A stretch of 64,000 bases of DNA from Flavivirga sp. 57AJ16 (lineage in GTDB: Bacteria; Bacteroidota; Bacteroidia; Flavobacteriales; Flavobacteriaceae). Every line of letters starts with the position of its first letter. Position 1 is the first letter of the stretch. The notes under the pieces are model-generated. The model had not been told where the DNA came from and made no database searches. It saw only the letters and a list, made by a program, of their open reading frames with translations. A program made the position numbers and the translations under genes. The DNA lies in NCBI RefSeq assembly GCF_028736925.1, contig NZ_JAQZAT010000018.1, positions 1-64,000 on the forward strand. Reading direction: 5' to 3'. This document shows positions 1 to 64,000 of the stretch, in pieces.

Positions 1-60
1 ATTATCGAATTCTTTTAGAATTTTGGCAATCTGGGTGGGTGAAAATTTACTTGTCTTCAT
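1..60 (-). mobile_element. IS3-family transposase OrfA, N-terminal 20 codons (cut by window edge)
   Basis: Read leftward from the ATG at 60-58, the edge encodes MKTSKFSPTQIAKILKEFDN. This matches the usual opening of IS3-family OrfA proteins, the small HTH protein that works with OrfB by programmed frameshifting. The rest lies outside the window. The 50 bases upstream contain CAGTTCG (101-107), which could belong to the inverted terminal repeat, but the exact IS end cannot be fixed. The element abuts a composite miniature repeat (133-410) that lacks its far half, so the IS may have truncated it. Confidence 0.7.
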
Positions 61-132
61 AATTACTGTTTAAAGTTAAAACTATTTTTCTACTTTTAAA
101 CAGTTCGCTTTTAAGGGAAGCTTACACCGGCA

Positions 133-341
133 CTACCGTGTGTACACAAATATTTCATAATAAAAAGATTTGGACACGAATGGCACAAATTTTCACTAAT
201 CATTCTGTCTATCGACAGACTTCATACCTATAAAGGCTAGTGAATTCATATTCATGTCGAGTCCAATCTATACCACAAAATAATAGATTCGTGTGAATTT
301 GTGCCATTCGTGTCTTTTTTATAGATGTGTACACACGGTAG
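133..341. repeat. Miniature inverted-repeat element, TIR CTACCGTGTGTACACA
   Basis: The 209-bp element is bounded by perfect 16-bp terminal inverted repeats: CTACCGTGTGTACACA at 133-148 and its complement at 326-341. Inside lies a second inverted repeat (173-201 against 286-314) built around GACACGAATGGCACAAAT. The same terminal repeat bounds unrelated inner sequence at 18315-18655 and 40586-40927, so one TIR family carries at least two different cores. No coding capacity is seen; an open frame across 209-406 is a by-product of the palindrome. Confidence 0.75.
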
Positions 342-410
342 CTGCCAGCAGGCAGGTTCGCTAGGCTCTGAATGACAAAAATATCATTATGTATGATTAC
401 GGGCATTCAG
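342..410. repeat. Half of outer palindromic element (TIR TGAATGTCCGTAAT family)
   Basis: Read on the minus strand, this stretch begins CTGAATGCCCGTAATC and runs through TCATTCAGAGCCTAGCGAAC to CTGCC. It matches the left half of the elements at 18246 and 24531. The expected second half (ending ATTACGGACAATCA) is absent on the other side of the 133-341 element, where IS3-like sequence is found instead. It is read as an outer element carrying a nested inner one, then truncated. Confidence 0.65.
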
Positions 411-467
411 AAAAATAATAATAGATTTCTAAATAATGTAAAAGATAATTAACAATAATTAAAATCA

Positions 468-734
468 TTATGAATGTAATTTAAACTTTTTCCTTGACTT
501 TTTTTGTTTAGGTATTTCGTTGGGTAGTATCTCAATTTTAAACCCATAGCTTTTGATAAGCATCATGATTGGTTTAATGTCAAAGACCTCGTTTTCCGTT
601 TCCAAACGCAGAATGTTGTCACAATCCTCTAAATCTAAATTGATTTTGTAATCAGGAAAAGTTTTTTTGAGTTTTTTCTGAATTAAATCTGCTTTGCTTT
701 CAGTATCTATATTTGTTCGGAATACTTCTACCAT
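468..734 (-). CDS. Conserved small protein, 88 aa, function unknown
   Basis: An 88-residue protein with alternating beta/alpha character (VEVFRTNI, LIQKKLKKTFPDYKINLDLEDCDNILRLE) that looks like a ferredoxin-like or heavy-metal-associated fold but lacks the CxxC metal motif. The C-terminus is basic (KQKKSRKKFK). I do not recognise a named family. It is the last gene of a leftward run, and its ATG directly abuts the stop of the NTF2-like gene upstream (734/735), which suggests translational coupling. Coding is likely because of the tight packing and normal composition. Confidence 0.6.
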   Translation of the reverse strand: MVEVFRTNIDTESKADLIQKKLKKTFPDYKINLDLEDCDNILRLETENEVFDIKPIMMLIKSYGFKIEILPNEIPKQKKSRKKFKLHS

Positions 735-1124
735 TTATCCAGATACTTTTTCAGTTTCCAGAATATACGATTGTATTTCCTTTATAACATTGCCTTTGGA
801 GCCAGTAAACCGGTACACATCGCAAAAGGCATAGACCTTACCTGACATCCTGATTTCACCATTGGCCGAGGCTGTGCGTCCGTGGGTAATGATGTTGTGC
901 AGTACCATTTCATCTGCAACATATTTCTTCATACTATGGACTTCCTTGGCAAAGGCATCCTTTCCCGCCAGTTTTTTGTTCCCATATATCAACCAGACAA
1001 TGTCCTCACTAACGTGGTCAATGATAAATTCAGCATTGCCTTTTGCAAAAGCAGTATGGAACTCCTTTAAAAAAGTCTGCCGGGGGGAATTGCCACAACC
1101 TTCAGGTATCGTGATTTTGGACAT
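735..1124 (-). CDS. NTF2-like / SnoaL-like family protein
   Basis: 129 residues with the plan of a nuclear transport factor 2-like cone fold: an N-terminal helix (LKEFHTAFAKGNAEFIIDHV), the D-x-V-x-W strand after it (SEDIVWLIYG), then GKDAF and a C-terminal sheet ending in ETEKVSG. Members are small enzymes or binding proteins with varied ligands; the substrate cannot be told from sequence. It sits 12 bp downstream of the SRPBCC gene in the same leftward run and abuts the 88-aa gene. Confidence 0.7.
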   Translation of the reverse strand: MSKITIPEGCGNSPRQTFLKEFHTAFAKGNAEFIIDHVSEDIVWLIYGNKKLAGKDAFAKEVHSMKKYVADEMVLHNIITHGRTASANGEIRMSGKVYAFCDVYRFTGSKGNVIKEIQSYILETEKVSG

Positions 1125-1136
1125 TGATCTTTAGTT

Positions 1137-1550
1137 TTAATTTTCGACGTACTTTTTAAAATTGTTGATGATGGCCTGCCAACCCCCTTTTTGCATTTCG
1201 ATGGGATTTGATTGTTCTGCATCAAAGGTGGTCGAGATTTTGGTCTTGCCATCCACATCCTCAAAAGTGGTGATGGCTTTTCTGCCATCTGCCATCGTAT
1301 ATACCATTTTTTCTTGGTCAAAGACTTCGTCATAAACCGCTTCAAAGTCAAACCCCATACTGCCGTCTTTGGCCTCCATTCGCGATTTTAGCGTTCCACC
1401 TACCTTGAGGTCATTTTGGGCTTTGGGACAATGCCAACTTGGATCTGCGAAATTCCATTTGGTAATGTGTTCGGGCTTATTCCAATAGTCCCAGACTTTT
1501 CCGCGATTAGCACTAATTGTAGTGCCCACTGTGATTTTTGTTGTTTCCAT
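1137..1550 (-). CDS. SRPBCC / AHSA1-domain protein
   Basis: 137 residues of the START/Bet v1-like SRPBCC superfamily. Seen are the opening strand ITVGTTISANRGKVWDYWNKPEHITKWNFA, the middle GGTLKSRMEAKDGSMGFDFEAVYDEV, and the C-terminal helix preceded by MQKGGWQAIINNFKKYVEN. The W-x-x-x-P-E-H-I-x-x-W pattern is typical of AHSA1-like proteins of bacteria, which bind hydrophobic ligands. It is followed 12 bp later by the NTF2-like gene and preceded by a VOC gene 8 bp upstream, so all three are probably co-transcribed. Confidence 0.78.
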   Translation of the reverse strand: METTKITVGTTISANRGKVWDYWNKPEHITKWNFADPSWHCPKAQNDLKVGGTLKSRMEAKDGSMGFDFEAVYDEVFDQEKMVYTMADGRKAITTFEDVDGKTKISTTFDAEQSNPIEMQKGGWQAIINNFKKYVEN

Positions 1551-1558
1551 TTTCTTTG

Positions 1559-1978
1559 TTACTGTTCGTTATAATTGATCATCCATTTAACACCGAACTT
1601 ATCGGTAAAGCTGCCAAAATAATCGCCCCAAAACTGGTCTTGCATGGGCATCTCGATTTCACCTTCTTTAGAAAGGCCATTAAACAGACGGTCGGCCTCC
1701 TCACGGCTCTCGGGATGCAGCGAAATATAATTATTGTTTCCTTGGTTTAATGTGTGACCCATAGATGGAACAATGTCCGAAGCCATTAGGATGGTGTCTT
1801 TACCAATAGGGAGACTGATGTGCATGGTACGGTTTTTTTCATCTTCGGGAAGGTTTTCTGTTCCGGGTGCGCCGCTCATCTTAAGGTTGGCAGTAAATTC
1901 GCCACCAAAAACCGATTTGTAAAAGTTGAACGCTTCCTCTGTGTTTCCGTCAAAGTTTAGATATGGATTTATTTTCAT
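1559..1978 (-). CDS. VOC-superfamily protein, PhnB-like
   Basis: 139 residues typical of the PhnB-like branch of the vicinal oxygen chelate fold. Seen are KINPYLNFDGNTEEAFNFYKSVFGGEF at the start, then LMASDIVPSMGH in the second beta-alpha repeat and a closing WGDYFGSFTDKFGVKWMINY. Proteins of this type were once called 3-demethylubiquinone-9 3-methyltransferase-like, but most have no proven activity. A paralogue of nearly the same length lies at 4555-4971. It is likely in one leftward transcription unit with the SRPBCC and NTF2-like genes. Confidence 0.8.
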   Translation of the reverse strand: MKINPYLNFDGNTEEAFNFYKSVFGGEFTANLKMSGAPGTENLPEDEKNRTMHISLPIGKDTILMASDIVPSMGHTLNQGNNNYISLHPESREEADRLFNGLSKEGEIEMPMQDQFWGDYFGSFTDKFGVKWMINYNEQ

Positions 1979-2107
1979 GATATTTATTTTTTATTGCGTT
2001 TGATGTCAATCGACAAAATAGTTTATGCATTCTTTTGTATAACGAACGATTTATTCTTTTTTCTATTCTAAACAAATTATATGGGTTGTTTTGAGTAATA
2101 ATTGGTA

Positions 2108-2482
2108 TTAGTCATTGGCTTTGATTTTAAGATTGTATGTGTACGAAAAGGCAAGAATGGCACCGATTACGATAGGCATTACCATGTATCCAATATGACC
2201 GTCCACTACAGCATGACTGATAAATGCGAATATCAAGTTGAACGTTAAACCTGCATACGCCCATTCCTTGACTTTTGGGTTCAGTTTGGGTATAATCAAG
2301 GCCGTTGCACCTAAGATTTTACATATAATCAAAGCATATGCAAAGTAGTCGGGATACCCTAATGCTTTGGTTCCTACTGTAGTATATTCAGGTGCAAACA
2401 GTAAAGTACCTAAAGGCATCATTCCTTCAAACAGGAAGATGATACCTGTTGCTATCCAAAAGATGATTTTGTTTTTTTTCAT
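2108..2482 (-). CDS. DoxX-like membrane protein
   Basis: 124 residues with four hydrophobic segments (about 7-25, 45-65, 73-92, 98-118) and the DoxX-like pattern of small four-helix membrane proteins: KIIFWIATGIIFLFEGMM, a central ALGYPDYFAYALIICKILGA, then AWAGL-type YAGLTFNLIFAFISHA. DoxX-like proteins sit in the inner membrane; some relatives take part in redox or thiol stress complexes, but function here is not known. Unlike its neighbours it is separated by a gap of about 130 bp on the downstream side and 210 bp on the upstream side. Confidence 0.75.
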   Translation of the reverse strand: MKKNKIIFWIATGIIFLFEGMMPLGTLLFAPEYTTVGTKALGYPDYFAYALIICKILGATALIIPKLNPKVKEWAYAGLTFNLIFAFISHAVVDGHIGYMVMPIVIGAILAFSYTYNLKIKAND

Positions 2483-2694
2483 AATAAGTTCATTTAATAT
2501 GGTTGTTATTTTTCATTTTTTTCAACCTCAAAAAACCAAGATTTGATTCATTTTAAATAGAACAAATCCGACACGGATTATTAAGGAGGTGTTGTCTATA
2601 TAATACAAAGCTAGAAGAATATTTTTTAAGAAAAGGGTATGAAAACGGCAGTTGTAAGGGGCACTTACGTCATTTATTTTGGGTGGTTGCTATC

Positions 2695-3075
2695 TCACTT
2701 ACATAGGGCACCTCTAATTTTCTTAATCTTTTGGATAAGCGCTTCCTTTTCATGAGAGACAGAGCGTGGTTCAAGTGATGGGTCGGCCTTAAACTTTAGG
2801 TCAAAATTAAGAAATAGCTCTTTTATAGGTTTCACTTTTTCATCATAAGGCCGATTGGTTTCGGTGGTTTGGGAATCTGGGATGCCGTTTCCGCAAATTA
2901 TGATGTGCTCGGCTGCTTGTCCTGCCGTCCAACTTCTTTCAAAAGGAACTGCATTCAAGGTTTCTGCCCCAAATTTGCTTAGTTCCGTGATAAGGAGGTT
3001 GAAGGTCATTTCAATGTCGTTTACAAGAAGTTCATATTTCCTATGTTTTAAATTATTAAATCTATAGCGGTTCAT
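2695..3075 (-). CDS. DinB-like protein, C-terminally short
   Basis: 126 residues matching the first part of the DinB/YfiT four-helix family: an N-terminal helix with a long acidic stretch, then SWTAGQAAEHIIICGNGI, which contains the first metal-binding His (AEHI), and the region RPYDEKVKPIKELFLNFDLKFKADP. Family members usually run to about 170-180 residues and have a second conserved His near the C-terminus (H-x-x-R-H). Here the frame stops at IRGALCK and no continuation was found in the other two frames of the next 60 bases. It is either a truncated, inactive relic or a divergent short form. Confidence 0.6.
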   Translation of the reverse strand: MNRYRFNNLKHRKYELLVNDIEMTFNLLITELSKFGAETLNAVPFERSWTAGQAAEHIIICGNGIPDSQTTETNRPYDEKVKPIKELFLNFDLKFKADPSLEPRSVSHEKEALIQKIKKIRGALCK

Positions 3076-3109
3076 TGTTTAGATTATTTATAGGATAGCA
3101 ATAAAGTGC

Positions 3110-3559
3110 TTATGCATCGGGAATCTCAGGTTCTACTAATTTCTTCAATTTTTCCAAGGATTCCTGCCAACCTAGGTAGCACATTTCCAGTGGGATAACT
3201 TCGGGGATTCCTTCCTGTACGATATGTAGTTCCGTACCGCAAGAGACTTGTTTTAGTCGAATGGCGGTTGTCATATCTCCTGGCAGGTTCGGGTCGTCAA
3301 ATCGGCTGGTATGTACAATCAGCTCATTGGGTTTAATTTCTTTGTATTCACCTCCAAAGGAATGGCCGTTGCCCGTTGAGAAATTGACAAACGACATTTT
3401 ATAGCCACCCCCTTTACGGAACGCCATTTGGTGTACTATGCCTAGAAAGCCATAAGGTGGCAACCAATTACTGTAGGCATCACTATTAGAAAAGGCTTTG
3501 AATACTTTGTCTGGCGACGTGGCCAGAACGCGATGTAAGGTTACTGTGTTTTTTGACAT
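3110..3559 (-). CDS. SRPBCC / AHSA1-domain protein
   Basis: 149 residues. The start (TVTLHRVLATSPDKVFKAFSNSDAYSNW), the GGGYKMSFVNFSTGNGHSFGGEY strand pair and the C-terminal helix (CYLGWQESLEKLKKLVEPEIP) are those of activator-of-Hsp90-like SRPBCC proteins. The short Gly-rich strand differs from the SRPBCC paralogue at 1137-1550, so these are separate subfamilies. The gene follows the hydrolase by about 70 bp and precedes the DinB-like gene by 34 bp, which fits one leftward unit. The ligand is unknown. Confidence 0.78.
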   Translation of the reverse strand: MSKNTVTLHRVLATSPDKVFKAFSNSDAYSNWLPPYGFLGIVHQMAFRKGGGYKMSFVNFSTGNGHSFGGEYKEIKPNELIVHTSRFDDPNLPGDMTTAIRLKQVSCGTELHIVQEGIPEVIPLEMCYLGWQESLEKLKKLVEPEIPDA

Positions 3560-3630
3560 GATGTTTTAATTTTAAATGAATAAATGTTTTCTCTTGTATC
3601 GCTATATGCTTTGATGATCCATAATTATTA

Positions 3631-4506
3631 TTAAAAAGTAGGTGGTGCTGCGCTCAGGTCGGCATCCAAAAAATCTGTCACCATAGGGATCAGCAAATCT
3701 GTCTTTTGCATCATCCCGATATGTGTCGTGCTGGGCAGAATGGCCAATCGTGATTTGGGTAAACCATGTATATCACCCATCTTTCCACCACCTTTGGCAC
3801 GGAACAGGTCTAGGGCATGTTCATACCGTACGCCATCAGCATCGCCAATGACCATAAAAATCGGTGCTTTAATATTTTTTACTTCGTTTGACCAGTCATA
3901 GGGAACAAGGTCGATACTAATGACCTTTTTTACAAAATCAGGGAAACGTTCAGGGGCGTTTCCAAAGCTGAGATATTGTTCCTCTATTGGTGTGCCCTTG
4001 AACATTTCTGGCGTGAAAGTTGGATACATAGCCTCTACATCGGGCCACCATCCATCATGAGCGTAAGTGCCAGAAAGCACTACTAGCCTTCGTAATTGCT
4101 TGGGATGGCGAATAGCTATTTGGAAGGCGACACCACCACCCATACTATAGCCCAAAATATCGGCTTTCTTAATTTTAAGGTGTTTGAGCAGGCCCGACAC
4201 ATCATCGGCCATATTTTCGTAACTAAACTTTCGTTCTGTGTCTTTTGTACGACCATGACCTTGCATTTCTACAACAACTACTTTTCGGTCTTTCACCAAT
4301 AACGGGACGATATGCGACCAATTTAGGGGTATGTTCATATAGGAGCCATGTATCAGTACAATGGGCTTGCCTTTCCCATAGACCTCATAATATAGTTGAA
4401 GTCCATTTACAGGAGCATAACCAGATTCGATAGGTTTTACCTTTTTCTGGGTAAAACCAAGTTGCATAGTGAATAGTATGAGAATTGATAAAAGTGTTTG
4501 TTTCAT
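3631..4506 (-). CDS. Secreted alpha/beta hydrolase
   Basis: 291 residues. A signal peptide (MKQTLLSILILFTMQLGFTQ) suggests export. The alpha/beta hydrolase core shows the oxyanion motif IVLIHGSYM (about 49-57), the nucleophile elbow GYSMGG with Ser121, a likely acid in VIGDADGV and the catalytic His in STTHIGM near residue 270. Such proteins hydrolyse esters, lactones or epoxides; the substrate is not predictable. It lies 48 bp downstream of the VOC gene at 4555 in the same direction. Confidence 0.82.
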   Translation of the reverse strand: MKQTLLSILILFTMQLGFTQKKVKPIESGYAPVNGLQLYYEVYGKGKPIVLIHGSYMNIPLNWSHIVPLLVKDRKVVVVEMQGHGRTKDTERKFSYENMADDVSGLLKHLKIKKADILGYSMGGGVAFQIAIRHPKQLRRLVVLSGTYAHDGWWPDVEAMYPTFTPEMFKGTPIEEQYLSFGNAPERFPDFVKKVISIDLVPYDWSNEVKNIKAPIFMVIGDADGVRYEHALDLFRAKGGGKMGDIHGLPKSRLAILPSTTHIGMMQKTDLLIPMVTDFLDADLSAAPPTF

Positions 4507-4554
4507 GATTTCTTATTTTTACTTTTAAATAGATAGAACAAATCCGACAATGAA

Positions 4555-4971
4555 TTACATGCTTCCTTGTTTTTTACAATGGAACAACCATTGATGGCCA
4601 TATTGGTCCGTAAGCCCTCCAAAGAGTTCGTTCCAATGGTTTTTTTTTAAAGGGTGGGTAGCCGTACCGTCTCTTTCCAGTTTTTTGTAATAGTCCCTGA
4701 TTTGATCCTCATCTGTACTATCAATCAAAATGGAAACAGTGTTGCCTGTTACTAAATCTCCATCCCTCAAATCAGTTCCCATTAAAAGGATATGGTCCTT
4801 TTTTAAACTTGCATTAACCACAAGCTTTTCGAAATTATTGGGGAATTTGTCGCCTTCTGGGGTTTCCGATACTGTTTGTACCTCTAGTTCACCTCCAAGA
4901 CACTTTTGGTAAAATTCCATTGCTTCCTTGCAGTTACCATTAAATGTTAGATATGTAATGATTTGATTCAT
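4555..4971 (-). CDS. VOC-superfamily protein, PhnB-like (second copy)
   Basis: 138 residues starting NQIITYLTFNGNCKEAMEFYQKCLGGELEVQ and ending WNELFGGLTDQYGHQWLFHC, the PhnB-like arrangement of two beta-alpha-beta repeats. It is a paralogue of the 1559-1978 product, with the same closing pattern (FG-x-x-T-D-x-x-G-x-x-W). It is the first gene of the leftward run and lies 110 bp from the divergent GlxA-type regulator, so the shared intergenic region is a plausible control point for the whole set. Confidence 0.8.
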   Translation of the reverse strand: MNQIITYLTFNGNCKEAMEFYQKCLGGELEVQTVSETPEGDKFPNNFEKLVVNASLKKDHILLMGTDLRDGDLVTGNTVSILIDSTDEDQIRDYYKKLERDGTATHPLKKNHWNELFGGLTDQYGHQWLFHCKKQGSM

Positions 4972-5081
4972 TCCTTCATTTTGTCTGGTACAAAGATGAG
5001 AAGGAAATCAATAATTATTAGGTTGTAAAAACGGCTATTAAAGGGGTTGATTCCGCCAAACAAATTCACTAAGTTTACAGG

Positions 5082-6053
5082 ATGAAAACGATTTATACTT
5101 TAGTACCCGAAACGGCAGTCCCTTCAGGAGTCACCGGACCACGCTATCTGTTTATCACCGCTAACCGTTTTTTGCAAGCCGTTGGCAAAGACCCCTTGTT
5201 CCATGTACAGCTTGTGGGAGAAAAAAGAGAAGTGAGGCTGCAGGATGGCGTTTATTCCGTTACTACCGATTTGTTATTGAACGAAGCTGGGCAGGCCGAT
5301 TTGGTTATCATACCACCCATATTTGGCGATATGCAAGAAGCCGTGCAACGGAACGAAACAACGCTTCCCTGGATTGTTAATCAATATAAGAACGGTGCTG
5401 AGGTGGCCTCCCTTTGTGTAGGTGCCTTTTTGTTAGCTTCTACGGGTTTGTTGAACGGTAAAAAATGTTCTACCCATTGGGCGTATTACAATGAGTTCAA
5501 GGAACGATTCGCTGAAGTTGAAGTCGTAGACGGAGGCGTTATTACCGAGGAAAACGGCATTTATTCAAGTGGTGGAGCTAACTCGTTCTGGAACTTATTA
5601 CTTTATATTTTGGAGAAATATACGGATAGGGATACGGCAATTTTGGCTTCAAAATATTTTGCCATTGACATCGATAGGGAAAGCCAGGCAGCCTTTATGA
5701 TGTTCACTGGTCAGAAAGACCATAGTGATGAGGAAGTGAAACGGGCCCAAAAATATATTGAGGAAAACTATCAGGAAAAGATAACGGTGAACGACCTGAC
5801 CAAAATGGTAGCCGTTAGTCGAAGGAGCTTTGAAAGACGTTTTAAACAGGCTACCAACAATACTGTAATTGAATACCTGCAACGCGTAAAGATAGAAGTT
5901 GCCAAACGCAGTTTTGAATCGACACGAAAGAACATTTCCGAGGTCATGTTCGATGTTGGTTACTCGGACTCCAAGGCTTTTCGTAACGTGTTCAAAAAAA
6001 TTACGGGATTGACCCCGATAGAATACCGAAATAAGTATAACAAAGGCACATAG
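5082..6053 (+). CDS. GlxA-family transcriptional regulator (DJ-1/PfpI + AraC)
   Basis: 323 residues in two parts. Residues 1-190 are a DJ-1/PfpI-like domain with the elbow Cys112 in SLCVGAFLLAS and the CSTHW motif that follows it. Residues 220-320 are an AraC-type double HTH (VNDLTKMVAVSRRSFERRFKQ, then ISEVMFDVGYSDSKAFRNVFKKITGLTPIEYR). GlxA-type proteins are cytoplasmic regulators. The gene is divergent from the leftward stress-type cluster, so it probably controls that cluster, itself, or both; this is inference from position. No clear Shine-Dalgarno sequence is seen, as is common in this phylum. Confidence 0.85.
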   Translation: MKTIYTLVPETAVPSGVTGPRYLFITANRFLQAVGKDPLFHVQLVGEKREVRLQDGVYSVTTDLLLNEAGQADLVIIPPIFGDMQEAVQRNETTLPWIVNQYKNGAEVASLCVGAFLLASTGLLNGKKCSTHWAYYNEFKERFAEVEVVDGGVITEENGIYSSGGANSFWNLLLYILEKYTDRDTAILASKYFAIDIDRESQAAFMMFTGQKDHSDEEVKRAQKYIEENYQEKITVNDLTKMVAVSRRSFERRFKQATNNTVIEYLQRVKIEVAKRSFESTRKNISEVMFDVGYSDSKAFRNVFKKITGLTPIEYRNKYNKGT

Positions 6054-6163
6054 AAGATTCTATATGTATCTTCATTAATCACAACAGTAAAATGCAAAAA
6101 ACATTTGAAACTCATTATTTATTTAAAAATTTATACTTTAGAAAACAATACTATAATATAAAA

Positions 6164-8908
6164 ATGATGAATATTCGCCTGTCCAATACCTCAAAACCTT
6201 TTATTTTATTAGGTTTATTTTTTGTTTTTGGATGTGTTAATGATTCTGAAACCAAAAAGTACAAAATAGGTTTTTCACAAACAGGTATTAATGATGAATG
6301 GCGGAAATCCATGAATCAGGCCATGGAAATTCAAGTAGGTTTTTATCCAGAATTGGAACTTAAAATTCTGGATAGCGATGATAATATAGACAATCAAGTA
6401 AAAGACATAGAGCAACTAATTGCTGAAAAAATTGATATATTGATAGTATCGCCTATAAAGTCCAAGCCTATTACACCAATTGTTGAAAAAGCTTTTAAAA
6501 GTGGTATCCCAGTTTTAATTGTTGATAGAAAAACCGATGGCGATAATTATACCGCTTATTTAGGTGGCGATAATTATGAAGTAGGAACAAATGCTGCCAA
6601 CTATTTAGCATCATTAGCAAATAAAAATAAAAAAATAATTGAAATTAAAGGACTTGCAGGGTCTTCACCAGCCTTAGAACGTAGTTTAGGTTTTAATGAT
6701 GTTGTTAATGCAACCAAAAATTTAGAAGTTGTTAAAACTATTGAAGGAAACTGGGAAAGTTATTCAATAAAAGATAGTTTACGAAACGTATTGGAAAGTA
6801 TAAAAGGCATTGATTATATATTTGTACATAACGACAGAATGGCTTTAGGTGCTTGGGAAATTGTAAAGGAAAAAAAACTTCAAGACCATATAAAAATAAT
6901 AGGTGTTGATGGTTTAAATGGACCAAACGGAGGGATACAATTGGTTAAAGAAGGAAAATTATTGGCTACCATATTATATCCAACAGGAGGTGATGAGGCC
7001 ATTCAGTTAGTGTTAAAAATATTGAGTGGTGAGCGAGTTGCAAAAAACAATATTTTAAGTACTACGGTCATAGATTCTCGTAATGCTGATATTATGAGCA
7101 AACAATTTGATAAAATATACCAACAGCAACAAAACATAGACCACCAACATATAAAAATAAGTAATCAAGAAAAAAGGTTTACCACCCAAAAACAAGCGCT
7201 ACAGTTACTCTTGGCACTATTAATTATTAGTGTTGTTTTAGGAACATACAGTATTTATTCAACATACAACATCAAAAAGAAAAAGCGCGAATTGGAAATA
7301 CGTAATAAAAAAATCACTATTCAACGAAACCAAATTAAAAAGATAGCAGAAGAGGTTAAAATTAGCAATGAAGCCAAGGTTAATTTTTTTACAGGATTAT
7401 CGCATGAGTTTAAAACACCTATTACATTAATTTTATCTTCAACAGAATCATTAACAGAAAATAAAATAATACGCGATAATAAACTTTTAAGTGAAGTAGG
7501 ATTAATATATAACAACTCAAAACGGTTGTTACGATTGATTAATCAATTATTGGATTTTAGAAAAATAGAAGACCGTAAGTTTGTTTTAAAAGCTTCAAAA
7601 ACAAATTTATATCAATTCTCTAATTTAGTTTTTAAAGATTTTGAACGCGAAGCACAAAGGCGGAACATTAATTTTACAATCAGTACCAATAATGAAGATT
7701 TACCGGTTTTTATAGATAGAAATTTAATGGATAAAGTGTATTTTAATTTACTATCAAATGCTTTTAAATTCACTCCTAATAATGGTACTATTTCAATAGA
7801 AATAAAAGATAAATTTGATAGTAATTTTGTAAAAATACATTTTAAGGATTCTGGGATAGGCATTCCAAAAAAAGAAATGAACCATGTTTTTCAAGCCTTT
7901 TTTCAAGGATCAAATAATAATAAAACGAGCTCTGGTATAGGTTTGCACTTGTCTAAAGAATTTATTGAATTACATAAAGGCACTATTGAAGTCATTTCCA
8001 AGCATGGAACCGAATTTATTATTACTCTATATAAAGATAATGTGCATTTAGATTCCGATGAAATTATTTATGAGGTTGATATTGTTGATAGTTTGCTTCT
8101 AAGTTCAAATTTTGATTACGAAGACGACAGTATCACCGAACAATTAGTTTTGAATGATGAAGATCATTATTCCATTTTAATTATTGAAGACAATCTCGAT
8201 TTGGTAAAATATTTGAAAGGAAAATTATCCTTAGAATATAGTGTGTCCGTTTCTGATGGTACCGACGGTATTGAAAAGGCATTAGAGCTTATACCAGATA
8301 TTATTTTATGTGATGTTAGTTTACCAGGAAAAAGTGGCTTTGATATTTGTAAAATTTTGAAAAAAGATTTAAGAACGTCTCACATTCCTACCATAATTTT
8401 AACAGCATTAAATAATAAAGAATCCTATATTAAAGGACTGGAGTCTGGAGCAGATCTATACCTTACTAAACCATTTAGTTTTTCAATTTTAGCAGAATCG
8501 ATAAAAACACTTATTTATAATCGCGAAAAACTTAGGTACTATTTTCTTAATAACGTTTATAATATAGATGCCTCAAGCAGTTTTGGGTCTATGGAGCAAG
8601 AATTTATTTTGAAACTGAATAAAATAATAGATAATAATATGGACAATTCTAAATTTTCTGTCGAAAATTTAGCCAACGATCTAAATATATCCCGAATTCA
8701 GCTTTATAGAAAAATGAAAGCCATTATGGGGGTAAACGTTAGCGACTATATTCAAAATATACGATTAGAAAAAGCAAAGAAAATGCTACGGGATACGTCA
8801 TTAACAATATCTGAAATAGCATATGCTACCGGATTTTCTACTCCGAATTATTTTTCCACAAGCTTTAAAAATAAATTTAATAAATCTCCAAAAGCTTTTA
8901 GAGAATAA
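6164..8908 (+). CDS. Hybrid two-component system sensor-regulator (HTCS), fructan locus
   Basis: 914 residues from the ATG at 6164; an in-frame ATG at 6092 would add 24 residues that do not look like a signal. Order: hydrophobic N-terminus ending VFGC, periplasmic LacI/RbsB-type sugar-binding domain (about 30-310), membrane helix near 375-395, histidine kinase (LSHEFKTP, His414; NLLSNAFKFTP; DSGIGIP), receiver domain with phospho-Asp717 (LCDVSLPGKSG), and a C-terminal AraC HTH. This is the HTCS type with a sugar-binding sensor, like BT1754 of Bacteroides thetaiotaomicron, which binds fructose. It stands just upstream of the GH32/SusCD genes and very likely activates them. The lipobox-like Cys at the N-terminus is odd for a protein that must stay anchored. 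Confidence 0.88.
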   Translation: MMNIRLSNTSKPFILLGLFFVFGCVNDSETKKYKIGFSQTGINDEWRKSMNQAMEIQVGFYPELELKILDSDDNIDNQVKDIEQLIAEKIDILIVSPIKSKPITPIVEKAFKSGIPVLIVDRKTDGDNYTAYLGGDNYEVGTNAANYLASLANKNKKIIEIKGLAGSSPALERSLGFNDVVNATKNLEVVKTIEGNWESYSIKDSLRNVLESIKGIDYIFVHNDRMALGAWEIVKEKKLQDHIKIIGVDGLNGPNGGIQLVKEGKLLATILYPTGGDEAIQLVLKILSGERVAKNNILSTTVIDSRNADIMSKQFDKIYQQQQNIDHQHIKISNQEKRFTTQKQALQLLLALLIISVVLGTYSIYSTYNIKKKKRELEIRNKKITIQRNQIKKIAEEVKISNEAKVNFFTGLSHEFKTPITLILSSTESLTENKIIRDNKLLSEVGLIYNNSKRLLRLINQLLDFRKIEDRKFVLKASKTNLYQFSNLVFKDFEREAQRRNINFTISTNNEDLPVFIDRNLMDKVYFNLLSNAFKFTPNNGTISIEIKDKFDSNFVKIHFKDSGIGIPKKEMNHVFQAFFQGSNNNKTSSGIGLHLSKEFIELHKGTIEVISKHGTEFIITLYKDNVHLDSDEIIYEVDIVDSLLLSSNFDYEDDSITEQLVLNDEDHYSILIIEDNLDLVKYLKGKLSLEYSVSVSDGTDGIEKALELIPDIILCDVSLPGKSGFDICKILKKDLRTSHIPTIILTALNNKESYIKGLESGADLYLTKPFSFSILAESIKTLIYNREKLRYYFLNNVYNIDASSSFGSMEQEFILKLNKIIDNNMDNSKFSVENLANDLNISRIQLYRKMKAIMGVNVSDYIQNIRLEKAKKMLRDTSLTISEIAYATGFSTPNYFSTSFKNKFNKSPKAFRE

Positions 8909-9268
8909 TAATTAATGTACTTTTTTCATTTTTTGTATTGTTATTATGGTAATAATTCAATTGTTTATTTGTCATTTTCTTGTTTAAATAATTAAAAAAC
9001 ATATTAATTATTACTTTTGGTGCTGTTTTTTAAGAAATTGATATCTGTTCCAAATTCATATAGGTAACAATTTTGAACAAATAATGTAACATTTTTGAAA
9101 CTCCAAATTTTATTCTGAAAATAATTTATATACAAAACACTTATAATGAATCGTTTATGTGTATTTTAACAGTTGCTTAACAATTTCATAATATTTTGAT
9201 ACATATGTAAAATACAGAAATAGTCTTTCAATGTACTTTGGTGAACACTAAACTAAATACACCGCTAC
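8909..9268. other. Intergenic control region before the fructan operon
   Basis: A 360-bp, very AT-rich stretch between the HTCS gene and the sugar porter. It is the obvious place for the HTCS operator and the operon promoter, but I could not pick a convincing operator repeat. TACTTTG at 9234-9240 resembles a -7 box with one T missing. No gene, RNA or repeat was recognised. Confidence 0.4.
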
Positions 9269-10594
9269 ATGAACAGAAAGATACTAATCTGGTCCATCAC
9301 TGCTGCTTTGGCAGGTTTCTTATTTGGCTTTGATACGGTAGTCATATCAGGCGCAGAAAAAAAATTACAATTATTATGGGGTTCTTCAGATATGTTTCAT
9401 GGCGTAGTTGTTATAGGCATGGCATTGTGGGGAACCGTAGTGGGTGCTTTTTTTGGCGGTATACCTACAAATAAGATAGGACGAAAAAATACTTTAATAT
9501 GGATAGGGGTTTTATACACGATATCTGCTATTGGTTCAGGTTTAGCGAACGATCCCTGGACATTTGCAGTTTTTAGATTTATAGGAGGCTTAGGGGTAGG
9601 CGCATCAACTGTTGCGGCACCTGCTTATATATCAGAAATTGCACCTGCTAAAGATAGGGGCAAGTTAGTGGGGCTATATCAGTTCAACATTGTATTTGGT
9701 ATTCTGGTGGCATTTTTATCAAATTACTTATTAAATAATATAGGTGAAAACGCATGGCGCTGGATGGTAGGAGTAGAAGCCTTTCCTGCTGCTATTTACA
9801 CCGTATTTGCATTTACTATACCAAAAAGTCCGCGATGGTTATTAACTAAATTTAGAAATAGTGAAGCCATTGGTGTCCTTCAGGTTATTGATCCAGATCA
9901 AGATCCAGAAAAACTAATGATGGAGATAAAGGACGAGATGGAAAACACGGTACCTAATGAAAATATCTTCCTAAAAAAATATAGGTTTCCATTAATTCTA
10001 GCATTTTTAATAGCTTTTTTCAATCAGTTATCAGGAATTAACGCCTTGCTTTATTATGCTCCTAGAATTTTATCAGAAGCTGGGTTGGCCGAAAGTTCAG
10101 CACTTTTAAGCAGTATAGGAGTAGGTGTTACAAACTTGATTTTTACACTTTTAGGTGTTTTTCTAATAGACAGGTTAGGGAGGAAACAATTGATGTATAT
10201 CTGTTCTTTTGGTTATATCATATCATTATCATTAGTTTCGGCAGCATTTTTCCTTCATTGGGAAGGTCGCTCAATGCCTATATTTTTATTCATGTTTATT
10301 GCAGCACATGCTATTGGACAGGGTACGGTTATTTGGGTGTTTATTTCAGAAATTTTCCCTAATCATTTAAGAGGCTCGGGGCAATCGTTTGGTAGCTCGG
10401 TGCATTGGGTATTAGCAGCTGTGGTGCCTTCTTTGGTTCCTGTATTGTTTTCTACAATAGGTGCAGGTATGGTTTTTCTGTTCTTTGCCGTTATGATGGG
10501 ATTTCAATTGCTATTTGTGATTTTTATGATGCCAGAAACGAAAGGCATTTCCTTAGAATATTTAAGTAAAAAATTAATTAAAAAAAGTAAATAA
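9269..10594 (+). CDS. MFS sugar porter (likely fructose or sucrose importer)
   Basis: 441 residues with 12 predicted membrane helices and the sugar-porter signatures: GFDTVVISG in helix 1, GRKNTL after helix 2, RFIGGLGVGASTVAAPAYISE (helix 4-5), PKSPRWLL before the central loop, NQLSGINALLYYAP in helix 7, DRLGRK, and PETKG at the C-terminal end. It acts in the inner membrane by proton symport in known relatives. It heads the operon that continues with GH32, whose ATG overlaps its stop by one base (TAATG at 10592-10596), so the two are translationally coupled. The sugar is inferred from the neighbours, not from the sequence. Confidence 0.88.
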   Translation: MNRKILIWSITAALAGFLFGFDTVVISGAEKKLQLLWGSSDMFHGVVVIGMALWGTVVGAFFGGIPTNKIGRKNTLIWIGVLYTISAIGSGLANDPWTFAVFRFIGGLGVGASTVAAPAYISEIAPAKDRGKLVGLYQFNIVFGILVAFLSNYLLNNIGENAWRWMVGVEAFPAAIYTVFAFTIPKSPRWLLTKFRNSEAIGVLQVIDPDQDPEKLMMEIKDEMENTVPNENIFLKKYRFPLILAFLIAFFNQLSGINALLYYAPRILSEAGLAESSALLSSIGVGVTNLIFTLLGVFLIDRLGRKQLMYICSFGYIISLSLVSAAFFLHWEGRSMPIFLFMFIAAHAIGQGTVIWVFISEIFPNHLRGSGQSFGSSVHWVLAAVVPSLVPVLFSTIGAGMVFLFFAVMMGFQLLFVIFMMPETKGISLEYLSKKLIKKSK

Positions 10595-12192
10595 TGAAAC
10601 GTACCTATTATGTAAATCTGGTTTTAATGATATTGTTTTTCTCATTGATTAATGGTTGTAAAAAGACATCTAAAGAAAACAAATTTGGAGATGAAATGAC
10701 TTATTCAGAAGAAGACCTATACCGTCCTAACTTTCATTTTACTCCTAAAAAAGCATGGATGAACGATCCTAATGGTATGTTTTTTTACAACGGATATTAT
10801 CATCTATACTTTCAGTACCACCCCGAAAGTAATGTTTGGGGGCCTATGCATTGGGGGCATGCTATAAGCACCGATATGATTACTTGGACTGAGCAGCCCA
10901 TTGCCATTTATCCAGATGAATTAGGAACTATTTTTTCTGGAAGTGCAGTAGTTGATATTAGTAACAGTTCTGGTTTTGGCGAGGTGAGCAATGCTGTTCC
11001 TATAGTAGCTATGTATACAAGCTCTAAAAAACTGGATGAAGGAGATCATTGGAAACAAACTCAAAGTATTGCATATAGTAACGACGAAGGAATGACTTTT
11101 ACTAAATATGATAACAATCCGGTTATAGATAATAACAAAATTAAAGACTTTAGAGATCCTAAAGTGTCGTGGGACGAAGAACATAACAAATGGGTTATGG
11201 TACTCGCTGCTGGCGATAAAATAATGTTTTATGATTCTAAAGACTTAAAAAAATGGAATTTACTTTCAGATTTCGGACAAGGTATTGGCGAACATGGAGG
11301 AGTATGGGAGTGTCCAGATTTTTTTCAATTACCCGTTATAGGAACCGATAAATCTAAATGGGTCCTTTTTGTGAGTATTAACCCTGGCGGGCCAAATAAC
11401 GGCTCTGCAACCCAATATTTTATTGGCGATTTTGATGGAGAAAAATTCACGATCGACAAAGAATTTGAAGAAAGCCTAACTAAAGAGCACAATTACTGGA
11501 TAGATTTTGGAAGAGATAATTATGCAGGCGTATCATGGTCTAATGCTACAAGAAGAGATGGCAGCAAACTCATGCTAGGTTGGATGTCTAATTGGGATTA
11601 TGCTCAAGTTGTTCCTACTGAAATTTGGAGAAGTGCCATGACTATTGCTAGAAAAGTACAGCTTCAAAAAAACAATAATGGTTATAGGTTACTGATTAAT
11701 CCTGTAGAAGAACTTACTAACTACAGGAGCACAAAATATAAAAAGGAAAATATAGTAATCAAGGAAGAGACAAAAATTATAGATGCTGATGCTATTGATT
11801 TGGCTAGTGCAGAAATTCAATTTAATATTTCAAACTTAAAAAAAACTATATACACGTTTAAATTATCAAACAAGCTAGGAGATGAATTGTTATTTGGCTA
11901 TGATAATACAAAAAAGAAGTTTTTTATAGATCGCAGGAATTCTGGCAAAACAAGCTTTTCTGAAAACTTTGCAAATAAAGTTTCTACGGCTTCAAGAACA
12001 TCAACCAATAAAAACCTTTCCGGCACAATTATTCTCGATAAAACATCTATAGAGCTATTTTTTGATAATGGCGAAACAGTAATGACAGAAATATTTTTTC
12101 CGAACTCCCCATTCGATAAACTAAGTATGGAGTCTAAAGGTCAGGAGTTTACTCTTGGCAATATTGAAATTCATAAACTAACTTTTAACTAA
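10594..12192 (+). CDS. Glycoside hydrolase family 32 lipoprotein (fructan/sucrose hydrolase)
   Basis: 532 residues. A lipoprotein signal ends in LINGC (Cys22). The five-bladed propeller carries all three family 32 catalytic motifs: WMNDPNG with nucleophile Asp58, FRDP with transition-state stabiliser Asp188, and WECPD with acid/base Glu239. The C-terminal beta-sandwich (about 390-532) closes with FDNGETVMTEIFFP, typical of GH32. Known activities are levanase, inulinase and invertase; sequence alone does not separate them. Lipidation and the SusCD neighbours favour a surface or periplasmic enzyme that releases fructose. Confidence 0.93.
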   Translation: MKRTYYVNLVLMILFFSLINGCKKTSKENKFGDEMTYSEEDLYRPNFHFTPKKAWMNDPNGMFFYNGYYHLYFQYHPESNVWGPMHWGHAISTDMITWTEQPIAIYPDELGTIFSGSAVVDISNSSGFGEVSNAVPIVAMYTSSKKLDEGDHWKQTQSIAYSNDEGMTFTKYDNNPVIDNNKIKDFRDPKVSWDEEHNKWVMVLAAGDKIMFYDSKDLKKWNLLSDFGQGIGEHGGVWECPDFFQLPVIGTDKSKWVLFVSINPGGPNNGSATQYFIGDFDGEKFTIDKEFEESLTKEHNYWIDFGRDNYAGVSWSNATRRDGSKLMLGWMSNWDYAQVVPTEIWRSAMTIARKVQLQKNNNGYRLLINPVEELTNYRSTKYKKENIVIKEETKIIDADAIDLASAEIQFNISNLKKTIYTFKLSNKLGDELLFGYDNTKKKFFIDRRNSGKTSFSENFANKVSTASRTSTNKNLSGTIILDKTSIELFFDNGETVMTEIFFPNSPFDKLSMESKGQEFTLGNIEIHKLTFN

Positions 12193-12203
12193 ACTAATTT
12201 ATT

Positions 12204-15200
12204 ATGAAATTAAAACAACTTTTATTTCTGCCCGTATTTACTTTTGTAGGTATTTGGGTACAAGCGCAGGTAAAAGGAACTATTACTTCCCAAGAGGACG
12301 GTATGCCTTTACCAGGTGTATCTGTTGTAGTAGTAGGAACAACTCAAGGGACCGCAACAGATTTTGACGGTAATTATGTATTAGAGCATGTAGATTCTAA
12401 TGCTGCATTGGTTTTTAGCTATGTAGGTTACAAATCGCAACAAGTACAAATCAATGGACGCTCTGTAATTGATATTGTATTGGTAGTAGATGCGGCATCG
12501 CTTGATGAAATTGTAGTAACGGGGTATTCTAGAGAACGTAAAGTAGACGTTACTGGTGCAATTACTGTGGTAGATCTTGGTCCAACAAAAGGAACAAGCT
12601 TGAGTTCAGGTAGTGCCATACAAGGATTACAGGGGCAAGTGCCAGGTCTGTTTATCGAAAAAAATGGGGATCCAACCGGTACTAGTAATAATGTTTTAAT
12701 TCGTGGTGCAACAACATTAGGAAATAACGCCCCACTTTATGTAATAGACGGTGTACCAACCGTAAGACAAGAGGTTTTTGCAAGTTTAAATCCTAGTACT
12801 GTCGAATCTGTTCAAGTATTAAAAGATGCATCTGCGTCTTCTCTGTATGGAGCACGAGCAGGGAATGGTGTTATTATCGTTACAACAAAAAACAGTGCCA
12901 AAGCAGCAGCAGGAGAAAAATTCAGTGTAAGTATAAACTCTAATATATCGATGTTGTCTGAGAAAAAGCAACGTTATGACATGCTAAATGCACAGCAGCG
13001 TGGTGAAGCATTATGGCAGGCGTCGGTTAATGATGGTGCAGATCCTAATGGAGGCTACGGTGAACTATATAATTTTGATTGGAATGGTGATTTTAATAAC
13101 CCCGTGTTGAATAGTGTCACGGTACAGCCATTTGTAGGTGGAGATACCTCTGTACCTGCAGGAGATACCGATTGGCAAGATGAACTTTATCAAACAGGTT
13201 ATGTTTACAATAATGAAATCTCAGTTTCTGGAGGTACCGATAATTCGTTTCATTTATTAAATATTGGACATTTAAGAAATACGGGGATTTTAAAATTTAC
13301 AGGATATGAAAGAATTTCAGCAAAATTAAATTCTAATTTCAATTTGTTTGAGAATAAGTTACGTATTGGTATTAATACCCAATTTTCTACATCCGATGAA
13401 ACATTGGCATCAAATGATGTTGGTAGCGCGCCTACCCCGTCTCTTGGTATTAATTTAGCACCTACTTTGCCTGTATATGATGCTAATGGAGATTACGCAG
13501 GTCCTTTAGGAGCTGGGTATTCTGATAGAAATAATCCGCTTTTAATGCAGGATTTGAATAAATGGGATAATACAGATAGAATCATCATGTTCGGAAATGT
13601 CTATGCAGAGTTCGATCTCATGGAAAATTTAACATTTAGAACAAGTTTAGGTCTTGATTTTGGAGATTACAAAAAAAGAGATATAGAAAGAAGGGTTTTT
13701 AATGGCTTTATAACCCGAAGTGATAATAGGCTTATAGAATCTACTAATAAATTTACAAGTGTTGTATTTACCAATACATTGAATTATCAATTAGAAATTG
13801 GTGAAGATCATAAAATTGGTGTTTTGTTAGGTGCAGAATCAATAAAAGATGATTTTGCAAGTGTTAGCGCTTCGGCAAATACTTTTGCAGTAGAGACAGA
13901 GTCATTCTTTCAGCTAAATGCAGCAACAGGAGCTCGCACCAATACAGGTTCATCAACAGGAAGTAGATTATTATCACAATTTGGTAAAATAAACTATGCG
14001 TTTCAAGACAGATATTTGGCGTCTTTTACGTTGCGTAGAGATGGGTCGTCAAGATTTGGTGCCGAAAATAGATACGGTATTTTTCCAGCAGGTACTTTAG
14101 GTTGGAGAATAAGTAACGAAGATTTTTGGAAGGATAATGATATTGTTAATACTTTAAAATTAAGAGCAGGTTACGGAGAAGTTGGTAACCAGACTATTGG
14201 AGATGTGGCTCGTTTTGGTTTGTTTGAATCTAGATATGGAGCAAATCAAAATCAATTTGTACCAGATTTTTTTAATATTTATTATAACGTAGGTACTGCC
14301 TATGATTTGAATGGAAGTAATGGTGGTACACTGCCATCAGGCTTTGTGTCTATACAAGCGGCAAACCCTGCCTTAAAATGGGAAACAACTAAAGAAATAA
14401 ATGTTGGGATTGATTTTTCCATGTTTAGTAATAACATAACAGGTTCGTTTGATTACTTTACAAGAAAAACAAGTGATATCTTAACAACGCCTCCAATCGC
14501 TTCGGTTATTGGTGAAGGGCAACTAAGAGTATTAAATGGAGCAACAACCAAAACAAAAGGTTGGGAATTAGCCCTTGCATATTCGAAAAAATTAAATAAT
14601 GGCTTGTCTTTTGGAATATCTACAAATTTAGGAGCATTTAAAGATGAAATAACAGAGTTGCCAGACGAAGTAGTGTCTTCTTATCCTGGAACTACAGAGA
14701 ACTCTATAATAGGACATTCACAATTTTCAATTTTTGGATATAAAACGGCAGGATTATTTCAAGGTCAAGCAGATATAGACTCTAGCCCTACCCAAGTAGG
14801 CGCTAGACCAGGAGGTTTAAAATTTCAAGATTTAGATGGTAATGGAAGTATTGGCGCAGAGGATAGAGACTTTTTGGGTACCACATTACCAGATTTAGAA
14901 TATGGTGTTCGAATTGATTTAAGCTATAAAAATTTCGACCTATCTATCTTCGGATCTGGAGTTACAGGAAGAATCGGTCAAGACCCATATATTTTCTGGA
15001 ATAACTTTGTACAAGGTAGAGAGAATGCCGGTTTAGGAGTGTTAGATGCGTGGACACCAACTAATACAGATACTTCAATTCCTTCTTTATCATTAGCATT
15101 TAATGATCAAAGAACTTCGGATTATTTATTCAGAAAGAATTCCTATTTCAAATTAAGAAACCTTCAATTTGGTTATTCTTTGCCAGAAGACATAATAAGT

Positions 15201-15359
15201 AAATGGGCTGGAATGACAGGTTTAAGAATTTACTTTCAAGGCGAGAACTTATTTTGGATAACACCTAACAATTATATTGGTTCGGATCCAGAACGTACAG
15301 ACGTGGGAAATATTCCTGTTCCTACAATACTCTCATTAGGTCTTAACATAAACTTTTAA
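12204..15359 (+). CDS. SusC/RagA-type TonB-dependent transporter, fructan locus
   Basis: 1051 residues. A signal peptide (ends WVQAQ) is followed by a carboxypeptidase-regulatory-like domain (VKGTITSQEDGMPLPGVSV), then a TonB box and plug region (DEIVVTGYSRERKVDVTGAI; PLYVIDGVP; LKDASASSLYGARAGNGVI) and a long outer-membrane barrel ending LSLGLNINF. No STN domain is present, so this transporter is not expected to signal through an anti-sigma factor; control is by the HTCS. It imports fructo-oligosaccharides across the outer membrane together with the SusD encoded 12 bp downstream. Confidence 0.95.
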   Translation: MKLKQLLFLPVFTFVGIWVQAQVKGTITSQEDGMPLPGVSVVVVGTTQGTATDFDGNYVLEHVDSNAALVFSYVGYKSQQVQINGRSVIDIVLVVDAASLDEIVVTGYSRERKVDVTGAITVVDLGPTKGTSLSSGSAIQGLQGQVPGLFIEKNGDPTGTSNNVLIRGATTLGNNAPLYVIDGVPTVRQEVFASLNPSTVESVQVLKDASASSLYGARAGNGVIIVTTKNSAKAAAGEKFSVSINSNISMLSEKKQRYDMLNAQQRGEALWQASVNDGADPNGGYGELYNFDWNGDFNNPVLNSVTVQPFVGGDTSVPAGDTDWQDELYQTGYVYNNEISVSGGTDNSFHLLNIGHLRNTGILKFTGYERISAKLNSNFNLFENKLRIGINTQFSTSDETLASNDVGSAPTPSLGINLAPTLPVYDANGDYAGPLGAGYSDRNNPLLMQDLNKWDNTDRIIMFGNVYAEFDLMENLTFRTSLGLDFGDYKKRDIERRVFNGFITRSDNRLIESTNKFTSVVFTNTLNYQLEIGEDHKIGVLLGAESIKDDFASVSASANTFAVETESFFQLNAATGARTNTGSSTGSRLLSQFGKINYAFQDRYLASFTLRRDGSSRFGAENRYGIFPAGTLGWRISNEDFWKDNDIVNTLKLRAGYGEVGNQTIGDVARFGLFESRYGANQNQFVPDFFNIYYNVGTAYDLNGSNGGTLPSGFVSIQAANPALKWETTKEINVGIDFSMFSNNITGSFDYFTRKTSDILTTPPIASVIGEGQLRVLNGATTKTKGWELALAYSKKLNNGLSFGISTNLGAFKDEITELPDEVVSSYPGTTENSIIGHSQFSIFGYKTAGLFQGQADIDSSPTQVGARPGGLKFQDLDGNGSIGAEDRDFLGTTLPDLEYGVRIDLSYKNFDLSIFGSGVTGRIGQDPYIFWNNFVQGRENAGLGVLDAWTPTNTDTSIPSLSLAFNDQRTSDYLFRKNSYFKLRNLQFGYSLPEDIISKWAGMTGLRIYFQGENLFWITPNNYIGSDPERTDVGNIPVPTILSLGLNINF

Positions 15360-15371
15360 AAATTGGTAAAC

Positions 15372-17120
15372 ATGAAAAATATAAAAAAGTTATTAATAGG
15401 AGCTTTAGCTGCATTTTTGATAGTGGCCTGTTCCAAAGATTTTTTAGAATACGAACCCGAAGGTGTTTTGTCTAACGAGAATGTTGCTACAGCAGAAAAT
15501 GCAGAAGCTTTAGTTGTTGCTGCTTATGCAGGAATAGCCAATGATGAAATGGTAGGGCCATTAACACATATGTGGGTATTTGGTAGTGTCCGTTCTGATG
15601 ATGCTTATAAAGGTGGCGGTGGTCGTGCTGACGTTGATATTATTGACCGCTATGAACAATACAACTTAACTATTGCCGATGACCCTTCAGATTGGATGGG
15701 ACCAAGAACTTGGACAAATTATTACAAAGCCATTTCAAGAGCAAATTTCGCTTTATCTGTAATTAATGACATTCCAGATGCTGATTATGCAAACAAAACG
15801 TTAAGACAAGCAGAGTTGCGCTTTTTAAGAGCACACTCTCACTTCATGCTTAAATTATTGTTTAAGAAAATTCCATACATCACCGAAGGTTTATCACAAG
15901 AAGAACTTTTGCAAATTTCAAATGATGTTGATAATGATGCTTTATGGAATACTATTGCCGATGATTTCTTGTTTGCTTACAATAATTTACCACAAGCTCA
16001 AGACCAAGTTGGTAGAGCTGATAAAAATGCAGCGGCAGCATATTTAGCTAAACTACGTTTGTATCAAGCCTATGAGCAAAGTGATACCCATCAAATAACT
16101 AATATTAATACAGCAAGATTACAAGAAGTTATTGATTATGCTGATGATGTAACGGCTGCTTTAGAAGCAGATTATGGTAATAATTATTTAGACGGATTTG
16201 ATAATGGGCCAGAATCTATTTGGGCTGCACAATTTTCAATAAATGACGGTACAACAGTTAGTAGGGTAAGTTTTGTTACGGGGTTAAACTCGCCACATGG
16301 TACAGGGTTGTACGGTTGTTGTGGTTTTCATTTAGCAAGTCAAAATATGGTAAATGCGTTTCAAACCGATGCTGTTACTGGATTGCCTTTATTAGATACG
16401 TTTAATAATACCAATATTTTTAATGTAGTAGATGGTAATGGTGAAACACCATTAACTCCCGGGATTACTTTAGACCCAAGGATTGACCATACGGTTGGTA
16501 TTCCTGGTCGTCCGTTTAAATATCGTCATACCGTTACTGTTACTGGGGATATGTTGTACAACTTTAGTTGGGCTAGAGACCCAGGTGTATATGGTTATTT
16601 TGGTAATATGAAAGAGCAACAAGCACCAGATTGTTCATGCTATGTAAAAGAAGGACCATTTATTGGAACTTCTAAAAATGTGGATTTTATACGTTATGCC
16701 GATGTGTTATTGTTTAAAGCAGAAGCATTAATTCAATTAAATCAAGTTGATGCGGGTGTAACTATTATTAATCAAATTAGAGCACGTGCAGCAGCAAGTA
16801 CTCAAAGACCAATTGATGCTGGAGCATCTAATGTATATAATGTAGGCTATTATCTCATGGGAATGTCTAAGGAAGATGCCTTTAAAGCGTTAATGTTTGA
16901 AAGGCGTTTAGAGTTTGGTATGGAAGGACCAAGATTCTTCGATTTAGTAAGATGGGGCATGGCAGAACCAGTACTTAACGCGTATTTAGCTGTTGAAAAA
17001 ACAAGAAAAGATTTTCTTGCTAATGCTCAGTTTACTGCAGGACGTGATGAATATTATCCCATACCACAAAGAGAAATTGATTTTACTGGAGGTCTATATG
17101 TTCAAAATCCAGGATATTAA
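15372..17120 (+). CDS. SusD/RagB-type surface glycan-binding lipoprotein, fructan locus
   Basis: 582 residues from the ATG at 15372; the frame is open from a TTG at 15363, but MKNIKKLLIGALAAFLIVAC is a clean lipoprotein signal with Cys20. The body shows the SusD plan: a helical TPR-like core, RAELRFLRAHSHF-type segment after residue 140, and the closing ERRLEFGMEGPRFFDLVRWG motif with YYPIPQREID. It forms the lid of the SusC barrel in the outer membrane. A hairpin terminator follows at 17154, which separates the operon from the kinase gene. Confidence 0.93.
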   Translation: MKNIKKLLIGALAAFLIVACSKDFLEYEPEGVLSNENVATAENAEALVVAAYAGIANDEMVGPLTHMWVFGSVRSDDAYKGGGGRADVDIIDRYEQYNLTIADDPSDWMGPRTWTNYYKAISRANFALSVINDIPDADYANKTLRQAELRFLRAHSHFMLKLLFKKIPYITEGLSQEELLQISNDVDNDALWNTIADDFLFAYNNLPQAQDQVGRADKNAAAAYLAKLRLYQAYEQSDTHQITNINTARLQEVIDYADDVTAALEADYGNNYLDGFDNGPESIWAAQFSINDGTTVSRVSFVTGLNSPHGTGLYGCCGFHLASQNMVNAFQTDAVTGLPLLDTFNNTNIFNVVDGNGETPLTPGITLDPRIDHTVGIPGRPFKYRHTVTVTGDMLYNFSWARDPGVYGYFGNMKEQQAPDCSCYVKEGPFIGTSKNVDFIRYADVLLFKAEALIQLNQVDAGVTIINQIRARAAASTQRPIDAGASNVYNVGYYLMGMSKEDAFKALMFERRLEFGMEGPRFFDLVRWGMAEPVLNAYLAVEKTRKDFLANAQFTAGRDEYYPIPQREIDFTGGLYVQNPGY

Positions 17121-17153
17121 AAGTTAAGTGCTATTTATGATGTTTAGTTTTTA

Positions 17154-17196
17154 ATTCCAGAGGGCCTTTAAACTATAAAGACCTCTGGAATATTTT
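17154..17196 (+). terminator. Rho-independent terminator after susD
   Basis: An inverted repeat ATTCCAGAGGgCCTTTA / TAAAGaCCTCTGGAAT with a short AACTA loop is followed by ATTTT. It lies 33 bp after the SusD stop codon and probably ends the porter-GH32-SusCD transcript. Confidence 0.75.
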
Positions 17197-17351
17197 AAAA
17201 AAACAGACTTGTAATCTTATATTCTTGATGAAATTTTCAAAAATGTTTATTCGACTTATAAGTTTGCTAACAACCTTAAATGTTACCACTTGATTTGATT
17301 GAAGAAATTGATTGAGTTTTTATAACTAATTGAATATTAAAAGAAAAATAT

Positions 17352-18236
17352 ATGCCTAAAATTACATGTTTTGGTGAAGTGTTATGGGATGTGTTCCCGA
17401 CACATAGAAAAATAGGGGGAGCACCCTTAAATGTGGCTAACAGATTGCAAACTTTTGGCAATGATGTTACCATGATTAGTGCTATTGGAAAAGGTGAAAA
17501 TGGTACTAAAATACTTAAATACCTTGAAGATAGTGGTGTTGATACGAATTGTATTCAAGTAGACAATGAGTACAAAACTGGAAAAGTAAAAGTCATGCTA
17601 AACGAAAAAGGGTCGGCGTCTTATGATATAAAATATCCGAGAGCTTGGGACAAAATTAGGTTAACAGAAATAAATAAAAGTGTCGTTAAAAATTCTGATG
17701 CTCTTGTTTTTGGAAGTCTTGCCGCAAGAGATGACAGTTCTAGGAACACGTTGTTTAAGCTTGTAGAACTTGCCAAATATAAAATCTTTGATCTTAACTT
17801 AAGACCTCCATATTACACGAAAGATCTTTTAATTAGATTAATGAACGAAGCCGATTTTATTAAGTTTAATGATGATGAACTCTATGAAGTATGTGGGTAT
17901 TTAGACTCTAAATACCACTCTATGGAGCAGAATATTCGGTTTATTTCCGAAAAAACAAATACTAAGCATATCTGTGTTACAAAAGGACGTCATGGGGCTG
18001 TTTTACTGTATGAAGATACATTTTATTATAATAGTGGTTACCTTATAAAAGTGATTGATACCGTTGGCGCAGGCGATTCGTTTTTAGGTTCTTTGATAAG
18101 TCGATTACTAAATAAAGTGAATCCACAAGAAGCTGTAGATTTTGCCTGTGCTGTTGGTGCCATGGTCGCTCAAAGTGAAGGGCCTAACCCAGTTTTGTTG
18201 AAGTCTGATATAGATGCTTTTATAAACCCTTATTAA
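17352..18236 (+). CDS. PfkB-family carbohydrate kinase, probable fructokinase
   Basis: 294 residues of the ribokinase/PfkB fold. Seen are the first signature GEVLWDVFPTHRKIGGAPLNVA (about 6-28), the lid strands, and the ATP/catalytic motif DTVGAGDSFLGSL with catalytic base Asp242. The GEVLWDVFP start is typical of bacterial fructokinases. It would phosphorylate fructose released by GH32 and imported by the MFS porter. It has its own leader after the terminator at 17154, and a mobile palindromic element begins 8 bp after its stop codon. Confidence 0.88.
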   Translation: MPKITCFGEVLWDVFPTHRKIGGAPLNVANRLQTFGNDVTMISAIGKGENGTKILKYLEDSGVDTNCIQVDNEYKTGKVKVMLNEKGSASYDIKYPRAWDKIRLTEINKSVVKNSDALVFGSLAARDDSSRNTLFKLVELAKYKIFDLNLRPPYYTKDLLIRLMNEADFIKFNDDELYEVCGYLDSKYHSMEQNIRFISEKTNTKHICVTKGRHGAVLLYEDTFYYNSGYLIKVIDTVGAGDSFLGSLISRLLNKVNPQEAVDFACAVGAMVAQSEGPNPVLLKSDIDAFINPY

Positions 18237-18245
18237 ATAATTTAC

Positions 18246-18758
18246 TGAATGTCCGTAATCATGCATAATGATATTTTTGTCATTCAGAGCCTAGCGAACC
18301 TACCTGCCGGCAGGCTACCGTGAGTACACATCATAATTAATAGCATTGACATTCCTGCGAAGGCAGGAATCCACTCGATATCTAAAACACAATAAGAATA
18401 AAATAAAACAACAATAACACCTCTATAATTTAACTAAAGTCAATAGGAAAGAAGCATCAAAACATTAGACTTATTTACTTGACTAGAGGATTCCTGCCTT
18501 CGCAGGAATGACAAACAGTATATTTTCAAACACTTAAATCTATTCTGACTTACTATTATTAATTGAACTTAGACTCTAAATCTTTAACCTTTTTTTGCTA
18601 TTTCTTTTATTACTATTTTTTCCATTCATTATCAATATTTGTGTACACACGGTAGTGCCGGCAGGCAGGGAATCTGTTGATAATCAACGAGGTCCCTCGT
18701 TGCCTCGGGATGACAAAAACAATATATTTTTAGGTTTGTGACAAATTACGGACAATCA
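18246..18758. repeat. Composite palindromic mobile element (outer element carrying a nested one)
   Basis: Outer terminal repeats are TGAATGTCCGTAAT (18246-18259) and ATTACGGACAATCA (18745-18758), complementary except for one base. The flanks share AAATAATTT (18235-18243 and 18760-18768), a probable 9-bp target duplication. The 168-bp version of the same outer element at 24531-24699 has no insert. Here the middle is interrupted by a second element with TIRs CTACCGTGAGTACACA / TGTGTACACACGGTAG (18315-18655). No coding capacity is seen. Confidence 0.8.
18315..18655. repeat. Inner MITE with CTACCGTG TIRs and a third-level palindrome
   Basis: A 341-bp element with 16-bp imperfect TIRs. Its centre holds another inverted pair, ATTCCTGCGAAGGCAGGAAT at 18351-18370 and its partner near 18489-18508. 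A nearly full-length copy lies inverted at 40586-40927 (342 bp), so the core moves as a unit. The flanking AT-rich segments also match between the copies. Confidence 0.8.
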
Positions 18759-18934
18759 AAAATAATTTTTTATAGTAGTCTTTTTTAATTTTTGGAAAAG
18801 GTAATTTCGAGGTCTATATAATTCTTCAGACAATCTTTAATATTTCATTAACCATAGCCTTTTAATCAATCAAAATTTGCTTAATATCTAATTATAAGTA
18901 TATCAATTTGAGAAATTGATAATAATGGCTGTTC

Positions 18935-19004
18935 TACGTAAATATCTTAATTAAATGCTATTAATAATACGTATAAATACTTAGTTTTGTATTTAAAATA
19001 CGTA
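18935..19004 (+). promoter_or_regulatory. nirB promoter with three TACGTA sites
   Basis: TACGTA occurs at 18935-18940, 18968-18973 and 18999-19004, spaced 33 and 31 bp, close to three helical turns each. A Bacteroidota-type -7 box TAGTTTTG (TAnnTTTG) lies at 18982-18989. The 15 bases AAATACTTAGTTTTG (18975-18989) recur exactly before the nitrate transporter gene (26605-26619). The site nearest the gene is just 3 bp before the ATG at 19008, so a bound protein there would block translation or early transcription. Confidence 0.6.
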
Positions 19005-19007
19005 GTT

Positions 19008-21521
19008 ATGAAAAAAATAATTGTTGTTGGAAATGGCATGGTGGGATACAAATTCTGTGAAAAGTTTGTAGCTCAAGAAAATAGCAAGAATTTTAAAATC
19101 ACTGTATTTGGTGAAGAACCAAGACCTGCATACGACAGGGTACATTTAAGTGAGTTTTTTGAAAACCAGAATGCGAAAGCCTTAGAAATGGCTCCAGCAG
19201 CATGGTATGCCGATAATAATATTGATTTAATTACTGGCGAACGTGTTGCTGAGATCCATAGAACATCTAAAAAAATAATGACCGCTAAAGACCGCCAGTT
19301 TTCTTATGATTACTTGATTTTGGCAACTGGTTCTTCTCCTTTTGTGCCGCCTATAAAAGGCGTTGAAAAAGATGGCGTTTTTGTATACAGAACTATCGAA
19401 GATTTGGAAAGCATGCTCGCCTACGCTGCTAAGCTTAAAGCTAAAAAACCAGATGCCAGAGCAGCGGTTCTTGGAGGAGGATTACTTGGTTTGGAAGCTG
19501 GTAAAGCTGTTATGGATATGGGCTTAGAGCCTCATATTGTTGAGTTTGCTCCTAAGTTAATGCCTAGACAACTAGATTCCAGAAGTAGTCAGGTTTTAAA
19601 ATTGAAATTAGAATCCATTGGTTTAAATATTCATTTAAGTAAGGCTACCAATCAAATTTTAGGGAACGGCGCCATTACAGGATTGGAGTTTGGTGAAGAT
19701 GATATGCTGGATGTAGATATGTTGATCATTTCTGCAGGAATACGTCCGAGAGATGAATTGGGAAGAGCAAGTGGTTTGGAAGTTGGCGTTCGTGGAGGTA
19801 TTGTTGTAGACAATAAAATGAAAACTTCAGACGAACATATTTATGCCATTGGAGAGATTGCCTTATATAACCAAATGATATATGGTTTGGTTGCCCCAGG
19901 TTATGAAATGGCTGAGGTTGCTGTAAATCAGATTATTGGAAATGAAGAGGTGGTTATGGCTGCAGACATAGATATGTCTACCAAACTAAAATTAATTGGT
20001 GTGGACGTAGCTAGCTTTGGAGAACCTTTTATGCCAGCCTCTAAAGGACATTCAATCATATTTGAAAATAAAACACAGCATTTGTATAAAAGAATTAATG
20101 TGAGTCTTGATGGTAAATCATTACTAGGTGGGATTTTAGTAGGGGATGCTGCAGATTATAATATGTTGCATCAAGTCTATTTAAACGGAATGGTCATTCC
20201 TGAAGATCCATCGCAATTAATCTTGCCTGCAAGTGAAGGAGGTTCGTCATTTGGAAGTGTTTTGGATTTACCGGATACTGCTCAAGTGTGTTCTTGTGAG
20301 AGTGTTTCTAAAGGCGATATTTGTTGTTCGATTACAAATGGTGAATCTCATAATTTAGGTGATGTTATTGCTAAAACCAAGGCAGCTACAGGCTGTGGAG
20401 GTTGTAAGCCTATGGTGGTCGATTTAGTAAATGAAACTCTTAAATCTTTGGGAAAAGAAGTTAAGGAAACTATTTGCGAACACTTTGATTTTAGCAGGCA
20501 GGAATTGTATGATTTGATTAAAATAAATAAAGTGGCAGATTATGAAGAAACACTAAACCTATTTGGAGAAGGGCATGGGTGTGAGGTTTGTAAGCCTTTA
20601 ATAGCGTCTATTTTTGCAACCATTACCATGGAAACTGCAAACAGGCAGCCAACAATACAAGATACTAATGACAGGTTTTTAGCCAATATTCAACGAAACG
20701 GAACCTATTCGGTCGTACCAAGAGTTGCTGGTGGGGAAATTACACCAGACCAACTAATCACTATTGGGGCGGTGGCCAAGAAATACGATTTATATACAAA
20801 AATAACTGGCGGACAACGTATTGATTTATTCGGTGCGCAAATTCATGAATTGCCATTAATCTGGAAAGAGTTGATCGACGCGGGTTTTGAAAGCGGGCAT
20901 GCTTATGGGAAATCCCTAAGAACTGTAAAAAGCTGTGTAGGATCTACCTGGTGTCGTTACGGTATGCATGAGAGCGTGACCTTTGCCATTGATATAGAAA
21001 ATAGATACAGGGGTTTACGTTCACCACATAAATTAAAAGGTGGGGTTTCAGGTTGTATTCGTGAGTGTGCAGAGGCTAGAGGAAAGGATTTTGGGTTAAT
21101 TGCCGTTGATGGTGGATGGAATTTATATGTATGCGGAAACGGTGGTGCTACACCAAAACATGCTGTTTTATTAGCGGAACAATTAGATGACGAAACCGTT
21201 GTGAAATATTTAGATAGATTCTTGATGTATTATATACGAACTGCTGGACCTTTAGTTAGAACAGCCCCTTGGTTAGATAAACTTGAAGGCGGTATAGATT
21301 ATTTGAAGCAGGTGGTCATTGAAGATTCTTTAGGAATAGCTGAAGAGTTAGAGAACGAAATGCAGGGATTAGTAAATAAATATGAGTGTGAATGGAAACA
21401 AGCCATTGAAGACCCAGAAATGATGAAACGCTTTAGGCACTTTGTGAATTCGGATGATACGGATGATAATTTGGTGTTTGTGCCAATGCGCGAGCAGAAG
21501 ATGCCTAAACAATGGACTTAA
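19008..21521 (+). CDS. nirB: Assimilatory nitrite reductase, large subunit (NADH, siroheme)
   Basis: 837 residues from the ATG at 19008; the frame opens seven codons earlier at a TTG, but MKKIIVVGNGMVGYKF is the natural flavoprotein start. Order: FAD/NAD-binding pyridine-nucleotide reductase (1-400, second GxGxxG at LGGGLLGLEAG), BFD-like [2Fe-2S] domain (Cys428, 430, 463, 466), a second short Cys pair (GCEVC), then sulfite/nitrite reductase halves with the siroheme-[4Fe-4S] ligands Cys643-x5-Cys649 and Cys683-x3-Cys687. It reduces nitrite to ammonium in the cytoplasm with NirD, encoded about 200 bp downstream. All expected ligands are present. Confidence 0.95.
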   Translation: MKKIIVVGNGMVGYKFCEKFVAQENSKNFKITVFGEEPRPAYDRVHLSEFFENQNAKALEMAPAAWYADNNIDLITGERVAEIHRTSKKIMTAKDRQFSYDYLILATGSSPFVPPIKGVEKDGVFVYRTIEDLESMLAYAAKLKAKKPDARAAVLGGGLLGLEAGKAVMDMGLEPHIVEFAPKLMPRQLDSRSSQVLKLKLESIGLNIHLSKATNQILGNGAITGLEFGEDDMLDVDMLIISAGIRPRDELGRASGLEVGVRGGIVVDNKMKTSDEHIYAIGEIALYNQMIYGLVAPGYEMAEVAVNQIIGNEEVVMAADIDMSTKLKLIGVDVASFGEPFMPASKGHSIIFENKTQHLYKRINVSLDGKSLLGGILVGDAADYNMLHQVYLNGMVIPEDPSQLILPASEGGSSFGSVLDLPDTAQVCSCESVSKGDICCSITNGESHNLGDVIAKTKAATGCGGCKPMVVDLVNETLKSLGKEVKETICEHFDFSRQELYDLIKINKVADYEETLNLFGEGHGCEVCKPLIASIFATITMETANRQPTIQDTNDRFLANIQRNGTYSVVPRVAGGEITPDQLITIGAVAKKYDLYTKITGGQRIDLFGAQIHELPLIWKELIDAGFESGHAYGKSLRTVKSCVGSTWCRYGMHESVTFAIDIENRYRGLRSPHKLKGGVSGCIRECAEARGKDFGLIAVDGGWNLYVCGNGGATPKHAVLLAEQLDDETVVKYLDRFLMYYIRTAGPLVRTAPWLDKLEGGIDYLKQVVIEDSLGIAEELENEMQGLVNKYECEWKQAIEDPEMMKRFRHFVNSDDTDDNLVFVPMREQKMPKQWT

Positions 21522-21680
21522 ATATAGAAGAAATTAAGGGATCGGGCTTTCCACTATATGCTTTTTTGCAGAAAAAGCAGAAAAGGAAGCCACTGCAGTC
21601 CCTAACGCGAATAAGTTTGCAAAAGACAAATGAATAACTATAAAAGATAATAATTTACACTTCCCACAAGAGTAAGTGTC

Positions 21681-21714
21681 CTCCTCCTTTGGAGGAGCTA
21701 GGGGGAGGCTTTTA
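21681..21714. repeat. Short GC-rich hairpin between nirB and nirD
   Basis: CTCCTCCTTTGGAGGAG forms a hairpin, followed by AGGGGGAGGCTTTT. Compact CCTCC...GGAGG elements of this sort are scattered in flavobacterial genomes. It could act as a weak terminator or as an RNA-stability element between nirB and nirD, giving unequal subunit expression. The rest of the 204-bp gap has no convincing gene. Confidence 0.5.
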
Positions 21715-21725
21715 ATCATTGAATA

Positions 21726-22103
21726 ATGGAGAATATATTAGAACAGTACAGATCGGTTACGAAAAAAGAGGCGAAAACTTGGTTTAAAGTAGGTGTGACT
21801 GCTGATTTTCCGGAGAATAGTGGTGCGTGTATTAAGTACAAAACCAAACAGATTGCGGTGTATAATTTTACGCGAACGGGGAAGTGGTATGCAACACAAA
21901 ATTTGTGTCCGCATAAAATGGAAATGGTGTTGTCATTAGGAATGATAGGAGATAAGGATGGGATTCCGAAGGTGGCTTGCCCGATGCATAAGAAAAATTT
22001 TTCGTTGGAGGATGGTACAAATCTTGCTGGTGATGATTTGAAAATTGCGACGTATCCTGTTAAGATTGAAAATGGAAATGTGTATATTGGCTTTTCGGAT
22101 TAA
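21726..22103 (+). CDS. nirD: Nitrite reductase small subunit, Rieske-type
   Basis: 125 residues. A Rieske [2Fe-2S] fold with ligands Cys61-x-His63 (NLCPHKM) and Cys85-x2-His88 (VACPMHKK), and the strand WYATQNLCPH before the first pair. NirD is the small partner of NirB. The spacing between the two ligand pairs (22 residues) is within the Rieske range. It is followed 14 bp later by the DUF4202 gene, so nirD, the DUF4202 gene and the sensor kinase look like one transcription unit. Confidence 0.9.
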   Translation: MENILEQYRSVTKKEAKTWFKVGVTADFPENSGACIKYKTKQIAVYNFTRTGKWYATQNLCPHKMEMVLSLGMIGDKDGIPKVACPMHKKNFSLEDGTNLAGDDLKIATYPVKIENGNVYIGFSD

Positions 22104-22117
22104 TATTTTGAAAACTT

Positions 22118-22702
22118 ATGAAGCCTACACGATTTGAAACTGCTATTGCATTAATTGATAAAGCCAATTCTGAAGACGTAAACACGTATAAAGTTGCTGG
22201 TATAGAGTACCCTAAGGAGTTGTTGTACTCCCAACGAATGACGAGAAAATTGTTACAATTTAAACCTAATGCCTCTAAGGCATTACAAATCGCAGCTAGA
22301 GCACAGCACATTTGTAGGTGGAAAATTGCACGTGATGAATACCCCATGGACCGTGTTGGCTACTTAAAATGGCGAGAAACTTTGAAAAAGATGCATGCCG
22401 ACTTAACTTCCGATATTTTAAAGCAGGTGGGGTATGATGATGCGTTTGTAAATAGAATTAGATCGATCATTCTTAAAAAACTAATTAAGAAGAATGAGGA
22501 ATCCCAGGCTTTAGAAGATACCATTTGCTTGGTATTTTTAGATTATTATTTTGAGGAATTTGCTGCAAAACATCCAGATGAAAAGGTGATCGATATTCTT
22601 CAGAAAACATGGGTGAAAATGTCTGATGGGGGACAGCAAGAAGCTTTGAAACTAAACTTCTCTGAGAAATCTTTATCCTTAGTGAAACAGGCTTTGGCTT
22701 AA
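22118..22702 (+). CDS. DUF4202 family protein
   Basis: 194 residues, mostly helical, of the DUF4202 family. Visible features are RFETAIALIDKANSEDVNT, ELLYSQRMTRKLLQF, RAQHICRWKIARDEYPMDRVGYLKWR, and LVFLDYYFEEFAAKHPDEK. The His/Asp/Glu residues in these stretches (AQH-x4-W; LDYYFEEF) look like those of HD-type or other metal-binding helical proteins, but no activity is established that I know of. Placed 14 bp after nirD and 14 bp before the sensor kinase, it probably serves nitrate/nitrite assimilation. A decayed second copy of its C-terminus is at 57581-57727. Confidence 0.8.
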   Translation: MKPTRFETAIALIDKANSEDVNTYKVAGIEYPKELLYSQRMTRKLLQFKPNASKALQIAARAQHICRWKIARDEYPMDRVGYLKWRETLKKMHADLTSDILKQVGYDDAFVNRIRSIILKKLIKKNEESQALEDTICLVFLDYYFEEFAAKHPDEKVIDILQKTWVKMSDGGQQEALKLNFSEKSLSLVKQALA

Positions 22703-22716
22703 AATATTTAAATGAT

Positions 22717-24522
22717 ATGACTAAAAACGGTAACTCATTAGACCAACGCACTTTTGATAAATTACGCCGTTTATACATTATTGCATTGAGTACTATTGCA
22801 GTTTCTGTAATTGTAAGTCAGATTTTAATACGTACGCACCTTAGCGGACAAGAAAGCGATTCTACCGTAATAAATATTGCGGGTAGACAGCGTATGTTGA
22901 GTCAAAAACTAACAAAAGATATTTTGTCGCTTTCATCGTCTTCCTCTTCAGAAAAAAAACAACTTATTAAGGATGATATAAAGCGTACTTTAAATCTTTG
23001 GGAATTATCACATCATGCACTTCAAAAAGGTAATGACAGTTTGGGTTTGCCAAAAAAAAATAGCGCAGATATTAGCGCAAAATTTAATATTATAAATCCT
23101 ATTTTTGATACCATTGTTAGCGCATCAAGGTCCATAATTAAACAGGTTGAAAGCCATACTGATGGCTCATTGGAAAAAGATGTTGATAAAGTAAAAGCCA
23201 ACGAAAATCAGTTTTTGATGTTGATGGACGATATTGTGAATCAATATGATGTAGAAGCCGATGAAAAAGTAGACTGGTTACGCAAACTCGAATTTCTATT
23301 AACGGCTTTAACACTGCTTATTTTATTAGGTGAGTTTTTATTCATTTTTTGGCCAGCAGCAAAGTCGGTTAAGATTACACTTGCCGAATTATTATTTGCA
23401 GAAAAACGTGCCAAAAAAATGGCTTTTGATGCTGATGAATTAAGTAAATCCAAAGAAAGATCTATTAAGGAATTGCGTGCTTTAAGCCGTGCTATGGATG
23501 ACACCTTGTTGTTTGCGCGCATATTGCCCAATGGACGAGTCGTACACATGGGGAATAAGTTTTCGCGTTTATTTAAATATTCTAAATTTAATGAAACGGC
23601 TCTATTTTGGGATGTGCTTACCGTTGATGAAAAAGAAAAGGAATCCATTGAGAACCTTATACAGAAATTTAAAAAAACGGGATGGCAAGGCGAGTTTAAA
23701 GCCACTACTAAAGATAATGAGGCTGTTTGGTTGGAAATGGCTATAATTCCTTACAGTCCTAAAGATGAAAAAACAGAATTGCTCATCATAGCTTCTGATG
23801 TTACGGAACGTAAAATAGCGCAACTTGAAATTGGTAGACTTACCGAAAAGAGCTTTCAGGATAAGATGAGTCAGCAAAAAATTATTTCCAGTAAGATTAT
23901 TGAAAACCAAGAAAAGGAGCAAAATCGAATAGCAAAGGATGTTCATGATGGGATAGGGCAAATGCTTACAGGTTTAAAATATAATTTAGAGAGTATAGAC
24001 CCTAAGGATGTTGAAAAAGCAACCATTAAAATTGAACATCTAAAAGAATTAACCACCAATATTATAAAAGGTGTAAGAACAGCGACTTTTAACTTAACGC
24101 CACCAGAATTGACCGATCATGGTATTGTGCCGGCCATTACAAAACTAACTCAAGAACTTTCAAGGCTTACGGGTAAAGAAATTGTGATGTTCAATAAAAC
24201 ATCATTTAACCAACGTTTAGATTCACTTTCTGAAATTAATATTTATCGCATTACGCAAGAGGCTATAAATAATGCCATTAAATATGCGGAATCTACACAT
24301 ATAATGGTATCTCTATCACATAGTAAAGATATATTGAGTATTGTTATTGATGATAATGGTAAAGGTTTTGACCCCGATAAAGTGAAGCATGTTAAAACTG
24401 GTGATGGTGGCATGGGGATGACGTTTATGCGAGAGCGCATTAAATATATTGATGGTCGTTTATTTTTAAATTCCGAAAAAGGGAAAGGAACACGGGTGAC
24501 GTTGAATATTCCTTTAGGTTAA
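22717..24522 (+). CDS. NarX/NreB-like sensor histidine kinase with PilJ-type sensor and PAS domain
   Basis: 601 residues. Membrane helix 1 (about 15-37), a periplasmic PilJ/NarX-type helical domain starting with DSTVINIAGRQRMLSQKLTKD, the P-box-like stretch, membrane helix 2 (about 190-212), a PAS domain (about 250-365), and a HisKA_3 kinase core: DVHDGIGQMLTGL with phospho-His410, ITQEAINNAIKYA, DDNGKGFDPD and GGMGMTFMRERI. The INIAGRQRMLSQ motif is the one used by NarX-type nitrate/nitrite sensors. The likely partner is the LuxR-type regulator at 24806. A mobile palindromic element is inserted 8 bp after its stop codon. Confidence 0.88.
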   Translation: MTKNGNSLDQRTFDKLRRLYIIALSTIAVSVIVSQILIRTHLSGQESDSTVINIAGRQRMLSQKLTKDILSLSSSSSSEKKQLIKDDIKRTLNLWELSHHALQKGNDSLGLPKKNSADISAKFNIINPIFDTIVSASRSIIKQVESHTDGSLEKDVDKVKANENQFLMLMDDIVNQYDVEADEKVDWLRKLEFLLTALTLLILLGEFLFIFWPAAKSVKITLAELLFAEKRAKKMAFDADELSKSKERSIKELRALSRAMDDTLLFARILPNGRVVHMGNKFSRLFKYSKFNETALFWDVLTVDEKEKESIENLIQKFKKTGWQGEFKATTKDNEAVWLEMAIIPYSPKDEKTELLIIASDVTERKIAQLEIGRLTEKSFQDKMSQQKIISSKIIENQEKEQNRIAKDVHDGIGQMLTGLKYNLESIDPKDVEKATIKIEHLKELTTNIIKGVRTATFNLTPPELTDHGIVPAITKLTQELSRLTGKEIVMFNKTSFNQRLDSLSEINIYRITQEAINNAIKYAESTHIMVSLSHSKDILSIVIDDNGKGFDPDKVKHVKTGDGGMGMTFMRERIKYIDGRLFLNSEKGKGTRVTLNIPLG

Positions 24523-24530
24523 TATAAATT

Positions 24531-24699
24531 CTGAATGTCCGTAATCACACATAATGATTTTTTTGTCATTCAGAGCCTAGCGAACCTGCCGGCAGGCAGG
24601 GAATCTGTTAATAATCTATGAGATCCCTCGAGATCCCTCGTTGCCTCGGGATGACAAAATCAATATGTTTTTAGGTTTATGACATATTACGGTCAATCA
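24531..24699. repeat. Palindromic MITE with 9-bp target duplication
   Basis: The simple form of the TGAATGTCCGTAAT element. Its ends are CTGAATGTCCGTAATC and ATTACGGTCAATCA. ATATAAATT flanks it on both sides (24522-24530 and 24700-24708), a perfect 9-bp duplication and good evidence that it arrived by transposition. The middle repeats GAGATCCCTC twice and holds GCCTAGCGAAC and CTCGGGATGACA arms that can pair. It separates the sensor kinase from its presumed response regulator. Confidence 0.85.
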
Positions 24700-24752
24700 A
24701 TATAAATTAAAATGAAGCTTGAAATTCAAGTCACAGCATGAAAAGATTAGAA

Positions 24753-24783
24753 TACGTAGTATTACTTAATTTTACTACTTTTG
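24753..24783 (+). promoter_or_regulatory. Promoter of the NarL-type regulator with TACGTA site
   Basis: TACGTA at 24753-24758 lies 17 bp upstream of the -7 box TACTTTTG (24776-24783, TAnnTTTG). The ATG follows at 24806. The regulator therefore has its own promoter of the same type as nirB, downstream of the MITE, and may be under autoregulation or FNR-like control. Confidence 0.55.
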
Positions 24784-24805
24784 TATTTATAAGAAGATAA
24801 TAAAT

Positions 24806-25465
24806 ATGATTGACGTAGTTCTTGCAGACGACCATGTTTTAGTTAGAGATGGTATTAAAGCACTTTTAGAAGATCAAGATGGTATTGCTGTTATTGATGA
24901 AGCATCTAACGGAAAAGAAGCTTTAGAAGTAATTGCTCGAAACAAACCCCATGTATTGATTGTAGATATCAGAATGCCAGAAATGAATGGTATTGAAGTA
25001 GTTGGAGAAATTAGTAAAAGGCATAAAGATGTAAGAACATTGGTACTGTCTATGCATGATTCTGAAGAATATGTCGTGCAAGCTATTCAAGCTGGAGCTG
25101 ATGGTTATTTGTTGAAGGGAGCCAGTAAAGAGGAATTTATAAAAGCGTTGAATAAAGTAGCTTCTGGAGGTAAGTATTTTACAGGTGATGTATCTGCTAT
25201 TATTATGAATAACTTTGTGAATGGAAATACCAATGCAGTAGTTGCTCCTAAACTAGAATCAAAAGCATTACCATTTAACCTTACCAAACGCGAGAAGCAG
25301 ATTTTAGGTTTGGTATTAGAGTTAAAGAACAATAAGGATATCGCGGAAGAACTTCAAATTAGTAAGCGCACTGCCGAAGTGCATCGTTTCAATCTCATGA
25401 AAAAACTAGAGGTTAAAAATTTAATGGAGTTGAATAATAAGGCTAAGGAGTTTGGGTTGGTATAA
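24806..25465 (+). CDS. NarL/NreC-type response regulator (REC + LuxR HTH)
   Basis: 219 residues. The receiver has the acidic pocket (LADDHVLV), phospho-Asp54 in LIVDIRMPEMNG, Ser/Thr in VLSMHDSEEY and the Lys in YLLKGASKEEF. The C-terminal LuxR-type HTH (about 153-215) reads LTKREKQILGLVLELKNNKDIAEEL and SKRTAEVHRFNLMKKL. This is the NarL/FixJ class and most likely partners the PilJ/PAS kinase encoded upstream. It probably activates the nitrate and nitrite assimilation genes; the TACGTA sites in their promoters are one candidate target. Confidence 0.9.
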   Translation: MIDVVLADDHVLVRDGIKALLEDQDGIAVIDEASNGKEALEVIARNKPHVLIVDIRMPEMNGIEVVGEISKRHKDVRTLVLSMHDSEEYVVQAIQAGADGYLLKGASKEEFIKALNKVASGGKYFTGDVSAIIMNNFVNGNTNAVVAPKLESKALPFNLTKREKQILGLVLELKNNKDIAEELQISKRTAEVHRFNLMKKLEVKNLMELNNKAKEFGLV

Positions 25466-25596
25466 TATGATGTTTTAAAAAAGCTTAAAGATTTTGTCAT
25501 TAGAACTCATCTTGACTTTTTATTATCAAGTTAAAGGTTAAACCCTTACAATTTCATTGCAGTTACTTTAGTTTCTATAAAATTTTAAGAGTATTT

Positions 25597-25678
25597 TGTC
25601 ATTTCGAACGCAGAGAGAAATCACATCATAAAATTAAAATGATGAGATTCCTCGTCGCTTTGCTCTGTCGGAATGACA
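25597..25678. repeat. Palindromic repeat TGTCATTTCG...CGGAATGACA
   Basis: An 82-bp imperfect palindrome: TGTCATTTCGAACGCAGAG pairs with the complementary GCTCTGTCGGAATGACA arm, with an inner ATCACATCAT...ATGATGAGAT stem. This type of dispersed palindrome is common in flavobacterial intergenic regions. It may act as a bidirectional terminator for the regulator gene, but no poly-T follows. Confidence 0.65.
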
Positions 25679-25751
25679 CTATACTAAAAATAGAATTTCA
25701 TTCTTGTTTAAAACTATGGATTTCCAATCCATAGTGGTTTATTTTTAACCG

Positions 25752-25848
25752 AAATCGAAGATTCACGAACACCTATTTATCAAATAAGATCAGTGAGCTA
25801 AATCGAAGATTCATGAACTCCTATTTATTAAATAAGATCTGTGAGCTA
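25752..25848. repeat. Two tandem copies of a 49-bp repeat (ATCGAAGATTCACGAAC type)
   Basis: Copies at 25752-25800 and 25801-25848, about 90% alike by eye. The unit starts AAATCGAAGATTCACGAAC and ends CAGTGAGCTA. Two more tandem copies are at 26260-26308 and 26309-26356, and one lone diverged copy is at 42800-42849. There are no spacers, so this is not CRISPR. Confidence 0.8.
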
Positions 25849-25879
25849 AAAAGTAAGTAAAAAAACTTTTAGCTCATAT

Positions 25880-26258
25880 ACCGAAAAAGATGTGGGTACA
25901 CCGTAGCTACCGCAGCTACAGTGTACCCACAAATCATGATCATCTGTCGCAGCCACAGATAAAAGAACTTGCTCTATGTCCCTTGCTTTCTGTATAGGTT
26001 TGCCGTACCAGCCTCGCAGACCGCTTTTTATAGAGCGCTCAGGTCTCTCTGCTAGCTGTTGGAAAAATACCATAAGGCTGTTCCCGACCTTTCGGAAGGA
26101 TAGGGCACAAAAGCTTCGAGGAACAGGAGCATTGGCGTTGGACATTGCGGTGGGGCGACGCGAAGTTTTGGGCCCGGTTCTTCTCTGGCGACAGCATGAG
26201 AAGAAATCCCTCTCGAAAGGGCGTCTTTTCTTTTGTTACTTTTCTTTGGACGAGCAAA
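25880..26258. other. GC-richer non-coding block between two repeat pairs
   Basis: This block is visibly richer in G+C than its surroundings. It opens with a 41-bp near-perfect palindrome (25891-25931) made from TGTGGGTACACCGTAGCTAC and its complement, and ends with a TTTTGTTACTTTTCTTTGG tract. Open frames exist on both strands but none resembles a protein. The palindrome arm appears again in the same orientation at 26406-26427, after the second repeat pair. The block is probably part of a mobile or REP-like element, or it could encode a structured RNA; neither is shown. Confidence 0.5.
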
Positions 26259-26259
26259 G

Positions 26260-26432
26260 AAATCGAAGATTCACGAACACCTATTTATCAAATAAGATCA
26301 GTGAGCTAAATCGAAGATTCACGAACACCTATTTATCAAATAAAATCAGTGAGCTAAAAGTAAGTAAAAAGGGAAATAAGCTTTGTTCTTTATATTGAAA
26401 AAAGATGTGGGTACACCGTAGCTACCGGCAGG
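26260..26432. repeat. Second pair of 49-bp repeats plus TGTGGGTACACC arm
   Basis: Two tandem copies (26260-26308, 26309-26356) are followed by AAAGTAAGTAAAAA and, at 26406, by TGTGGGTACACCGTAGCTAC. The same order (repeat pair, GTAAGTAAAAA, GATGTGGGTACACC) is found at 25752-25910, so the roughly 160-bp module is directly duplicated around the GC-rich block. Confidence 0.75.
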
Positions 26433-26574
26433 TTTTAGGAAATAGAAAAAGTAAAGGAGTTCGATACATGATTCATTAATAAGGTTCTTAAAATCACATC
26501 ATCTTTAAGGATACTTTTTACCAAATTCTCAAAACCTACATTCCAAAATTATCAACCTCATAATTCTTTTGTAA

Positions 26575-26636
26575 TACGTATTTTATTTTTAAATAATTAA
26601 GTAAAAATACTTAGTTTTGAATATTAAAAATACGTA
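26575..26636 (+). promoter_or_regulatory. Nitrate transporter promoter with two TACGTA sites
   Basis: TACGTA at 26575-26580 and 26631-26636 flank the -7 box TAGTTTTG (26612-26619). AAATACTTAGTTTTG (26605-26619) is identical to the nirB core promoter (18975-18989). As in nirB, the last TACGTA sits directly before the start codon (ATG at 26639). Confidence 0.6.
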
Positions 26637-26638
26637 TT

Positions 26639-28066
26639 ATGCTCAATATTCAAGCTCAAAAATCGACAACGTTACAATTATTCAATCTTAAAAACGTCTC
26701 TATACGTACATTCTGGATTACAGCTATATCATTCTTCATGTGTTTCTTCGCATGGTTCGGTATCGTACCTTTTATGCCAGGTGTGGTTAAGGATTTAGGT
26801 TTAACGCCGGACCAAAAATGGAACTCCATCATTTTAGCAGTTTCGGGTACCGTGTTTGCTCGCTTGCTTATTGGGAAATTATGCGATAAATATGGTCCTA
26901 GACTATGCTATACATGGTTATTAACTTTAGGCGCCATTCCTGTTATTTTATGCGGATTGGTGCAAACACCAGCACAATTTTTAGTTTGTAGATTATTTAT
27001 TGGTTTTATAGGGGCATCGTTTGTAATTACACAAGTACATACCTCTTTAATGTTTGCGCCCAATATTGTGGGAACAGCAAATGCAACATCTGCTGGTTGG
27101 GGAAATCTTGGTGGTGGTGCTAACCGTTTAGGGATGCCATTAATAGCTGCGGCAGTAGTTGGTTTTGGAGTCCCAGAAGGAGAGGCTTGGAGATATGCTA
27201 TGGTCATCGCTGGAATAATTTGTTTTTTAATGGGCATGGTTTATTTTTTCTTTACAAAGGATACCCCACAAGGAAATTTCAAAGATTTGAGAGCTGCTGG
27301 TGAAATGGTATCCACAAAAAAGGACCAGGTTGGTTTTTTAACCGTACTTAAAGATTACAGAACTTGGATTTTATTTGTCGTGTATGCCGCTTGTTTTGGT
27401 ATAGAACTTACGGTTTATGGTACTATGGACGATTATCTTCAAAATACCTTTCAGTTGGAGCGTGTAACAGCTGGAAACATGGTATTATCGTTCGCATTAA
27501 TGAACATTTTTGCAAGAACATTAGGTGGTTTCTTTGGTGATAAATTCGGAAAATTAAAAGGTTTAAGGGGGCGCGTATTATTCCTATCATTTATTCTCGC
27601 TACTCAAGGCATCATGCTTGTAACGTTTTCAATGACAACTAGTATCATCGTTGGTGTGCTGTTTTTGATATGTTTTAGTTTATCGGTTCAAATGGCGGAA
27701 GGTGCCACTTTTTCTGTAGTGCCATTTATAAATAAAAAAGCTATTGGTTCGGTCTCGGGTATTGTTGGTGCAGGTGGAAATGTTGGCGCGTTTTTGGCGG
27801 CCATGTTACTAAAATCGAAATCGGCAGTAGCAGAAAAGGCGGCAATAATTGCCAATGAAGGGATGGGGGCAGAAGTTATAAGTTCGGCACAATCGGCAGC
27901 AGCATCAAGTGCGGTTTCTAGTGGTTATTTTTTAATCGGGTGTGTTGTCGTTGTAACATCTATAGTGGCCCTAACCATTAAATTTTCAGCAGAAGATGAA
28001 AAAGTTGCCAATGCTGTTATAAAAAATTCAGCAGATGCGCTTATACCTGTTAAAGTAAAAAGTTAA
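26639..28066 (+). CDS. NNP-type nitrate/nitrite transporter (MFS)
   Basis: 475 residues, 12 membrane helices. The nitrate/nitrite porter signature is clear: GWGNLGGGANRLGMPL (about 146-163) in helix 5, and the second one, VGAGGNVGAFLAAMLL (about 377-392), in helix 11. RLLIGKLCDKYGPR is the MFS loop 2-3 motif. The protein brings nitrate (and possibly exports nitrite) across the inner membrane. It has its own promoter sharing a 15-bp core with nirB. The window also encodes an NrtABCD-type ABC importer, so nitrate uptake is served twice. Confidence 0.93.
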   Translation: MLNIQAQKSTTLQLFNLKNVSIRTFWITAISFFMCFFAWFGIVPFMPGVVKDLGLTPDQKWNSIILAVSGTVFARLLIGKLCDKYGPRLCYTWLLTLGAIPVILCGLVQTPAQFLVCRLFIGFIGASFVITQVHTSLMFAPNIVGTANATSAGWGNLGGGANRLGMPLIAAAVVGFGVPEGEAWRYAMVIAGIICFLMGMVYFFFTKDTPQGNFKDLRAAGEMVSTKKDQVGFLTVLKDYRTWILFVVYAACFGIELTVYGTMDDYLQNTFQLERVTAGNMVLSFALMNIFARTLGGFFGDKFGKLKGLRGRVLFLSFILATQGIMLVTFSMTTSIIVGVLFLICFSLSVQMAEGATFSVVPFINKKAIGSVSGIVGAGGNVGAFLAAMLLKSKSAVAEKAAIIANEGMGAEVISSAQSAAASSAVSSGYFLIGCVVVVTSIVALTIKFSAEDEKVANAVIKNSADALIPVKVKS

Positions 28067-28079
28067 TGGTAAAAGGACG

Positions 28080-28133
28080 CCTTGAAATTTTCAAGGTTTC
28101 AGCTGAATTTGTCATTCCCGAGAAATCGGGAAT
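28080..28133. repeat. Two short palindromes after the nitrate transporter gene
   Basis: CCTTGAAATTTTCAAGG (28080-28096) and ATTCCCGAGAAATCGGGAAT (28114-28133) lie 14 bp after the stop codon. Either may end the transcript, though neither is followed by a good T-run. The second resembles the ends of dispersed GTCATTCCCGA palindromes. The remaining bases up to 28293 show no further feature. Confidence 0.5.
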
Positions 28134-28293
28134 CTAAATAATAAATTTGTGAAACGAATTTAGTTATTTGCACGATGGATTTTTGTCAATTTTTGAATAA
28201 AAACTAAGTTAATTACAGTATTCAAAATAATGATGGCTCACTATTGTTTCATAAAATAATAATCTTTTAATTAGTATAAAACCCTGCCTATAA

Positions 28294-31200
28294 ATGATTA
28301 AGAACGAAATAAAAACAACGTGCTCCTATTGTGGTGTTGGCTGTGGGATTATTGTTAAAAAAGATACTAACGATAAAGTTTTTGTTGAGGGTGATAAAGA
28401 GCATCCTGTAAATAAGGGCATGCTGTGTTCTAAAGGGATGAATTTACATTACGTAGCTAATGATACTTCCGATAGAATTTTATACCCTGAAATGCGTTGG
28501 AGCCGTTCACATCCCAGGGAACGGGTAAGTTGGGATGATGCTTTAGATAGAGCTGCGAGTGTTTTTAAGGCCATTATAAAAAAACATGGTCCAGATAGTG
28601 TTGGTTTTTATGTCTCTGGACAAAGTTTAACCGAAGAATATTACATTGCCAATAAACTTACAAAAGGCTTTTTAGGAACAAATAATATCGACACCAATTC
28701 AAGACTCTGTATGAGTTCTGCTGTAGTAGGCTATAAGAAAACGTTTGGAGAAGATAGTGTTCCCATTTCTTATGAAGATATTGAATTGGCAGATACATTT
28801 TTAGTTACAGGTGCTAATCCGGCATGGTGCCATCCTATTTTATTCCGCCGTTTGGAAAAGCGAAAAGAAGACAACCCGGATGTGAAAATCATCGTTGTCG
28901 ATCCAAGAAAAACAGACACCGCTAATTTTGCAGATATTCATTTACAAATATTACCGGGAACCGATGTGATTTTATACAACGCCATTGGAAGATGCTTGTA
29001 TAAACGTGGTTTGATTGATGATGCATTTATAAAAAACCATACAGAAGGTTTTCAAGAGTACAAAGACTTAATTTTTAAAACGTCTTTGGAGCAAGCTTCA
29101 AAATTATGTGGAGTTCCCAAAAAAGATATCCAAAAAACAGCCGATATTATTGGGCTTTCCAAAGGTTTTATAAGTATGTGGGCCATGGGGCTTAACCAAA
29201 GTGTGGTGGGGACGGATAAAAACATTTCATTGTTAAATCTTTCACTAATAACGGGTCAGGTAGGGAAACCTGGTGCAGGCCCTTTTTCATTAACAGGCCA
29301 ACCTAATGCTATGGGCGGACGTGAAGTAGGAGGCATGGCAAACCTATTGGCGGTTCATAAAGATTTGATGAATGAGGAACATCGTCGTGAAGTGGCGCAG
29401 TTTTGGGGAGTAGACAAAATTAATCCCAAACCAGGATGGACCGCTACCGAAATGTTTGATGCTTTGGAAAGTGGTAAAATGAAAGCCGTTTGGATAGCAT
29501 GTACTAATCCTTTGGTGAGTTTGCCAAATTTGAATCGTATTGAAAAAGCCTTGAAAAACGCGAAGTTTGTTGTGGTTCAGGAGATTTCGCATAAATCTGA
29601 TACGGTAGATTTTGCAGATTTGGTATTACCAGCAGCTGGATGGTTAGAGAAGGAAGGCACCATGACGAACTCAGAACGTCGTATTTCATATTTGCCTAAA
29701 GAAATTGAAGCCCCGGGAGAAGCAAGGCCTGATGTTGAAATTTTCTGTGATTTTGCACAACGTATGGGCTTTAGGGGGTTTAATTATAATAGCGCAAGCG
29801 ACATTTATGACGAGTATGCGTTAATGACCAAAGGGACAAACATGGATGTGTCTTTTCTAAATTACGATAGATTAAAAACCGAAGGCACGTTTCAATGGCC
29901 AGTACCAGAACATAGACACCAAGGGACTTCAAGGTTATTTGAGGATAAAAAGTTTTATACACCAACGCAAAAGGCCCAGTTTAATATTCCAGCTTCAATA
30001 GTCAATACATCCGTTCAGCCAAATGCTGAATTTCCTTTAATCCTAACAACAGGACGTGTGCGCGATCAATGGCATACCATGACCAAAACAGGAAAGGTAT
30101 CACGTTTAAAAACACACTATCCGACCCCCGTTTTAGAAATCCACCCCGTAGATGCTTTTTTAAACAAAATTAAAAACGGCGATATTACAGAAATAAAAGG
30201 CGAAAATGGTCTTGTTAGAATGCGTGCAAAAGTAACCGATACCATAAAAAAGGGGGTTGTATTTATGCCCATGCATTGGGGAAAACAATTGCAAAGTAAT
30301 TTAAATAGAGCTAACAATTTAACCAATACGCATTTAGACCCAATATCTAAAGAACCAGATTTTAAATTCACACGGGTTTCCGTTTCAAGATATAAAAAAT
30401 CTGTTGAAAAAATTATAATAGCTGGGGCTGGAGCGGCAGCATTTCGATTTGTTCAAAATTATAGGGAGTATAATGAAACAGATGAAATTCATGTGTTCTC
30501 AAAAGAGTCTAACCTGTTTTACAATAGAGTGTTGTTGCCTGAATATATCACCGAGGAATTAACTTGGGAGCAGCTTCTTAAAATAAAGAAGTTAGAGCTG
30601 AATAAACTCAATATTAAGTTGCATCCAGAAATTCATATATCTAAAATAGATAAAGACCAAAAAGTGGTAACAGATAGTCATGGGGAAACCCACAGCTTCG
30701 ATAAATTAATACTGGCAACCGGTAGTCGCGCTTTTGTGCCAAAGGATGTGCAAATAGACTTGCCAGGGCGTTTTACCATGCGAAATAAAAATGATGCCGA
30801 TAGATTTAAGACCTATTTAGAAGCCACTGGTTTACCTCCAGAAGAACAACATGTGGTGATCGTTGGCGGGGGATTGCTCGGATTGGAATTGGCAGCGGCC
30901 ATGAAGCATAAAAATGTTGAAATCACGATCGTGCAACGTGGTTCTCGTTTAATGGAGCGCCAGTTGGATAAAGTATCCAGTAAATTATTGGCACTGGATG
31001 TTCAGGAACGTGGGATTCAAATTTATTTTGATAATGAAGTAAGCACCGTGTTTGATGATGAAGATACAGGCGAATTAAACATCACGCTTAAGAGTGGAAA
31101 ATTTATAACAGCCAATGCTATTGTATATACCATTGGCACCATTCCCAATGTGGAGATAGCAAGAGAAAATGGTATAAGTTGTGCCAGGGGTGTTAAGGTA

Positions 31201-31815
31201 GATCAACATTTACAATCGTCGCATCCAGATATTTTCGCTATAGGGGAAATAGCCGAATTTAATAATCAGCTATTTGGAATTACTTCAGCTGCTGAAGAAC
31301 AAGCTGCCATTTTAGCCAATTATATAGCTGGAGATATTAGTTGTTCTTATAGTGGTTCGGTCTTAATGAACATTTTAAAATTTAATGATTTGAACCTTTG
31401 CAGTATAGGGGAAATTAATGTTCCAGAACATGATGACAGCTATGAGGAAATCATATTTACCGACATCAAAAAGCGCTATTATAAAAAATGCATTGTAAAG
31501 GATGATTTATTAATTGGTGCCATTTTAATGGGGGATAAGAATGAGTTTGCCGAATTTAAAACGATGATTGAGAGTAAGATTGAAATGGCAGATAAGCGAG
31601 ACACATTGCTTAGGGGATCTTCAAACGATGTACCTGTTTTAGGAAAATTGGTTTGCTCATGTAGTCAAGTAGGGGCCGGTAATATTGAAGAAACCATTGC
31701 ACAAGGATGTACGGATTTTACAGCATTATGTAATAAAACAGGCGCAGGCTTAGGTTGTGGGAGTTGTAAAACTGAAGTTCGGGAAATATTAAACAATTCA
31801 AAAGTATTGGCATGA
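28294..31815 (+). CDS. Fused assimilatory nitrate reductase: Mo catalytic part + FAD/NAD(H) reductase + BFD [2Fe-2S]
   Basis: 1173 residues. Residues 1-690 are a molybdopterin oxidoreductase of the NasA/NapA type: [4Fe-4S] ligands Cys10, 13, 17 and 45 (CSYCGVGC; GMLCSKG), Mo ligand Cys139 (SRLCMSSAV), and the dinucleotide-binding C-domain (LTTGRVRDQWHTMTKTGK). Residues 700-1090 are an FAD/NAD-dependent reductase like the front of NirB (IIAGAGAAAFRF; VGGGLLGLELA; IFAIGEIA). Residues 1110-1173 are a BFD-like domain (VCSCS; GCGSC). Many bacteria keep the catalytic (NasA/NasC) and reductase (NasB) parts separate; here one chain could take electrons from NADH to nitrate. The stop overlaps the next ATG (ATGA). 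Confidence 0.93.
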   Translation: MIKNEIKTTCSYCGVGCGIIVKKDTNDKVFVEGDKEHPVNKGMLCSKGMNLHYVANDTSDRILYPEMRWSRSHPRERVSWDDALDRAASVFKAIIKKHGPDSVGFYVSGQSLTEEYYIANKLTKGFLGTNNIDTNSRLCMSSAVVGYKKTFGEDSVPISYEDIELADTFLVTGANPAWCHPILFRRLEKRKEDNPDVKIIVVDPRKTDTANFADIHLQILPGTDVILYNAIGRCLYKRGLIDDAFIKNHTEGFQEYKDLIFKTSLEQASKLCGVPKKDIQKTADIIGLSKGFISMWAMGLNQSVVGTDKNISLLNLSLITGQVGKPGAGPFSLTGQPNAMGGREVGGMANLLAVHKDLMNEEHRREVAQFWGVDKINPKPGWTATEMFDALESGKMKAVWIACTNPLVSLPNLNRIEKALKNAKFVVVQEISHKSDTVDFADLVLPAAGWLEKEGTMTNSERRISYLPKEIEAPGEARPDVEIFCDFAQRMGFRGFNYNSASDIYDEYALMTKGTNMDVSFLNYDRLKTEGTFQWPVPEHRHQGTSRLFEDKKFYTPTQKAQFNIPASIVNTSVQPNAEFPLILTTGRVRDQWHTMTKTGKVSRLKTHYPTPVLEIHPVDAFLNKIKNGDITEIKGENGLVRMRAKVTDTIKKGVVFMPMHWGKQLQSNLNRANNLTNTHLDPISKEPDFKFTRVSVSRYKKSVEKIIIAGAGAAAFRFVQNYREYNETDEIHVFSKESNLFYNRVLLPEYITEELTWEQLLKIKKLELNKLNIKLHPEIHISKIDKDQKVVTDSHGETHSFDKLILATGSRAFVPKDVQIDLPGRFTMRNKNDADRFKTYLEATGLPPEEQHVVIVGGGLLGLELAAAMKHKNVEITIVQRGSRLMERQLDKVSSKLLALDVQERGIQIYFDNEVSTVFDDEDTGELNITLKSGKFITANAIVYTIGTIPNVEIARENGISCARGVKVDQHLQSSHPDIFAIGEIAEFNNQLFGITSAAEEQAAILANYIAGDISCSYSGSVLMNILKFNDLNLCSIGEINVPEHDDSYEEIIFTDIKKRYYKKCIVKDDLLIGAILMGDKNEFAEFKTMIESKIEMADKRDTLLRGSSNDVPVLGKLVCSCSQVGAGNIEETIAQGCTDFTALCNKTGAGLGCGSCKTEVREILNNSKVLA

Positions 31816-33254
31816 TGGACGAACGATATAGATTGATGATAAATGGTGGTGTATTATCGCCTGGGGAATTAAAATATATTTGTGAAGTGGCCGAGGGTTT
31901 AGGTCTGGATGCCATTTCTTTTGGTTCTCGACAGGATATTATTTTTCCTGAAAGAATAGATGAAAGCAAGTTTAGCCAATTCGATAAAGTTCAGTTTGTA
32001 AAACCCAAACGGGATGGTATTGAAAATATAGCATCGTCCTACGTGTCTGCCGAAATTTTACCAAGTACCTCGTGGCTTACTTCCGATAGGTATTTGTATG
32101 TTTTAGAACAATTCAAGCACCATCCGCAACTTCGTATTAATGTTACCGATCCAAAACAGCGTTTGGTGCCCTTATTTACCGGTAACGTCAATTTCATAGC
32201 TTCCGAGCATGAAGATTATTGGTATTTATATCTCAGGCTTCCAGGTTGGAAAAAAACTCAAATGTATCCCGCACTTATCTATAGTTGGGATATGGACAAG
32301 ATTGAATTGACCATAGAAAATATTTTACAAGAAGAACCAGAAACCATAGAAACCGTTTTTGATTTGGTAAGTGATGCTATTGATACCAATAACAGAACCG
32401 TCGATGAGCCTTTGGAAGTGCCTTTTTATCCTTTTCCATATTATGAAGGGATGAACAGGATAGGAACAGATCGCTATTGGTTGGGCTTATATTGGAGAAA
32501 TAACAGATACGACTTAAAGTTTCTGAAAGTTATGTGCGAGTTATGTTCAGAAAATAAAATTGGTAAAATCTCTATCACGCCATGGAAATCTTTTATTGTT
32601 AAGGGGATTCCATTACATTCAAAATTAAAATGGGAAAAACTTCTGGGTAAATTCGGTATCAATGTACGACACTCCATGTTAGAGATGAACTGGCATTTGC
32701 CAGTAAACGATAAAGAAGCATTAAGCTTAAAAAAGTATTTGGTTACCAATTTTGACCAAAATGATATTAGTACCTACGGATTAACTTTTGGAATCACGAA
32801 TTATGATAGTGATACATACAACTTTACTTCAATTGTAATAGAAAAAAATAGACAGCCAGGACCCATAGGCGGTTTCAAAATAAGAGACACTTACAATCTG
32901 TTGTATGCCAAAAACTTCGACCCAAATACAAGAGAATACATCATGCATGTTCAAGATGTAGACAAGGTAGAACTACCTGGTTTGTTAATGGAACTAAGTC
33001 AGTTATATTTTGAACAATTAGGAACAGAACGCGAAGAGGAAAATGGTGCCGTTTCTAATAAGGAAACGGTAGAGGAAGAGGTGTACCAGTGTTCAGAATG
33101 TATGACCGTTTATAATGAAATTTACGGAGATATGACTCAAGGCATACCTCCAAACACATCTTTTGAAAGTTTGCCAACAGACTATGAATGTTCACTTTGC
33201 GAAGCACCAAAAAGTAGTTTAATAAAAAAAACAATAGTAAAAACAATCATTTAA
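31812..33254 (+). CDS. Rubredoxin-domain protein on a nitrite/sulfite-reductase-like scaffold
   Basis: 480 residues. Two ferredoxin-like half domains of the nitrite/sulfite reductase kind are visible (about 5-65, start RYRLMINGGVLSPGELKYI; and about 210-270, GTDRYWLGLYW...ISITPWKSFIVKGI). The four Cys that would bind the siroheme-[4Fe-4S] centre are not present, so it should not be a nitrite reductase. Residues 425-465 are a classic rubredoxin: Cys427-x2-Cys430, 29 residues, Cys460-x2-Cys463. It overlaps the nitrate reductase gene by four bases, so it is probably an electron carrier or assembly partner of that enzyme. This role is inference. Confidence 0.82.
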   Translation: MMDERYRLMINGGVLSPGELKYICEVAEGLGLDAISFGSRQDIIFPERIDESKFSQFDKVQFVKPKRDGIENIASSYVSAEILPSTSWLTSDRYLYVLEQFKHHPQLRINVTDPKQRLVPLFTGNVNFIASEHEDYWYLYLRLPGWKKTQMYPALIYSWDMDKIELTIENILQEEPETIETVFDLVSDAIDTNNRTVDEPLEVPFYPFPYYEGMNRIGTDRYWLGLYWRNNRYDLKFLKVMCELCSENKIGKISITPWKSFIVKGIPLHSKLKWEKLLGKFGINVRHSMLEMNWHLPVNDKEALSLKKYLVTNFDQNDISTYGLTFGITNYDSDTYNFTSIVIEKNRQPGPIGGFKIRDTYNLLYAKNFDPNTREYIMHVQDVDKVELPGLLMELSQLYFEQLGTEREEENGAVSNKETVEEEVYQCSECMTVYNEIYGDMTQGIPPNTSFESLPTDYECSLCEAPKSSLIKKTIVKTII

Positions 33255-33300
33255 ATAATGACGTTTAGTACCGATAAAAGATAAAATTGATAGTATAAAT

Positions 33301-34050
33301 TTGGTTTCGAAACCCTTACATATAAAGTTTAAAAATCAATCAACTTTTAATAGTAGCTGTGGGTTATGTTTAAATAACGCTTGCTTAATTAAAAGAAATT
33401 TAAAAGCTTTGGAGCGTTCTGAAATAGTAAACTTAAAAAGTACACTGCCCTGCAAAAAAGGGCAACAGTTTATTATTGAAGGAGCACCGGTAAACGGCTT
33501 GTTTTTTATTTTAAAAGGTACCGTTAAAGTCTTTAGAACAGGGATTAATGGACGTGAACAAATTGTTCGTTTTGCTAAAGAAGGTGAAATTATTGGCCAT
33601 CGTGGTTTTGGTACAGAAGAGTATTATTCTATAGGCGCCATAGCTTTGCAGGATGCTGTTCTGTGTTATTTTTCAAAAGAAAATTTGCAGGACACTTTAT
33701 TGGAAAACCCTAAGTTTGCTTATGATATGATGTTATTTTACGCTAATGAACTTAATAGAAGCGAAAATAAAGTGAAGTCTATTTCACAAATGACAGTGCG
33801 TGAGCGCGTTATTGATACCTTATTATATATACATAGAAAGTTTGGGGATTTACGGGGTTTTTTAAACCTGCCATTAAGCCGAAAAGAATATGCCGATTAT
33901 GCAGGTACTACTGAAGAGCAAGTGATTCGAATTTTTTCAAGCTTAAAGAAAGAAGGCCTCATTAAAGCTAGGGGGAAAAAGATTGCTATTACTGATGTTC
34001 AATTACTTAAAAAAGAAATCAGTGAACACCATTATTTCTTAGATACATAA
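33301..34050 (+). CDS. Crp/Fnr-family regulator with FNR-like cysteine set
   Basis: 249 residues, starting at the TTG at 33301: the frame is closed upstream by a TGA and contains no early ATG. A cyclic-nucleotide-type barrel (about 45-150: KKGQQFIIEGAPVNGLFFILKGTVKVF) is followed by a dimer helix and a winged HTH (LSRKEYADYAGTTEEQVIRIFSSLKKEGLI). With this start the Cys residues fall at 20, 23 and 28 (SSCGLCLNNAC), 51 and 122 (DAVLCYF), almost the positions of the iron-sulfur ligands of Escherichia coli FNR (20, 23, 29, 122). An oxygen- or NO-responsive cluster is therefore plausible. It is 46 bp after the rubredoxin gene and likely controls the island. Confidence 0.85.
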   Translation: MVSKPLHIKFKNQSTFNSSCGLCLNNACLIKRNLKALERSEIVNLKSTLPCKKGQQFIIEGAPVNGLFFILKGTVKVFRTGINGREQIVRFAKEGEIIGHRGFGTEEYYSIGAIALQDAVLCYFSKENLQDTLLENPKFAYDMMLFYANELNRSENKVKSISQMTVRERVIDTLLYIHRKFGDLRGFLNLPLSRKEYADYAGTTEEQVIRIFSSLKKEGLIKARGKKIAITDVQLLKKEISEHHYFLDT

Positions 34051-34060
34051 AATCTTCTAG

Positions 34061-34076
34061 AGGGCTTTTTTGCCCT
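34061..34076 (+). terminator. Possible terminator hairpin after the Crp/Fnr gene
   Basis: AGGGC-TTTTTT-GCCCT lies 10 bp after the stop codon. The stem is short and no T-run follows, so it is weak evidence for the end of the nitrate reductase transcript. Confidence 0.35.
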
Positions 34077-34109
34077 AATATTCAAAATTATTTACGGCAT
34101 TTTATAATT

Positions 34110-34266
34110 TACGTAGCTTCACTTGTTATCTACGTATTTTGTTAATTTATTAAAAATCAATTAATTATGTTTTTAACCTGTTTTTTAATAGGTTTTTTTG
34201 TGTTCTAAAAAGAGGTTTTAATATGTGTATTCTCATAAGGTGAAATAAAAACTACGTATATATTTG
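34110..34266 (+). promoter_or_regulatory. nrtA promoter with three TACGTA sites
   Basis: TACGTA at 34110-34115, 34131-34136 and 34253-34258. The first two are 21 bp apart (two helical turns). The third directly abuts a -7 box TATATTTG (34259-34266). The ATG of nrtA follows at 34313. Confidence 0.55.
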
Positions 34267-34312
34267 TCTAAAAATAAGTATTAATACTTAAAAATTATTT
34301 AAAACGACAAAA

Positions 34313-35707
34313 ATGAAAACTCTATTAACAAAAGCAACTTGGATTTTTTCGCTTACAGTATTACTCTTTTCTTGCGGAGGAGGAGATAAAAAGAAAGATA
34401 CAACAGCAGAATTAATATCGGAAACATCAAAAACAAAAACATTGGATATTGAAAAACCACAATTAACATTTGGTTTTATCAAACTAACAGATATGGCGCC
34501 TTTAGCTATTGCCAAAGAAAAAGGATTCTTTGAAGATGAAGGATTATTTGTTTCTGTTGAAGCGCAGTCAAACTGGAAAAACGTATTGGACCGTGTTATT
34601 GATGGTCAGTTGGATGGTTCACATATGTTGGCAGGACAACCAATAGCTGCAGGAGCAGGGTTTGGACGTCAAGCAGAATTGGTAACGCCATTTTCAATGG
34701 ATTTAAATGGTAACGGTATTACGGTATCTAACGATGTTTGGTCTAAAATGAAACCAAATGTACCAAAGGATGCAGATGGAAAACCTGTTCATCCTATTAA
34801 AGCAGATGCCCTTAAGCCTGTTATCACTGAATATAAGAATTCTGGTAAAGCCTTTAAAATGGGAATGGTATTTCCGGTTTCTACACATAACTATGAAATT
34901 AGATATTGGTTAGCAGCGGCAGGCATTCACCCGGGCATGTATACCGCTGAAAATGTACAGGGTCAAATTGATGCCGAAGTTTTATTATCTGTAACACCTC
35001 CACCACAAATGCCAGCAACTCTTGAAGCAGGTACTATTTATGGTTACTGTGTAGGTGAGCCATGGAACCAACAGGCCGTTTTTAAAGGTATTGGTGTGCC
35101 TGTAACAACAAACTTTGACATCTGGAAAAATAACCCAGAAAAAGTATTTGTAATGACAAAGAAGTTTGTTGAGGATTATCCTAATACCGCAGTGGCTGTC
35201 ACTAAAGCATTAATTAGAGCGGGTAAATGGTTAGATGACCCTAAAAACAGACCAGAAGCAGTAAAAATATTGGCTATGTCCCAATATGTTGGTGCTCCTG
35301 AAGAAGTATTGGCAAACTCTATGACCGGTACTTTTGAATTTGAAAAAGGCGATAAACGTGAGATGCCAGATTTCAATGTGTTTTACAAATACAATGCAAC
35401 ATATCCTTTCTATTCTGATGGTATCTGGTTTTTAACCCAAATGAGACGTTGGGGACAAATTCCTGAAGCCAAAACGGCAGAATGGTACGGTGAAACTATT
35501 AAAGATATATACAGACCGGATATTTGGACAAAAGCTGCTAAACTTTTAGTAGAGGAAGGAAACATTCCAGCCGGAGATATTCCAACAACAGATGGTTATA
35601 AGCCAGCTACTGCAGATTTTATAGATGGAACAACCTACGATGCCAAAGACCCTATTTCATACATCAATAGTTTTAAAATTGGTAACAAAGATAAGGCTGT
35701 ACAATAA
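34313..35707 (+). CDS. nrtA: Nitrate ABC transporter substrate-binding lipoprotein
   Basis: 464 residues of the CmpA/NrtA family. A lipoprotein signal ends VLLFSC (about Cys22), followed by a Gly/Lys/Thr-rich linker. The binding domain starts [28 protein letters not shown] and includes [26 protein letters not shown] and [15 protein letters not shown], close to nitrate-binding NrtA proteins. It captures nitrate, nitrite, cyanate or bicarbonate in known relatives; the island argues for nitrate. Followed 27 bp later by the permease. Confidence 0.92.
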
Positions 35708-35734
35708 TTAGTAAAGTAAATTAATAAGACAAAG

Positions 35735-36844
35735 ATGAAGCAAAGTATAACATTAGGAAAAGTAACCAAATTGATGGGCTTAGGATTTTTAAGCACAATT
35801 AAAGATTTATTTACTGGGAAGCTAGAAAAGGAAGATTTTAAAAATTTCCTACGTAAAGTGGTCGTACCAATTGCTTCCATTTTATTATTTATAGGTCTGT
35901 GGCATATGGGCTCTAAGACTTTGTACAACATAGAAGCAGATTTTAGAATTAATAAGGCATTAGAAGAGCAAGGTCAAGCAGCGGCAGATGCTGTTGCTGC
36001 TTGTATAGCTCTGGGAGAGGATTCTAGTTGTAAGCCAAATACGTTGCCATCACCAGCACAGGTGTGGGAATCTTATCGATCCTTATTGAGGGACCACAAT
36101 ATAATTAGTGCAGATAAAGCGGCATTTATAGAAAAAACAGCTGCTTTAAATGAAAAGCGACTTGCAGAAGGAAAAGATGCGATTACCTATACGGGAAGAC
36201 CATCGTTCGTAGATCAAATATTTAGAAGTTTAAAAACTGTGTTTGCCGGATTTTTACTGGCACTATTTATTGCTGTACCGCTAGGCATATTCATTGGGTT
36301 GAGCCCTACTTTAAAGAGTGCTTTCAATTGGTTTATTCAAATTTTTAAACCTGTTTCTCCAGTGGTTTGGTACTTGTTGGTATTCATGATCGTAAAGACA
36401 TTATTGATTGATTCCAATGAGGATAGCTCATTTACCATTTCGTTTATAAGTGTAGGATTGTGTTCTATGTGGGCCACTTTGGTAAATACGGCCATGGGGG
36501 TATCGAGTGTGGATAAAGATTATATAAATGTGGCGAAAGTATTGAAGCTAGGGAATTTCCAAAAAATATTTAAGGTGGTTCTACCATCGTCTTTACCATT
36601 AATTTTTACGGGTTTAAAAATTACCTTATCAGTAGCGTGGATGGTTCTAATTGCTATTGAATTATTGGCACAAAGTCCTGGCTTAGGATTGTTTGTTTGG
36701 GAGGAATTCCAAAATGGCGCAAATGACTCAAACGCAAAAATTATTGTTGCGATGTTCGTGATTGGAATTATTGGTTTCTTATTAGATCGATTGATGTTGA
36801 CCATACAAAACTGGGTGAGTTTTGATAAAACTGATGCGATTTGA
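35735..36844 (+). CDS. nrtB: Nitrate ABC transporter permease
   Basis: 369 residues. One N-terminal membrane helix (about 48-65), an extended loop of about 100 residues with two Cys (ACIALGEDSSCKP), then the five-helix BPD permease core with the EAA-type loop (MGVSSVDKDYINVAKVLKLGNFQKIFKVVLPSSLP). NrtB-type permeases of cyanobacteria lack so long an insert before the core, so the Cys-containing loop is a local feature and possibly periplasmic. It works with nrtA, C and D. Confidence 0.9.
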   Translation: MKQSITLGKVTKLMGLGFLSTIKDLFTGKLEKEDFKNFLRKVVVPIASILLFIGLWHMGSKTLYNIEADFRINKALEEQGQAAADAVAACIALGEDSSCKPNTLPSPAQVWESYRSLLRDHNIISADKAAFIEKTAALNEKRLAEGKDAITYTGRPSFVDQIFRSLKTVFAGFLLALFIAVPLGIFIGLSPTLKSAFNWFIQIFKPVSPVVWYLLVFMIVKTLLIDSNEDSSFTISFISVGLCSMWATLVNTAMGVSSVDKDYINVAKVLKLGNFQKIFKVVLPSSLPLIFTGLKITLSVAWMVLIAIELLAQSPGLGLFVWEEFQNGANDSNAKIIVAMFVIGIIGFLLDRLMLTIQNWVSFDKTDAI

Positions 36845-36845
36845 A

Positions 36846-36924
36846 GGGAGTTGGAAGTTAGAAGTTGGAAGTTGGGAGTAGGGAGTTTGAAGTGCGAAGT
36901 AGGGAGTAGGGAGTTGGAAGTTTA
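36846..36924. repeat. Purine-rich GGAAGTT/GGGAGTA tandem repeat
   Basis: About ten units of the 6-8 bp motif GGAAGTT / GGGAGTA / GGAGTT run through this stretch right after the nrtB stop codon. The plus strand is nearly pyrimidine-poor (only T breaks the purine run). Such runs are common slippage-prone spacers in flavobacterial genomes. It lies inside the nrtB-nrtC gap, and its length may vary between strains. Confidence 0.7.
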
Positions 36925-37029
36925 GCTTGTTTATGGATAAGTATTTACTGAAGACTGAGGACCAACGCCCAAAATAAAAGGATGAGTAAGTATAAATAAC
37001 TAAACAGGTAAACGAAAGAACATTTTAAA

Positions 37030-37881
37030 ATGGCATACTTAGAATTAAATAACATTTACAAGACTTACGGACAGGGAGAGAACGAAACCGAGGTGCTTTC
37101 GAATATTAATTTATCGATTGAAGAAGGGGAGTTTGTTGCGATTGTGGGGTTTACAGGAAGTGGGAAAACGACTTTAGTAAACTTGATCAATGGCCTTATT
37201 GAACCAACAAAAGGAGCCGTTTTGTTTAAGGGAGCACCTGTACAGGGTACGAGCCATGAACGCGGGGTGATTTTTCAGAATTACTCGCTATTGCCTTGGT
37301 TAACCGTAGGACAGAATGTGTATATGGCGGTTAAAGAGGCCTTCCCAAAGCATAGTAAAACCGAGTTGAGCGCTATTGTTGCCGATTATGTGGAAATGGT
37401 AGGGTTAACACCTGCGATTAATAAACGCCCAAAAGAATTATCGGGAGGAATGCGCCAACGAGTGGCAGTTGCAAGAGCTTTAGCCATGAAACCTGAGATG
37501 ATTATTATGGATGAGCCACTTGGTGCTTTGGATGCCTTGACACGTGGTAATTTACAAGATGAAATTTTAAATATTTGGGAAAAAGATAAGCGTACGGCAT
37601 TGTTGATTACTAATGATGTGGATGAAAGCATTTATATGGCAGATCGTATTATTCCGCTGCGCCCGGGACCAAATGCTACGCTTGGGCCAGAGTTTAAAAT
37701 TGATATTGATCGCCCACGCGATAAGACTGAAATGAACGATAATGCAAATTTTAAGAAAACCAGAAACGCCATTATCGAATATCTAATGGATATAGGTAAC
37801 GAGCGTAAAACGGAGACACAGGATTTGATTGAACTACCCGATTTGAGTCCGAAGGATTTTGTTAATCAATTTAAATATTAA
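37030..37881 (+). CDS. nrtC: Nitrate ABC transporter ATP-binding protein (first)
   Basis: 283 residues. Walker [10 protein letters not shown] (about 40-48), Q-loop [13 protein letters not shown] signature [14 protein letters not shown], Walker [12 protein letters not shown] and the switch His position replaced by Asn in [10 protein letters not shown] (LITHD in most ATPases). The Asn in place of the H-loop His is unusual and recalls asymmetric ATPase pairs. It lacks the C-terminal NrtA-like domain of cyanobacterial NrtC. The second ATPase follows 6 bp later with an ordinary H-loop. Confidence 0.9.
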
Positions 37882-37887
37882 AATGAG

Positions 37888-38718
37888 ATGAGTACTATAA
37901 TTGAGCATAAAAAAACCAAGGTTATTACTGATAATGGGCTTTTTCCTTCGAGTGAAGTGATGTTGGATTTGAAAAACCTTAAGAAAGTGTATCCAACCCC
38001 AAAAGGTGATTATGTGGTTTTGGAAAATTTGAATCTTCAAATAAAAAAAGAAGAATTCGTAACCATTATCGGGCATTCTGGATGTGGTAAAACAACGATG
38101 CTTTCTATGATTGCCGGATTGAATCCAATTTCTGGAGGTCATATTTCAGTTTTAGGAAAACATATAAAAGGCCCAGGACCAGATAGAGGAGTCATTTTTC
38201 AAGCCCCTAGTTTAATGTCTTGGATGACGTCACTTCAAAATGTACTATTGGGTGTGAACAACGTTTTTCCGCATGCTACAAAAGCACAGCGTAACGATAT
38301 TGCTAAATACTATTTACAGAAAGTAGGTTTGGAGGACGCTTTTAATAAGAAGGCTTCAGAATTATCCCAAGGGATGCAACAACGTGTTGGTATTGCCAGA
38401 GCATTTGCCATAAAACCTAAAGTTTTATTATTGGATGAACCTTTTGGGATGTTGGATTCTTTAACTAGAGGAGAACTTCAGGATATACTTATTGAAATCT
38501 GGAATAAAGAAAAAATTACAGCGGTTATGATTACGCACGATGTGGATGAAGCGATTTTTTTAGCAGATAGGGTAGTGATGATGACCAGCGGACCAAAAGC
38601 GAAAATCGGGGATGTTTTAAATATAGATTTTGAAAGACCAAGGACACGAAAGGCTGTTTTAGAACACGACGATTATTACAAATATAGAAAACATTTAATA
38701 GATTTTCTAGAGCATTAA
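37888..38718 (+). CDS. nrtD: Nitrate ABC transporter ATP-binding protein (second)
   Basis: 276 residues. Walker A GHSGCGKTT, Q-loop IFQAPSLMSW, signature LSQGMQQRVGIARA, Walker B LLLDEPFGMLD and a normal H-loop MITHDVDEAIF. Close to NrtD/TauB-like ATPases; the DRVVMMTSGPKAKIGDVLNI tail is typical. Together with the nrtC product it would form a heterodimer with one degenerate and one standard catalytic site. Confidence 0.9.
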   Translation: MSTIIEHKKTKVITDNGLFPSSEVMLDLKNLKKVYPTPKGDYVVLENLNLQIKKEEFVTIIGHSGCGKTTMLSMIAGLNPISGGHISVLGKHIKGPGPDRGVIFQAPSLMSWMTSLQNVLLGVNNVFPHATKAQRNDIAKYYLQKVGLEDAFNKKASELSQGMQQRVGIARAFAIKPKVLLLDEPFGMLDSLTRGELQDILIEIWNKEKITAVMITHDVDEAIFLADRVVMMTSGPKAKIGDVLNIDFERPRTRKAVLEHDDYYKYRKHLIDFLEH

Positions 38719-38830
38719 ATAAGCAGAAAACAAAAGACTTATTTTGGTATTTTAGAAATTGTGAAATAGATGGGAATTTCATCATAATAGGATAACTACG
38801 GTCATAAACAAACAAATTTTTAAAAAAGTA

Positions 38831-38993
38831 ATACCAATTATGAATTAAAATGAGCTACAGAAAGCGACATAGCTTATTTGTTTTAGCCAGCTGTGAGTTA
38901 TTTGCATAGCCTAAGCTATGGAAATGATGAGAAAAGAGAAAAAACGAATTAATGAATGAGTTTGAATGGCGTATTTTAATTCATAATTGGCAT
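38831..38993. repeat. 163-bp MITE, TIR ATACCAATTATGAATT
   Basis: Ends ATACCAATTATGAATT (38831) and AATTCATAATTGGCAT (to 38993). AAGTA occurs on both flanks (38826-38830 and 38994-38998), a possible 5-bp target duplication. An inverted copy of exactly 163 bp lies at 50795-50957. The middle carries an internal palindrome TTTGCATAGCCTAAGCTATGGAAA. It stands between nrtD and the porin gene. Outside it, 38719-38830 shows nothing. Confidence 0.85.
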
Positions 38994-39033
38994 AAGTAAC
39001 AAACAAAAACTTAAAACTTAAAACCAAGGAAAC

Positions 39034-40311
39034 ATGAGAAAACAATATGTATTAATAGGCTTAATGGCATTGATAGTTCAATTTGCACAAGCACAGTTTA
39101 CTTTAGATGGTGAATTTAGACCACGAGCAGAGTACCGTAATGGATTTGGTACTTTAATAGCAGATGATGCCGATGCAGGATTCGGAATTTCAACCAGGGC
39201 ACGTTTAAATGCTGGATATAAAACCGAAGCTTATAAATTTTATTTTAGTATCCAAGATGTTATGGTTTGGGGAGAGAACAGGCAAATTCTACCTTATGAC
39301 CAAAATAATTCTTTCGCAATATTTCAAGCATGGGCAGAAATTAATTTAGGTTCAGGATGGTCTACTAAATTAGGACGTCAAGTATTATCTTACGATGATC
39401 AACGTATTTTAGGCGGTTTGGATTGGGCGCAGCAAGGTCGTAATCATGATGCAGCATTAATTAAATACAAAAAGGGTAAATTTATATTGGATGTTGCTTT
39501 AGCTTTTAATCAAGATTATTCAAACCCAACTGGATTTATAAATACAGGAACTGCTTATAATACAACAGGCTTCTTTTCATATAAAACCATGCAGTATGCC
39601 TATTTAAATAAGACTTGGGAAAACTTTACAGGAAGCTTATTATTAATGAATAATGGTTTTCAAGAATTTGATACTAACAGCGACGCAGATGGCGTAAGTA
39701 ATCTACAAACTTTGGGAACGCACTTAAACTACAAAAAAGGAAGTTTTGGAGCTGCACTCAATGCTTATATCCAAACAGGAAAACGCCAGGGTGAAGTTGA
39801 TGTAAAAGGCGCTCATTTATTAGGACTAGAGTTTACCTATAAGGCCGCTCCTAAAGTTGGTTTAGGTGCTGGTATAGAAATTATTAGCGGAAATGATGGC
39901 GATGCAGGAGAAACAGGTGCTTTCTTCCCGTTATATGGAACTAACCACAAATTTAATGGCTTTATGGATTATTTCTATGTAGGTAATCATGCAAACTCGA
40001 TTGGTTTAGTCGATATTCACGTAAGTGCAAACTTTAAACTAAGCGAAACGTCTAGCTTGATGGTAAAAGCTTTAAACTTTAGTGGAGAGCAAGATCTACC
40101 AAGCGGAGAAAATGCTTTGGGAACAGAAGTTGACATCGTATTTAAGAAAGCGTTTAAAGGTTATACTTTAGTAGCGGGTTATTCGCAAATGTTTGCAAGC
40201 GATGGCATGTATGAGCTTAAGGGCATTACTGAAGATGCAGCAGCTAGTGGTCAAAACTGGGCTTGGGCCATGTTAGTAATTAAGCCAAAATTTTTAAATC
40301 CTAGCAAGTGA
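39034..40311 (+). CDS. Alginate-export-family outer-membrane porin
   Basis: 425 residues. Signal peptide MRKQYVLIGLMALIVQFAQA followed by QFTLDGEFRPRAEYR and a regular series of beta strands (LGSGWSTKLGRQVLSYDDQRILGG, ALIKYKKGKFILDVALAF) as in the alginate_exp beta-barrel family. These act as outer-membrane channels, not necessarily for alginate. Its place after nrtABCD suggests a nitrate or nitrite entry channel, which would complete the path across both membranes. That role is inference from neighbourhood. Confidence 0.78.
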   Translation: MRKQYVLIGLMALIVQFAQAQFTLDGEFRPRAEYRNGFGTLIADDADAGFGISTRARLNAGYKTEAYKFYFSIQDVMVWGENRQILPYDQNNSFAIFQAWAEINLGSGWSTKLGRQVLSYDDQRILGGLDWAQQGRNHDAALIKYKKGKFILDVALAFNQDYSNPTGFINTGTAYNTTGFFSYKTMQYAYLNKTWENFTGSLLLMNNGFQEFDTNSDADGVSNLQTLGTHLNYKKGSFGAALNAYIQTGKRQGEVDVKGAHLLGLEFTYKAAPKVGLGAGIEIISGNDGDAGETGAFFPLYGTNHKFNGFMDYFYVGNHANSIGLVDIHVSANFKLSETSSLMVKALNFSGEQDLPSGENALGTEVDIVFKKAFKGYTLVAGYSQMFASDGMYELKGITEDAAASGQNWAWAMLVIKPKFLNPSK

Positions 40312-40436
40312 ATATAAAAGGTTATAGTATTAGCTATGGGCAATCATTGGACTGAGTACAGACCAAGTACTTTTAAAAAAGCAGCGAAAACCTTTTTTAA
40401 CAAAAGGAAGAGGCAGTCAGAAAAGTAATAAAATTT

Positions 40437-40585
40437 GTCATTCAGAACGAAGTGAAGAATCTCACAGCGAAAAATCTCATCATGATAGGATCGAATGAAA
40501 ACAAAAGATAATTTTGTTTATGTACTAGCCAAAGGAACTAAAGAGAGTTTTAGATTCTTCAGTCGTGCCTCCCTGTCTGCCGACA
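40437..40585. other. Palindromic repeat half after the porin gene
   Basis: TTTGTCATTCAGAACGAAGTG with GAAGAATCTC (40437-40467) pairs with AGATTCTTCAGTCGTGCCTC (about 40551-40570), making another outer-type palindrome broken by the nested element that starts at 40586. An open frame over 40495-40683 crosses this boundary and is not a gene. Between 40312 and 40436 nothing else was recognised. Confidence 0.5.
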
Positions 40586-40927
40586 CTACGGTGAGTACCC
40601 AAATATTGATAAAGAATGGAAAAAATAGTAAAAAAAGAAATAGCAAAAAAAAGGTTAAAGAATTAGAGTCTAAGATCAATTAATAATAGAAAGTCAGAAT
40701 AGATTTAAGAGTTTGAAAAAATACTGTTTGTCATTCCTGCGAAGGCAGGAATCCACTAGACAAGTAAAAAAGTCTAATGTTTAGAAGCATCTTTCCAATA
40801 GACATTAGTTAAAAAATAGAGGAGATAAAGAAGAATTATAAAATACATAAAGAGTTTTAGATAACGAGTGGATTCCTGCCTTCGCAGGAATGACAAAGCA
40901 ATTAATTAAGATGTGTACTCACGGTAG
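40586..40927. repeat. Inner MITE, inverted copy of 18315-18655
   Basis: 342 bp. Ends CTACGGTGAGTACCCA (40586-40601) and TGTGTACTCACGGTAG (40912-40927). Read on the minus strand, it aligns along its whole length with the copy at 18315-18655, including the inner palindrome arms CATTCCTGCGAAGGCAGGAA (from 40732) and TTCCTGCCTTCGCAGGAATG (to 40892). Confidence 0.8.
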
Positions 40928-41005
40928 GGTATTTCATATAAATTTATAAATAATCCTGTGTTGTATTTACTTTACAGAAATTGGTTTACCGTTTTTTATT
41001 AAATT

Positions 41006-41284
41006 TCAAATACAATAGCTTACTTTATTAATGAATACGACTCTTTCTTCGTCGTTACATAATAAATGATTTTTATATCTATTCCTATGTTCAATAATAT
41101 TCATACCCACACCAGGATAAATAACGTGTACAGCTTGTTGGTATAAAATCTCATTAAAATAACTAAATGTTTCGCTAGTGTGCATAAAGTTAACATACGA
41201 AATATGGCGTTCAGCAATCGTTTGTTCAATTTCGGCAGGAGCATTATTGGAAAATATTAAATTTTTATAAAGAAGTCGATTCAA
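41006..41284 (-). CDS. Unrecognised open frame, 92 aa, possibly a gene fragment
   Basis: An open frame from a TTG at 41284 (no early ATG). The product (RLLYKNLIFSNNAPAEIEQ, YFNEILYQQAVHVIYPGVG, ERVVFINKV) has protein-like composition but I do not recognise a family. The 236-bp element at 41333 starts just upstream, so the 5' part of a longer gene may have been lost. It could be a relic or a small real gene; evidence is thin. Confidence 0.3.
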   Translation of the reverse strand: MNRLLYKNLIFSNNAPAEIEQTIAERHISYVNFMHTSETFSYFNEILYQQAVHVIYPGVGMNIIEHRNRYKNHLLCNDEERVVFINKVSYCI

Positions 41285-41332
41285 ATCGAAAGATAGGTGG
41301 TTTATGGTATCAGGGATTTTGGATTAATTAAC

Positions 41333-41568
41333 ATTAGTGTCCGACTAAAGACGTAAGACCGCTTCGCTATTAGAACCAAGAACAAAGACATGATTTTAAC
41401 TAACAGACAAACAGAGACACCACTATTGTATTACATCCAGAAACCTAAATATTTTTTGATAGATTTAACTGGTATTAAAAGCAAGGCGTCTAATCTGTAA
41501 TGCTTTTACTTATACTATTATTGATGGGCTTCAAATAATAGTCAATAGTTTTAATCGGACAACAATAA
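41333..41568. repeat. 236-bp MITE with 9-bp target duplication
   Basis: Begins ATTAGTGTCCGACTAAAG and ends TTTAATCGGACAACAATAA; the inverted ends share TGTCCGAYTAAA. TTAATTAAC flanks it on both sides (41324-41332 and 41569-41577), a perfect 9-bp duplication. A direct copy of exactly 236 bp is at 51658-51893. The ends resemble those of IS4-type elements of Bacteroidota, a possible source of the mobilising transposase. Confidence 0.85.
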
Positions 41569-41810
41569 TTAATTAACTAAAAATCATCTTTTTAAATGAA
41601 AATTGGTATAAACCGAGCTTTTCACCAATATGGATTAAAAAAAAGCAGAATAGTGTCAAACGGCATTTTAAATATATACTATTTTAGCACCGTATAAGAA
41701 TTCTTATATAATTTAGATAAAAAACATTCATTTAATTTTCAAAAACACGTTTACAAGTTAAATGACATATTATACAATCTTTGCTTTATTTTGTATAATT
41801 CGACACTTAA

Positions 41811-42011
41811 ACCCTATCTGTTGAGCAATTTTTGATTCTAAAAAAAATAGATCATGTAAAAGATTTATTGACAGAAGGATAATTGAGTTTAAATGAAATC
41901 GCCTATAAGCTAAACTACAGTAGTAGTTCGCATCTCTCGAAACAATTTAAAAAAACGACAGGATTTACTCCTTCTTACTTTGTAAGACTAAAAAGGAGGT
42001 TGAATCCTTAA
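41811..42011 (+). pseudogene. AraC-type HTH fragment with in-frame stop
   Basis: Read in one frame from 41811: TLSVEQFLILKKIDHVKDLL, then TEG, a TAA stop (41880-41882), then LSLNEIAYKLNYSSSSHLSK and FKKTTGFTPSYF to a TAA at 42011. This is the second half of an AraC-type HTH of the small flavobacterial family with EQY-x4-KIERVKELL...LSLSEIAYQLNYSS. The N-terminal part and a start codon are missing, so the gene is dead. Confidence 0.8.
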
Positions 42012-42028
42012 TATAACTAATAAGTTAA

Positions 42029-42475
42029 ATGACAACGAAATTATTAAATATTATATTGGCAGATGATGATGCCGATGACAGGGAGCTTTTCAAAGAAGCC
42101 ATCAAGGAATCTGGATTGGAAGCCAACATAACCATGTTTGAGAACGGATCAAACTTAATAAAGCACCTGCGTAAACCTGGCGTATTACTGCCCGATATCC
42201 TTTTTTTGGATCTTAATATGCCATGTATGAGTGGCGTAGATTGTTTAAATCATTTAAAGAAGGAGTCAGAGCTTAAAGATATTGCGATTGTAATATATTC
42301 TACATTTTCATCTGACAGGGATATTGAGACCACTTTTTTGGCAGGAGCAAGCATTTACTTAAATAAACCTAACAATTTTCAAACCTTAAAAAACATTCTC
42401 AAGAAAGTATTGCAACTTGATTGGCAATATCAAACTTCTATTTTAAACAGAAATAATTTCTTGTTTAGACTGTAA
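42029..42475 (+). CDS. Receiver-only response regulator
   Basis: 148 residues. Acidic pocket LADDDADDREL (Asp12-14), phospho-Asp61 in LFLDLNMPCMSG, Ser91 in VIYSTFSSD and Lys113 in YLNKPNNF: all phosphorylation residues are present. There is no output domain, as in Rcp1/CheY-like regulators of Bacteroidota. It lies between two decayed genes (AraC fragment, CheB fragment), so its cognate kinase is not in view. The reading frame is intact but its circuit may be broken. Confidence 0.8.
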   Translation: MTTKLLNIILADDDADDRELFKEAIKESGLEANITMFENGSNLIKHLRKPGVLLPDILFLDLNMPCMSGVDCLNHLKKESELKDIAIVIYSTFSSDRDIETTFLAGASIYLNKPNNFQTLKNILKKVLQLDWQYQTSILNRNNFLFRL

Positions 42476-42540
42476 TGAGATTAATGTATTGTTGTATCGA
42501 ATTAATATTTTATTGAAGACATTTTTTAAATACACAGAAA

Positions 42541-42717
42541 ATGAATTTTTCTATGTTAGATACGACAAGGAGTTTTTGGATATTCCCAATAGGTGGTTCC
42601 GCAGGTGGTTTTAGAGCAGTAAAAACAATACTCTCCAACATACCAAAAGGGCTTATACCAAATGAATTTCAAAATAACCGTAAATATTTTGAATTATTTT
42701 TAGATCAGATGAAATAG
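42541..42717 (+). pseudogene. CheB-type methylesterase N-terminal fragment, 58 codons
   Basis: The frame MNFSMLDTTRSFWIFPIGGS-AGGFRAVKTILSNIPKGL matches the start of a CheB catalytic domain, whose nucleophile lies in G-x-S-A-G-G. After PKGL the sequence changes to unrelated residues and stops at 42717. The break coincides with an inverted pair ATAACCGTAA (42674-42683) / TTACGGTTAT (42739-42748), which looks like the edge of an inserted small element. Receiver proteins often sit beside CheB/CheR hybrids in this phylum. Confidence 0.65.
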
Positions 42718-42799
42718 AAAATCTAAGCATAGCATTCGTTACGGTTATATACCCAGTCAAGCTGAGCACATGTTTTATATAGAAATAAGAGCTAAAAAG

Positions 42800-42849
42800 A
42801 AATCGAAGATTCATGAACACCTATTTTTAAAATGAAAGATAGTGAACTA
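42800..42849. repeat. Lone copy of the 49-bp repeat
   Basis: AAATCGAAGATTCATGAACACC...AGTGAACTA, the fifth and most diverged copy of the unit found at 25752 and 26260. Confidence 0.7.
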
Positions 42850-42923
42850 AACAAACATTATAGGTTGTTTTGATGTTTATTTGGTATTACTTCCTATTTT
42901 GTGGTATTTATGTTATAAAGAAC

Positions 42924-42968
42924 AAAAAAGAGGGGACGGTTATTAAAAACCTCAATCCCCTCTTTTTT
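42924..42968 (-). terminator. Terminator at the end of the leftward PUL operon
   Basis: AAAAAAGAGGGGA (42924-42936) and TCCCCTCTTTTTT (42956-42968) form a 13-bp perfect stem; read leftward it ends in a T-run. It lies 17 bp after the stop of the last gene of the leftward operon (42986). Confidence 0.8.
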
Positions 42969-42985
42969 ACATATTAAAACAATTT

Positions 42986-44413
42986 TTAGTTGCCATAAAT
43001 ACTAATTTCTGCCAGATGAGTAAAATTATTTGGACCTTCTATAGCAATATACTTTACATACCTTCCTTTAGTAAATGCAGCAGCCGTAGCAGTATAGGCA
43101 TTGTCATTTTCTAATTTAGCATTAAGTGCTGCTACCATATTAAAGGATATGCCATCGCTACTCACCCAAAATTCATGAACAGTAGCTCCGCGATCATCAC
43201 CCCCTCTTCTATATATGTCAAAATGAGCAATATCCCTTTCCTCACCTAAATCTATAGTGAAGTGATGTGGGTAACCAGGTGAGGCACCGTCCCATTGAGA
43301 ATGCCAAAATGTACCTGTATCTCCGTCAATAACTGCCGAAACATGCCCATTAACAGGGCCTTCACCATTTGCTTCTTCAGAAGAAAAATCAACAATTGAC
43401 CAAGAGGATTTATCAAGCTCCATAATAGGCAGTGGCGTTACCTCAAAATATAAGCTTTTGAAAGCACCGAATAAATTCCCTATTGATATTTTAATGTTTT
43501 GAGTGCCTCCTTCCATGCCTCCTAAAACAAAACTATCAACCGATTCACTTGAAGTTACAGTATTAGATACAGGGTTGCCTCCAACCATTTTTTCAAAAGT
43601 TAAATTTATTTCAACATGGGTTGCGTTTTCCCAACTTACAAGTAGACCGCCTAATATGGGTTCGATAGACATGCTTTCAAATACGGCGTCAATGTTACTT
43701 GGAAAAACAAATGTTTCCCAATCTGAATCAAATTCATCTATAGTGGTTTCATGACCTTCATCATCGGCTGCTATGGGCACATAAAATGTTCTATACATAA
43801 TTGGAGCTGTCATATCAACCTGTTCTAAGACTGTTTCAGATTCATTATTTAAAACAGTATTCACTATCTCGGTTCCACTAAGATTCGTGTATTTAATTTC
43901 TGTAGCTCGTGTTAATTCTGAGGCTATATTAAAATTCACCGTAGCGTTGTCATTTTCATCAACATTAAAACTATTTATTAATCTTGCTTCTAAATTTGAT
44001 CTGTAATTTTCTCCATATACAGTTCCAAACACAGTTACTCTAATAGAATTATTACCATTAGAGTCACTTGTATATATTTCAAATTCATAAGATTTCTCTT
44101 CAAGATTTTCAACGATTAATTCAATCATATCAATATCCTCTTCAGATTTAGAATAAGAAAAAACTTGATTATTAGCTTTATTGTCCCAATAAACAGTTAT
44201 GGTTTCAACATCGAATGCGTTTGATAAATAACCAGATAATTTAATTCTATTATTACCTGGTAAAGTTTTAACCGAATCTATTTTTGTGGCATATAAAGTT
44301 TCTCCTTCACTAATATATTTTTGATGAAACTCATAAGTATCGTTACAGGAATTTAGCAAACAAATAAATACAGGTAATATCAATATTGCTATATAATATT
44401 TAATTTTTTTCAT
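42986..44413 (-). CDS. PUL surface lipoprotein, DUF4998 + F5/8-type C domain
   Basis: 475 residues. A lipoprotein signal ends CLLNSC (Cys23). Residues about 30-240 fit DUF4998 (ISEGETLYATKIDSVKTLPG; VYWDNKANNQ; YEFEIYTSDSNGN). Residues about 330-475 form a discoidin/F5-8 type C domain (AVIDGDTGTFWHSQW, FTIDLGEERDIAHFDIYRRGG, GRYVKYIAIEG), a common sugar-binding module. It probably sits on the cell surface and helps SusCD hold a glycan. Last gene of the leftward operon. Confidence 0.83.
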   Translation of the reverse strand: MKKIKYYIAILILPVFICLLNSCNDTYEFHQKYISEGETLYATKIDSVKTLPGNNRIKLSGYLSNAFDVETITVYWDNKANNQVFSYSKSEEDIDMIELIVENLEEKSYEFEIYTSDSNGNNSIRVTVFGTVYGENYRSNLEARLINSFNVDENDNATVNFNIASELTRATEIKYTNLSGTEIVNTVLNNESETVLEQVDMTAPIMYRTFYVPIAADDEGHETTIDEFDSDWETFVFPSNIDAVFESMSIEPILGGLLVSWENATHVEINLTFEKMVGGNPVSNTVTSSESVDSFVLGGMEGGTQNIKISIGNLFGAFKSLYFEVTPLPIMELDKSSWSIVDFSSEEANGEGPVNGHVSAVIDGDTGTFWHSQWDGASPGYPHHFTIDLGEERDIAHFDIYRRGGDDRGATVHEFWVSSDGISFNMVAALNAKLENDNAYTATAAAFTKGRYVKYIAIEGPNNFTHLAEISIYGN

Positions 44414-44428
44414 AATTTGTTTTTTTAT

Positions 44429-45610
44429 TTAATTAACAATACTTCCCCAGAAAGTTATTTCTGCAAAATCTACATATGTAGCACCATCCCAAGTCTCTGT
44501 TACAGAAAATCGGAAGTATCGTATTTCATTTGGTTCATCAAAAGTATATTCATCACCAGCTTCAAAATGAGCTATATCTTCATCGGTATTGGTGCCAATT
44601 GGTAACCCTGATGGTTTTATAGATTCACATGCTCTTAAAAACATCCAATTGTCAAAGTAGCCATCATTACCAGGAAACTCTTTTGCACCATACAAATTAT
44701 ATTTTTTTGGATTTCCATGGTCATATGGCCAACCTCGTCTCATATTAACAACGATTCTGCTCAAAATAACATTTTGACCTAAGTCTACAGAAAAAGTTTG
44801 TGGAAAAGGTTCACCTCCTAAGGTATGTACAATAGTATTTACATCGTCATCATATAAGTGTTCATATCTACCTTCCCATTCGCTCCAATTGTTATCATTG
44901 TTCAAAACAATTTTTACAAACTTGGTTTTGTCTATACGCTCTTCAAATAATGGGGTCAATAATTTATCTGGGGTGTTTGCATAAATAGTGTCCGAAAAAT
45001 TATCGTATCTATCTCGTATCACGGCAGCAAATAAGGTTGGTACAGGTTCATACCCTCTTATGGATGTAGATATTGTTTCTGCCTCAGTATATTGTGTTTT
45101 AACAATTGTTAATTCCCCATTAGCATCTTCGCCCAGTAATTCTATAGCTACAGGTGTTTTTAATTCGTTAACCCAAGAAAATTTTGCACCTCCAAAATCT
45201 TCTTTTACCTCCATTGTTTCTTGAATGATATAAATGGGAGGTGTTAAAGGGGATCCTTTAACGGTAACAGGGTCGGATAAATTTTCAGATCTATCACCAG
45301 AATAAAGTTGAATAGTTTTTTCAGATGTATCACCCAGCCCTAAAATTTGAATTTTATTACCAAATTTAGAAGCTTTTACTTCAGCTTCAATACCTTGCGA
45401 ATTTGTATATACTGCCTTAACAAATAAAAGATCATTATCGTTTGGTATGTCGTACGATATGTCAAACCCTCCATTAATAGGAGTTAAAACTATATTCTCT
45501 GGTGGAGATGGTTTTGTGCCATCAGAAGATAATGGTACATGTTCATGTTCTTCGCATGCAAATAATAACGTTAATATTGCTAGCGGTAGTACTAATAATT
45601 TAAATTTCAT
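44429..45610 (-). CDS. PUL surface lipoprotein, DUF4959/DUF5126/DUF5000 type
   Basis: 393 residues. Lipoprotein signal ending LLFAC (Cys19). An N-terminal Ig-like domain (PPENIVLTPINGGFDISYDIP, the DUF4959 pattern), a middle domain (DUF5126-like) and a C-terminal discoidin-like DUF5000 domain (LYDDDVNTIVHT, FSVDLGQNVILSRIVVNMRRG, EIRYFRFSVTETWDG). Such proteins always travel with SusCD and are taken to be auxiliary glycan-binding proteins. It starts 21 bp after the SusD stop. Confidence 0.85.
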   Translation of the reverse strand: MKFKLLVLPLAILTLLFACEEHEHVPLSSDGTKPSPPENIVLTPINGGFDISYDIPNDNDLLFVKAVYTNSQGIEAEVKASKFGNKIQILGLGDTSEKTIQLYSGDRSENLSDPVTVKGSPLTPPIYIIQETMEVKEDFGGAKFSWVNELKTPVAIELLGEDANGELTIVKTQYTEAETISTSIRGYEPVPTLFAAVIRDRYDNFSDTIYANTPDKLLTPLFEERIDKTKFVKIVLNNDNNWSEWEGRYEHLYDDDVNTIVHTLGGEPFPQTFSVDLGQNVILSRIVVNMRRGWPYDHGNPKKYNLYGAKEFPGNDGYFDNWMFLRACESIKPSGLPIGTNTDEDIAHFEAGDEYTFDEPNEIRYFRFSVTETWDGATYVDFAEITFWGSIVN

Positions 45611-45631
45611 AATCTTAATTTTTTTAGTTAA

Positions 45632-47524
45632 TTACCATCCTGGATTTTGGATTATACTAGGTGTTCTTATTATTTCATTTTCTGGTATTGGCCATAAATA
45701 ATCTCTTTCGGAATATGTTGGGTTATATAACGTAATAGGGGTATAATAGTCTATTGCTAAATTTTCGCGAACATTCCATCCTCTTATGGGCTTGTTCATG
45801 TATTCTTTTGTTAGCTTCCACCTTCTTAAATCCCAAAATCTGGCACCTTCAAAAGATAATTCTATCATTCTCTCTTGTTGTATTATTTCCCTCATGCCCG
45901 ATTTAGTCAAAGGTTTTGTTGGATTATTACAAAAAGAAGCGCTCCAGCTGTCTAAAACTGATTGAAGTCCAGCTCTTTCACGAATTAAATCGATATATTC
46001 ATAAACTTCCGCATCTGGTGTTGCCTTTACTTCATTTAAAGCTTCTGCATAATATAAATATAAATCTGCTAAACGAATAATAGGGAAAGAATATCTTACT
46101 TGTGAAAAGTTGTTTCCTCCTGTAACTTGGGTTTCGATATTTACCAGTTTTTTTGCCCAATACCCAGTTACAGAGTATTGATTCGGGTTAAATATAGATG
46201 CAAACTCTCCATATCGGCCATGTATATACCAAGGGTCTTCATCTGTTCCGTCTTTGCCGTTTCCAAACCAAACACCTCTATCAAATGCCAAATCAGCATA
46301 AAAACGAGTTTCTCTATCAAAATTTAAAATGGCGGTTTCCTCACCTATTTCGATAAGATATTTATCATCATTATCTGCTGTTCTTACCTTAAATCTATTA
46401 GAATAATCATAAGTAACATCTTCATTAATTGGAATTCCATTTTTTGAGTAATACAATTCAGCCATTCTTATGGTAGGAGCGTGACGTGAGTTTGTAGGGC
46501 TATTTACATAACTGTACAATCGTGGTATTGATGTGTTTTGAATACCCCATGTATCGTTAGTGCTACCCCAAATAATCTCTGGATTCCATTTATCTGTCAC
46601 TCTACCTCTTAACGTTGCTTTTAACAGTGTTACATCCGATTGTGGGAAAGGGTTGGCATAATCAGATTTTTGATATAACCTCATGCCTGCTTGATGGCAT
46701 AAATCAATGGCTTCTTTTGTAGCTGTAGCTGCTGTTTGCCATTTCTCTGCATCATAAGTTTGTGGAAAGAAAGGTTCACCATTTTCATTTAAAAAATTGG
46801 CATAGACTGAATTGCCATTAAAAAGAGGGCTAGCTTGAGCCATTAAAATCCTCGCTTTTATTGATGCTGCAATAGGTTTTGTAACTCTTCCCAATTCTTC
46901 CGATTCATTTTGTAAAAGTAAAGGCAAGTCTTCCATGGCTTCATCAATTAAATCTACAATAAAAGTAAATGTTTCATCTATTTTATCTCTTCTTGGTGCT
47001 GGAGCATCTGGTATATCCTGAATAGGTTCTAGTTCATTATTGATTACTATTGGTCCATACATTTGCAATAGATAAAAATGGTAATAAGCCTTTAAGAACT
47101 TAACTTCAGCACGCCACTGATTCTTTTCATATTCGTCCATGCCTTGAACTTTTCCAATATTTTCCAAGAAAATATTACTATTTCTAATGGCCACGTATAA
47201 ATCTCCAGTACCTCTACCTTCCCATTTATTATAAGCTGGAGAAGTCACGCTTTGAAATCCTTGCGCAATTATTGGTCCAGGTCTCCAATCTTCAGATTCA
47301 GGCCACCAAACCTCATCTATTGCAGATATAGCAGGGTTGTTCTCATCGCCTGGAGCAGGTATAGCCCTATAAACAGTATATAAAAATTTTTGTGCATTAA
47401 ACCTATCAGAGAAAGCATTATCAAGTACTGCCACATTATCGGGAACGACATCTAGATAATCATTTTCGCATGATAAGAGTATACTTGAAATTATAATTAC
47501 AGATATACATATATATTTTTTCAT
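45632..47524 (-). CDS. SusD/RagB-type lipoprotein, leftward PUL
   Basis: 630 residues. Signal MKKYICISVIIISSILLSC (Cys19), then the SusD body: QWRAEVKFLKAYYHFYLLQMYGPIVI, AASIKARILMAQASPLFNG, and the closing LSFEGARFWDLRRWKL with YLWPIPENEI. The start of the mature part (DYLDVVPDNVA) is nearly the same as in the SusD at 63751, so the two are paralogues. It pairs with the SusC encoded 12 bp upstream. Confidence 0.93.
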   Translation of the reverse strand: MKKYICISVIIISSILLSCENDYLDVVPDNVAVLDNAFSDRFNAQKFLYTVYRAIPAPGDENNPAISAIDEVWWPESEDWRPGPIIAQGFQSVTSPAYNKWEGRGTGDLYVAIRNSNIFLENIGKVQGMDEYEKNQWRAEVKFLKAYYHFYLLQMYGPIVINNELEPIQDIPDAPAPRRDKIDETFTFIVDLIDEAMEDLPLLLQNESEELGRVTKPIAASIKARILMAQASPLFNGNSVYANFLNENGEPFFPQTYDAEKWQTAATATKEAIDLCHQAGMRLYQKSDYANPFPQSDVTLLKATLRGRVTDKWNPEIIWGSTNDTWGIQNTSIPRLYSYVNSPTNSRHAPTIRMAELYYSKNGIPINEDVTYDYSNRFKVRTADNDDKYLIEIGEETAILNFDRETRFYADLAFDRGVWFGNGKDGTDEDPWYIHGRYGEFASIFNPNQYSVTGYWAKKLVNIETQVTGGNNFSQVRYSFPIIRLADLYLYYAEALNEVKATPDAEVYEYIDLIRERAGLQSVLDSWSASFCNNPTKPLTKSGMREIIQQERMIELSFEGARFWDLRRWKLTKEYMNKPIRGWNVRENLAIDYYTPITLYNPTYSERDYLWPIPENEIIRTPSIIQNPGW

Positions 47525-47536
47525 AGTTTTAATTTT

Positions 47537-50500
47537 TTAAAGTGAAACATTTACACCTAAGTTAAATACTCGTTGATTAGGGTACTCCAACCCATTACCT
47601 GCCAATTCGGGATCCCATAATTTAAATTTGCTTAAAACAAATAAATTTGTACCAGAAGCATAAAATCTAACCTTATTCATTCTCCATTTAGAAACTATTT
47701 TATCGGAAAGGCTATAGCCGATTTCTGCTTGTTTTAACCTTAAAAAAGCACCATCTTGCATAAACCATGTATTGCGAACAAAATTATTTTCTAAACGCTC
47801 TGGAGAAAGTCTTGGCCATAAAGCATAACTGTTTCTGTTTGTTTCTGACCAATAATCATCTGCGATTGCCTTTAAAAGCTGACGTTGTTGCCAAAATGGA
47901 ATGATATAATCGTTAGGGTCTGAGTTTGCAATTCCATTAGAAGTATTGAGCCAAAAAGTAGAGTTTGCTGCACCTTGGAAAAAGCATGATATATCGAAAC
48001 CCTTAAATCCTGCAGATATTCCTATACCATATACAATCTCTGGGCGTGAAGGATTCCCAATTGGTACTTGGTCTAATCCAGTAATACGTCCATCGCCGTT
48101 AATATCTTTATATTTTATATCACCTCCGGAGTATTCTCCAAACTGTTCGGGTGAATTATTTACTTCGTTTTGATCAATAAACAATCGTTCTGCTATATAG
48201 CCCCATTGTTGATCTATAGGTTGGCCAATACGAGATAACCAGGGTGTTTCTGAATAATCTGGTTCATCAATTTTTGTGATCTTATTTGTTGCATACGTAT
48301 AGTTTCCTCTTGCCTGAATCCAAGCCCCACTGCTAAATGCTTTTGTATACACTATCGATCCATCAATACCACTACTTTTAGCCTCTCCTATATTTGCTTT
48401 TACTCCAGACTGTAACCCTAATGTTGAAGGTAGAACGCGATCCCATAAAATATCTGCTCTTTTTTCACTAAAAATATCTACATTAATGTCTAAATCATTA
48501 AATAAACCTAATTCAATACCAAAATTGAATTTTTTAGCTGTTTCCCATGTTATTTGATCATTTCCATAACGCCGAATTTCAACACCATTTTGAGAGTTAT
48601 CAAAATCTTCGCCAAATGTATAACCATCTGCATTCATCTCCACTCTTGATAAATAAAAGAATCTGTCATCTGCACTGCCAATTTGATCGTTTCCAACCAA
48701 TCCATAAGAGGTTTTAAGCTTTAAATTTGTAATAATGTTTTCGGTTCCTTTCATAAATTTTTCATCAGAGACCATCCAACCTATTGCAAGTGATGGGAAG
48801 AAGCCCCAACGTTCATTTTTTGCAAACCTTTCGGAACCATTATATCCAAAGTTCCATTCGAAAAAATACTTTTGATCGTATGCATAAGTCAGACGACCCG
48901 ACAAACCCATATTTCTATAAGGTAATGATTTTTCTAAATTTCTGGAATCATTTTCCGGTAAGGAAGCTAACCTGTTATTTAAAGTAAATACCGCTAAACC
49001 GGATATTGTATTTTTTTCGTCAAAATCTTTAAAATAAGTTAATCTCGACTCAGCATATGTAGTTGAAGCACTATATCTATCTCTTTGGTTAAAGTCTAAA
49101 TACTCCGTACCACTTTCTTCATTTAAAGGTGTTAATGCAATCCCTCCATTAATTAAATCTTCACGTGCTGAATAAAAGTAAGGATTGTAGGCCCTATCGA
49201 CTTGATAAGATGATTCTTTTGTTGTGTTAAACATAAATTGAAAATCCAACCCATTAGTTAAAAAATCCAAATCTTGGGAAATTTGTACTTGAGCAATAAG
49301 TTTTGTGCGTGTTCCTTCTGTATATCCAGCCACCATGTCTGCATACGGATTTAAATAAGATGGACCACCATCTGCGCTATCGCTATAATTTCCAAATAAA
49401 ACATGATTAGTAAATTCGTACTCGCCTTCATTAGCATAATACGGCCTAAATAAAACAGGGTTAGCTCGCATCACGCGTTTATACGTTTCTGTTCCACCTT
49501 GTCTAGGACCATTGAAATCGTCAGAATTAAGATTGAAACTCAATTTCAATTCAGTTGTTTCGGTTAAATCTAAATTAATATTAGAGCGTACATTATATTG
49601 CTTGTACTTAATATTATTATTAAATTCATTATCGTCAGGTACTTTTAAGATACCATTATCTTGACTACCTGCTAAAGAGACATAATAACGCGCTTTTTGA
49701 CCACCACCATTCATACTAAAATTAAAACGGTTATTTACTGTATAATCTTTAAATAACGTGTTATACCAGTCTGTAGTTGGGTATAAAATAGGATCGGCTC
49801 CAGCTTCAGTTTTAGCTATTTTTTCTAAAGAATATGGTAATATTGCTAACGGATCACGTGTTCTAACAGCTTCATTACCCATTTTCATATAGGTAATAGG
49901 GTCTGCCAATTCAATGTCTTTTGTTGGCATAGAAAATGAAGTTTCAAATCTTCCTGAAAATTTCACCTTGCCTTGTGTACCTTCTTTTGTGGTAACATAA
50001 ATGACGCCATTGGCACCTCTTGCACCATATAAAGCTGTTGCAGAGGCATCCTTCATAATTGAGAAAGAATCGATATCATCAGGTTGGAGTCTTCTAAGAT
50101 CATCAATGGTTAATTCAACGCCATCAATAAGAATCAATGGGCTTGAACCATAACCAAATGTGGCAACACCCCTTACAAAGAACTCTGCATTATCATTTCC
50201 TGGCTCACCCCCTCTTTGGTAAGAGATTAAACCAGGTATTCTACCTGCAAGTGCTGTGGTTAAATTACTTGAAGGAATTTTGAGTTCAGATGGTTTCACG
50301 GTGCTAATTGAAGAAATCACACTCTTTTTTGTTTGTTCACCAAAACTTACCAAAACAATTTCATCCAAGCTATTTAGGTCAACTTCTAAAGTAATATTGA
50401 TTGTAGTTTGATCTCCAATAGTTAACTCTTTGTCTTTGTAGCCAACATAGGAAATCACTAAAATGTCAGTACTTTTTGCTGTTATGGTATAATTGCCATC

Positions 50501-50665
50501 AAAATCAGCAGCTTGTCCGTTGGTAGTACCTTTAACAATAATAGAGGCTCCGGGTAAAGGCAGGCCATTCTCGTCTGAAATAGTTCCTGTGACGATTTTT
50601 TTTTGCGTTTGGGCATGAGCTAGCCCAAATACAAAAATTAATAAACAGATTGTAACTTTTCTCAT
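47537..50665 (-). CDS. SusC/RagA-type TonB-dependent transporter, leftward PUL
   Basis: 1042 residues. Signal peptide (MRKVTICLLIFVFGLAHA), carboxypeptidase-regulatory domain (VTGTISDENGLPLPGASIIV), TonB box (DEIVLVSFG), plug (SPLILIDGVELTIDDLRRL; MKDASATALYGARGANGVI) and barrel ending QRVFNLGVNVSL. No STN domain is present, so it should not signal through FecR itself. It shares long near-identical stretches (for example IPSSNLTTALAGR) with the SusC at 60258, which does have an STN domain. No regulator gene is next to it. Confidence 0.95.
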   Translation of the reverse strand: MRKVTICLLIFVFGLAHAQTQKKIVTGTISDENGLPLPGASIIVKGTTNGQAADFDGNYTITAKSTDILVISYVGYKDKELTIGDQTTINITLEVDLNSLDEIVLVSFGEQTKKSVISSISTVKPSELKIPSSNLTTALAGRIPGLISYQRGGEPGNDNAEFFVRGVATFGYGSSPLILIDGVELTIDDLRRLQPDDIDSFSIMKDASATALYGARGANGVIYVTTKEGTQGKVKFSGRFETSFSMPTKDIELADPITYMKMGNEAVRTRDPLAILPYSLEKIAKTEAGADPILYPTTDWYNTLFKDYTVNNRFNFSMNGGGQKARYYVSLAGSQDNGILKVPDDNEFNNNIKYKQYNVRSNINLDLTETTELKLSFNLNSDDFNGPRQGGTETYKRVMRANPVLFRPYYANEGEYEFTNHVLFGNYSDSADGGPSYLNPYADMVAGYTEGTRTKLIAQVQISQDLDFLTNGLDFQFMFNTTKESSYQVDRAYNPYFYSAREDLINGGIALTPLNEESGTEYLDFNQRDRYSASTTYAESRLTYFKDFDEKNTISGLAVFTLNNRLASLPENDSRNLEKSLPYRNMGLSGRLTYAYDQKYFFEWNFGYNGSERFAKNERWGFFPSLAIGWMVSDEKFMKGTENIITNLKLKTSYGLVGNDQIGSADDRFFYLSRVEMNADGYTFGEDFDNSQNGVEIRRYGNDQITWETAKKFNFGIELGLFNDLDINVDIFSEKRADILWDRVLPSTLGLQSGVKANIGEAKSSGIDGSIVYTKAFSSGAWIQARGNYTYATNKITKIDEPDYSETPWLSRIGQPIDQQWGYIAERLFIDQNEVNNSPEQFGEYSGGDIKYKDINGDGRITGLDQVPIGNPSRPEIVYGIGISAGFKGFDISCFFQGAANSTFWLNTSNGIANSDPNDYIIPFWQQRQLLKAIADDYWSETNRNSYALWPRLSPERLENNFVRNTWFMQDGAFLRLKQAEIGYSLSDKIVSKWRMNKVRFYASGTNLFVLSKFKLWDPELAGNGLEYPNQRVFNLGVNVSL

Positions 50666-50794
50666 AAATTTAGTTTTAGTTAGTTTAATTAGTTTTTATT
50701 CTCCTCTTTGGAAATATGAGAGGTCGTCCAGTTTACTTAGAATGAGTAAGTACACTTAATTTAAGAGAAGAAGATTGTTGTTGAAATAGAAATT

Positions 50795-50957
50795 ATACCA
50801 ATTAAGAATTAAAATACGCAATTCAAACTCATTTATTAATTCGTTTTATCACTTTGCTCATCATTTCCATAGCTTAGGCTATGCAAATAACACGCAGCTG
50901 GCAAAAACAAATAAGCAATGTCGTTTTCTGTAGCTCATTTTAATTCATAATTGGTAT
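50795..50957. repeat. 163-bp MITE, inverted copy of 38831-38993
   Basis: Ends ATACCAATTAAGAATT and AATTCATAATTGGTAT. Its reverse complement aligns end to end with the copy at 38831, with about one change in ten bases and no length change. No clear target duplication is seen here. Confidence 0.85.
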
Positions 50958-51155
50958 TACTTTGGAAAAACATAGTTTTACCTAAAGAGACAAAAGCAGT
51001 TATTCCTTTGGTTTAATAGAGTAGTTTTTTCATAAATGTCTTAAAAGTTAGTTAGTTAGTTGTAGTTTATACAAATCTAGTAAAACGTTTTAGTTAATAA
51101 AAAAAAATTAATGCTTTTTTATAAAAGTATTTATAAATCATACAGATTGAATGAG

Positions 51156-51179
51156 AGAAAAACCGTATGCGGTTTTTCT
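51156..51179 (+). terminator. Orphan terminator-like hairpin
   Basis: AGAAAAACCG-TATG-CGGTTTTTCT is a perfect 10-bp stem followed by GTTTTAATTATT. No recognised gene ends just before it on either strand, so it may mark a lost gene or a short transcript. Confidence 0.6.
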
Positions 51180-51270
51180 GTTTTAATTATTTGAAGTAAA
51201 AAAATATTAATTATACCTTTGTTAAGATTCTGATATTAAGGGTTTTAAAATTTTATAACAACCAATATCT

Positions 51271-51630
51271 ATGTCAAATATTTTGAAAAATTATTTTAGA
51301 GTTTTAGACGTTATAAATTCTTTAAATTGTAAATTAGAGAATAAATTGGATGTTGGTAAAAAATAAAAAATGTCTGATCCAGAAGTAGTTGTATTAAGTC
51401 TAATAGCTGAATTTATGTCTATTGATAGTGAAAACTTCTTATTTAAAGAGAGTAACAAGCAACAAATCCCTAATTTAATTTAAGCGAAGTCAGTTCAATA
51501 AAAGAAGAAGATATTACAAAAGCAGAAGTTCACGACGTTTATTTTTTGAAAAACATAAAACAACAAATATTTGATTGCGTGTTACTTGGGGTAGATGTTG
51601 CTTATTGCAAAGCATTACTTATCATTTCCT
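51271..51630 (+). pseudogene. IS982-family transposase remnant
   Basis: Fragments in order: MSNILKNYFRVLDVINSLNC, a stop, then KMSDPEVVVLSLIAEFMSID with SENFLFKE (the IS982 N-terminal pattern), a stop and a large deletion, then TKAEVHDVYFLKNIK and IFDCVLLGVD, which match the segment SVHD-x-x-YL-x-D of the catalytic part. Several stops and the missing centre show that it is inactive. Confidence 0.75.
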
Positions 51631-51657
51631 AAAACTATTTTTTAGAAATTCAAAACC

Positions 51658-51893
51658 ATTAGTGTCCGACTAAAGACGTAAGACCGCTTCGCTATTGGAA
51701 CCAAGAACAAGGACTTGATTGTAACTAACTGACAAACAGATACACCACTATTGTTTTACTTCCTGAAACCTAAATATTTATTGATTGTTTTTACTTGTAT
51801 TAAAAGCAAGGCGTCTAATCTGTAATGCTTTTACAAATACTATTATAGATGGGCTTCAAATAAAAGCCAATAGCTTTAATCGGACAACAATAA
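51658..51893. repeat. 236-bp MITE, direct copy of 41333-41568
   Basis: Same orientation and same length as the first copy, starting ATTAGTGTCCGACTAAAG and ending TCGGACAACAATAA. The flanks differ (no target duplication), so this copy is older or has recombined. Confidence 0.85.
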
Positions 51894-52122
51894 TTTTAAA
51901 TAAAGTCTAGTTATTTCCAGTTTGGTTTTAAGTCATATTTTAAATATAATTTTTAGCATAAATCGATTTAATTAATAATATTAGCAGAATTTATTAAAGA
52001 AATAAAAAACTAGAACGTCTCTATAAGTCGTTTCAAAAAAGATGCTTGTTCTTTTTTTATGAGCCCAACCATTGATTCTAAAGTAATTCGAGTTTAAATA
52101 TAAACGACATAAAATTTAAAAC

Positions 52123-54900
52123 ATGAAGCATACCATTTGTCTTATTTTACTTCTTACAAGTTTTGTATTACATTGTCAAGAAACCAAAAAATTAATGCTT
52201 TCGGGCAACAGCGCTCAAGACAACATTGAATGGGATTTTTACTGTACGTCAGGAAGGAAAAGTGGTGAATGGACAAAGATAAGGGTACCTTCATGTTGGG
52301 AAACTGAGGGGTTTGGAGAATATGACTATGGCCATTCTAGAAATAAATCTTCAGAAAAAGGATTATACCGTACTTCTTTTTCTGTTCCTAAATCTTGGAA
52401 AGATAAGCGCATTTTTATTGTTTTTGATGGTGCGATGACCGATACTAAAATTCAAATAAATGGAGAACAGGCAGGAGATATTCATCAGGGATCGTTTTAT
52501 CGGTTTAAGCGAGAAATAACTGATCTAATCAATATGACTTCTAAAAATAAGCTGGAAGTTGAAGTCAGTAAGATGTCTTCAAATTCTTCGGTCAATACTG
52601 CAGAACGTAATGCAGATTTTTGGATTTTTGGAGGTATTTACCGCCCTGTATATTTAGAAGCTGTTCCTAAAACCTTTATTGAATATTCAGGTATTGATGC
52701 CAAACATGATGGCTCTTTTAACATGGAATTGTTTTTAGATAAATCTATATCTAATGCTACAGTTGATGTTGAAATACATGAAACTAACTCTGGAAAAAAA
52801 GTAGGCAGGTTTCAAGCAACAGTTTCAGATAATACCAAAAAAATAACTGTTTCCTCAAAAATATCTAGTATCAAGCCTTGGTCTGCAGAAACACCTAACC
52901 TATACAATGCTGTTATTTCTGTAAGTCAAAAAGGAAAGAAGCTACACACAGTTACAGAACGTTTTGGGTTCCGCACTATCGAAGTACGTGAAAGGGACGG
53001 TGTTTATATCAATAACAAAAAAATAAGGTTTAAAGGGGTTAACAGGCATTGTTTTTGGCCAAATACGGGGCGTACCGTGAGCAAAGCACAAAGTTTGGAG
53101 GATATAAAACTGATAAAAGGAATGAATATGAACGCTGTTCGTATGTCCCATTATCCTCCAGATAAACACTTTCTAGAGCTTTGTGATTCATTGGGGCTTT
53201 ATATTATCAATGAGCTTTGTGCATGGCAACACCCCCCATACGATACAAAAGTAGGAACCATTCTTGTGAATGAAATGGTTAAAAGGGATTTAAATAATCC
53301 TTCTGTTATTTTTTGGGCAAATGGAAACGAGGGCGGGTTCAATCATGACTTTGATCCTTTATTTAAGCAGTTGGATATTCAAAAACGACCCGTATTACAT
53401 CCTTATGGACTTCATGATGGCATAAATACCGTTCATTATATTTCTTATGGTTCTGGGATAAAAAACATGTTCAATGGGCGTGATATTTTTATGCCTACCG
53501 AATTATTGCATGGTTTGTATGATGGTGGCCACGGTGCTGGTTTGGACGATTTTTGGAATTTAATGCTGTCAAACCCGCTTTCTGCTGGTTTGTTTTTATG
53601 GGATTTAGCCGATGAAGGTATTGTGCGAACCGATAAAGGAGGGGTGCTTGATACTGATAAATCCCACGGTGCTGATGGAATACTAGGGCCATATCGCGAA
53701 AAGGAAGGTAGTTTTTATACTATAAAAGAAATATGGTCGCCCATTTTCGTGAAAAAAAAATATATTACCCCACAATGGCATGGAAACCTTACCATAGAAA
53801 ACCGATATGACTTTACAAATACAAACGCATGTAGTTTTCATTTTAGCCTTACCAGGTTTAATTCGCTCGACGGTGATAACGACGTGCAAAAAGTTAAGAT
53901 AGAAGCGCCTTCAATCGCGCCGGGAGACCAAGGAGAACTTAAACTAGACCTACCCAAAAACTGGAGCGATTTTGATGTGTTAAATCTTACGGCTATGGAT
54001 AAAGATGGAAATGAAATACATACTTGGAGTTATGAGTTAAATGCGCCTTCTTTTTTTGCTGAAAGGGTACTAAACATTGAACCGTCTCAAAACACTAAAG
54101 TTAATAAAGCTGAAAATGATTCACTTTATATTTTATCCACACCAGATATTACTGTAAAGATTAGCAAAGCTACAGGTTTGCTCAAAGAAGTTAAAAATGC
54201 AAGTGGCATTATTCCATTATCCGATGGACCTATTTTTATAACTGACAGAGCTATAAAACTTAAAAAAATATCCTCAGGTTTTAAAGATGGAATGTTCAAA
54301 ATTGATGTTGAATATTCATACCCAAATGGATGGAATGCCTACAGGTTCTCATGGACGATGCAAAAAAACAGTATTCTGCAATTGGATTATGATTATAGAC
54401 CAAGGGATAAAACCGTGATGACTGGAATAACATTTAACTTTCCTGAAAAGGACATTGAAGGAGTTAAATTATTTGCAAATGGTCCGTACCGAGTTTACAA
54501 CAATAGGCTTAAAGGTGGGACATTGAATATTTGGGATAAAAAGTACAATGATGCCATAACTGGAGAAGTATGGGAATATCCTGAATTTAAAGGTTATTAT
54601 TCATTGTTTTATGGTATGAAGCTTAATTGTCCTACGCCGTTTGAAGTATACAGTACATCCGAAGATATATTCCTGCATTTGTTCACACCACGTATTCAAA
54701 GTAATTATGATGTAAAAAATAATCATACATTTCCGCCATATCCATCGGGTAATATTTCATTTATGGATGCCATACCTCCAGTAGGAACAAAGTTCCAATC
54801 TGCTGAATATTTTGGACCTCAATCTCAAATACATCGTTTTAAAGGATTTAGCGCGTCGCCCAATATGAAAAACAGGCTGCTCTTTAAATTTCAAAAATAG
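52123..54900 (+). CDS. Glycoside hydrolase family 2 enzyme (beta-galactosidase-like), secreted
   Basis: 925 residues. N-terminal signal (MKHTICLILLLTSFVLHC), possibly a lipoprotein with Cys18. A GH2 sugar-binding sandwich (about 25-190: SCWETEGFGEYDYG, IFVVFDGAMTDTKIQINGE-like), an Ig-like domain (about 195-295), and a TIM barrel (about 295-560) with KGVNRHCFWP, MRMSHYPPD-type VRMSHYPPD, acid/base Glu403 (WANGNEGG) and likely nucleophile Glu460 (PTELLHG). A long C-terminal part (560-925) is of the kind seen in large bacterial GH2 enzymes. The nucleophile segment differs from the CEY-x-H of classic LacZ, so the sugar is uncertain. It stands between two PULs and may serve both. Confidence 0.88.
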   Translation: MKHTICLILLLTSFVLHCQETKKLMLSGNSAQDNIEWDFYCTSGRKSGEWTKIRVPSCWETEGFGEYDYGHSRNKSSEKGLYRTSFSVPKSWKDKRIFIVFDGAMTDTKIQINGEQAGDIHQGSFYRFKREITDLINMTSKNKLEVEVSKMSSNSSVNTAERNADFWIFGGIYRPVYLEAVPKTFIEYSGIDAKHDGSFNMELFLDKSISNATVDVEIHETNSGKKVGRFQATVSDNTKKITVSSKISSIKPWSAETPNLYNAVISVSQKGKKLHTVTERFGFRTIEVRERDGVYINNKKIRFKGVNRHCFWPNTGRTVSKAQSLEDIKLIKGMNMNAVRMSHYPPDKHFLELCDSLGLYIINELCAWQHPPYDTKVGTILVNEMVKRDLNNPSVIFWANGNEGGFNHDFDPLFKQLDIQKRPVLHPYGLHDGINTVHYISYGSGIKNMFNGRDIFMPTELLHGLYDGGHGAGLDDFWNLMLSNPLSAGLFLWDLADEGIVRTDKGGVLDTDKSHGADGILGPYREKEGSFYTIKEIWSPIFVKKKYITPQWHGNLTIENRYDFTNTNACSFHFSLTRFNSLDGDNDVQKVKIEAPSIAPGDQGELKLDLPKNWSDFDVLNLTAMDKDGNEIHTWSYELNAPSFFAERVLNIEPSQNTKVNKAENDSLYILSTPDITVKISKATGLLKEVKNASGIIPLSDGPIFITDRAIKLKKISSGFKDGMFKIDVEYSYPNGWNAYRFSWTMQKNSILQLDYDYRPRDKTVMTGITFNFPEKDIEGVKLFANGPYRVYNNRLKGGTLNIWDKKYNDAITGEVWEYPEFKGYYSLFYGMKLNCPTPFEVYSTSEDIFLHLFTPRIQSNYDVKNNHTFPPYPSGNISFMDAIPPVGTKFQSAEYFGPQSQIHRFKGFSASPNMKNRLLFKFQK

Positions 54901-55061
54901 TTATGATGAAAAGGCCATTTATGGTGCTTCATCCGTTTGTAGGTTTTTTTGATAGGTTTTAATGCTTGATCTTCTCCCTAGGATGCTAGCGTCAATGTCA
55001 TTAAGTTAAGGAAATTTGTTCCTTTTTGTCACATTTTTGTCACATTGAGTACTTCGTCTAT

Positions 55062-55122
55062 AGTTTATGCTGAGTACTTTGACTACGTATAAACTAAAAG
55101 TCAAAAAGGCTCAGCATAAACT
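55062..55122. repeat. Inverted repeat AGTTTATGCTGAG in a degraded palindrome
   Basis: A 13-bp perfect inverted repeat, AGTTTATGCTGAG (55062-55074) and CTCAGCATAAACT (55110-55122), preceded by GTCACATTTTTGTCACATTGAG. It looks like a decayed copy of a dispersed CATTGAG-type palindrome. Confidence 0.55.
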
Positions 55123-55134
55123 AAAGTAGCCATA

Positions 55135-55263
55135 GCAGATAATAAAGAATATGGTGGTACCTGTGCTATTAGAGGCAGCGATCCTAAAAAAAAGTTTTAG
55201 GACCAACGGAAGTTCTTGAACTTGCTGATGGCTTGACTGGAAAAGGGATCTCTTTAAAAGACA
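55135..55263 (+). pseudogene. Flavin disulfide oxidoreductase fragment (frameshifted)
   Basis: ADNKEYGGTCAIRGSDPKK, then after a shift at the A8 run (55186-55193), VLGPTEVLELADGLTGKGIS. This is the redox-active segment of a glutathione/mercuric-reductase-like flavoprotein (GGTC-x-x-RG-C-DPKK); the second redox Cys is Ser here. Everything else of the gene is missing, so it is a relic. Confidence 0.75.
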
Positions 55264-55273
55264 TGTATATGAA

Positions 55274-55417
55274 TCATTTTTTGTTTTGTTGTTCCTTTAT
55301 GGTTTTTTTATCAATATCAAATTGGTTTGTATTTTGATTTACATTTCCAGTTGGGTTTGTTGGATTTGTTTGTTCTTTAGTGCGTTTAAACTTCTTTTTA
55401 TCTCTTATTATTCCCAT
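55274..55417 (-). CDS. Possible small charged protein, 47 aa
   Basis: A complete frame from an ATG at 55417: MGIIRDKKKFKRTKEQTNPT, then an Asn/Thr/Gln-rich middle and a Lys-rich end. It is very polar, without membrane or metal motifs, and no family is recognised. The composition is more protein-like than chance, but there is no neighbour to support it. Confidence 0.35.
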   Translation of the reverse strand: MGIIRDKKKFKRTKEQTNPTNPTGNVNQNTNQFDIDKKTIKEQQNKK

Positions 55418-55818
55418 AATTTTTTTTGTTTTTAGGATTATTAATTTTTAGTATCAAGTATTAGTAATACTTGTTCTACCGTTAAATTAACCATCTTTTG
55501 TAAAAACGATTAACGCTAAAAAAAATAGGATTGACTCAAATGATAGAAAGGTGTTAATTGATTGATTGTTATGTGTTAGTAGGTTGATTAAATTGTTTTA
55601 TCGCTAATAAGTTTAGCTATGGAGCAAAGAAAAGAGAGCTTACAGTTATTGCTTTCTTGATCTCAAGAATGGTTAATATGTACTATAGTGCACTTCGCTT
55701 TAGCTACTAAAAACACCAAGTTTTGTTTTATGTCATAACAAAGAGTTGTTATACGTTTCATAATTATGATCTCTGCCTACAAAAGCTATGGGGTTCCAAT
55801 TAAATGACGCCTTTAATT

Positions 55819-55986
55819 ATATATAGCTAAATCAATATAAAATAACATGAACCTTCAGAGTAAAAAACCGAATTTCTTCGTTAAAAACACTCGCCGTAAC
55901 TAGGCTATGCCTACGCTTTTTGCCTTGAACCTCAATTTTTTATTTCTAAATATTCTATGCCATTTTATAGCGACTTAGCTATAGCT
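55819..55986. repeat. MITE-like element with TATAGCTAA...TTAGCTATA ends
   Basis: Imperfect terminal inverted repeats of about 30 bp: ATAGCTAAATCAATATAAAA at the left and TTTTATAGCGACTTAGCTAT at the right. The inside holds AACCGAATTTCTTCG and a GTAACTAGGCTATGCCTACG palindrome. About 168 bp long. No second copy was found in the window. The surrounding 55420-55818 shows no gene. Confidence 0.6.
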
Positions 55987-56032
55987 ATTATGGTCGTGGT
56001 TTTTAGTTTTCTTCGAAAATAGGGTAGTGGAA

Positions 56033-57394
56033 CTATTTAATATAAACTGTTTTTTTATTAGTGAAGGCCAAAATACCTTCTTTTGAAAGTTCGCGTCCGT
56101 AGCCTGAATGCTTAGTGCCTCCAAAAGGTAGTCTGGGATCAGACTTTACCATTTCATTTATAAAAAACGCACCATCTTCAATGTCAATAATACGTTGTTT
56201 TGCATCTTTTGTGTCTTCTGTAAAAATCATGGTGCCTAAACCAAACTTGGTATCATTAACCATCTTATAAGCTTCTTCCTTAGTAGATGCTTTTATAATT
56301 GCAGCTACTGGACCAAAAGTTTCTTCGGTAAACACGGGCATGTCTTTGGTAACTCCCGTTAAAATTGTGGGCTGATAGTAGGTCTTGTCTCTTTTATTAC
56401 CGTAATGCACATGCGCGCCTTTCTCCATGGATTTATTAACTTGATCCTCTAAAATGTCTGCTAAATCCTCTCGTGCCAAAGTGCCTATTTCGGTATCATC
56501 TAAAATTGGATCTCCAAAAGTTAAGGCTTCAATTTTTTTGGTGAACTTTTCTAAAAATTCATCATAGATGCCAACTTCTACAATAAAGCGTTTTGCAGCA
56601 ATGCAACTTTGCCCCGTATTTTGCATTCTGGCTTTAACGATAGTATCTATATGTTTTTCTAAATGAGCATCGTTAAGAATTACACAAGCGTTGTTTCCGC
56701 CCAATTCTAGCACTAATTTTTTTAATTGTGCTCCTGCAATTTCTGCAATTTTGCGTCCTGATTTTTCGCTCCCGGTTAACGATATGGCTTTTATTATATC
56801 ATTTTTTATAATAGTTTCGATAGTATCATGACCGGTTAGTAAAGTTGTAAAACATCCTTTTGGGTATCCCGAACTCTCGAAAATTTCTTGAATGGCCAAA
56901 GCACATCCAGTAACATTCGAGGCATGTTTTAAAATAACGGTATTACCTGCAGTTAATGTTGGGACGGCAAACCTAAGGACTTGCCAAAATGGGAAATTCC
57001 AAGGCATGATACCCAAAATACATCCAAGTGGATCGTAAGAAATAAAACTTTCTTGTGCATTAGTTTCAATAATTTCATCTGATAATAAGCGTGCAGCATT
57101 TTCAATGTAAAAATCACATAAATAAATACATTTATCAATTTCGGCAAAACTTTCGGTAATTGGTTTCCCCATTTCCATAGTTATAAGCCGGCAGTATTTC
57201 TCTTTATTTAAGGATAAGTTTTCTGCAACATTTTTTAGCAATGTGGTTTTATTAGAAAGACTTTCGGTTTTCCAGGATTGAAATGTTTTATTGGCTAGAT
57301 TTAATGCTTTAGAGATGTCTTCATCAGTGAAATAATCATAAGTTTTCAAGACTTTGTTTGTGTATGGGTTTTTAGTTGTTATCTGCGTTTTCAT
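56033..57394 (-). CDS. Aldehyde dehydrogenase, succinate-semialdehyde type
   Basis: 453 residues from the ATG at 57394; the frame is open 31 codons further up but that part has no similarity to the family and lies in a promoter-like region. NAD(P) binding (SLTGSEKSGRKIAE), active-site Glu in LVLELGGNN and catalytic Cys in NTGQSCIAAKRFIVE, and the family end GGTKHSGYGRELSKEGILAFTNKK are present. At 453 residues it fits the short succinate-semialdehyde dehydrogenase group that oxidises the semialdehyde to succinate. It stands alone with no operon partner. Confidence 0.88.
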   Translation of the reverse strand: MKTQITTKNPYTNKVLKTYDYFTDEDISKALNLANKTFQSWKTESLSNKTTLLKNVAENLSLNKEKYCRLITMEMGKPITESFAEIDKCIYLCDFYIENAARLLSDEIIETNAQESFISYDPLGCILGIMPWNFPFWQVLRFAVPTLTAGNTVILKHASNVTGCALAIQEIFESSGYPKGCFTTLLTGHDTIETIIKNDIIKAISLTGSEKSGRKIAEIAGAQLKKLVLELGGNNACVILNDAHLEKHIDTIVKARMQNTGQSCIAAKRFIVEVGIYDEFLEKFTKKIEALTFGDPILDDTEIGTLAREDLADILEDQVNKSMEKGAHVHYGNKRDKTYYQPTILTGVTKDMPVFTEETFGPVAAIIKASTKEEAYKMVNDTKFGLGTMIFTEDTKDAKQRIIDIEDGAFFINEMVKSDPRLPFGGTKHSGYGRELSKEGILAFTNKKTVYIK

Positions 57395-57580
57395 TATCAA
57401 AAAATTTAAACTTAAATGTAACTTATTTAATAGGCCGTTTTTAACGGGAATAATAAAAATATGAACGTTTTCGAGATTTTTAAACAAGTTTAGGATGTGT
57501 TAAATTAATAAAGTTCTCACTATTAAAGGATAGTTGTACAACTAAAAATGGTATAACAAAGTAAAAGTTCTTATAATTTA

Positions 57581-57855
57581 AAATTTGCCGAAAAGCATGA
57601 AGATGAAAAGATCGTAGATATTCTTCAAAAAACCTGGGTAAAAATGTCTGAAGATGGGCATAAGGAAGCCTTAAAGCTAAAACTTTCAGATAAAAGCTCA
57701 TCACTTATAAAACAAGCTATTTCATAAAAACATATGATCTGATTAAAAATGGTAGTTCATGAGGCCAACGTACGGTTTATATGCCAAGCTGTTTATACAT
57801 AACTATTTTAAGTACTATTGTACTTTCAGTCATGTTTACTAAAAGCAGGCTTTTT
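57581..57855 (+). pseudogene. Decayed copy of the DUF4202 gene end and sensor-kinase start
   Basis: 57581-57727 encodes KFAEKHEDEKIVDILQKTWV and EALKLKLSDKSSSLIKQAIS plus a stop, which aligns with the C-terminus of the DUF4202 protein of the nitrate island (22555-22702). The next 130 bases (ATGATCTGATTAAAAATGG, CCAACGTACG, AGTACTATTGTA) align, with indels, to the first codons of the sensor kinase (22712-22830). So the junction of the two genes was present here once and has decayed. Confidence 0.8.
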
Positions 57856-58204
57856 ATAGTTTATTACTATATCTTTTATTACGATAATTGAAGAAAATTT
57901 GACTTCCGATTATAGCAATTAAAAACCCAAAAGATCATTCAATGGTTCATTGCTCAACTCGACTGCTTTTTGTTTAAATTCTAAGGTGTAATGTTTTGAT
58001 TTTCTTCTTACTAATAGCTAAATAATAAATAGTAAACAGATGCTCTCATCTTTATGTCCAGTCTAATATAGGAAGTCCAAATAATAAATGTGTTTTATTA
58101 ATGAATTGATGGCAAAAGGACCGTATATTTCTCTTTACCATCAACCTATTAATAAAAATTACTTAATATTGTACACACTTCAATAATAATTTTTCAGTTC
58201 AAAA
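57856..58204. other. Intergenic region before the ECF sigma gene
   Basis: AT-rich and without recognised genes or repeats. It separates the relic from the right-hand PUL and would hold the sigma-gene promoter. Confidence 0.4.
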
Positions 58205-58783
58205 ATGTTAAAATCATATAGCGACAAAGAGCTTCTTGAACAAATATCCCTTGGTAACTCGCATGCTTTTAGAGAGTTACATTACAGGTATTCGGCTAAA
58301 ATGTTTACATATGGATTTAATGTTTTAAGGAACAAAGAAATTTGCGAAGACCTTGTTCAAAACATATTCATAGATTTTTGGACAAAACGTAAAAACAATA
58401 AAATAAAAAATATTAAGTCCTATTTATTTGGAGCTGTAAAATACCAATTGTTCAATTATTTTAGGGACCAAAAAATGACCTATGAGGATATAACAAGACT
58501 TAATATTATTGATGTATCGATTGGTGTTTCAAAAGAAATGGAATATCAAGAACTAGAAGAAGCCATTCGTACATCATTTTGCAAGTTACCAAATCGATGC
58601 AAGGAAATTTTTGAATTGAGCAGATACCAAAATAAATCCCATAAAGAAATTTCAGAAGAATTAGAAATCTCAATCCAAGCAGTTAAAAACCAAATCTCAA
58701 AAGCTATTTCCAGTATAAAAAAGGATCTTCATAAGCATGGGTATGTTATCAGCGTTATTTTCATTTTAGCAATTTTAAAATAA
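58205..58783 (+). CDS. ECF-type RNA polymerase sigma factor
   Basis: 192 residues. Region 2 (SHAFRELHYRYSAKMFTYGF; EDLVQNIFIDFW) and region 4 (LPNRCKEIFELSRYQNKSHKEISEELEISIQAVKNQISKAI) are clear. The C-terminus ends in a hydrophobic stretch (YVISVIFILAIL), common in FecI-like sigma factors of Bacteroidota. Gene order sigma-FecR-SusC-SusD shows a trans-envelope signalling circuit: substrate at SusC, STN to FecR, release of sigma, transcription of susCD. Confidence 0.9.
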   Translation: MLKSYSDKELLEQISLGNSHAFRELHYRYSAKMFTYGFNVLRNKEICEDLVQNIFIDFWTKRKNNKIKNIKSYLFGAVKYQLFNYFRDQKMTYEDITRLNIIDVSIGVSKEMEYQELEEAIRTSFCKLPNRCKEIFELSRYQNKSHKEISEELEISIQAVKNQISKAISSIKKDLHKHGYVISVIFILAILK

Positions 58784-58914
58784 AAAAACCTTCATTTTAG
58801 CAGTTTTAAATACACTTTTTTAAAGAAAAATTAAAAAAAGTATGTTTTTAACGTGTACCATGTCCTCTATTTTGTTACTTAATAATAACAGCACAACCTT
58901 TCTAATAGATAAAA

Positions 58915-60051
58915 ATGAATAAAAAAGAAGTAAAAGAGCTTTTTGAAAAGTACATCAACAACAAGTGTTCAGCTGAAGAAAAGAAACTTTTGAACAACTT
59001 TTTAGACTCTTACCAAAATAAAGAAGATTTATGGAACAGTTCTATATTGGGTGAAAAGGATGAATTTATAAAAACATCATGGTCAAAAATTGAAGCTAAA
59101 ATTAATGCTGAAAATAAGAAAACCTATTCATTGCTGCCATATTTAAAATATGCAGCTGTAGTTGTTGCTTTTTTAAGTTTGGGTTATTTTCTACAGCAAG
59201 CATTTTTCTTAAAACAAACAGAATTAATAGTGCCCAATGAAAATATAACCATTGAATTGGACAATGGAAATATTGAAATAATTGATGAACAAGGGGCTTT
59301 GGACATTGTTGATAATAAAGGTAACTTGGTTGGCACCCAAAAAGGCAACAAAATAGTTTATGCTAATAAATTGAATAGCCCAGTAAAAGAAGAGCTGGTC
59401 TACAATACCTTAACAGTACCTTATGGAAAACGTTTTGAACTATTACTTTCTGATGGTACTGCGGTTAATCTAAATGCAGGTTCTTCATTAAAATACCCTG
59501 TTAAATTTATTAAAGGGGAAAATCGTAAAGTGTTTTTAAATGGAGAGGCATATTTTAACGTAAAAAAAGATACCGAACACCCTTTTATTGTAAACTCTGA
59601 TGAAATTAATGTTAGAGTTTTGGGTACACAGTTTAATGTAACATCATATCCAGAAGACAAGAGCATAAATACAGTATTGGTTGAAGGTTCAGTAAGTATT
59701 TATGAAAAAGATTTAGAATACAACTCTGAAACGTCAAATATGCTAGCTCCAGGTTTTAAAGCAGTTTGGAATAAAACCAATGACGATTTAAATATTGAAA
59801 AGGCTGATATTGAAATGAGTACTGCATGGCTGGATGGTAGAATTATTTTTCGCCATACATCATTTAATAATATTATTAAAAAATTAGAACGTCATTATAA
59901 TGTTGAAATTATTAATAACAATGTAGCTCTAAACAAAAAAAATATAGCGGCCAGTTTTGATATTGAAACCATTGACGAAGTGTTTGAGGTATTTAAAGAA
60001 TATTACGGAATAAGTTATACCATAAACGACAACAAAATAATAATTAACTAA
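58915..60051 (+). CDS. FecR-type anti-sigma regulator
   Basis: 378 residues. A short cytoplasmic anti-sigma part (1-75), one membrane helix (about 77-97, YAAVVVAFLSLGYFLQQAFF), a FecR domain (about 160-270: LTVPYGKRFELLLSDGTAVN; FLNGEAYFNVKKDTEHPF) and the C-terminal STN-interacting DUF4974 part (ISTAW-like MSTAWLDGRIIFRHTSF, LERHYNVEI). It couples SusC occupancy to the sigma factor encoded just before it. Confidence 0.9.
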   Translation: MNKKEVKELFEKYINNKCSAEEKKLLNNFLDSYQNKEDLWNSSILGEKDEFIKTSWSKIEAKINAENKKTYSLLPYLKYAAVVVAFLSLGYFLQQAFFLKQTELIVPNENITIELDNGNIEIIDEQGALDIVDNKGNLVGTQKGNKIVYANKLNSPVKEELVYNTLTVPYGKRFELLLSDGTAVNLNAGSSLKYPVKFIKGENRKVFLNGEAYFNVKKDTEHPFIVNSDEINVRVLGTQFNVTSYPEDKSINTVLVEGSVSIYEKDLEYNSETSNMLAPGFKAVWNKTNDDLNIEKADIEMSTAWLDGRIIFRHTSFNNIIKKLERHYNVEIINNNVALNKKNIAASFDIETIDEVFEVFKEYYGISYTINDNKIIIN

Positions 60052-60177
60052 AACAAACAAGTGCCTATGCAATAAATACGAAAACGAACTAAACACAATC
60101 AATTGTAAAAAAAGACAACCACTATTTTATCTACTTATTCACTATAAGTTCAACAATTAGGTTTTAGAGATAAAAAA

Positions 60178-60236
60178 AATCGAAAGATGCTGCGAACATC
60201 TTCCGATTTATGAGTAGTGGTTAATTAAACTAAACC
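60178..60236 (+). promoter_or_regulatory. Structured leader upstream of the STN-SusC gene
   Basis: AAATCGAAAGATG (60178-60190) pairs with CATCTTCCGATTT (60197-60209); GGTT (60219-60222) can pair with AACC (60233-60236); and AACCACTA at 60117-60124 is complementary to TAGTGGTT at 60215-60222, so an alternative long-range fold exists. It lies just before the ATG at 60258. It may be a fecR terminator in the A-rich orientation or a mutually exclusive leader switch. Confidence 0.4.
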
Positions 60237-60257
60237 ACATAATTACATTACAAAAAT

Positions 60258-63200
60258 ATGAAAAAAATACTTGGGTTAAAGAGGATTATTTCTTATCCAC
60301 TAAACTTTGAATTAAAAATGAAGTTAACCACCTTATTTTTATTGATTTCTTTGTTTCAACTACAAGCAAAAGAAAGCTATGCTCAAAAAACAAAAATAAC
60401 CTTAAACCTTGAAAACGTTAGCATAGAAAAAGTATTAAATGAAATAGAATCTAAAACAGATTTTAAATTCATATACGATTACGATTACGTTAATCACAAA
60501 AAAATAGTATCTATAAATGCCAATAACGAAAAACTGTCTTCAGTTTTAGAAAGGCTTTTTAAAGGCACTAACATTTTGTATAAAACTGTTAAAAAGCAAA
60601 TAATACTAAAGCAAAACGAAAACCCTTTTCCAAAAGAAAACAAACCAACAAATGAAAATAAACCGCCTCAGCAAGATCTAATAGTAGAAGGTGTAATAAC
60701 AGATACCGAAGGAGTACTGTTACCTGGGGCAAGTATTCTAGAAAAAGGCACCAAAAATGGTACACAAACGGATTTTGATGGCAGATTTTCATTAAAACTA
60801 TTTAACGACGATGCTATATTGGTTATTTCATACATTGGCTACAAAACAAAAGAGATTTCTGTAAAAAACCAATCAAGCCTAACTATTGTATTGGAGATAG
60901 ATACCGCGAACCTTGACGAGATAGTAATTGTTGGGTTTGGAACCCAGAAAAAAAGAAATCTTGTAGGTTCAGTGCAATCAATAAGTCCGTCGGAAATTCG
61001 AATACCTTCAAGTAACTTAACAACAGCTTTAGCAGGAAGGCTTTCTGGATTAATTTCTTATCAAAGAACTGGTGAGCCAGGTGCAGATAATGCAGAATTT
61101 TTTATAAGGGGTGTTACAACTTTTGGTTATAAAAAAGACCCTCTTATATTAATTGATGGCGTTGAATTATCAGTAGATGATCTGTCAAGGTTACAAGTCG
61201 AAGATATAGCAAGCTTTTCTATTCTTAAAGATGCCACTGCAACGGCCATTTATGGTGCTAGGGGCGCAAATGGAATTATATTGGTTACAACAAAATCTGG
61301 TGTGGCAGGCAAAGTAAAAGTTTCTGTTCGCTACGAAAATTCAATTTCCTCTGCTACAAGAAATATAGATTTTGCAGACCCGATTACTTATATGAGATTG
61401 CATAACGAGGCCGTGAGAACTAGAAATGCTCTACCTGGTAATAGTTTTTTGCCTTTGCCCTATACCGAGAAAAAAATCCAAAATACTATCGCAGGCACTA
61501 ACTCAATGGTTTACCCTGCAATAGATTGGCAAGAAGAACTATTAAAGGATTACACACAAAACCAAAGAGTTAATTTAAACCTTAATGGTGGTGGTGATAA
61601 AGTTAGATACTACCTGTCTTTATCTTACACTAATGACACGGGATTACTTAAAGTAGACAAAAGAAATAACTTTAACAACAATATTAATCTTAACAAACTA
61701 TCTGTTAGATCTAATATCAATATAGATTTAACTCCAACTACCGAAGTTATACTTAGATTCAATGGTGCTTATGACGATTATACCGGACCACTTTTTGGAG
61801 GAGCAGATATTTATACCAGAATAAGAGAGACAAACCCAGTCTTGTTCCCTAAATATTTTGAACCAGATGAAGCTAATCTAGAAACCAACCATATTTTATT
61901 TGGTAATGCCGGTGATGGAAATTATTTAAACCCATATTCAGATTTAGTAAGAGGTTACAGGCAATATAGTAAAACAATACTTTTATCCCAATTTGAGGTT
62001 AAGCAAGATTTGTCCATGATAACAGATGGTCTTAAAGGAAGGATGTTGTTAAACACAACCCGTAATTCTGATTTTGATGTTAACAGACAATACAATCCAT
62101 ACTTTTATAGAATTAACTTTTATAACGAAGATACCAATGAATACACATTGGCACCTCTTAACATAGAAGACGGGACTGAATATCTAAGTTATGGTGAAAA
62201 TGCTCCAAATGTATCCACATCTTTTGACTTTGTTGGTACAATTGATTATAACAGAACATTTAATGAAAAACATGAAATTGCTGGGTTATTGGCTTTAAAT
62301 GCAAGATCATCTTTAAGAAACAATACAGGCAGTCTTCAAAACTCATTACCTTACAGAAACTTGGGAGTTTCCGGAAGGTTTTCGTATGCTTTTAACCGAA
62401 AGTATTTTGTAGAATTTAATTTTGGCTATAATGGTTCTGAAAGATTTGATAAAAACCACAGGTTTGGCTTCTTCCCCTCAGCAGGTATTGGGTGGACTAT
62501 ATCTGAAGAACCTTTTTTTAAATCTTTAAAACCAACTATTAGTTATCTTAAAGCTAGATTAACCTATGGCGAAGTTGGTAACGATGCCATTGGAGACATA
62601 AACGATAGGTTTTTCTATCTATCAAGAGTGAATGTTGATAACGGGGGAAGAGGGTATACATTTGGTACTGATTTGGATTATTTCAGACCTGGCGTAAGTA
62701 TTGACAGATATGAAAACAGTTTGATTACTTGGGAGCTTGCCAAAAAAACCAATTTAGGTCTAGAGCTCAATCTGTTCAACGATAAAGTAAAAATCTTAGC
62801 TGATGTCTTTTCCGAACAAAGGGAAAATATTTTGATGGACAGGGCTTATATACCACCTAGTCTGGGTCTAGAGGCTGCTGTTAGGGCAAATGTTGGTAAG
62901 GCCGAAAGTGAAGGAATAGATTTCTCTATTGACTATAACCAAGATTTTGGAAATTCACTTTGGTTTTCTAGTAGAATTAATTTTACATATGCCACAGGAA
63001 AATTTAAAGTATATGAAGAACCTGATTATTCAGATATGCCTTGGTTACAAAGAGCTGGTCAATCTATAAATCAGCAATGGGGGTATATTGCAGAAAGATT
63101 ATTTGTTGATGAAGCTGAAGCACTCAATTCTCCTCAACAATTTGGAATATATGGTGCCGGAGACATTAAATATAAAGACATTAATGAGGATGGTATTATA

Positions 63201-63734
63201 GATTTTAGAGACCAAGTTCCTATTGGTTATCCTACTGTTCCCGAAATTGTTTATGGAGCAGGGTTTTCAATGGGCTATAAAAATTTCGATTTATCAGCAT
63301 TTTTCCAAGGAGCAGATAGAGTGTCTTTTTGGATCGATTCCAATGCCACTTCCCCTTTTGCTGGGGAGGAAAATGTTAGAAATAATGCGTTGTTAAACGC
63401 CTATGCCAATAGCCATTGGTCTGAAGCAGATCAGGATGTGTATGCATTGTGGCCAAGGCTATCTCCACAAGCTGTTGAAAATAATACTGTAAGAAGTACT
63501 TGGTTTATGAGAAATGGCGCATTTCTTAGGTTAAAACAAGTAGAGTTGGGTTTTTCATTGCCAAGAGAGTTAATTGTAGACAGGTGGGGTATGCAAAGAT
63601 TTAGGATTTATTTCTCTGGCACCAATTTGTTTTCGCTCAGTAGGTTTAAACTGTGGGATACAGAAATGGGAGGAAATGGATTGGGTTACCCTACCCAAAA
63701 AGTATATAACATAGGGCTACAAGTATCACTTTAA
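60258..63734 (+). CDS. SusC-type TonB transporter with STN signalling domain, rightward PUL
   Basis: 1158 residues. Signal region (about 20-42, LTTLFLLISLFQLQAKESYAQ), secretin/TonB short N-terminal (STN) domain (about 45-108, ITLNLENVSIEKVLNEIESK), a carboxypeptidase-regulatory domain (about 132-215), TonB box (DEIVIVGFG), plug (DPLILIDGVELSVDDLSRL; LKDATATAIYGARGANGII) and a barrel ending KVYNIGLQVSL. The STN domain matches the FecR/ECF genes upstream. It is a close paralogue of the STN-less SusC at 47537, with long identical segments in the plug and barrel. Confidence 0.95.
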   Translation: MKKILGLKRIISYPLNFELKMKLTTLFLLISLFQLQAKESYAQKTKITLNLENVSIEKVLNEIESKTDFKFIYDYDYVNHKKIVSINANNEKLSSVLERLFKGTNILYKTVKKQIILKQNENPFPKENKPTNENKPPQQDLIVEGVITDTEGVLLPGASILEKGTKNGTQTDFDGRFSLKLFNDDAILVISYIGYKTKEISVKNQSSLTIVLEIDTANLDEIVIVGFGTQKKRNLVGSVQSISPSEIRIPSSNLTTALAGRLSGLISYQRTGEPGADNAEFFIRGVTTFGYKKDPLILIDGVELSVDDLSRLQVEDIASFSILKDATATAIYGARGANGIILVTTKSGVAGKVKVSVRYENSISSATRNIDFADPITYMRLHNEAVRTRNALPGNSFLPLPYTEKKIQNTIAGTNSMVYPAIDWQEELLKDYTQNQRVNLNLNGGGDKVRYYLSLSYTNDTGLLKVDKRNNFNNNINLNKLSVRSNINIDLTPTTEVILRFNGAYDDYTGPLFGGADIYTRIRETNPVLFPKYFEPDEANLETNHILFGNAGDGNYLNPYSDLVRGYRQYSKTILLSQFEVKQDLSMITDGLKGRMLLNTTRNSDFDVNRQYNPYFYRINFYNEDTNEYTLAPLNIEDGTEYLSYGENAPNVSTSFDFVGTIDYNRTFNEKHEIAGLLALNARSSLRNNTGSLQNSLPYRNLGVSGRFSYAFNRKYFVEFNFGYNGSERFDKNHRFGFFPSAGIGWTISEEPFFKSLKPTISYLKARLTYGEVGNDAIGDINDRFFYLSRVNVDNGGRGYTFGTDLDYFRPGVSIDRYENSLITWELAKKTNLGLELNLFNDKVKILADVFSEQRENILMDRAYIPPSLGLEAAVRANVGKAESEGIDFSIDYNQDFGNSLWFSSRINFTYATGKFKVYEEPDYSDMPWLQRAGQSINQQWGYIAERLFVDEAEALNSPQQFGIYGAGDIKYKDINEDGIIDFRDQVPIGYPTVPEIVYGAGFSMGYKNFDLSAFFQGADRVSFWIDSNATSPFAGEENVRNNALLNAYANSHWSEADQDVYALWPRLSPQAVENNTVRSTWFMRNGAFLRLKQVELGFSLPRELIVDRWGMQRFRIYFSGTNLFSLSRFKLWDTEMGGNGLGYPTQKVYNIGLQVSL

Positions 63735-63750
63735 AAAAATTAATAGAAAA

Positions 63751-64000
63751 ATGAAAAAAATCATATTTATAGCTTTTATCTGTTTAACATTTGTTTTTTC
63801 TTCATGTGAAGATTATTTAGATGTGGTTCCAGATAACGTTGCTACAATAGACAATGCCTTTACTGATGAGGTACAAGCCGAAAAATACCTGTTCACTTGT
63901 TACAATTATTTACCTCAACAAAACAACTTATGGGAAACACCAGGTTGGTTTACAGGCGATGAGTTGTGGTTAAATGATAATCAGGCCCAAAATTTAATAA
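63751..64000 (+). CDS. SusD/RagB-type lipoprotein, N-terminal part (cut by window edge)
   Basis: Starts at the ATG at 63751 with the lipoprotein signal MKKIIFIAFICLTFVFSSC (Cys19), then EDYLDVVPDNVATIDNAFTD, which is nearly the same as the SusD at 45632. Only 83 codons are in the window. Sixteen bases separate it from the SusC stop. Confidence 0.88.
   Translation, partial: MKKIIFIAFICLTFVFSSCEDYLDVVPDNVATIDNAFTDEVQAEKYLFTCYNYLPQQNNLWETPGWFTGDELWLNDNQAQNLI

Follow-up and report, generated by a model that had tools for sequence, protein, structure and literature searches.

The closest described systems are two-component regulators of nitrate genes and the FixLJ system. In staphylococci nitrate genes are under the two-component control of NreBC, and NreC recognizes an inverted repeat whose halves are separated by 4 bp. 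The operators of enterobacterial NarL and NarP have a 7-2-7 convergent layout, and the NarL residues that touch DNA are K188, V189 and K192. The heptamers read by NarL and NarP are given as TACYYMT in the available part of PMC4886647. For FixJ of alphaproteobacteria, the accessible portions of two papers give a SELEX consensus of GTAMGTAG together with the site TAAGTAATTTCCCTTA (PMC4999443), and place GTACGTAG in a fixK promoter to which FixJ binds (PMC13327599). We found no described regulator of marine flavobacterial nitrate assimilation in the open-access literature.

The nitrate island considered here lies in a 64,000-nucleotide stretch of Flavivirga sp. 57AJ16 DNA, referred to below as the window (Table 1). 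As with NarX-NarL and NarQ-NarP, a nitrate-type sensor kinase and a NarL-family regulator are encoded beside nitrate/nitrite genes. By sequence, the kinase can be assigned to the NarX/NarQ type on the basis of its PilJ-type sensor domain (PilJ, E 4.5e-15) with a P-box-like segment, followed by HisKA_3 (E 1.7e-10) and HATPase domains; the P-box-like INIAGRQRMLSQKL aligns with NarQ INIAGSLRMQSYRL as a weak match (E 0.38), and the match of the sensor part to 6gcv is also weak (E 0.018). The arrangement resembles NreBC in that nitrate genes would be under two-component control, but differs from it in the PilJ-type sensor domain of the kinase.

Table 1. Genes and promoter elements of the nitrate island, in window coordinates; locations with a sign are relative to start sites inferred from sequence.
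Feature	Position	Strand	Location or remarks
nirB	19008..21521	+	target
NarX/NarQ-like histidine kinase	22717..24522	+	proposed nitrate sensor; PilJ, PAS_9, HisKA_3, HATPase_c
NarL/FixJ-family response regulator (narL)	24806..25465	+	proposed reader
NNP nitrate/nitrite transporter (narK family)	26639..28066	+	target
Assimilatory nitrate reductase (nasC)	28294..31815	+	downstream of narK; molybdopterin, Pyr_redox and Fer2_BFD domains
CRP/FNR-family regulator	33301..34050	+	very unlikely dyad reader
nrtABC-type nitrate ABC transporter genes	34313..38718	+	target
nirB upstream lone half-site TACGTA	18935..18940		offset -33 from dyad start
nirB dyad TACGTA-TAAA-TACTTA	18968..18983		~-26 to -11; exact match
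nirB -7 box TAGTTTTG	18982..18989	+	first two bases are the end of the dyad
nirB downstream half-site TACGTA	18999..19004		3 bp before ATG
narL dyad TACGTA-GTAT-TACTTA	24753..24768		~-35 to -20; exact match
narL -7 box TACTTTTG	24776..24783	+	
narK upstream half-site TACGTA	26575..26580		offset -23 from dyad start
narK dyad TAAGTA-AAAA-TACTTA	26598..26613		exact match
narK -7 box TAGTTTTG	26612..26619	+	two-base overlap with dyad
narK downstream half-site TACGTA	26631..26636		2 bp before ATG
Two further TACGTA upstream of nrtA	34110, 34131 (34110..34136)		165 and 144 bp before dyad
Candidate FNR-like site TATGTGTATTCTCATA	34222..34237		centre ~-41.5 of nrtA
nrtA half-site TACGTA	34253..34258		directly before -7 box
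nrtA -7 box TATATTTG	34259..34266	+	
nrtA dyad TAAGTA-TTAA-TACTTA	34275..34290		~+5 to +20, downstream of inferred start; exact match

A preliminary description of this DNA had proposed TACGTA as a promoter motif of the island, and all nine of the coordinates that it gave were exact on rechecking. These sites lie within 250 bp upstream of nirB (3), narL (1), narK (2) and nrtA (3), that is, in 1 kb of DNA for which 0.118 copies are expected at the genome-wide rate of 581 in 4,916,354 bp (1 per 8.5 kb); the Poisson probability of ~1e-14, or 5e-12 if the rate is doubled, is only indicative because the sites were chosen by eye. The whole window contains 17 copies, compared to a mean of 9.7 in 100 shuffles, two of which reached at least 17. 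Away from the nitrate promoters the density is low, with a single copy in the remaining 11,446 bp of intergenic DNA as defined by a list of 37 ORFs. Lone TACGTA is common in the genome, which is the one point in favor of a chance origin of the clusters in AT-rich DNA, but we consider the probability of such an origin to be practically negligible. In addition to the upstream excess, the hexamer recurs in orthologous promoters (nirB 51/52, narK 78/80, narL 49/67, nrtA 14/20), whereas of 23 other palindromic hexamers with this base composition none exceeds 7/52 at nirB (among the six commonest listed) or 13/80 at narK, and six operon-internal control genes had 0–2 upstream TACGTA matches each (20–59 loci each). 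Neither of the two outcomes that the preliminary description had named as refuting its proposal was observed, and the excess and the conservation together rule chance out.

Footprinting of 80 related loci revealed that the better-conserved element is TAMGTA-N4-TACKTA, a dyad of 16 bp whose half-sites are 10 bp apart. TACGTA is a half-site variant of the dyad that also occurs alone, both up- and downstream; hence the earlier proposal holds in that the motif is shared across nitrate promoters, but the element is a 6-4-6 dyad with extra half-sites rather than a lone hexamer. The narL TACGTA that had been counted as single is half of a dyad, and the narK and nrtA dyads contain no TACGTA. The spacing is clearly established by comparison, as a scan of spacings from 0 to 24 over 1.58 Mb returned 228 matches for N4 and no more than 41 for any other spacing in the same orientation or 43 in the other orientation. 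Restriction to nitrate promoters is also apparent: the 4.9-Mb genome has eight exact dyads (reversed-pattern control, two), of which four are those of the nirB, narL, narK and nrtA promoters, one each, these counts being for a pattern defined after the promoters had been viewed.

Exact dyads are present in 49/52 nirB, 63/80 narK, 50/67 narL and 20/20 nrtA orthologous promoters, with the relatives in these counts being non-independent samples. The exact form is missing from 17/80 narK and 17/67 narL regions, and 79/80 narK loci have a dyad within one mismatch. No exact dyad was found upstream of the six operon-internal genes (0/51, 0/49, 0/51, 0/20, 0/22, and 0/59). The four TAnnTTTG -7 boxes described previously are present, as is the 15-mer AAATACTTAGTTTTG common to the nirB (18975) and narK (26605) promoters. 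At these two genes the dyad abuts the -7 box in one fixed register, the box beginning 14 bp after the dyad start in 46/49 nirB promoters with an exact dyad and in 58/64 narK promoters; the narL box is at offset +23 in 24/51 orthologues and at other offsets elsewhere. A check for a -33 element identified TTG in only 1/37, 2/59, 2/39, and 0/21 promoters and likewise in only 2/47 controls. The spacings of 33 and 31 bp reported among the nirB TACGTA copies do exist in nirB, but they are not a constant feature; what stays constant is how far apart the half-sites are (10 bp) and how far the dyad is from the -7 box. The upstream half-site is at offset -33 in 11/49 nirB orthologues and at -23 in 25/64 narK loci. 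Given that nirB starts at 19008, its third TACGTA is 3 bp before the ATG, and 37/52 orthologues have a TACGTA within 14 bp of the nirB ATG. The dyad follows gene order, based on the fact that nasC carries a dyad of its own at loci where narK does not precede it (17/71), in the same -7 box register in 13/17 after two mis-assigned rows were dropped. Genome-wide counts and footprinting thus strongly support the earlier claim of a regulatory element common to the nitrate-island promoters.

The fixed register to the -7 box is also what would be expected if the dyad belonged to a sigma-factor promoter, or were a structural element of the DNA, and no dedicated regulator were involved. Consistent with this, the dyad centres (~-18.5, -27.5 or +12 relative to the inferred starts) include positions near those of AT-rich motifs in Flavobacterium promoters, which are centred at -18 and -28 according to the available part of PMC6847099. 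However, we consider this explanation improbable, since there are just eight dyads genome-wide, exact matches are missing from most other strong promoters, the nrtA dyad is downstream of the -7 box in 11/21 loci and dyad counts track the regulator (see below). In addition, the hexamer persists in a 61% GC genome from another family, in which 10 of the 12 TACGTA of a 19.5-kb stretch are in promoters (six at nirB and four at nasC), although the nitrate locus of that genome has no exact N4 dyad despite these clusters.

Both a NarL/NreC-like regulator and an FNR-like protein had been named as possible readers. Our preferred candidate is the island's NarX/NarL-type two-component system, which we regard as the most likely reader. 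An orthologue of the response regulator is present in 31/31 genomes in one set and in 67/299 in a larger one, including all 47 narK-bearing genomes, and genomes with it have a mean of 7.13 dyads (control 2.87) versus 2.29 (control 2.01) in those without it (P 3e-20). At least three dyads are still found in 70/232 genomes that lack the regulator; in three regulator-less genomes that were inspected, most of the copies were a different dispersed repeat. Taken together, the assignment of the dyad as the operator and the island response regulator as its reader is one that we regard as very probable.

There are several reasons to consider the FNR-like protein. Its gene is inside the island, adjoining nrtA, and a 5-4-5 inverted repeat, similar in geometry to the dyad, is the usual spacing of CRP/FNR sites. 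Dyads are more numerous in genomes with both regulators (7.86) than in genomes that have only the response regulator (5.17; P 1.6e-5), which we read as a greater number of targets, and all 49 of the 299 genomes with an FNR-like protein also have the response regulator. Nevertheless, it is very unlikely that this protein reads TACGTA or the dyad because the dyad does not track it across genomes: an orthologue is missing from 10 of the 31 genomes, and these retain the dyad, exact at nirB in 10/10 and at narK in 9/10, with one mismatch in the tenth. Furthermore, the FNR-like protein has a fixed-position candidate site of its own, TATG-N8-CATA, centred 29 bp before the nrtA -7 box in 10/11 promoters with fnr adjoining nrtA and at that place in 0/10 where fnr does not adjoin nrtA, and it is probably this site that the protein uses before nrtA.

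The island regulator as reader is also consistent with the nature of the site. All four window promoters have the half-site core TAMGTA/TACKTA of FixJ operators and the 16-bp 6-4-6 inverted layout of TAAGTAATTTCCCTTA, with N4 dominant here, and the flanking G of GTAMGTAG, as that consensus appears in the part of the source available, is partly kept. The recognition helix is similar to that of FixJ as well; the pattern S[KRT]RTxExHRF[NK]LM[KR]K[LM], which includes RTxExHRFxLM, was found in 68/68 regulator orthologues and is close to FixJ SPRTVEVHRANVMAKM. The label FixJ-like refers to helix and site, because in the PDB the DNA-binding domain matches EsrB best and FixJ second best, and the whole protein is nearest to NarL. 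In FixLJ the kinase FixL is a haem oxygen sensor and the targets are fixK/nif genes; the targets identified here are instead nitrate uptake and reduction genes, the sensor of the kinase partner is NarX/NarQ-like (PilJ, PAS_9) and the dyads are near-perfect palindromes abutting a Bacteroidota -7 box. There are also differences from NarL. TACTTA fits the first six bases of TACYYMT, in the form accessible to us, but TACGTA fails with G at position 4; the N4 layout is divergent, not 7-2-7 convergent; and the helices differ (RTAEVHRFNLMKK in the island regulator against STVKVHVKHMLKK in NarL), the NarL recognition-helix residues not being conserved in the alignment.

We infer that the regulator binds the dyad, that nitrate is the signal and that control has a particular sign. 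On this view the two-component system of the island would read the element as an array of operators, each 16 bp long with its half-sites one helical turn apart. The NarX/NarQ-like kinase, through its nitrate-type sensor domain, would signal to the NarL/FixJ-family regulator with its FixJ-like recognition helix, and its binding to the dyads upstream of nirBD-DUF4202-narXL, narK-nasC, nrtABC and the regulator's own gene would couple all of these to nitrate. The FNR-like protein would act separately, as a class-II-like activator at ~-41.5 of nrtA. As to sign, we lean slightly, at about even chances, toward nitrate-relieved repression, in which the regulator would sit across the core promoter and block RNA polymerase until nitrate relieved the block. 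With the same operator and reader, activation is a real possibility, if somewhat below an even chance: regulator phosphorylated in response to nitrate would bind the dyads and the upstream half-sites (~-46 or -56) and activate weak promoters. NarL/FixJ proteins are often activators, and the upstream half-sites of nirB (-33) and narK (-23) are at activator-like distances. Moreover, the nirB and narK -7 boxes have a conserved G at -10, a base that, according to the portion of PMC6847099 available, hardly ever occurs there among 241 probable promoters of Flavobacterium johnsoniae. A base this rare would be in keeping with a weak promoter that depends on an activator, and it counts against repression. 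On the other hand, activators of this family are not usually placed as the main dyads are here, across the core promoter or downstream of the inferred start.

These features suggest, at just short of an even chance in our estimation, that Bacteroidota have joined FixJ-type DNA specificity to a NarX-type nitrate sensor, the operator being fused to the -7 box in a fixed register, which would place control of a whole nitrate regulon inside the core promoter, unusually for NarL/FixJ activators. This regulon would be autoregulated and confined to the island, and its operator would have followed the genes (nasC, nrtA) through rearrangements. Marine flavobacteria degrade algal material and are abundant, and the dyad provides a concrete predicted operator and reader for their nitrate assimilation, with a pattern by which the regulon can be found in new genomes. 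The FNR-like protein would be a second, separate input at nrtA. Finally, a conserved helix that matches a FixJ-like site in another phylum may aid in predicting NarL/FixJ binding sites from sequence.

The TACGTA hexamer is found 581 times in the 4,916,354 bp of the genome, and nine of these sites lie in the 250-bp stretches upstream of nirB, narL, narK (the NNP transporter gene) and nrtA, where 0.118 would be expected. Our inspection of the sequence supported all nine positions in the preliminary description, along with its four TAnnTTTG -7 boxes and the 15-mer common to the nirB and narK promoters. The claim that the clustering itself is the signal also held, as only one TACGTA occurs in the window's other intergenic DNA (11,446 bp) and the hexamer is conserved in orthologous promoters (nirB 51/52, narK 78/80, narL 49/67 and nrtA 14/20). 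Hexamer palindromes of the same composition reached at most 7/52, 13/80, 34/67 and 5/20 in these respective regions; the narL maximum is TGATCA, which is probably coding sequence because the stretch upstream of narL often extends into the end of narX. A chance origin of the clusters, the concern with so short a palindrome in AT-rich DNA, is ruled out by the excess over expectation together with the conservation. In 37 of 52 orthologues the half-site at 18999-19004, which lies 3 bp ahead of the nirB ATG, is conserved, although an untranslated leader is normally free to vary. Long direct repeats upstream of nirB and narL (18245-18767 and 24531-24708; 80 nt 89%, 70 nt 91% and 44 nt 91% alike) have the appearance of a dispersed repeat and stop ahead of the TACGTA sites.

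We collected 80 related loci by their transporter protein and placed the other genes by tblastn, leaving out of the upstream counts any gene that started <200 bp from the end of its locus or was matched only from beyond residue 60. The upstream regions share a 16-bp dyad, TAMGTA-N4-TACKTA, of which TACGTA is a half-site variant, and all four window promoters match it exactly (see table). Only eight exact dyads are present in the whole genome, compared to two for the reversed pattern. Of the four outside the window promoters, one follows a dnaJ-like gene, one precedes an ORF within a gene pair by about 20 bp, and the other two are found behind a response-regulator gene and another gene, respectively; all four were taken as probable background. 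In orthologous regions the exact dyad was identified before nirB in 49/52, narK in 63/80 (79/80 with at most one mismatch), narL in 50/67 and nrtA in 20/20, and it was not found upstream of six operon-internal genes (0/51, 0/49, 0/51, 0/20, 0/22 and 0/59). The N4 spacing is specific, with 228 matches in 1.58 Mb of loci, while no other spacing from 0 to 24 exceeded 41 in the same orientation or 43 in the opposite one.

Candidate operator sites and genes of the nitrate island
Feature	Position	Remarks
Dyad, nirB promoter	18968-18983	exact match
NirB	19008-21521	
NirD		encoded in nitrate island
DUF4202 protein	22118-22702	between nirD and kinase gene
NarX/NarQ-like kinase	22717-24522	
Dyad, narL promoter	24753-24768	exact match
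NarL/FixJ-family response regulator	24806-25465	
Dyad, narK promoter	26598-26613	exact match
NNP transporter	26639-28066	
Nitrate reductase with fused redox domains	28294-31815	
Rubredoxin-domain protein		encoded in nitrate island
CRP/FNR-family regulator	33301-34050	
TATGTGTATTCTCATA	34222-34237	before nrtA; putative class-II site for the adjacent FNR-like protein
Dyad, nrtA promoter	34275-34290	exact match
nrtABC-type transporter genes	34313-38718	

The DUF4202 gene occupies the same place in the majority of related loci as in the window.

Before nirB and narK the dyad keeps a register to the -7 box. TAnnTTTG starts 14 bp past the dyad start in 46/49 nirB, 58/64 narK and 10/21 nrtA loci; in the remaining 11 nrtA loci the box is 13 to 17 bp ahead of the dyad, and narL most often shows an offset of +23 (24/51). 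Based on the Flavobacterium johnsoniae numbering of the -7 box as -12 to -5, given in PMC6847099, the dyad centres would lie near -18.5 (nirB, narK), -27.5 (narL) and +12 (nrtA of the window). Most dyads beyond the examined upstream regions of related loci are shortly before nasC (the nitrate reductase gene), nirB or nrtA. In loci that do not have nasC immediately after narK, nasC carries a dyad of its own (17/71 loci, typically some 53 bp ahead of the start of the gene), therefore the dyad has stayed with the genes as they were rearranged. Thirteen of these 17 show the same 14-bp register, two of 19 rows (loci L057 and L077) having been excluded as nirB promoters.

Which regulator reads the dyad was addressed in the 31 genomes behind 31 chosen loci. 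The response regulator was matched in all 31 (best-match identity 46-86%) and an FNR-like orthologue (at least 60%) in 21. The ten genomes lacking the latter retain the dyad, exact before nirB in 10/10 and before narK in nine, with one mismatch in the tenth. This retention, along with a separate candidate site before nrtA, led us to reject the FNR-like protein, one of the two readers suggested at the outset. That candidate site resembles TATG-N8-CATA, a consensus drawn up after inspection of these same nrtA promoters, and its centre lies 29 bp ahead of the -7 box in 10/11 nrtA loci with an adjoining FNR-like gene and in 0/10 without one. Match scores overlap (8-9 of 10 with and 7-8 of 10 without the adjoining gene) and it is position that separates the groups. 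The implied centre, about -41.5, would suit a class-II activator. The sequence CGLCLNNAC close to the N-terminus of the FNR-like protein, together with LPCKKG further along, may form an iron-sulphur cluster.

Among 299 genomes evenly drawn from the family, with co-occurrence judged by best-hit E-value cut-offs rather than trees, the regulator was present in 67, and the narK (47) and FNR-like (49) sets fell wholly inside these. Genomes with the regulator have a mean of 7.13 dyads (control 2.87) and those without it 2.29 (control 2.01; P 3e-20). The 18 genomes with the regulator and no FNR-like protein also exceed regulator-less genomes (mean 5.17, control 3.06; P 4.8e-5). Against a simple reading, genomes with both proteins have still more (mean 7.86; P 1.6e-5 versus regulator alone), which additional targets (nrtA, fnr) might explain. 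High counts in three regulator-less genomes, in which one spacer pair is common to 15/19, 11/18 and 11/19 sites, are mostly another repeat: dispersed inverted repeats fitting the pattern were seen in G161 and G231 (TACGTAGTTCTACGTA or its complement, 15/19 and 11/18 sites) and in G226 (TACGTATATCTACGTA or its complement, 11/19).

The recognition-helix pattern of the regulator is kept in 68/68 orthologues, at identities down to 52%. Six paralogous DNA-binding domains were detected in the genome at E up to 0.001, and the three that were resolved each have another helix. While the whole protein is nearest NarL, its DNA-binding domain is nearest EsrB, then FixJ, in the PDB. Published FixJ sites include GTAMGTAG (SELEX) and TAAGTAATTTCCCTTA (PMC4999443) and GTACGTAG in a fixK promoter bound by FixJ (PMC13327599), and they share with the dyad both the half-site and the 6-4-6 length. 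An operator of the NarL heptamer class was rejected, as the NarL helix alignment differs and TACGTA does not fit TACYYMT, the form given in PMC4886647.

The regulator was identified in 19 of 345 genomes sampled across the phylum, two of them from other families. In the first (G514), 20 kb contain four exact dyads, one of them 51 bp before narK and another 24 bp before nirB. No exact dyad was seen in 19.5 kb of the second (G499, 61% GC), but 10 of its 12 TACGTA sites are ahead of nirB (6) and nasC (4), for which orthology was checked.

No account of this operator, nor of any Flavobacteriaceae nitrate regulator, was found in the open-access literature, to which the search was confined. The sign of control is nearly evenly balanced. 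Repression relieved by nitrate would suit dyads that span the core promoter or lie immediately past it, and unphosphorylated FixJ is described as a repressor in Rhodopseudomonas (PMC13327599). Activation would instead agree with the upstream half-sites and with the G at -10 in the -7 boxes of nirB and narK. The -33 TTG, considered as an indicator of activator dependence, is lacking in control promoters too and so does not discriminate. The sensor part of the kinase has a PilJ domain and a P-box-like stretch that can be aligned with NarQ (weak E-values). We infer that this kinase would sense nitrate and signal to the response regulator, which would in turn control the nitrate genes via the dyads.
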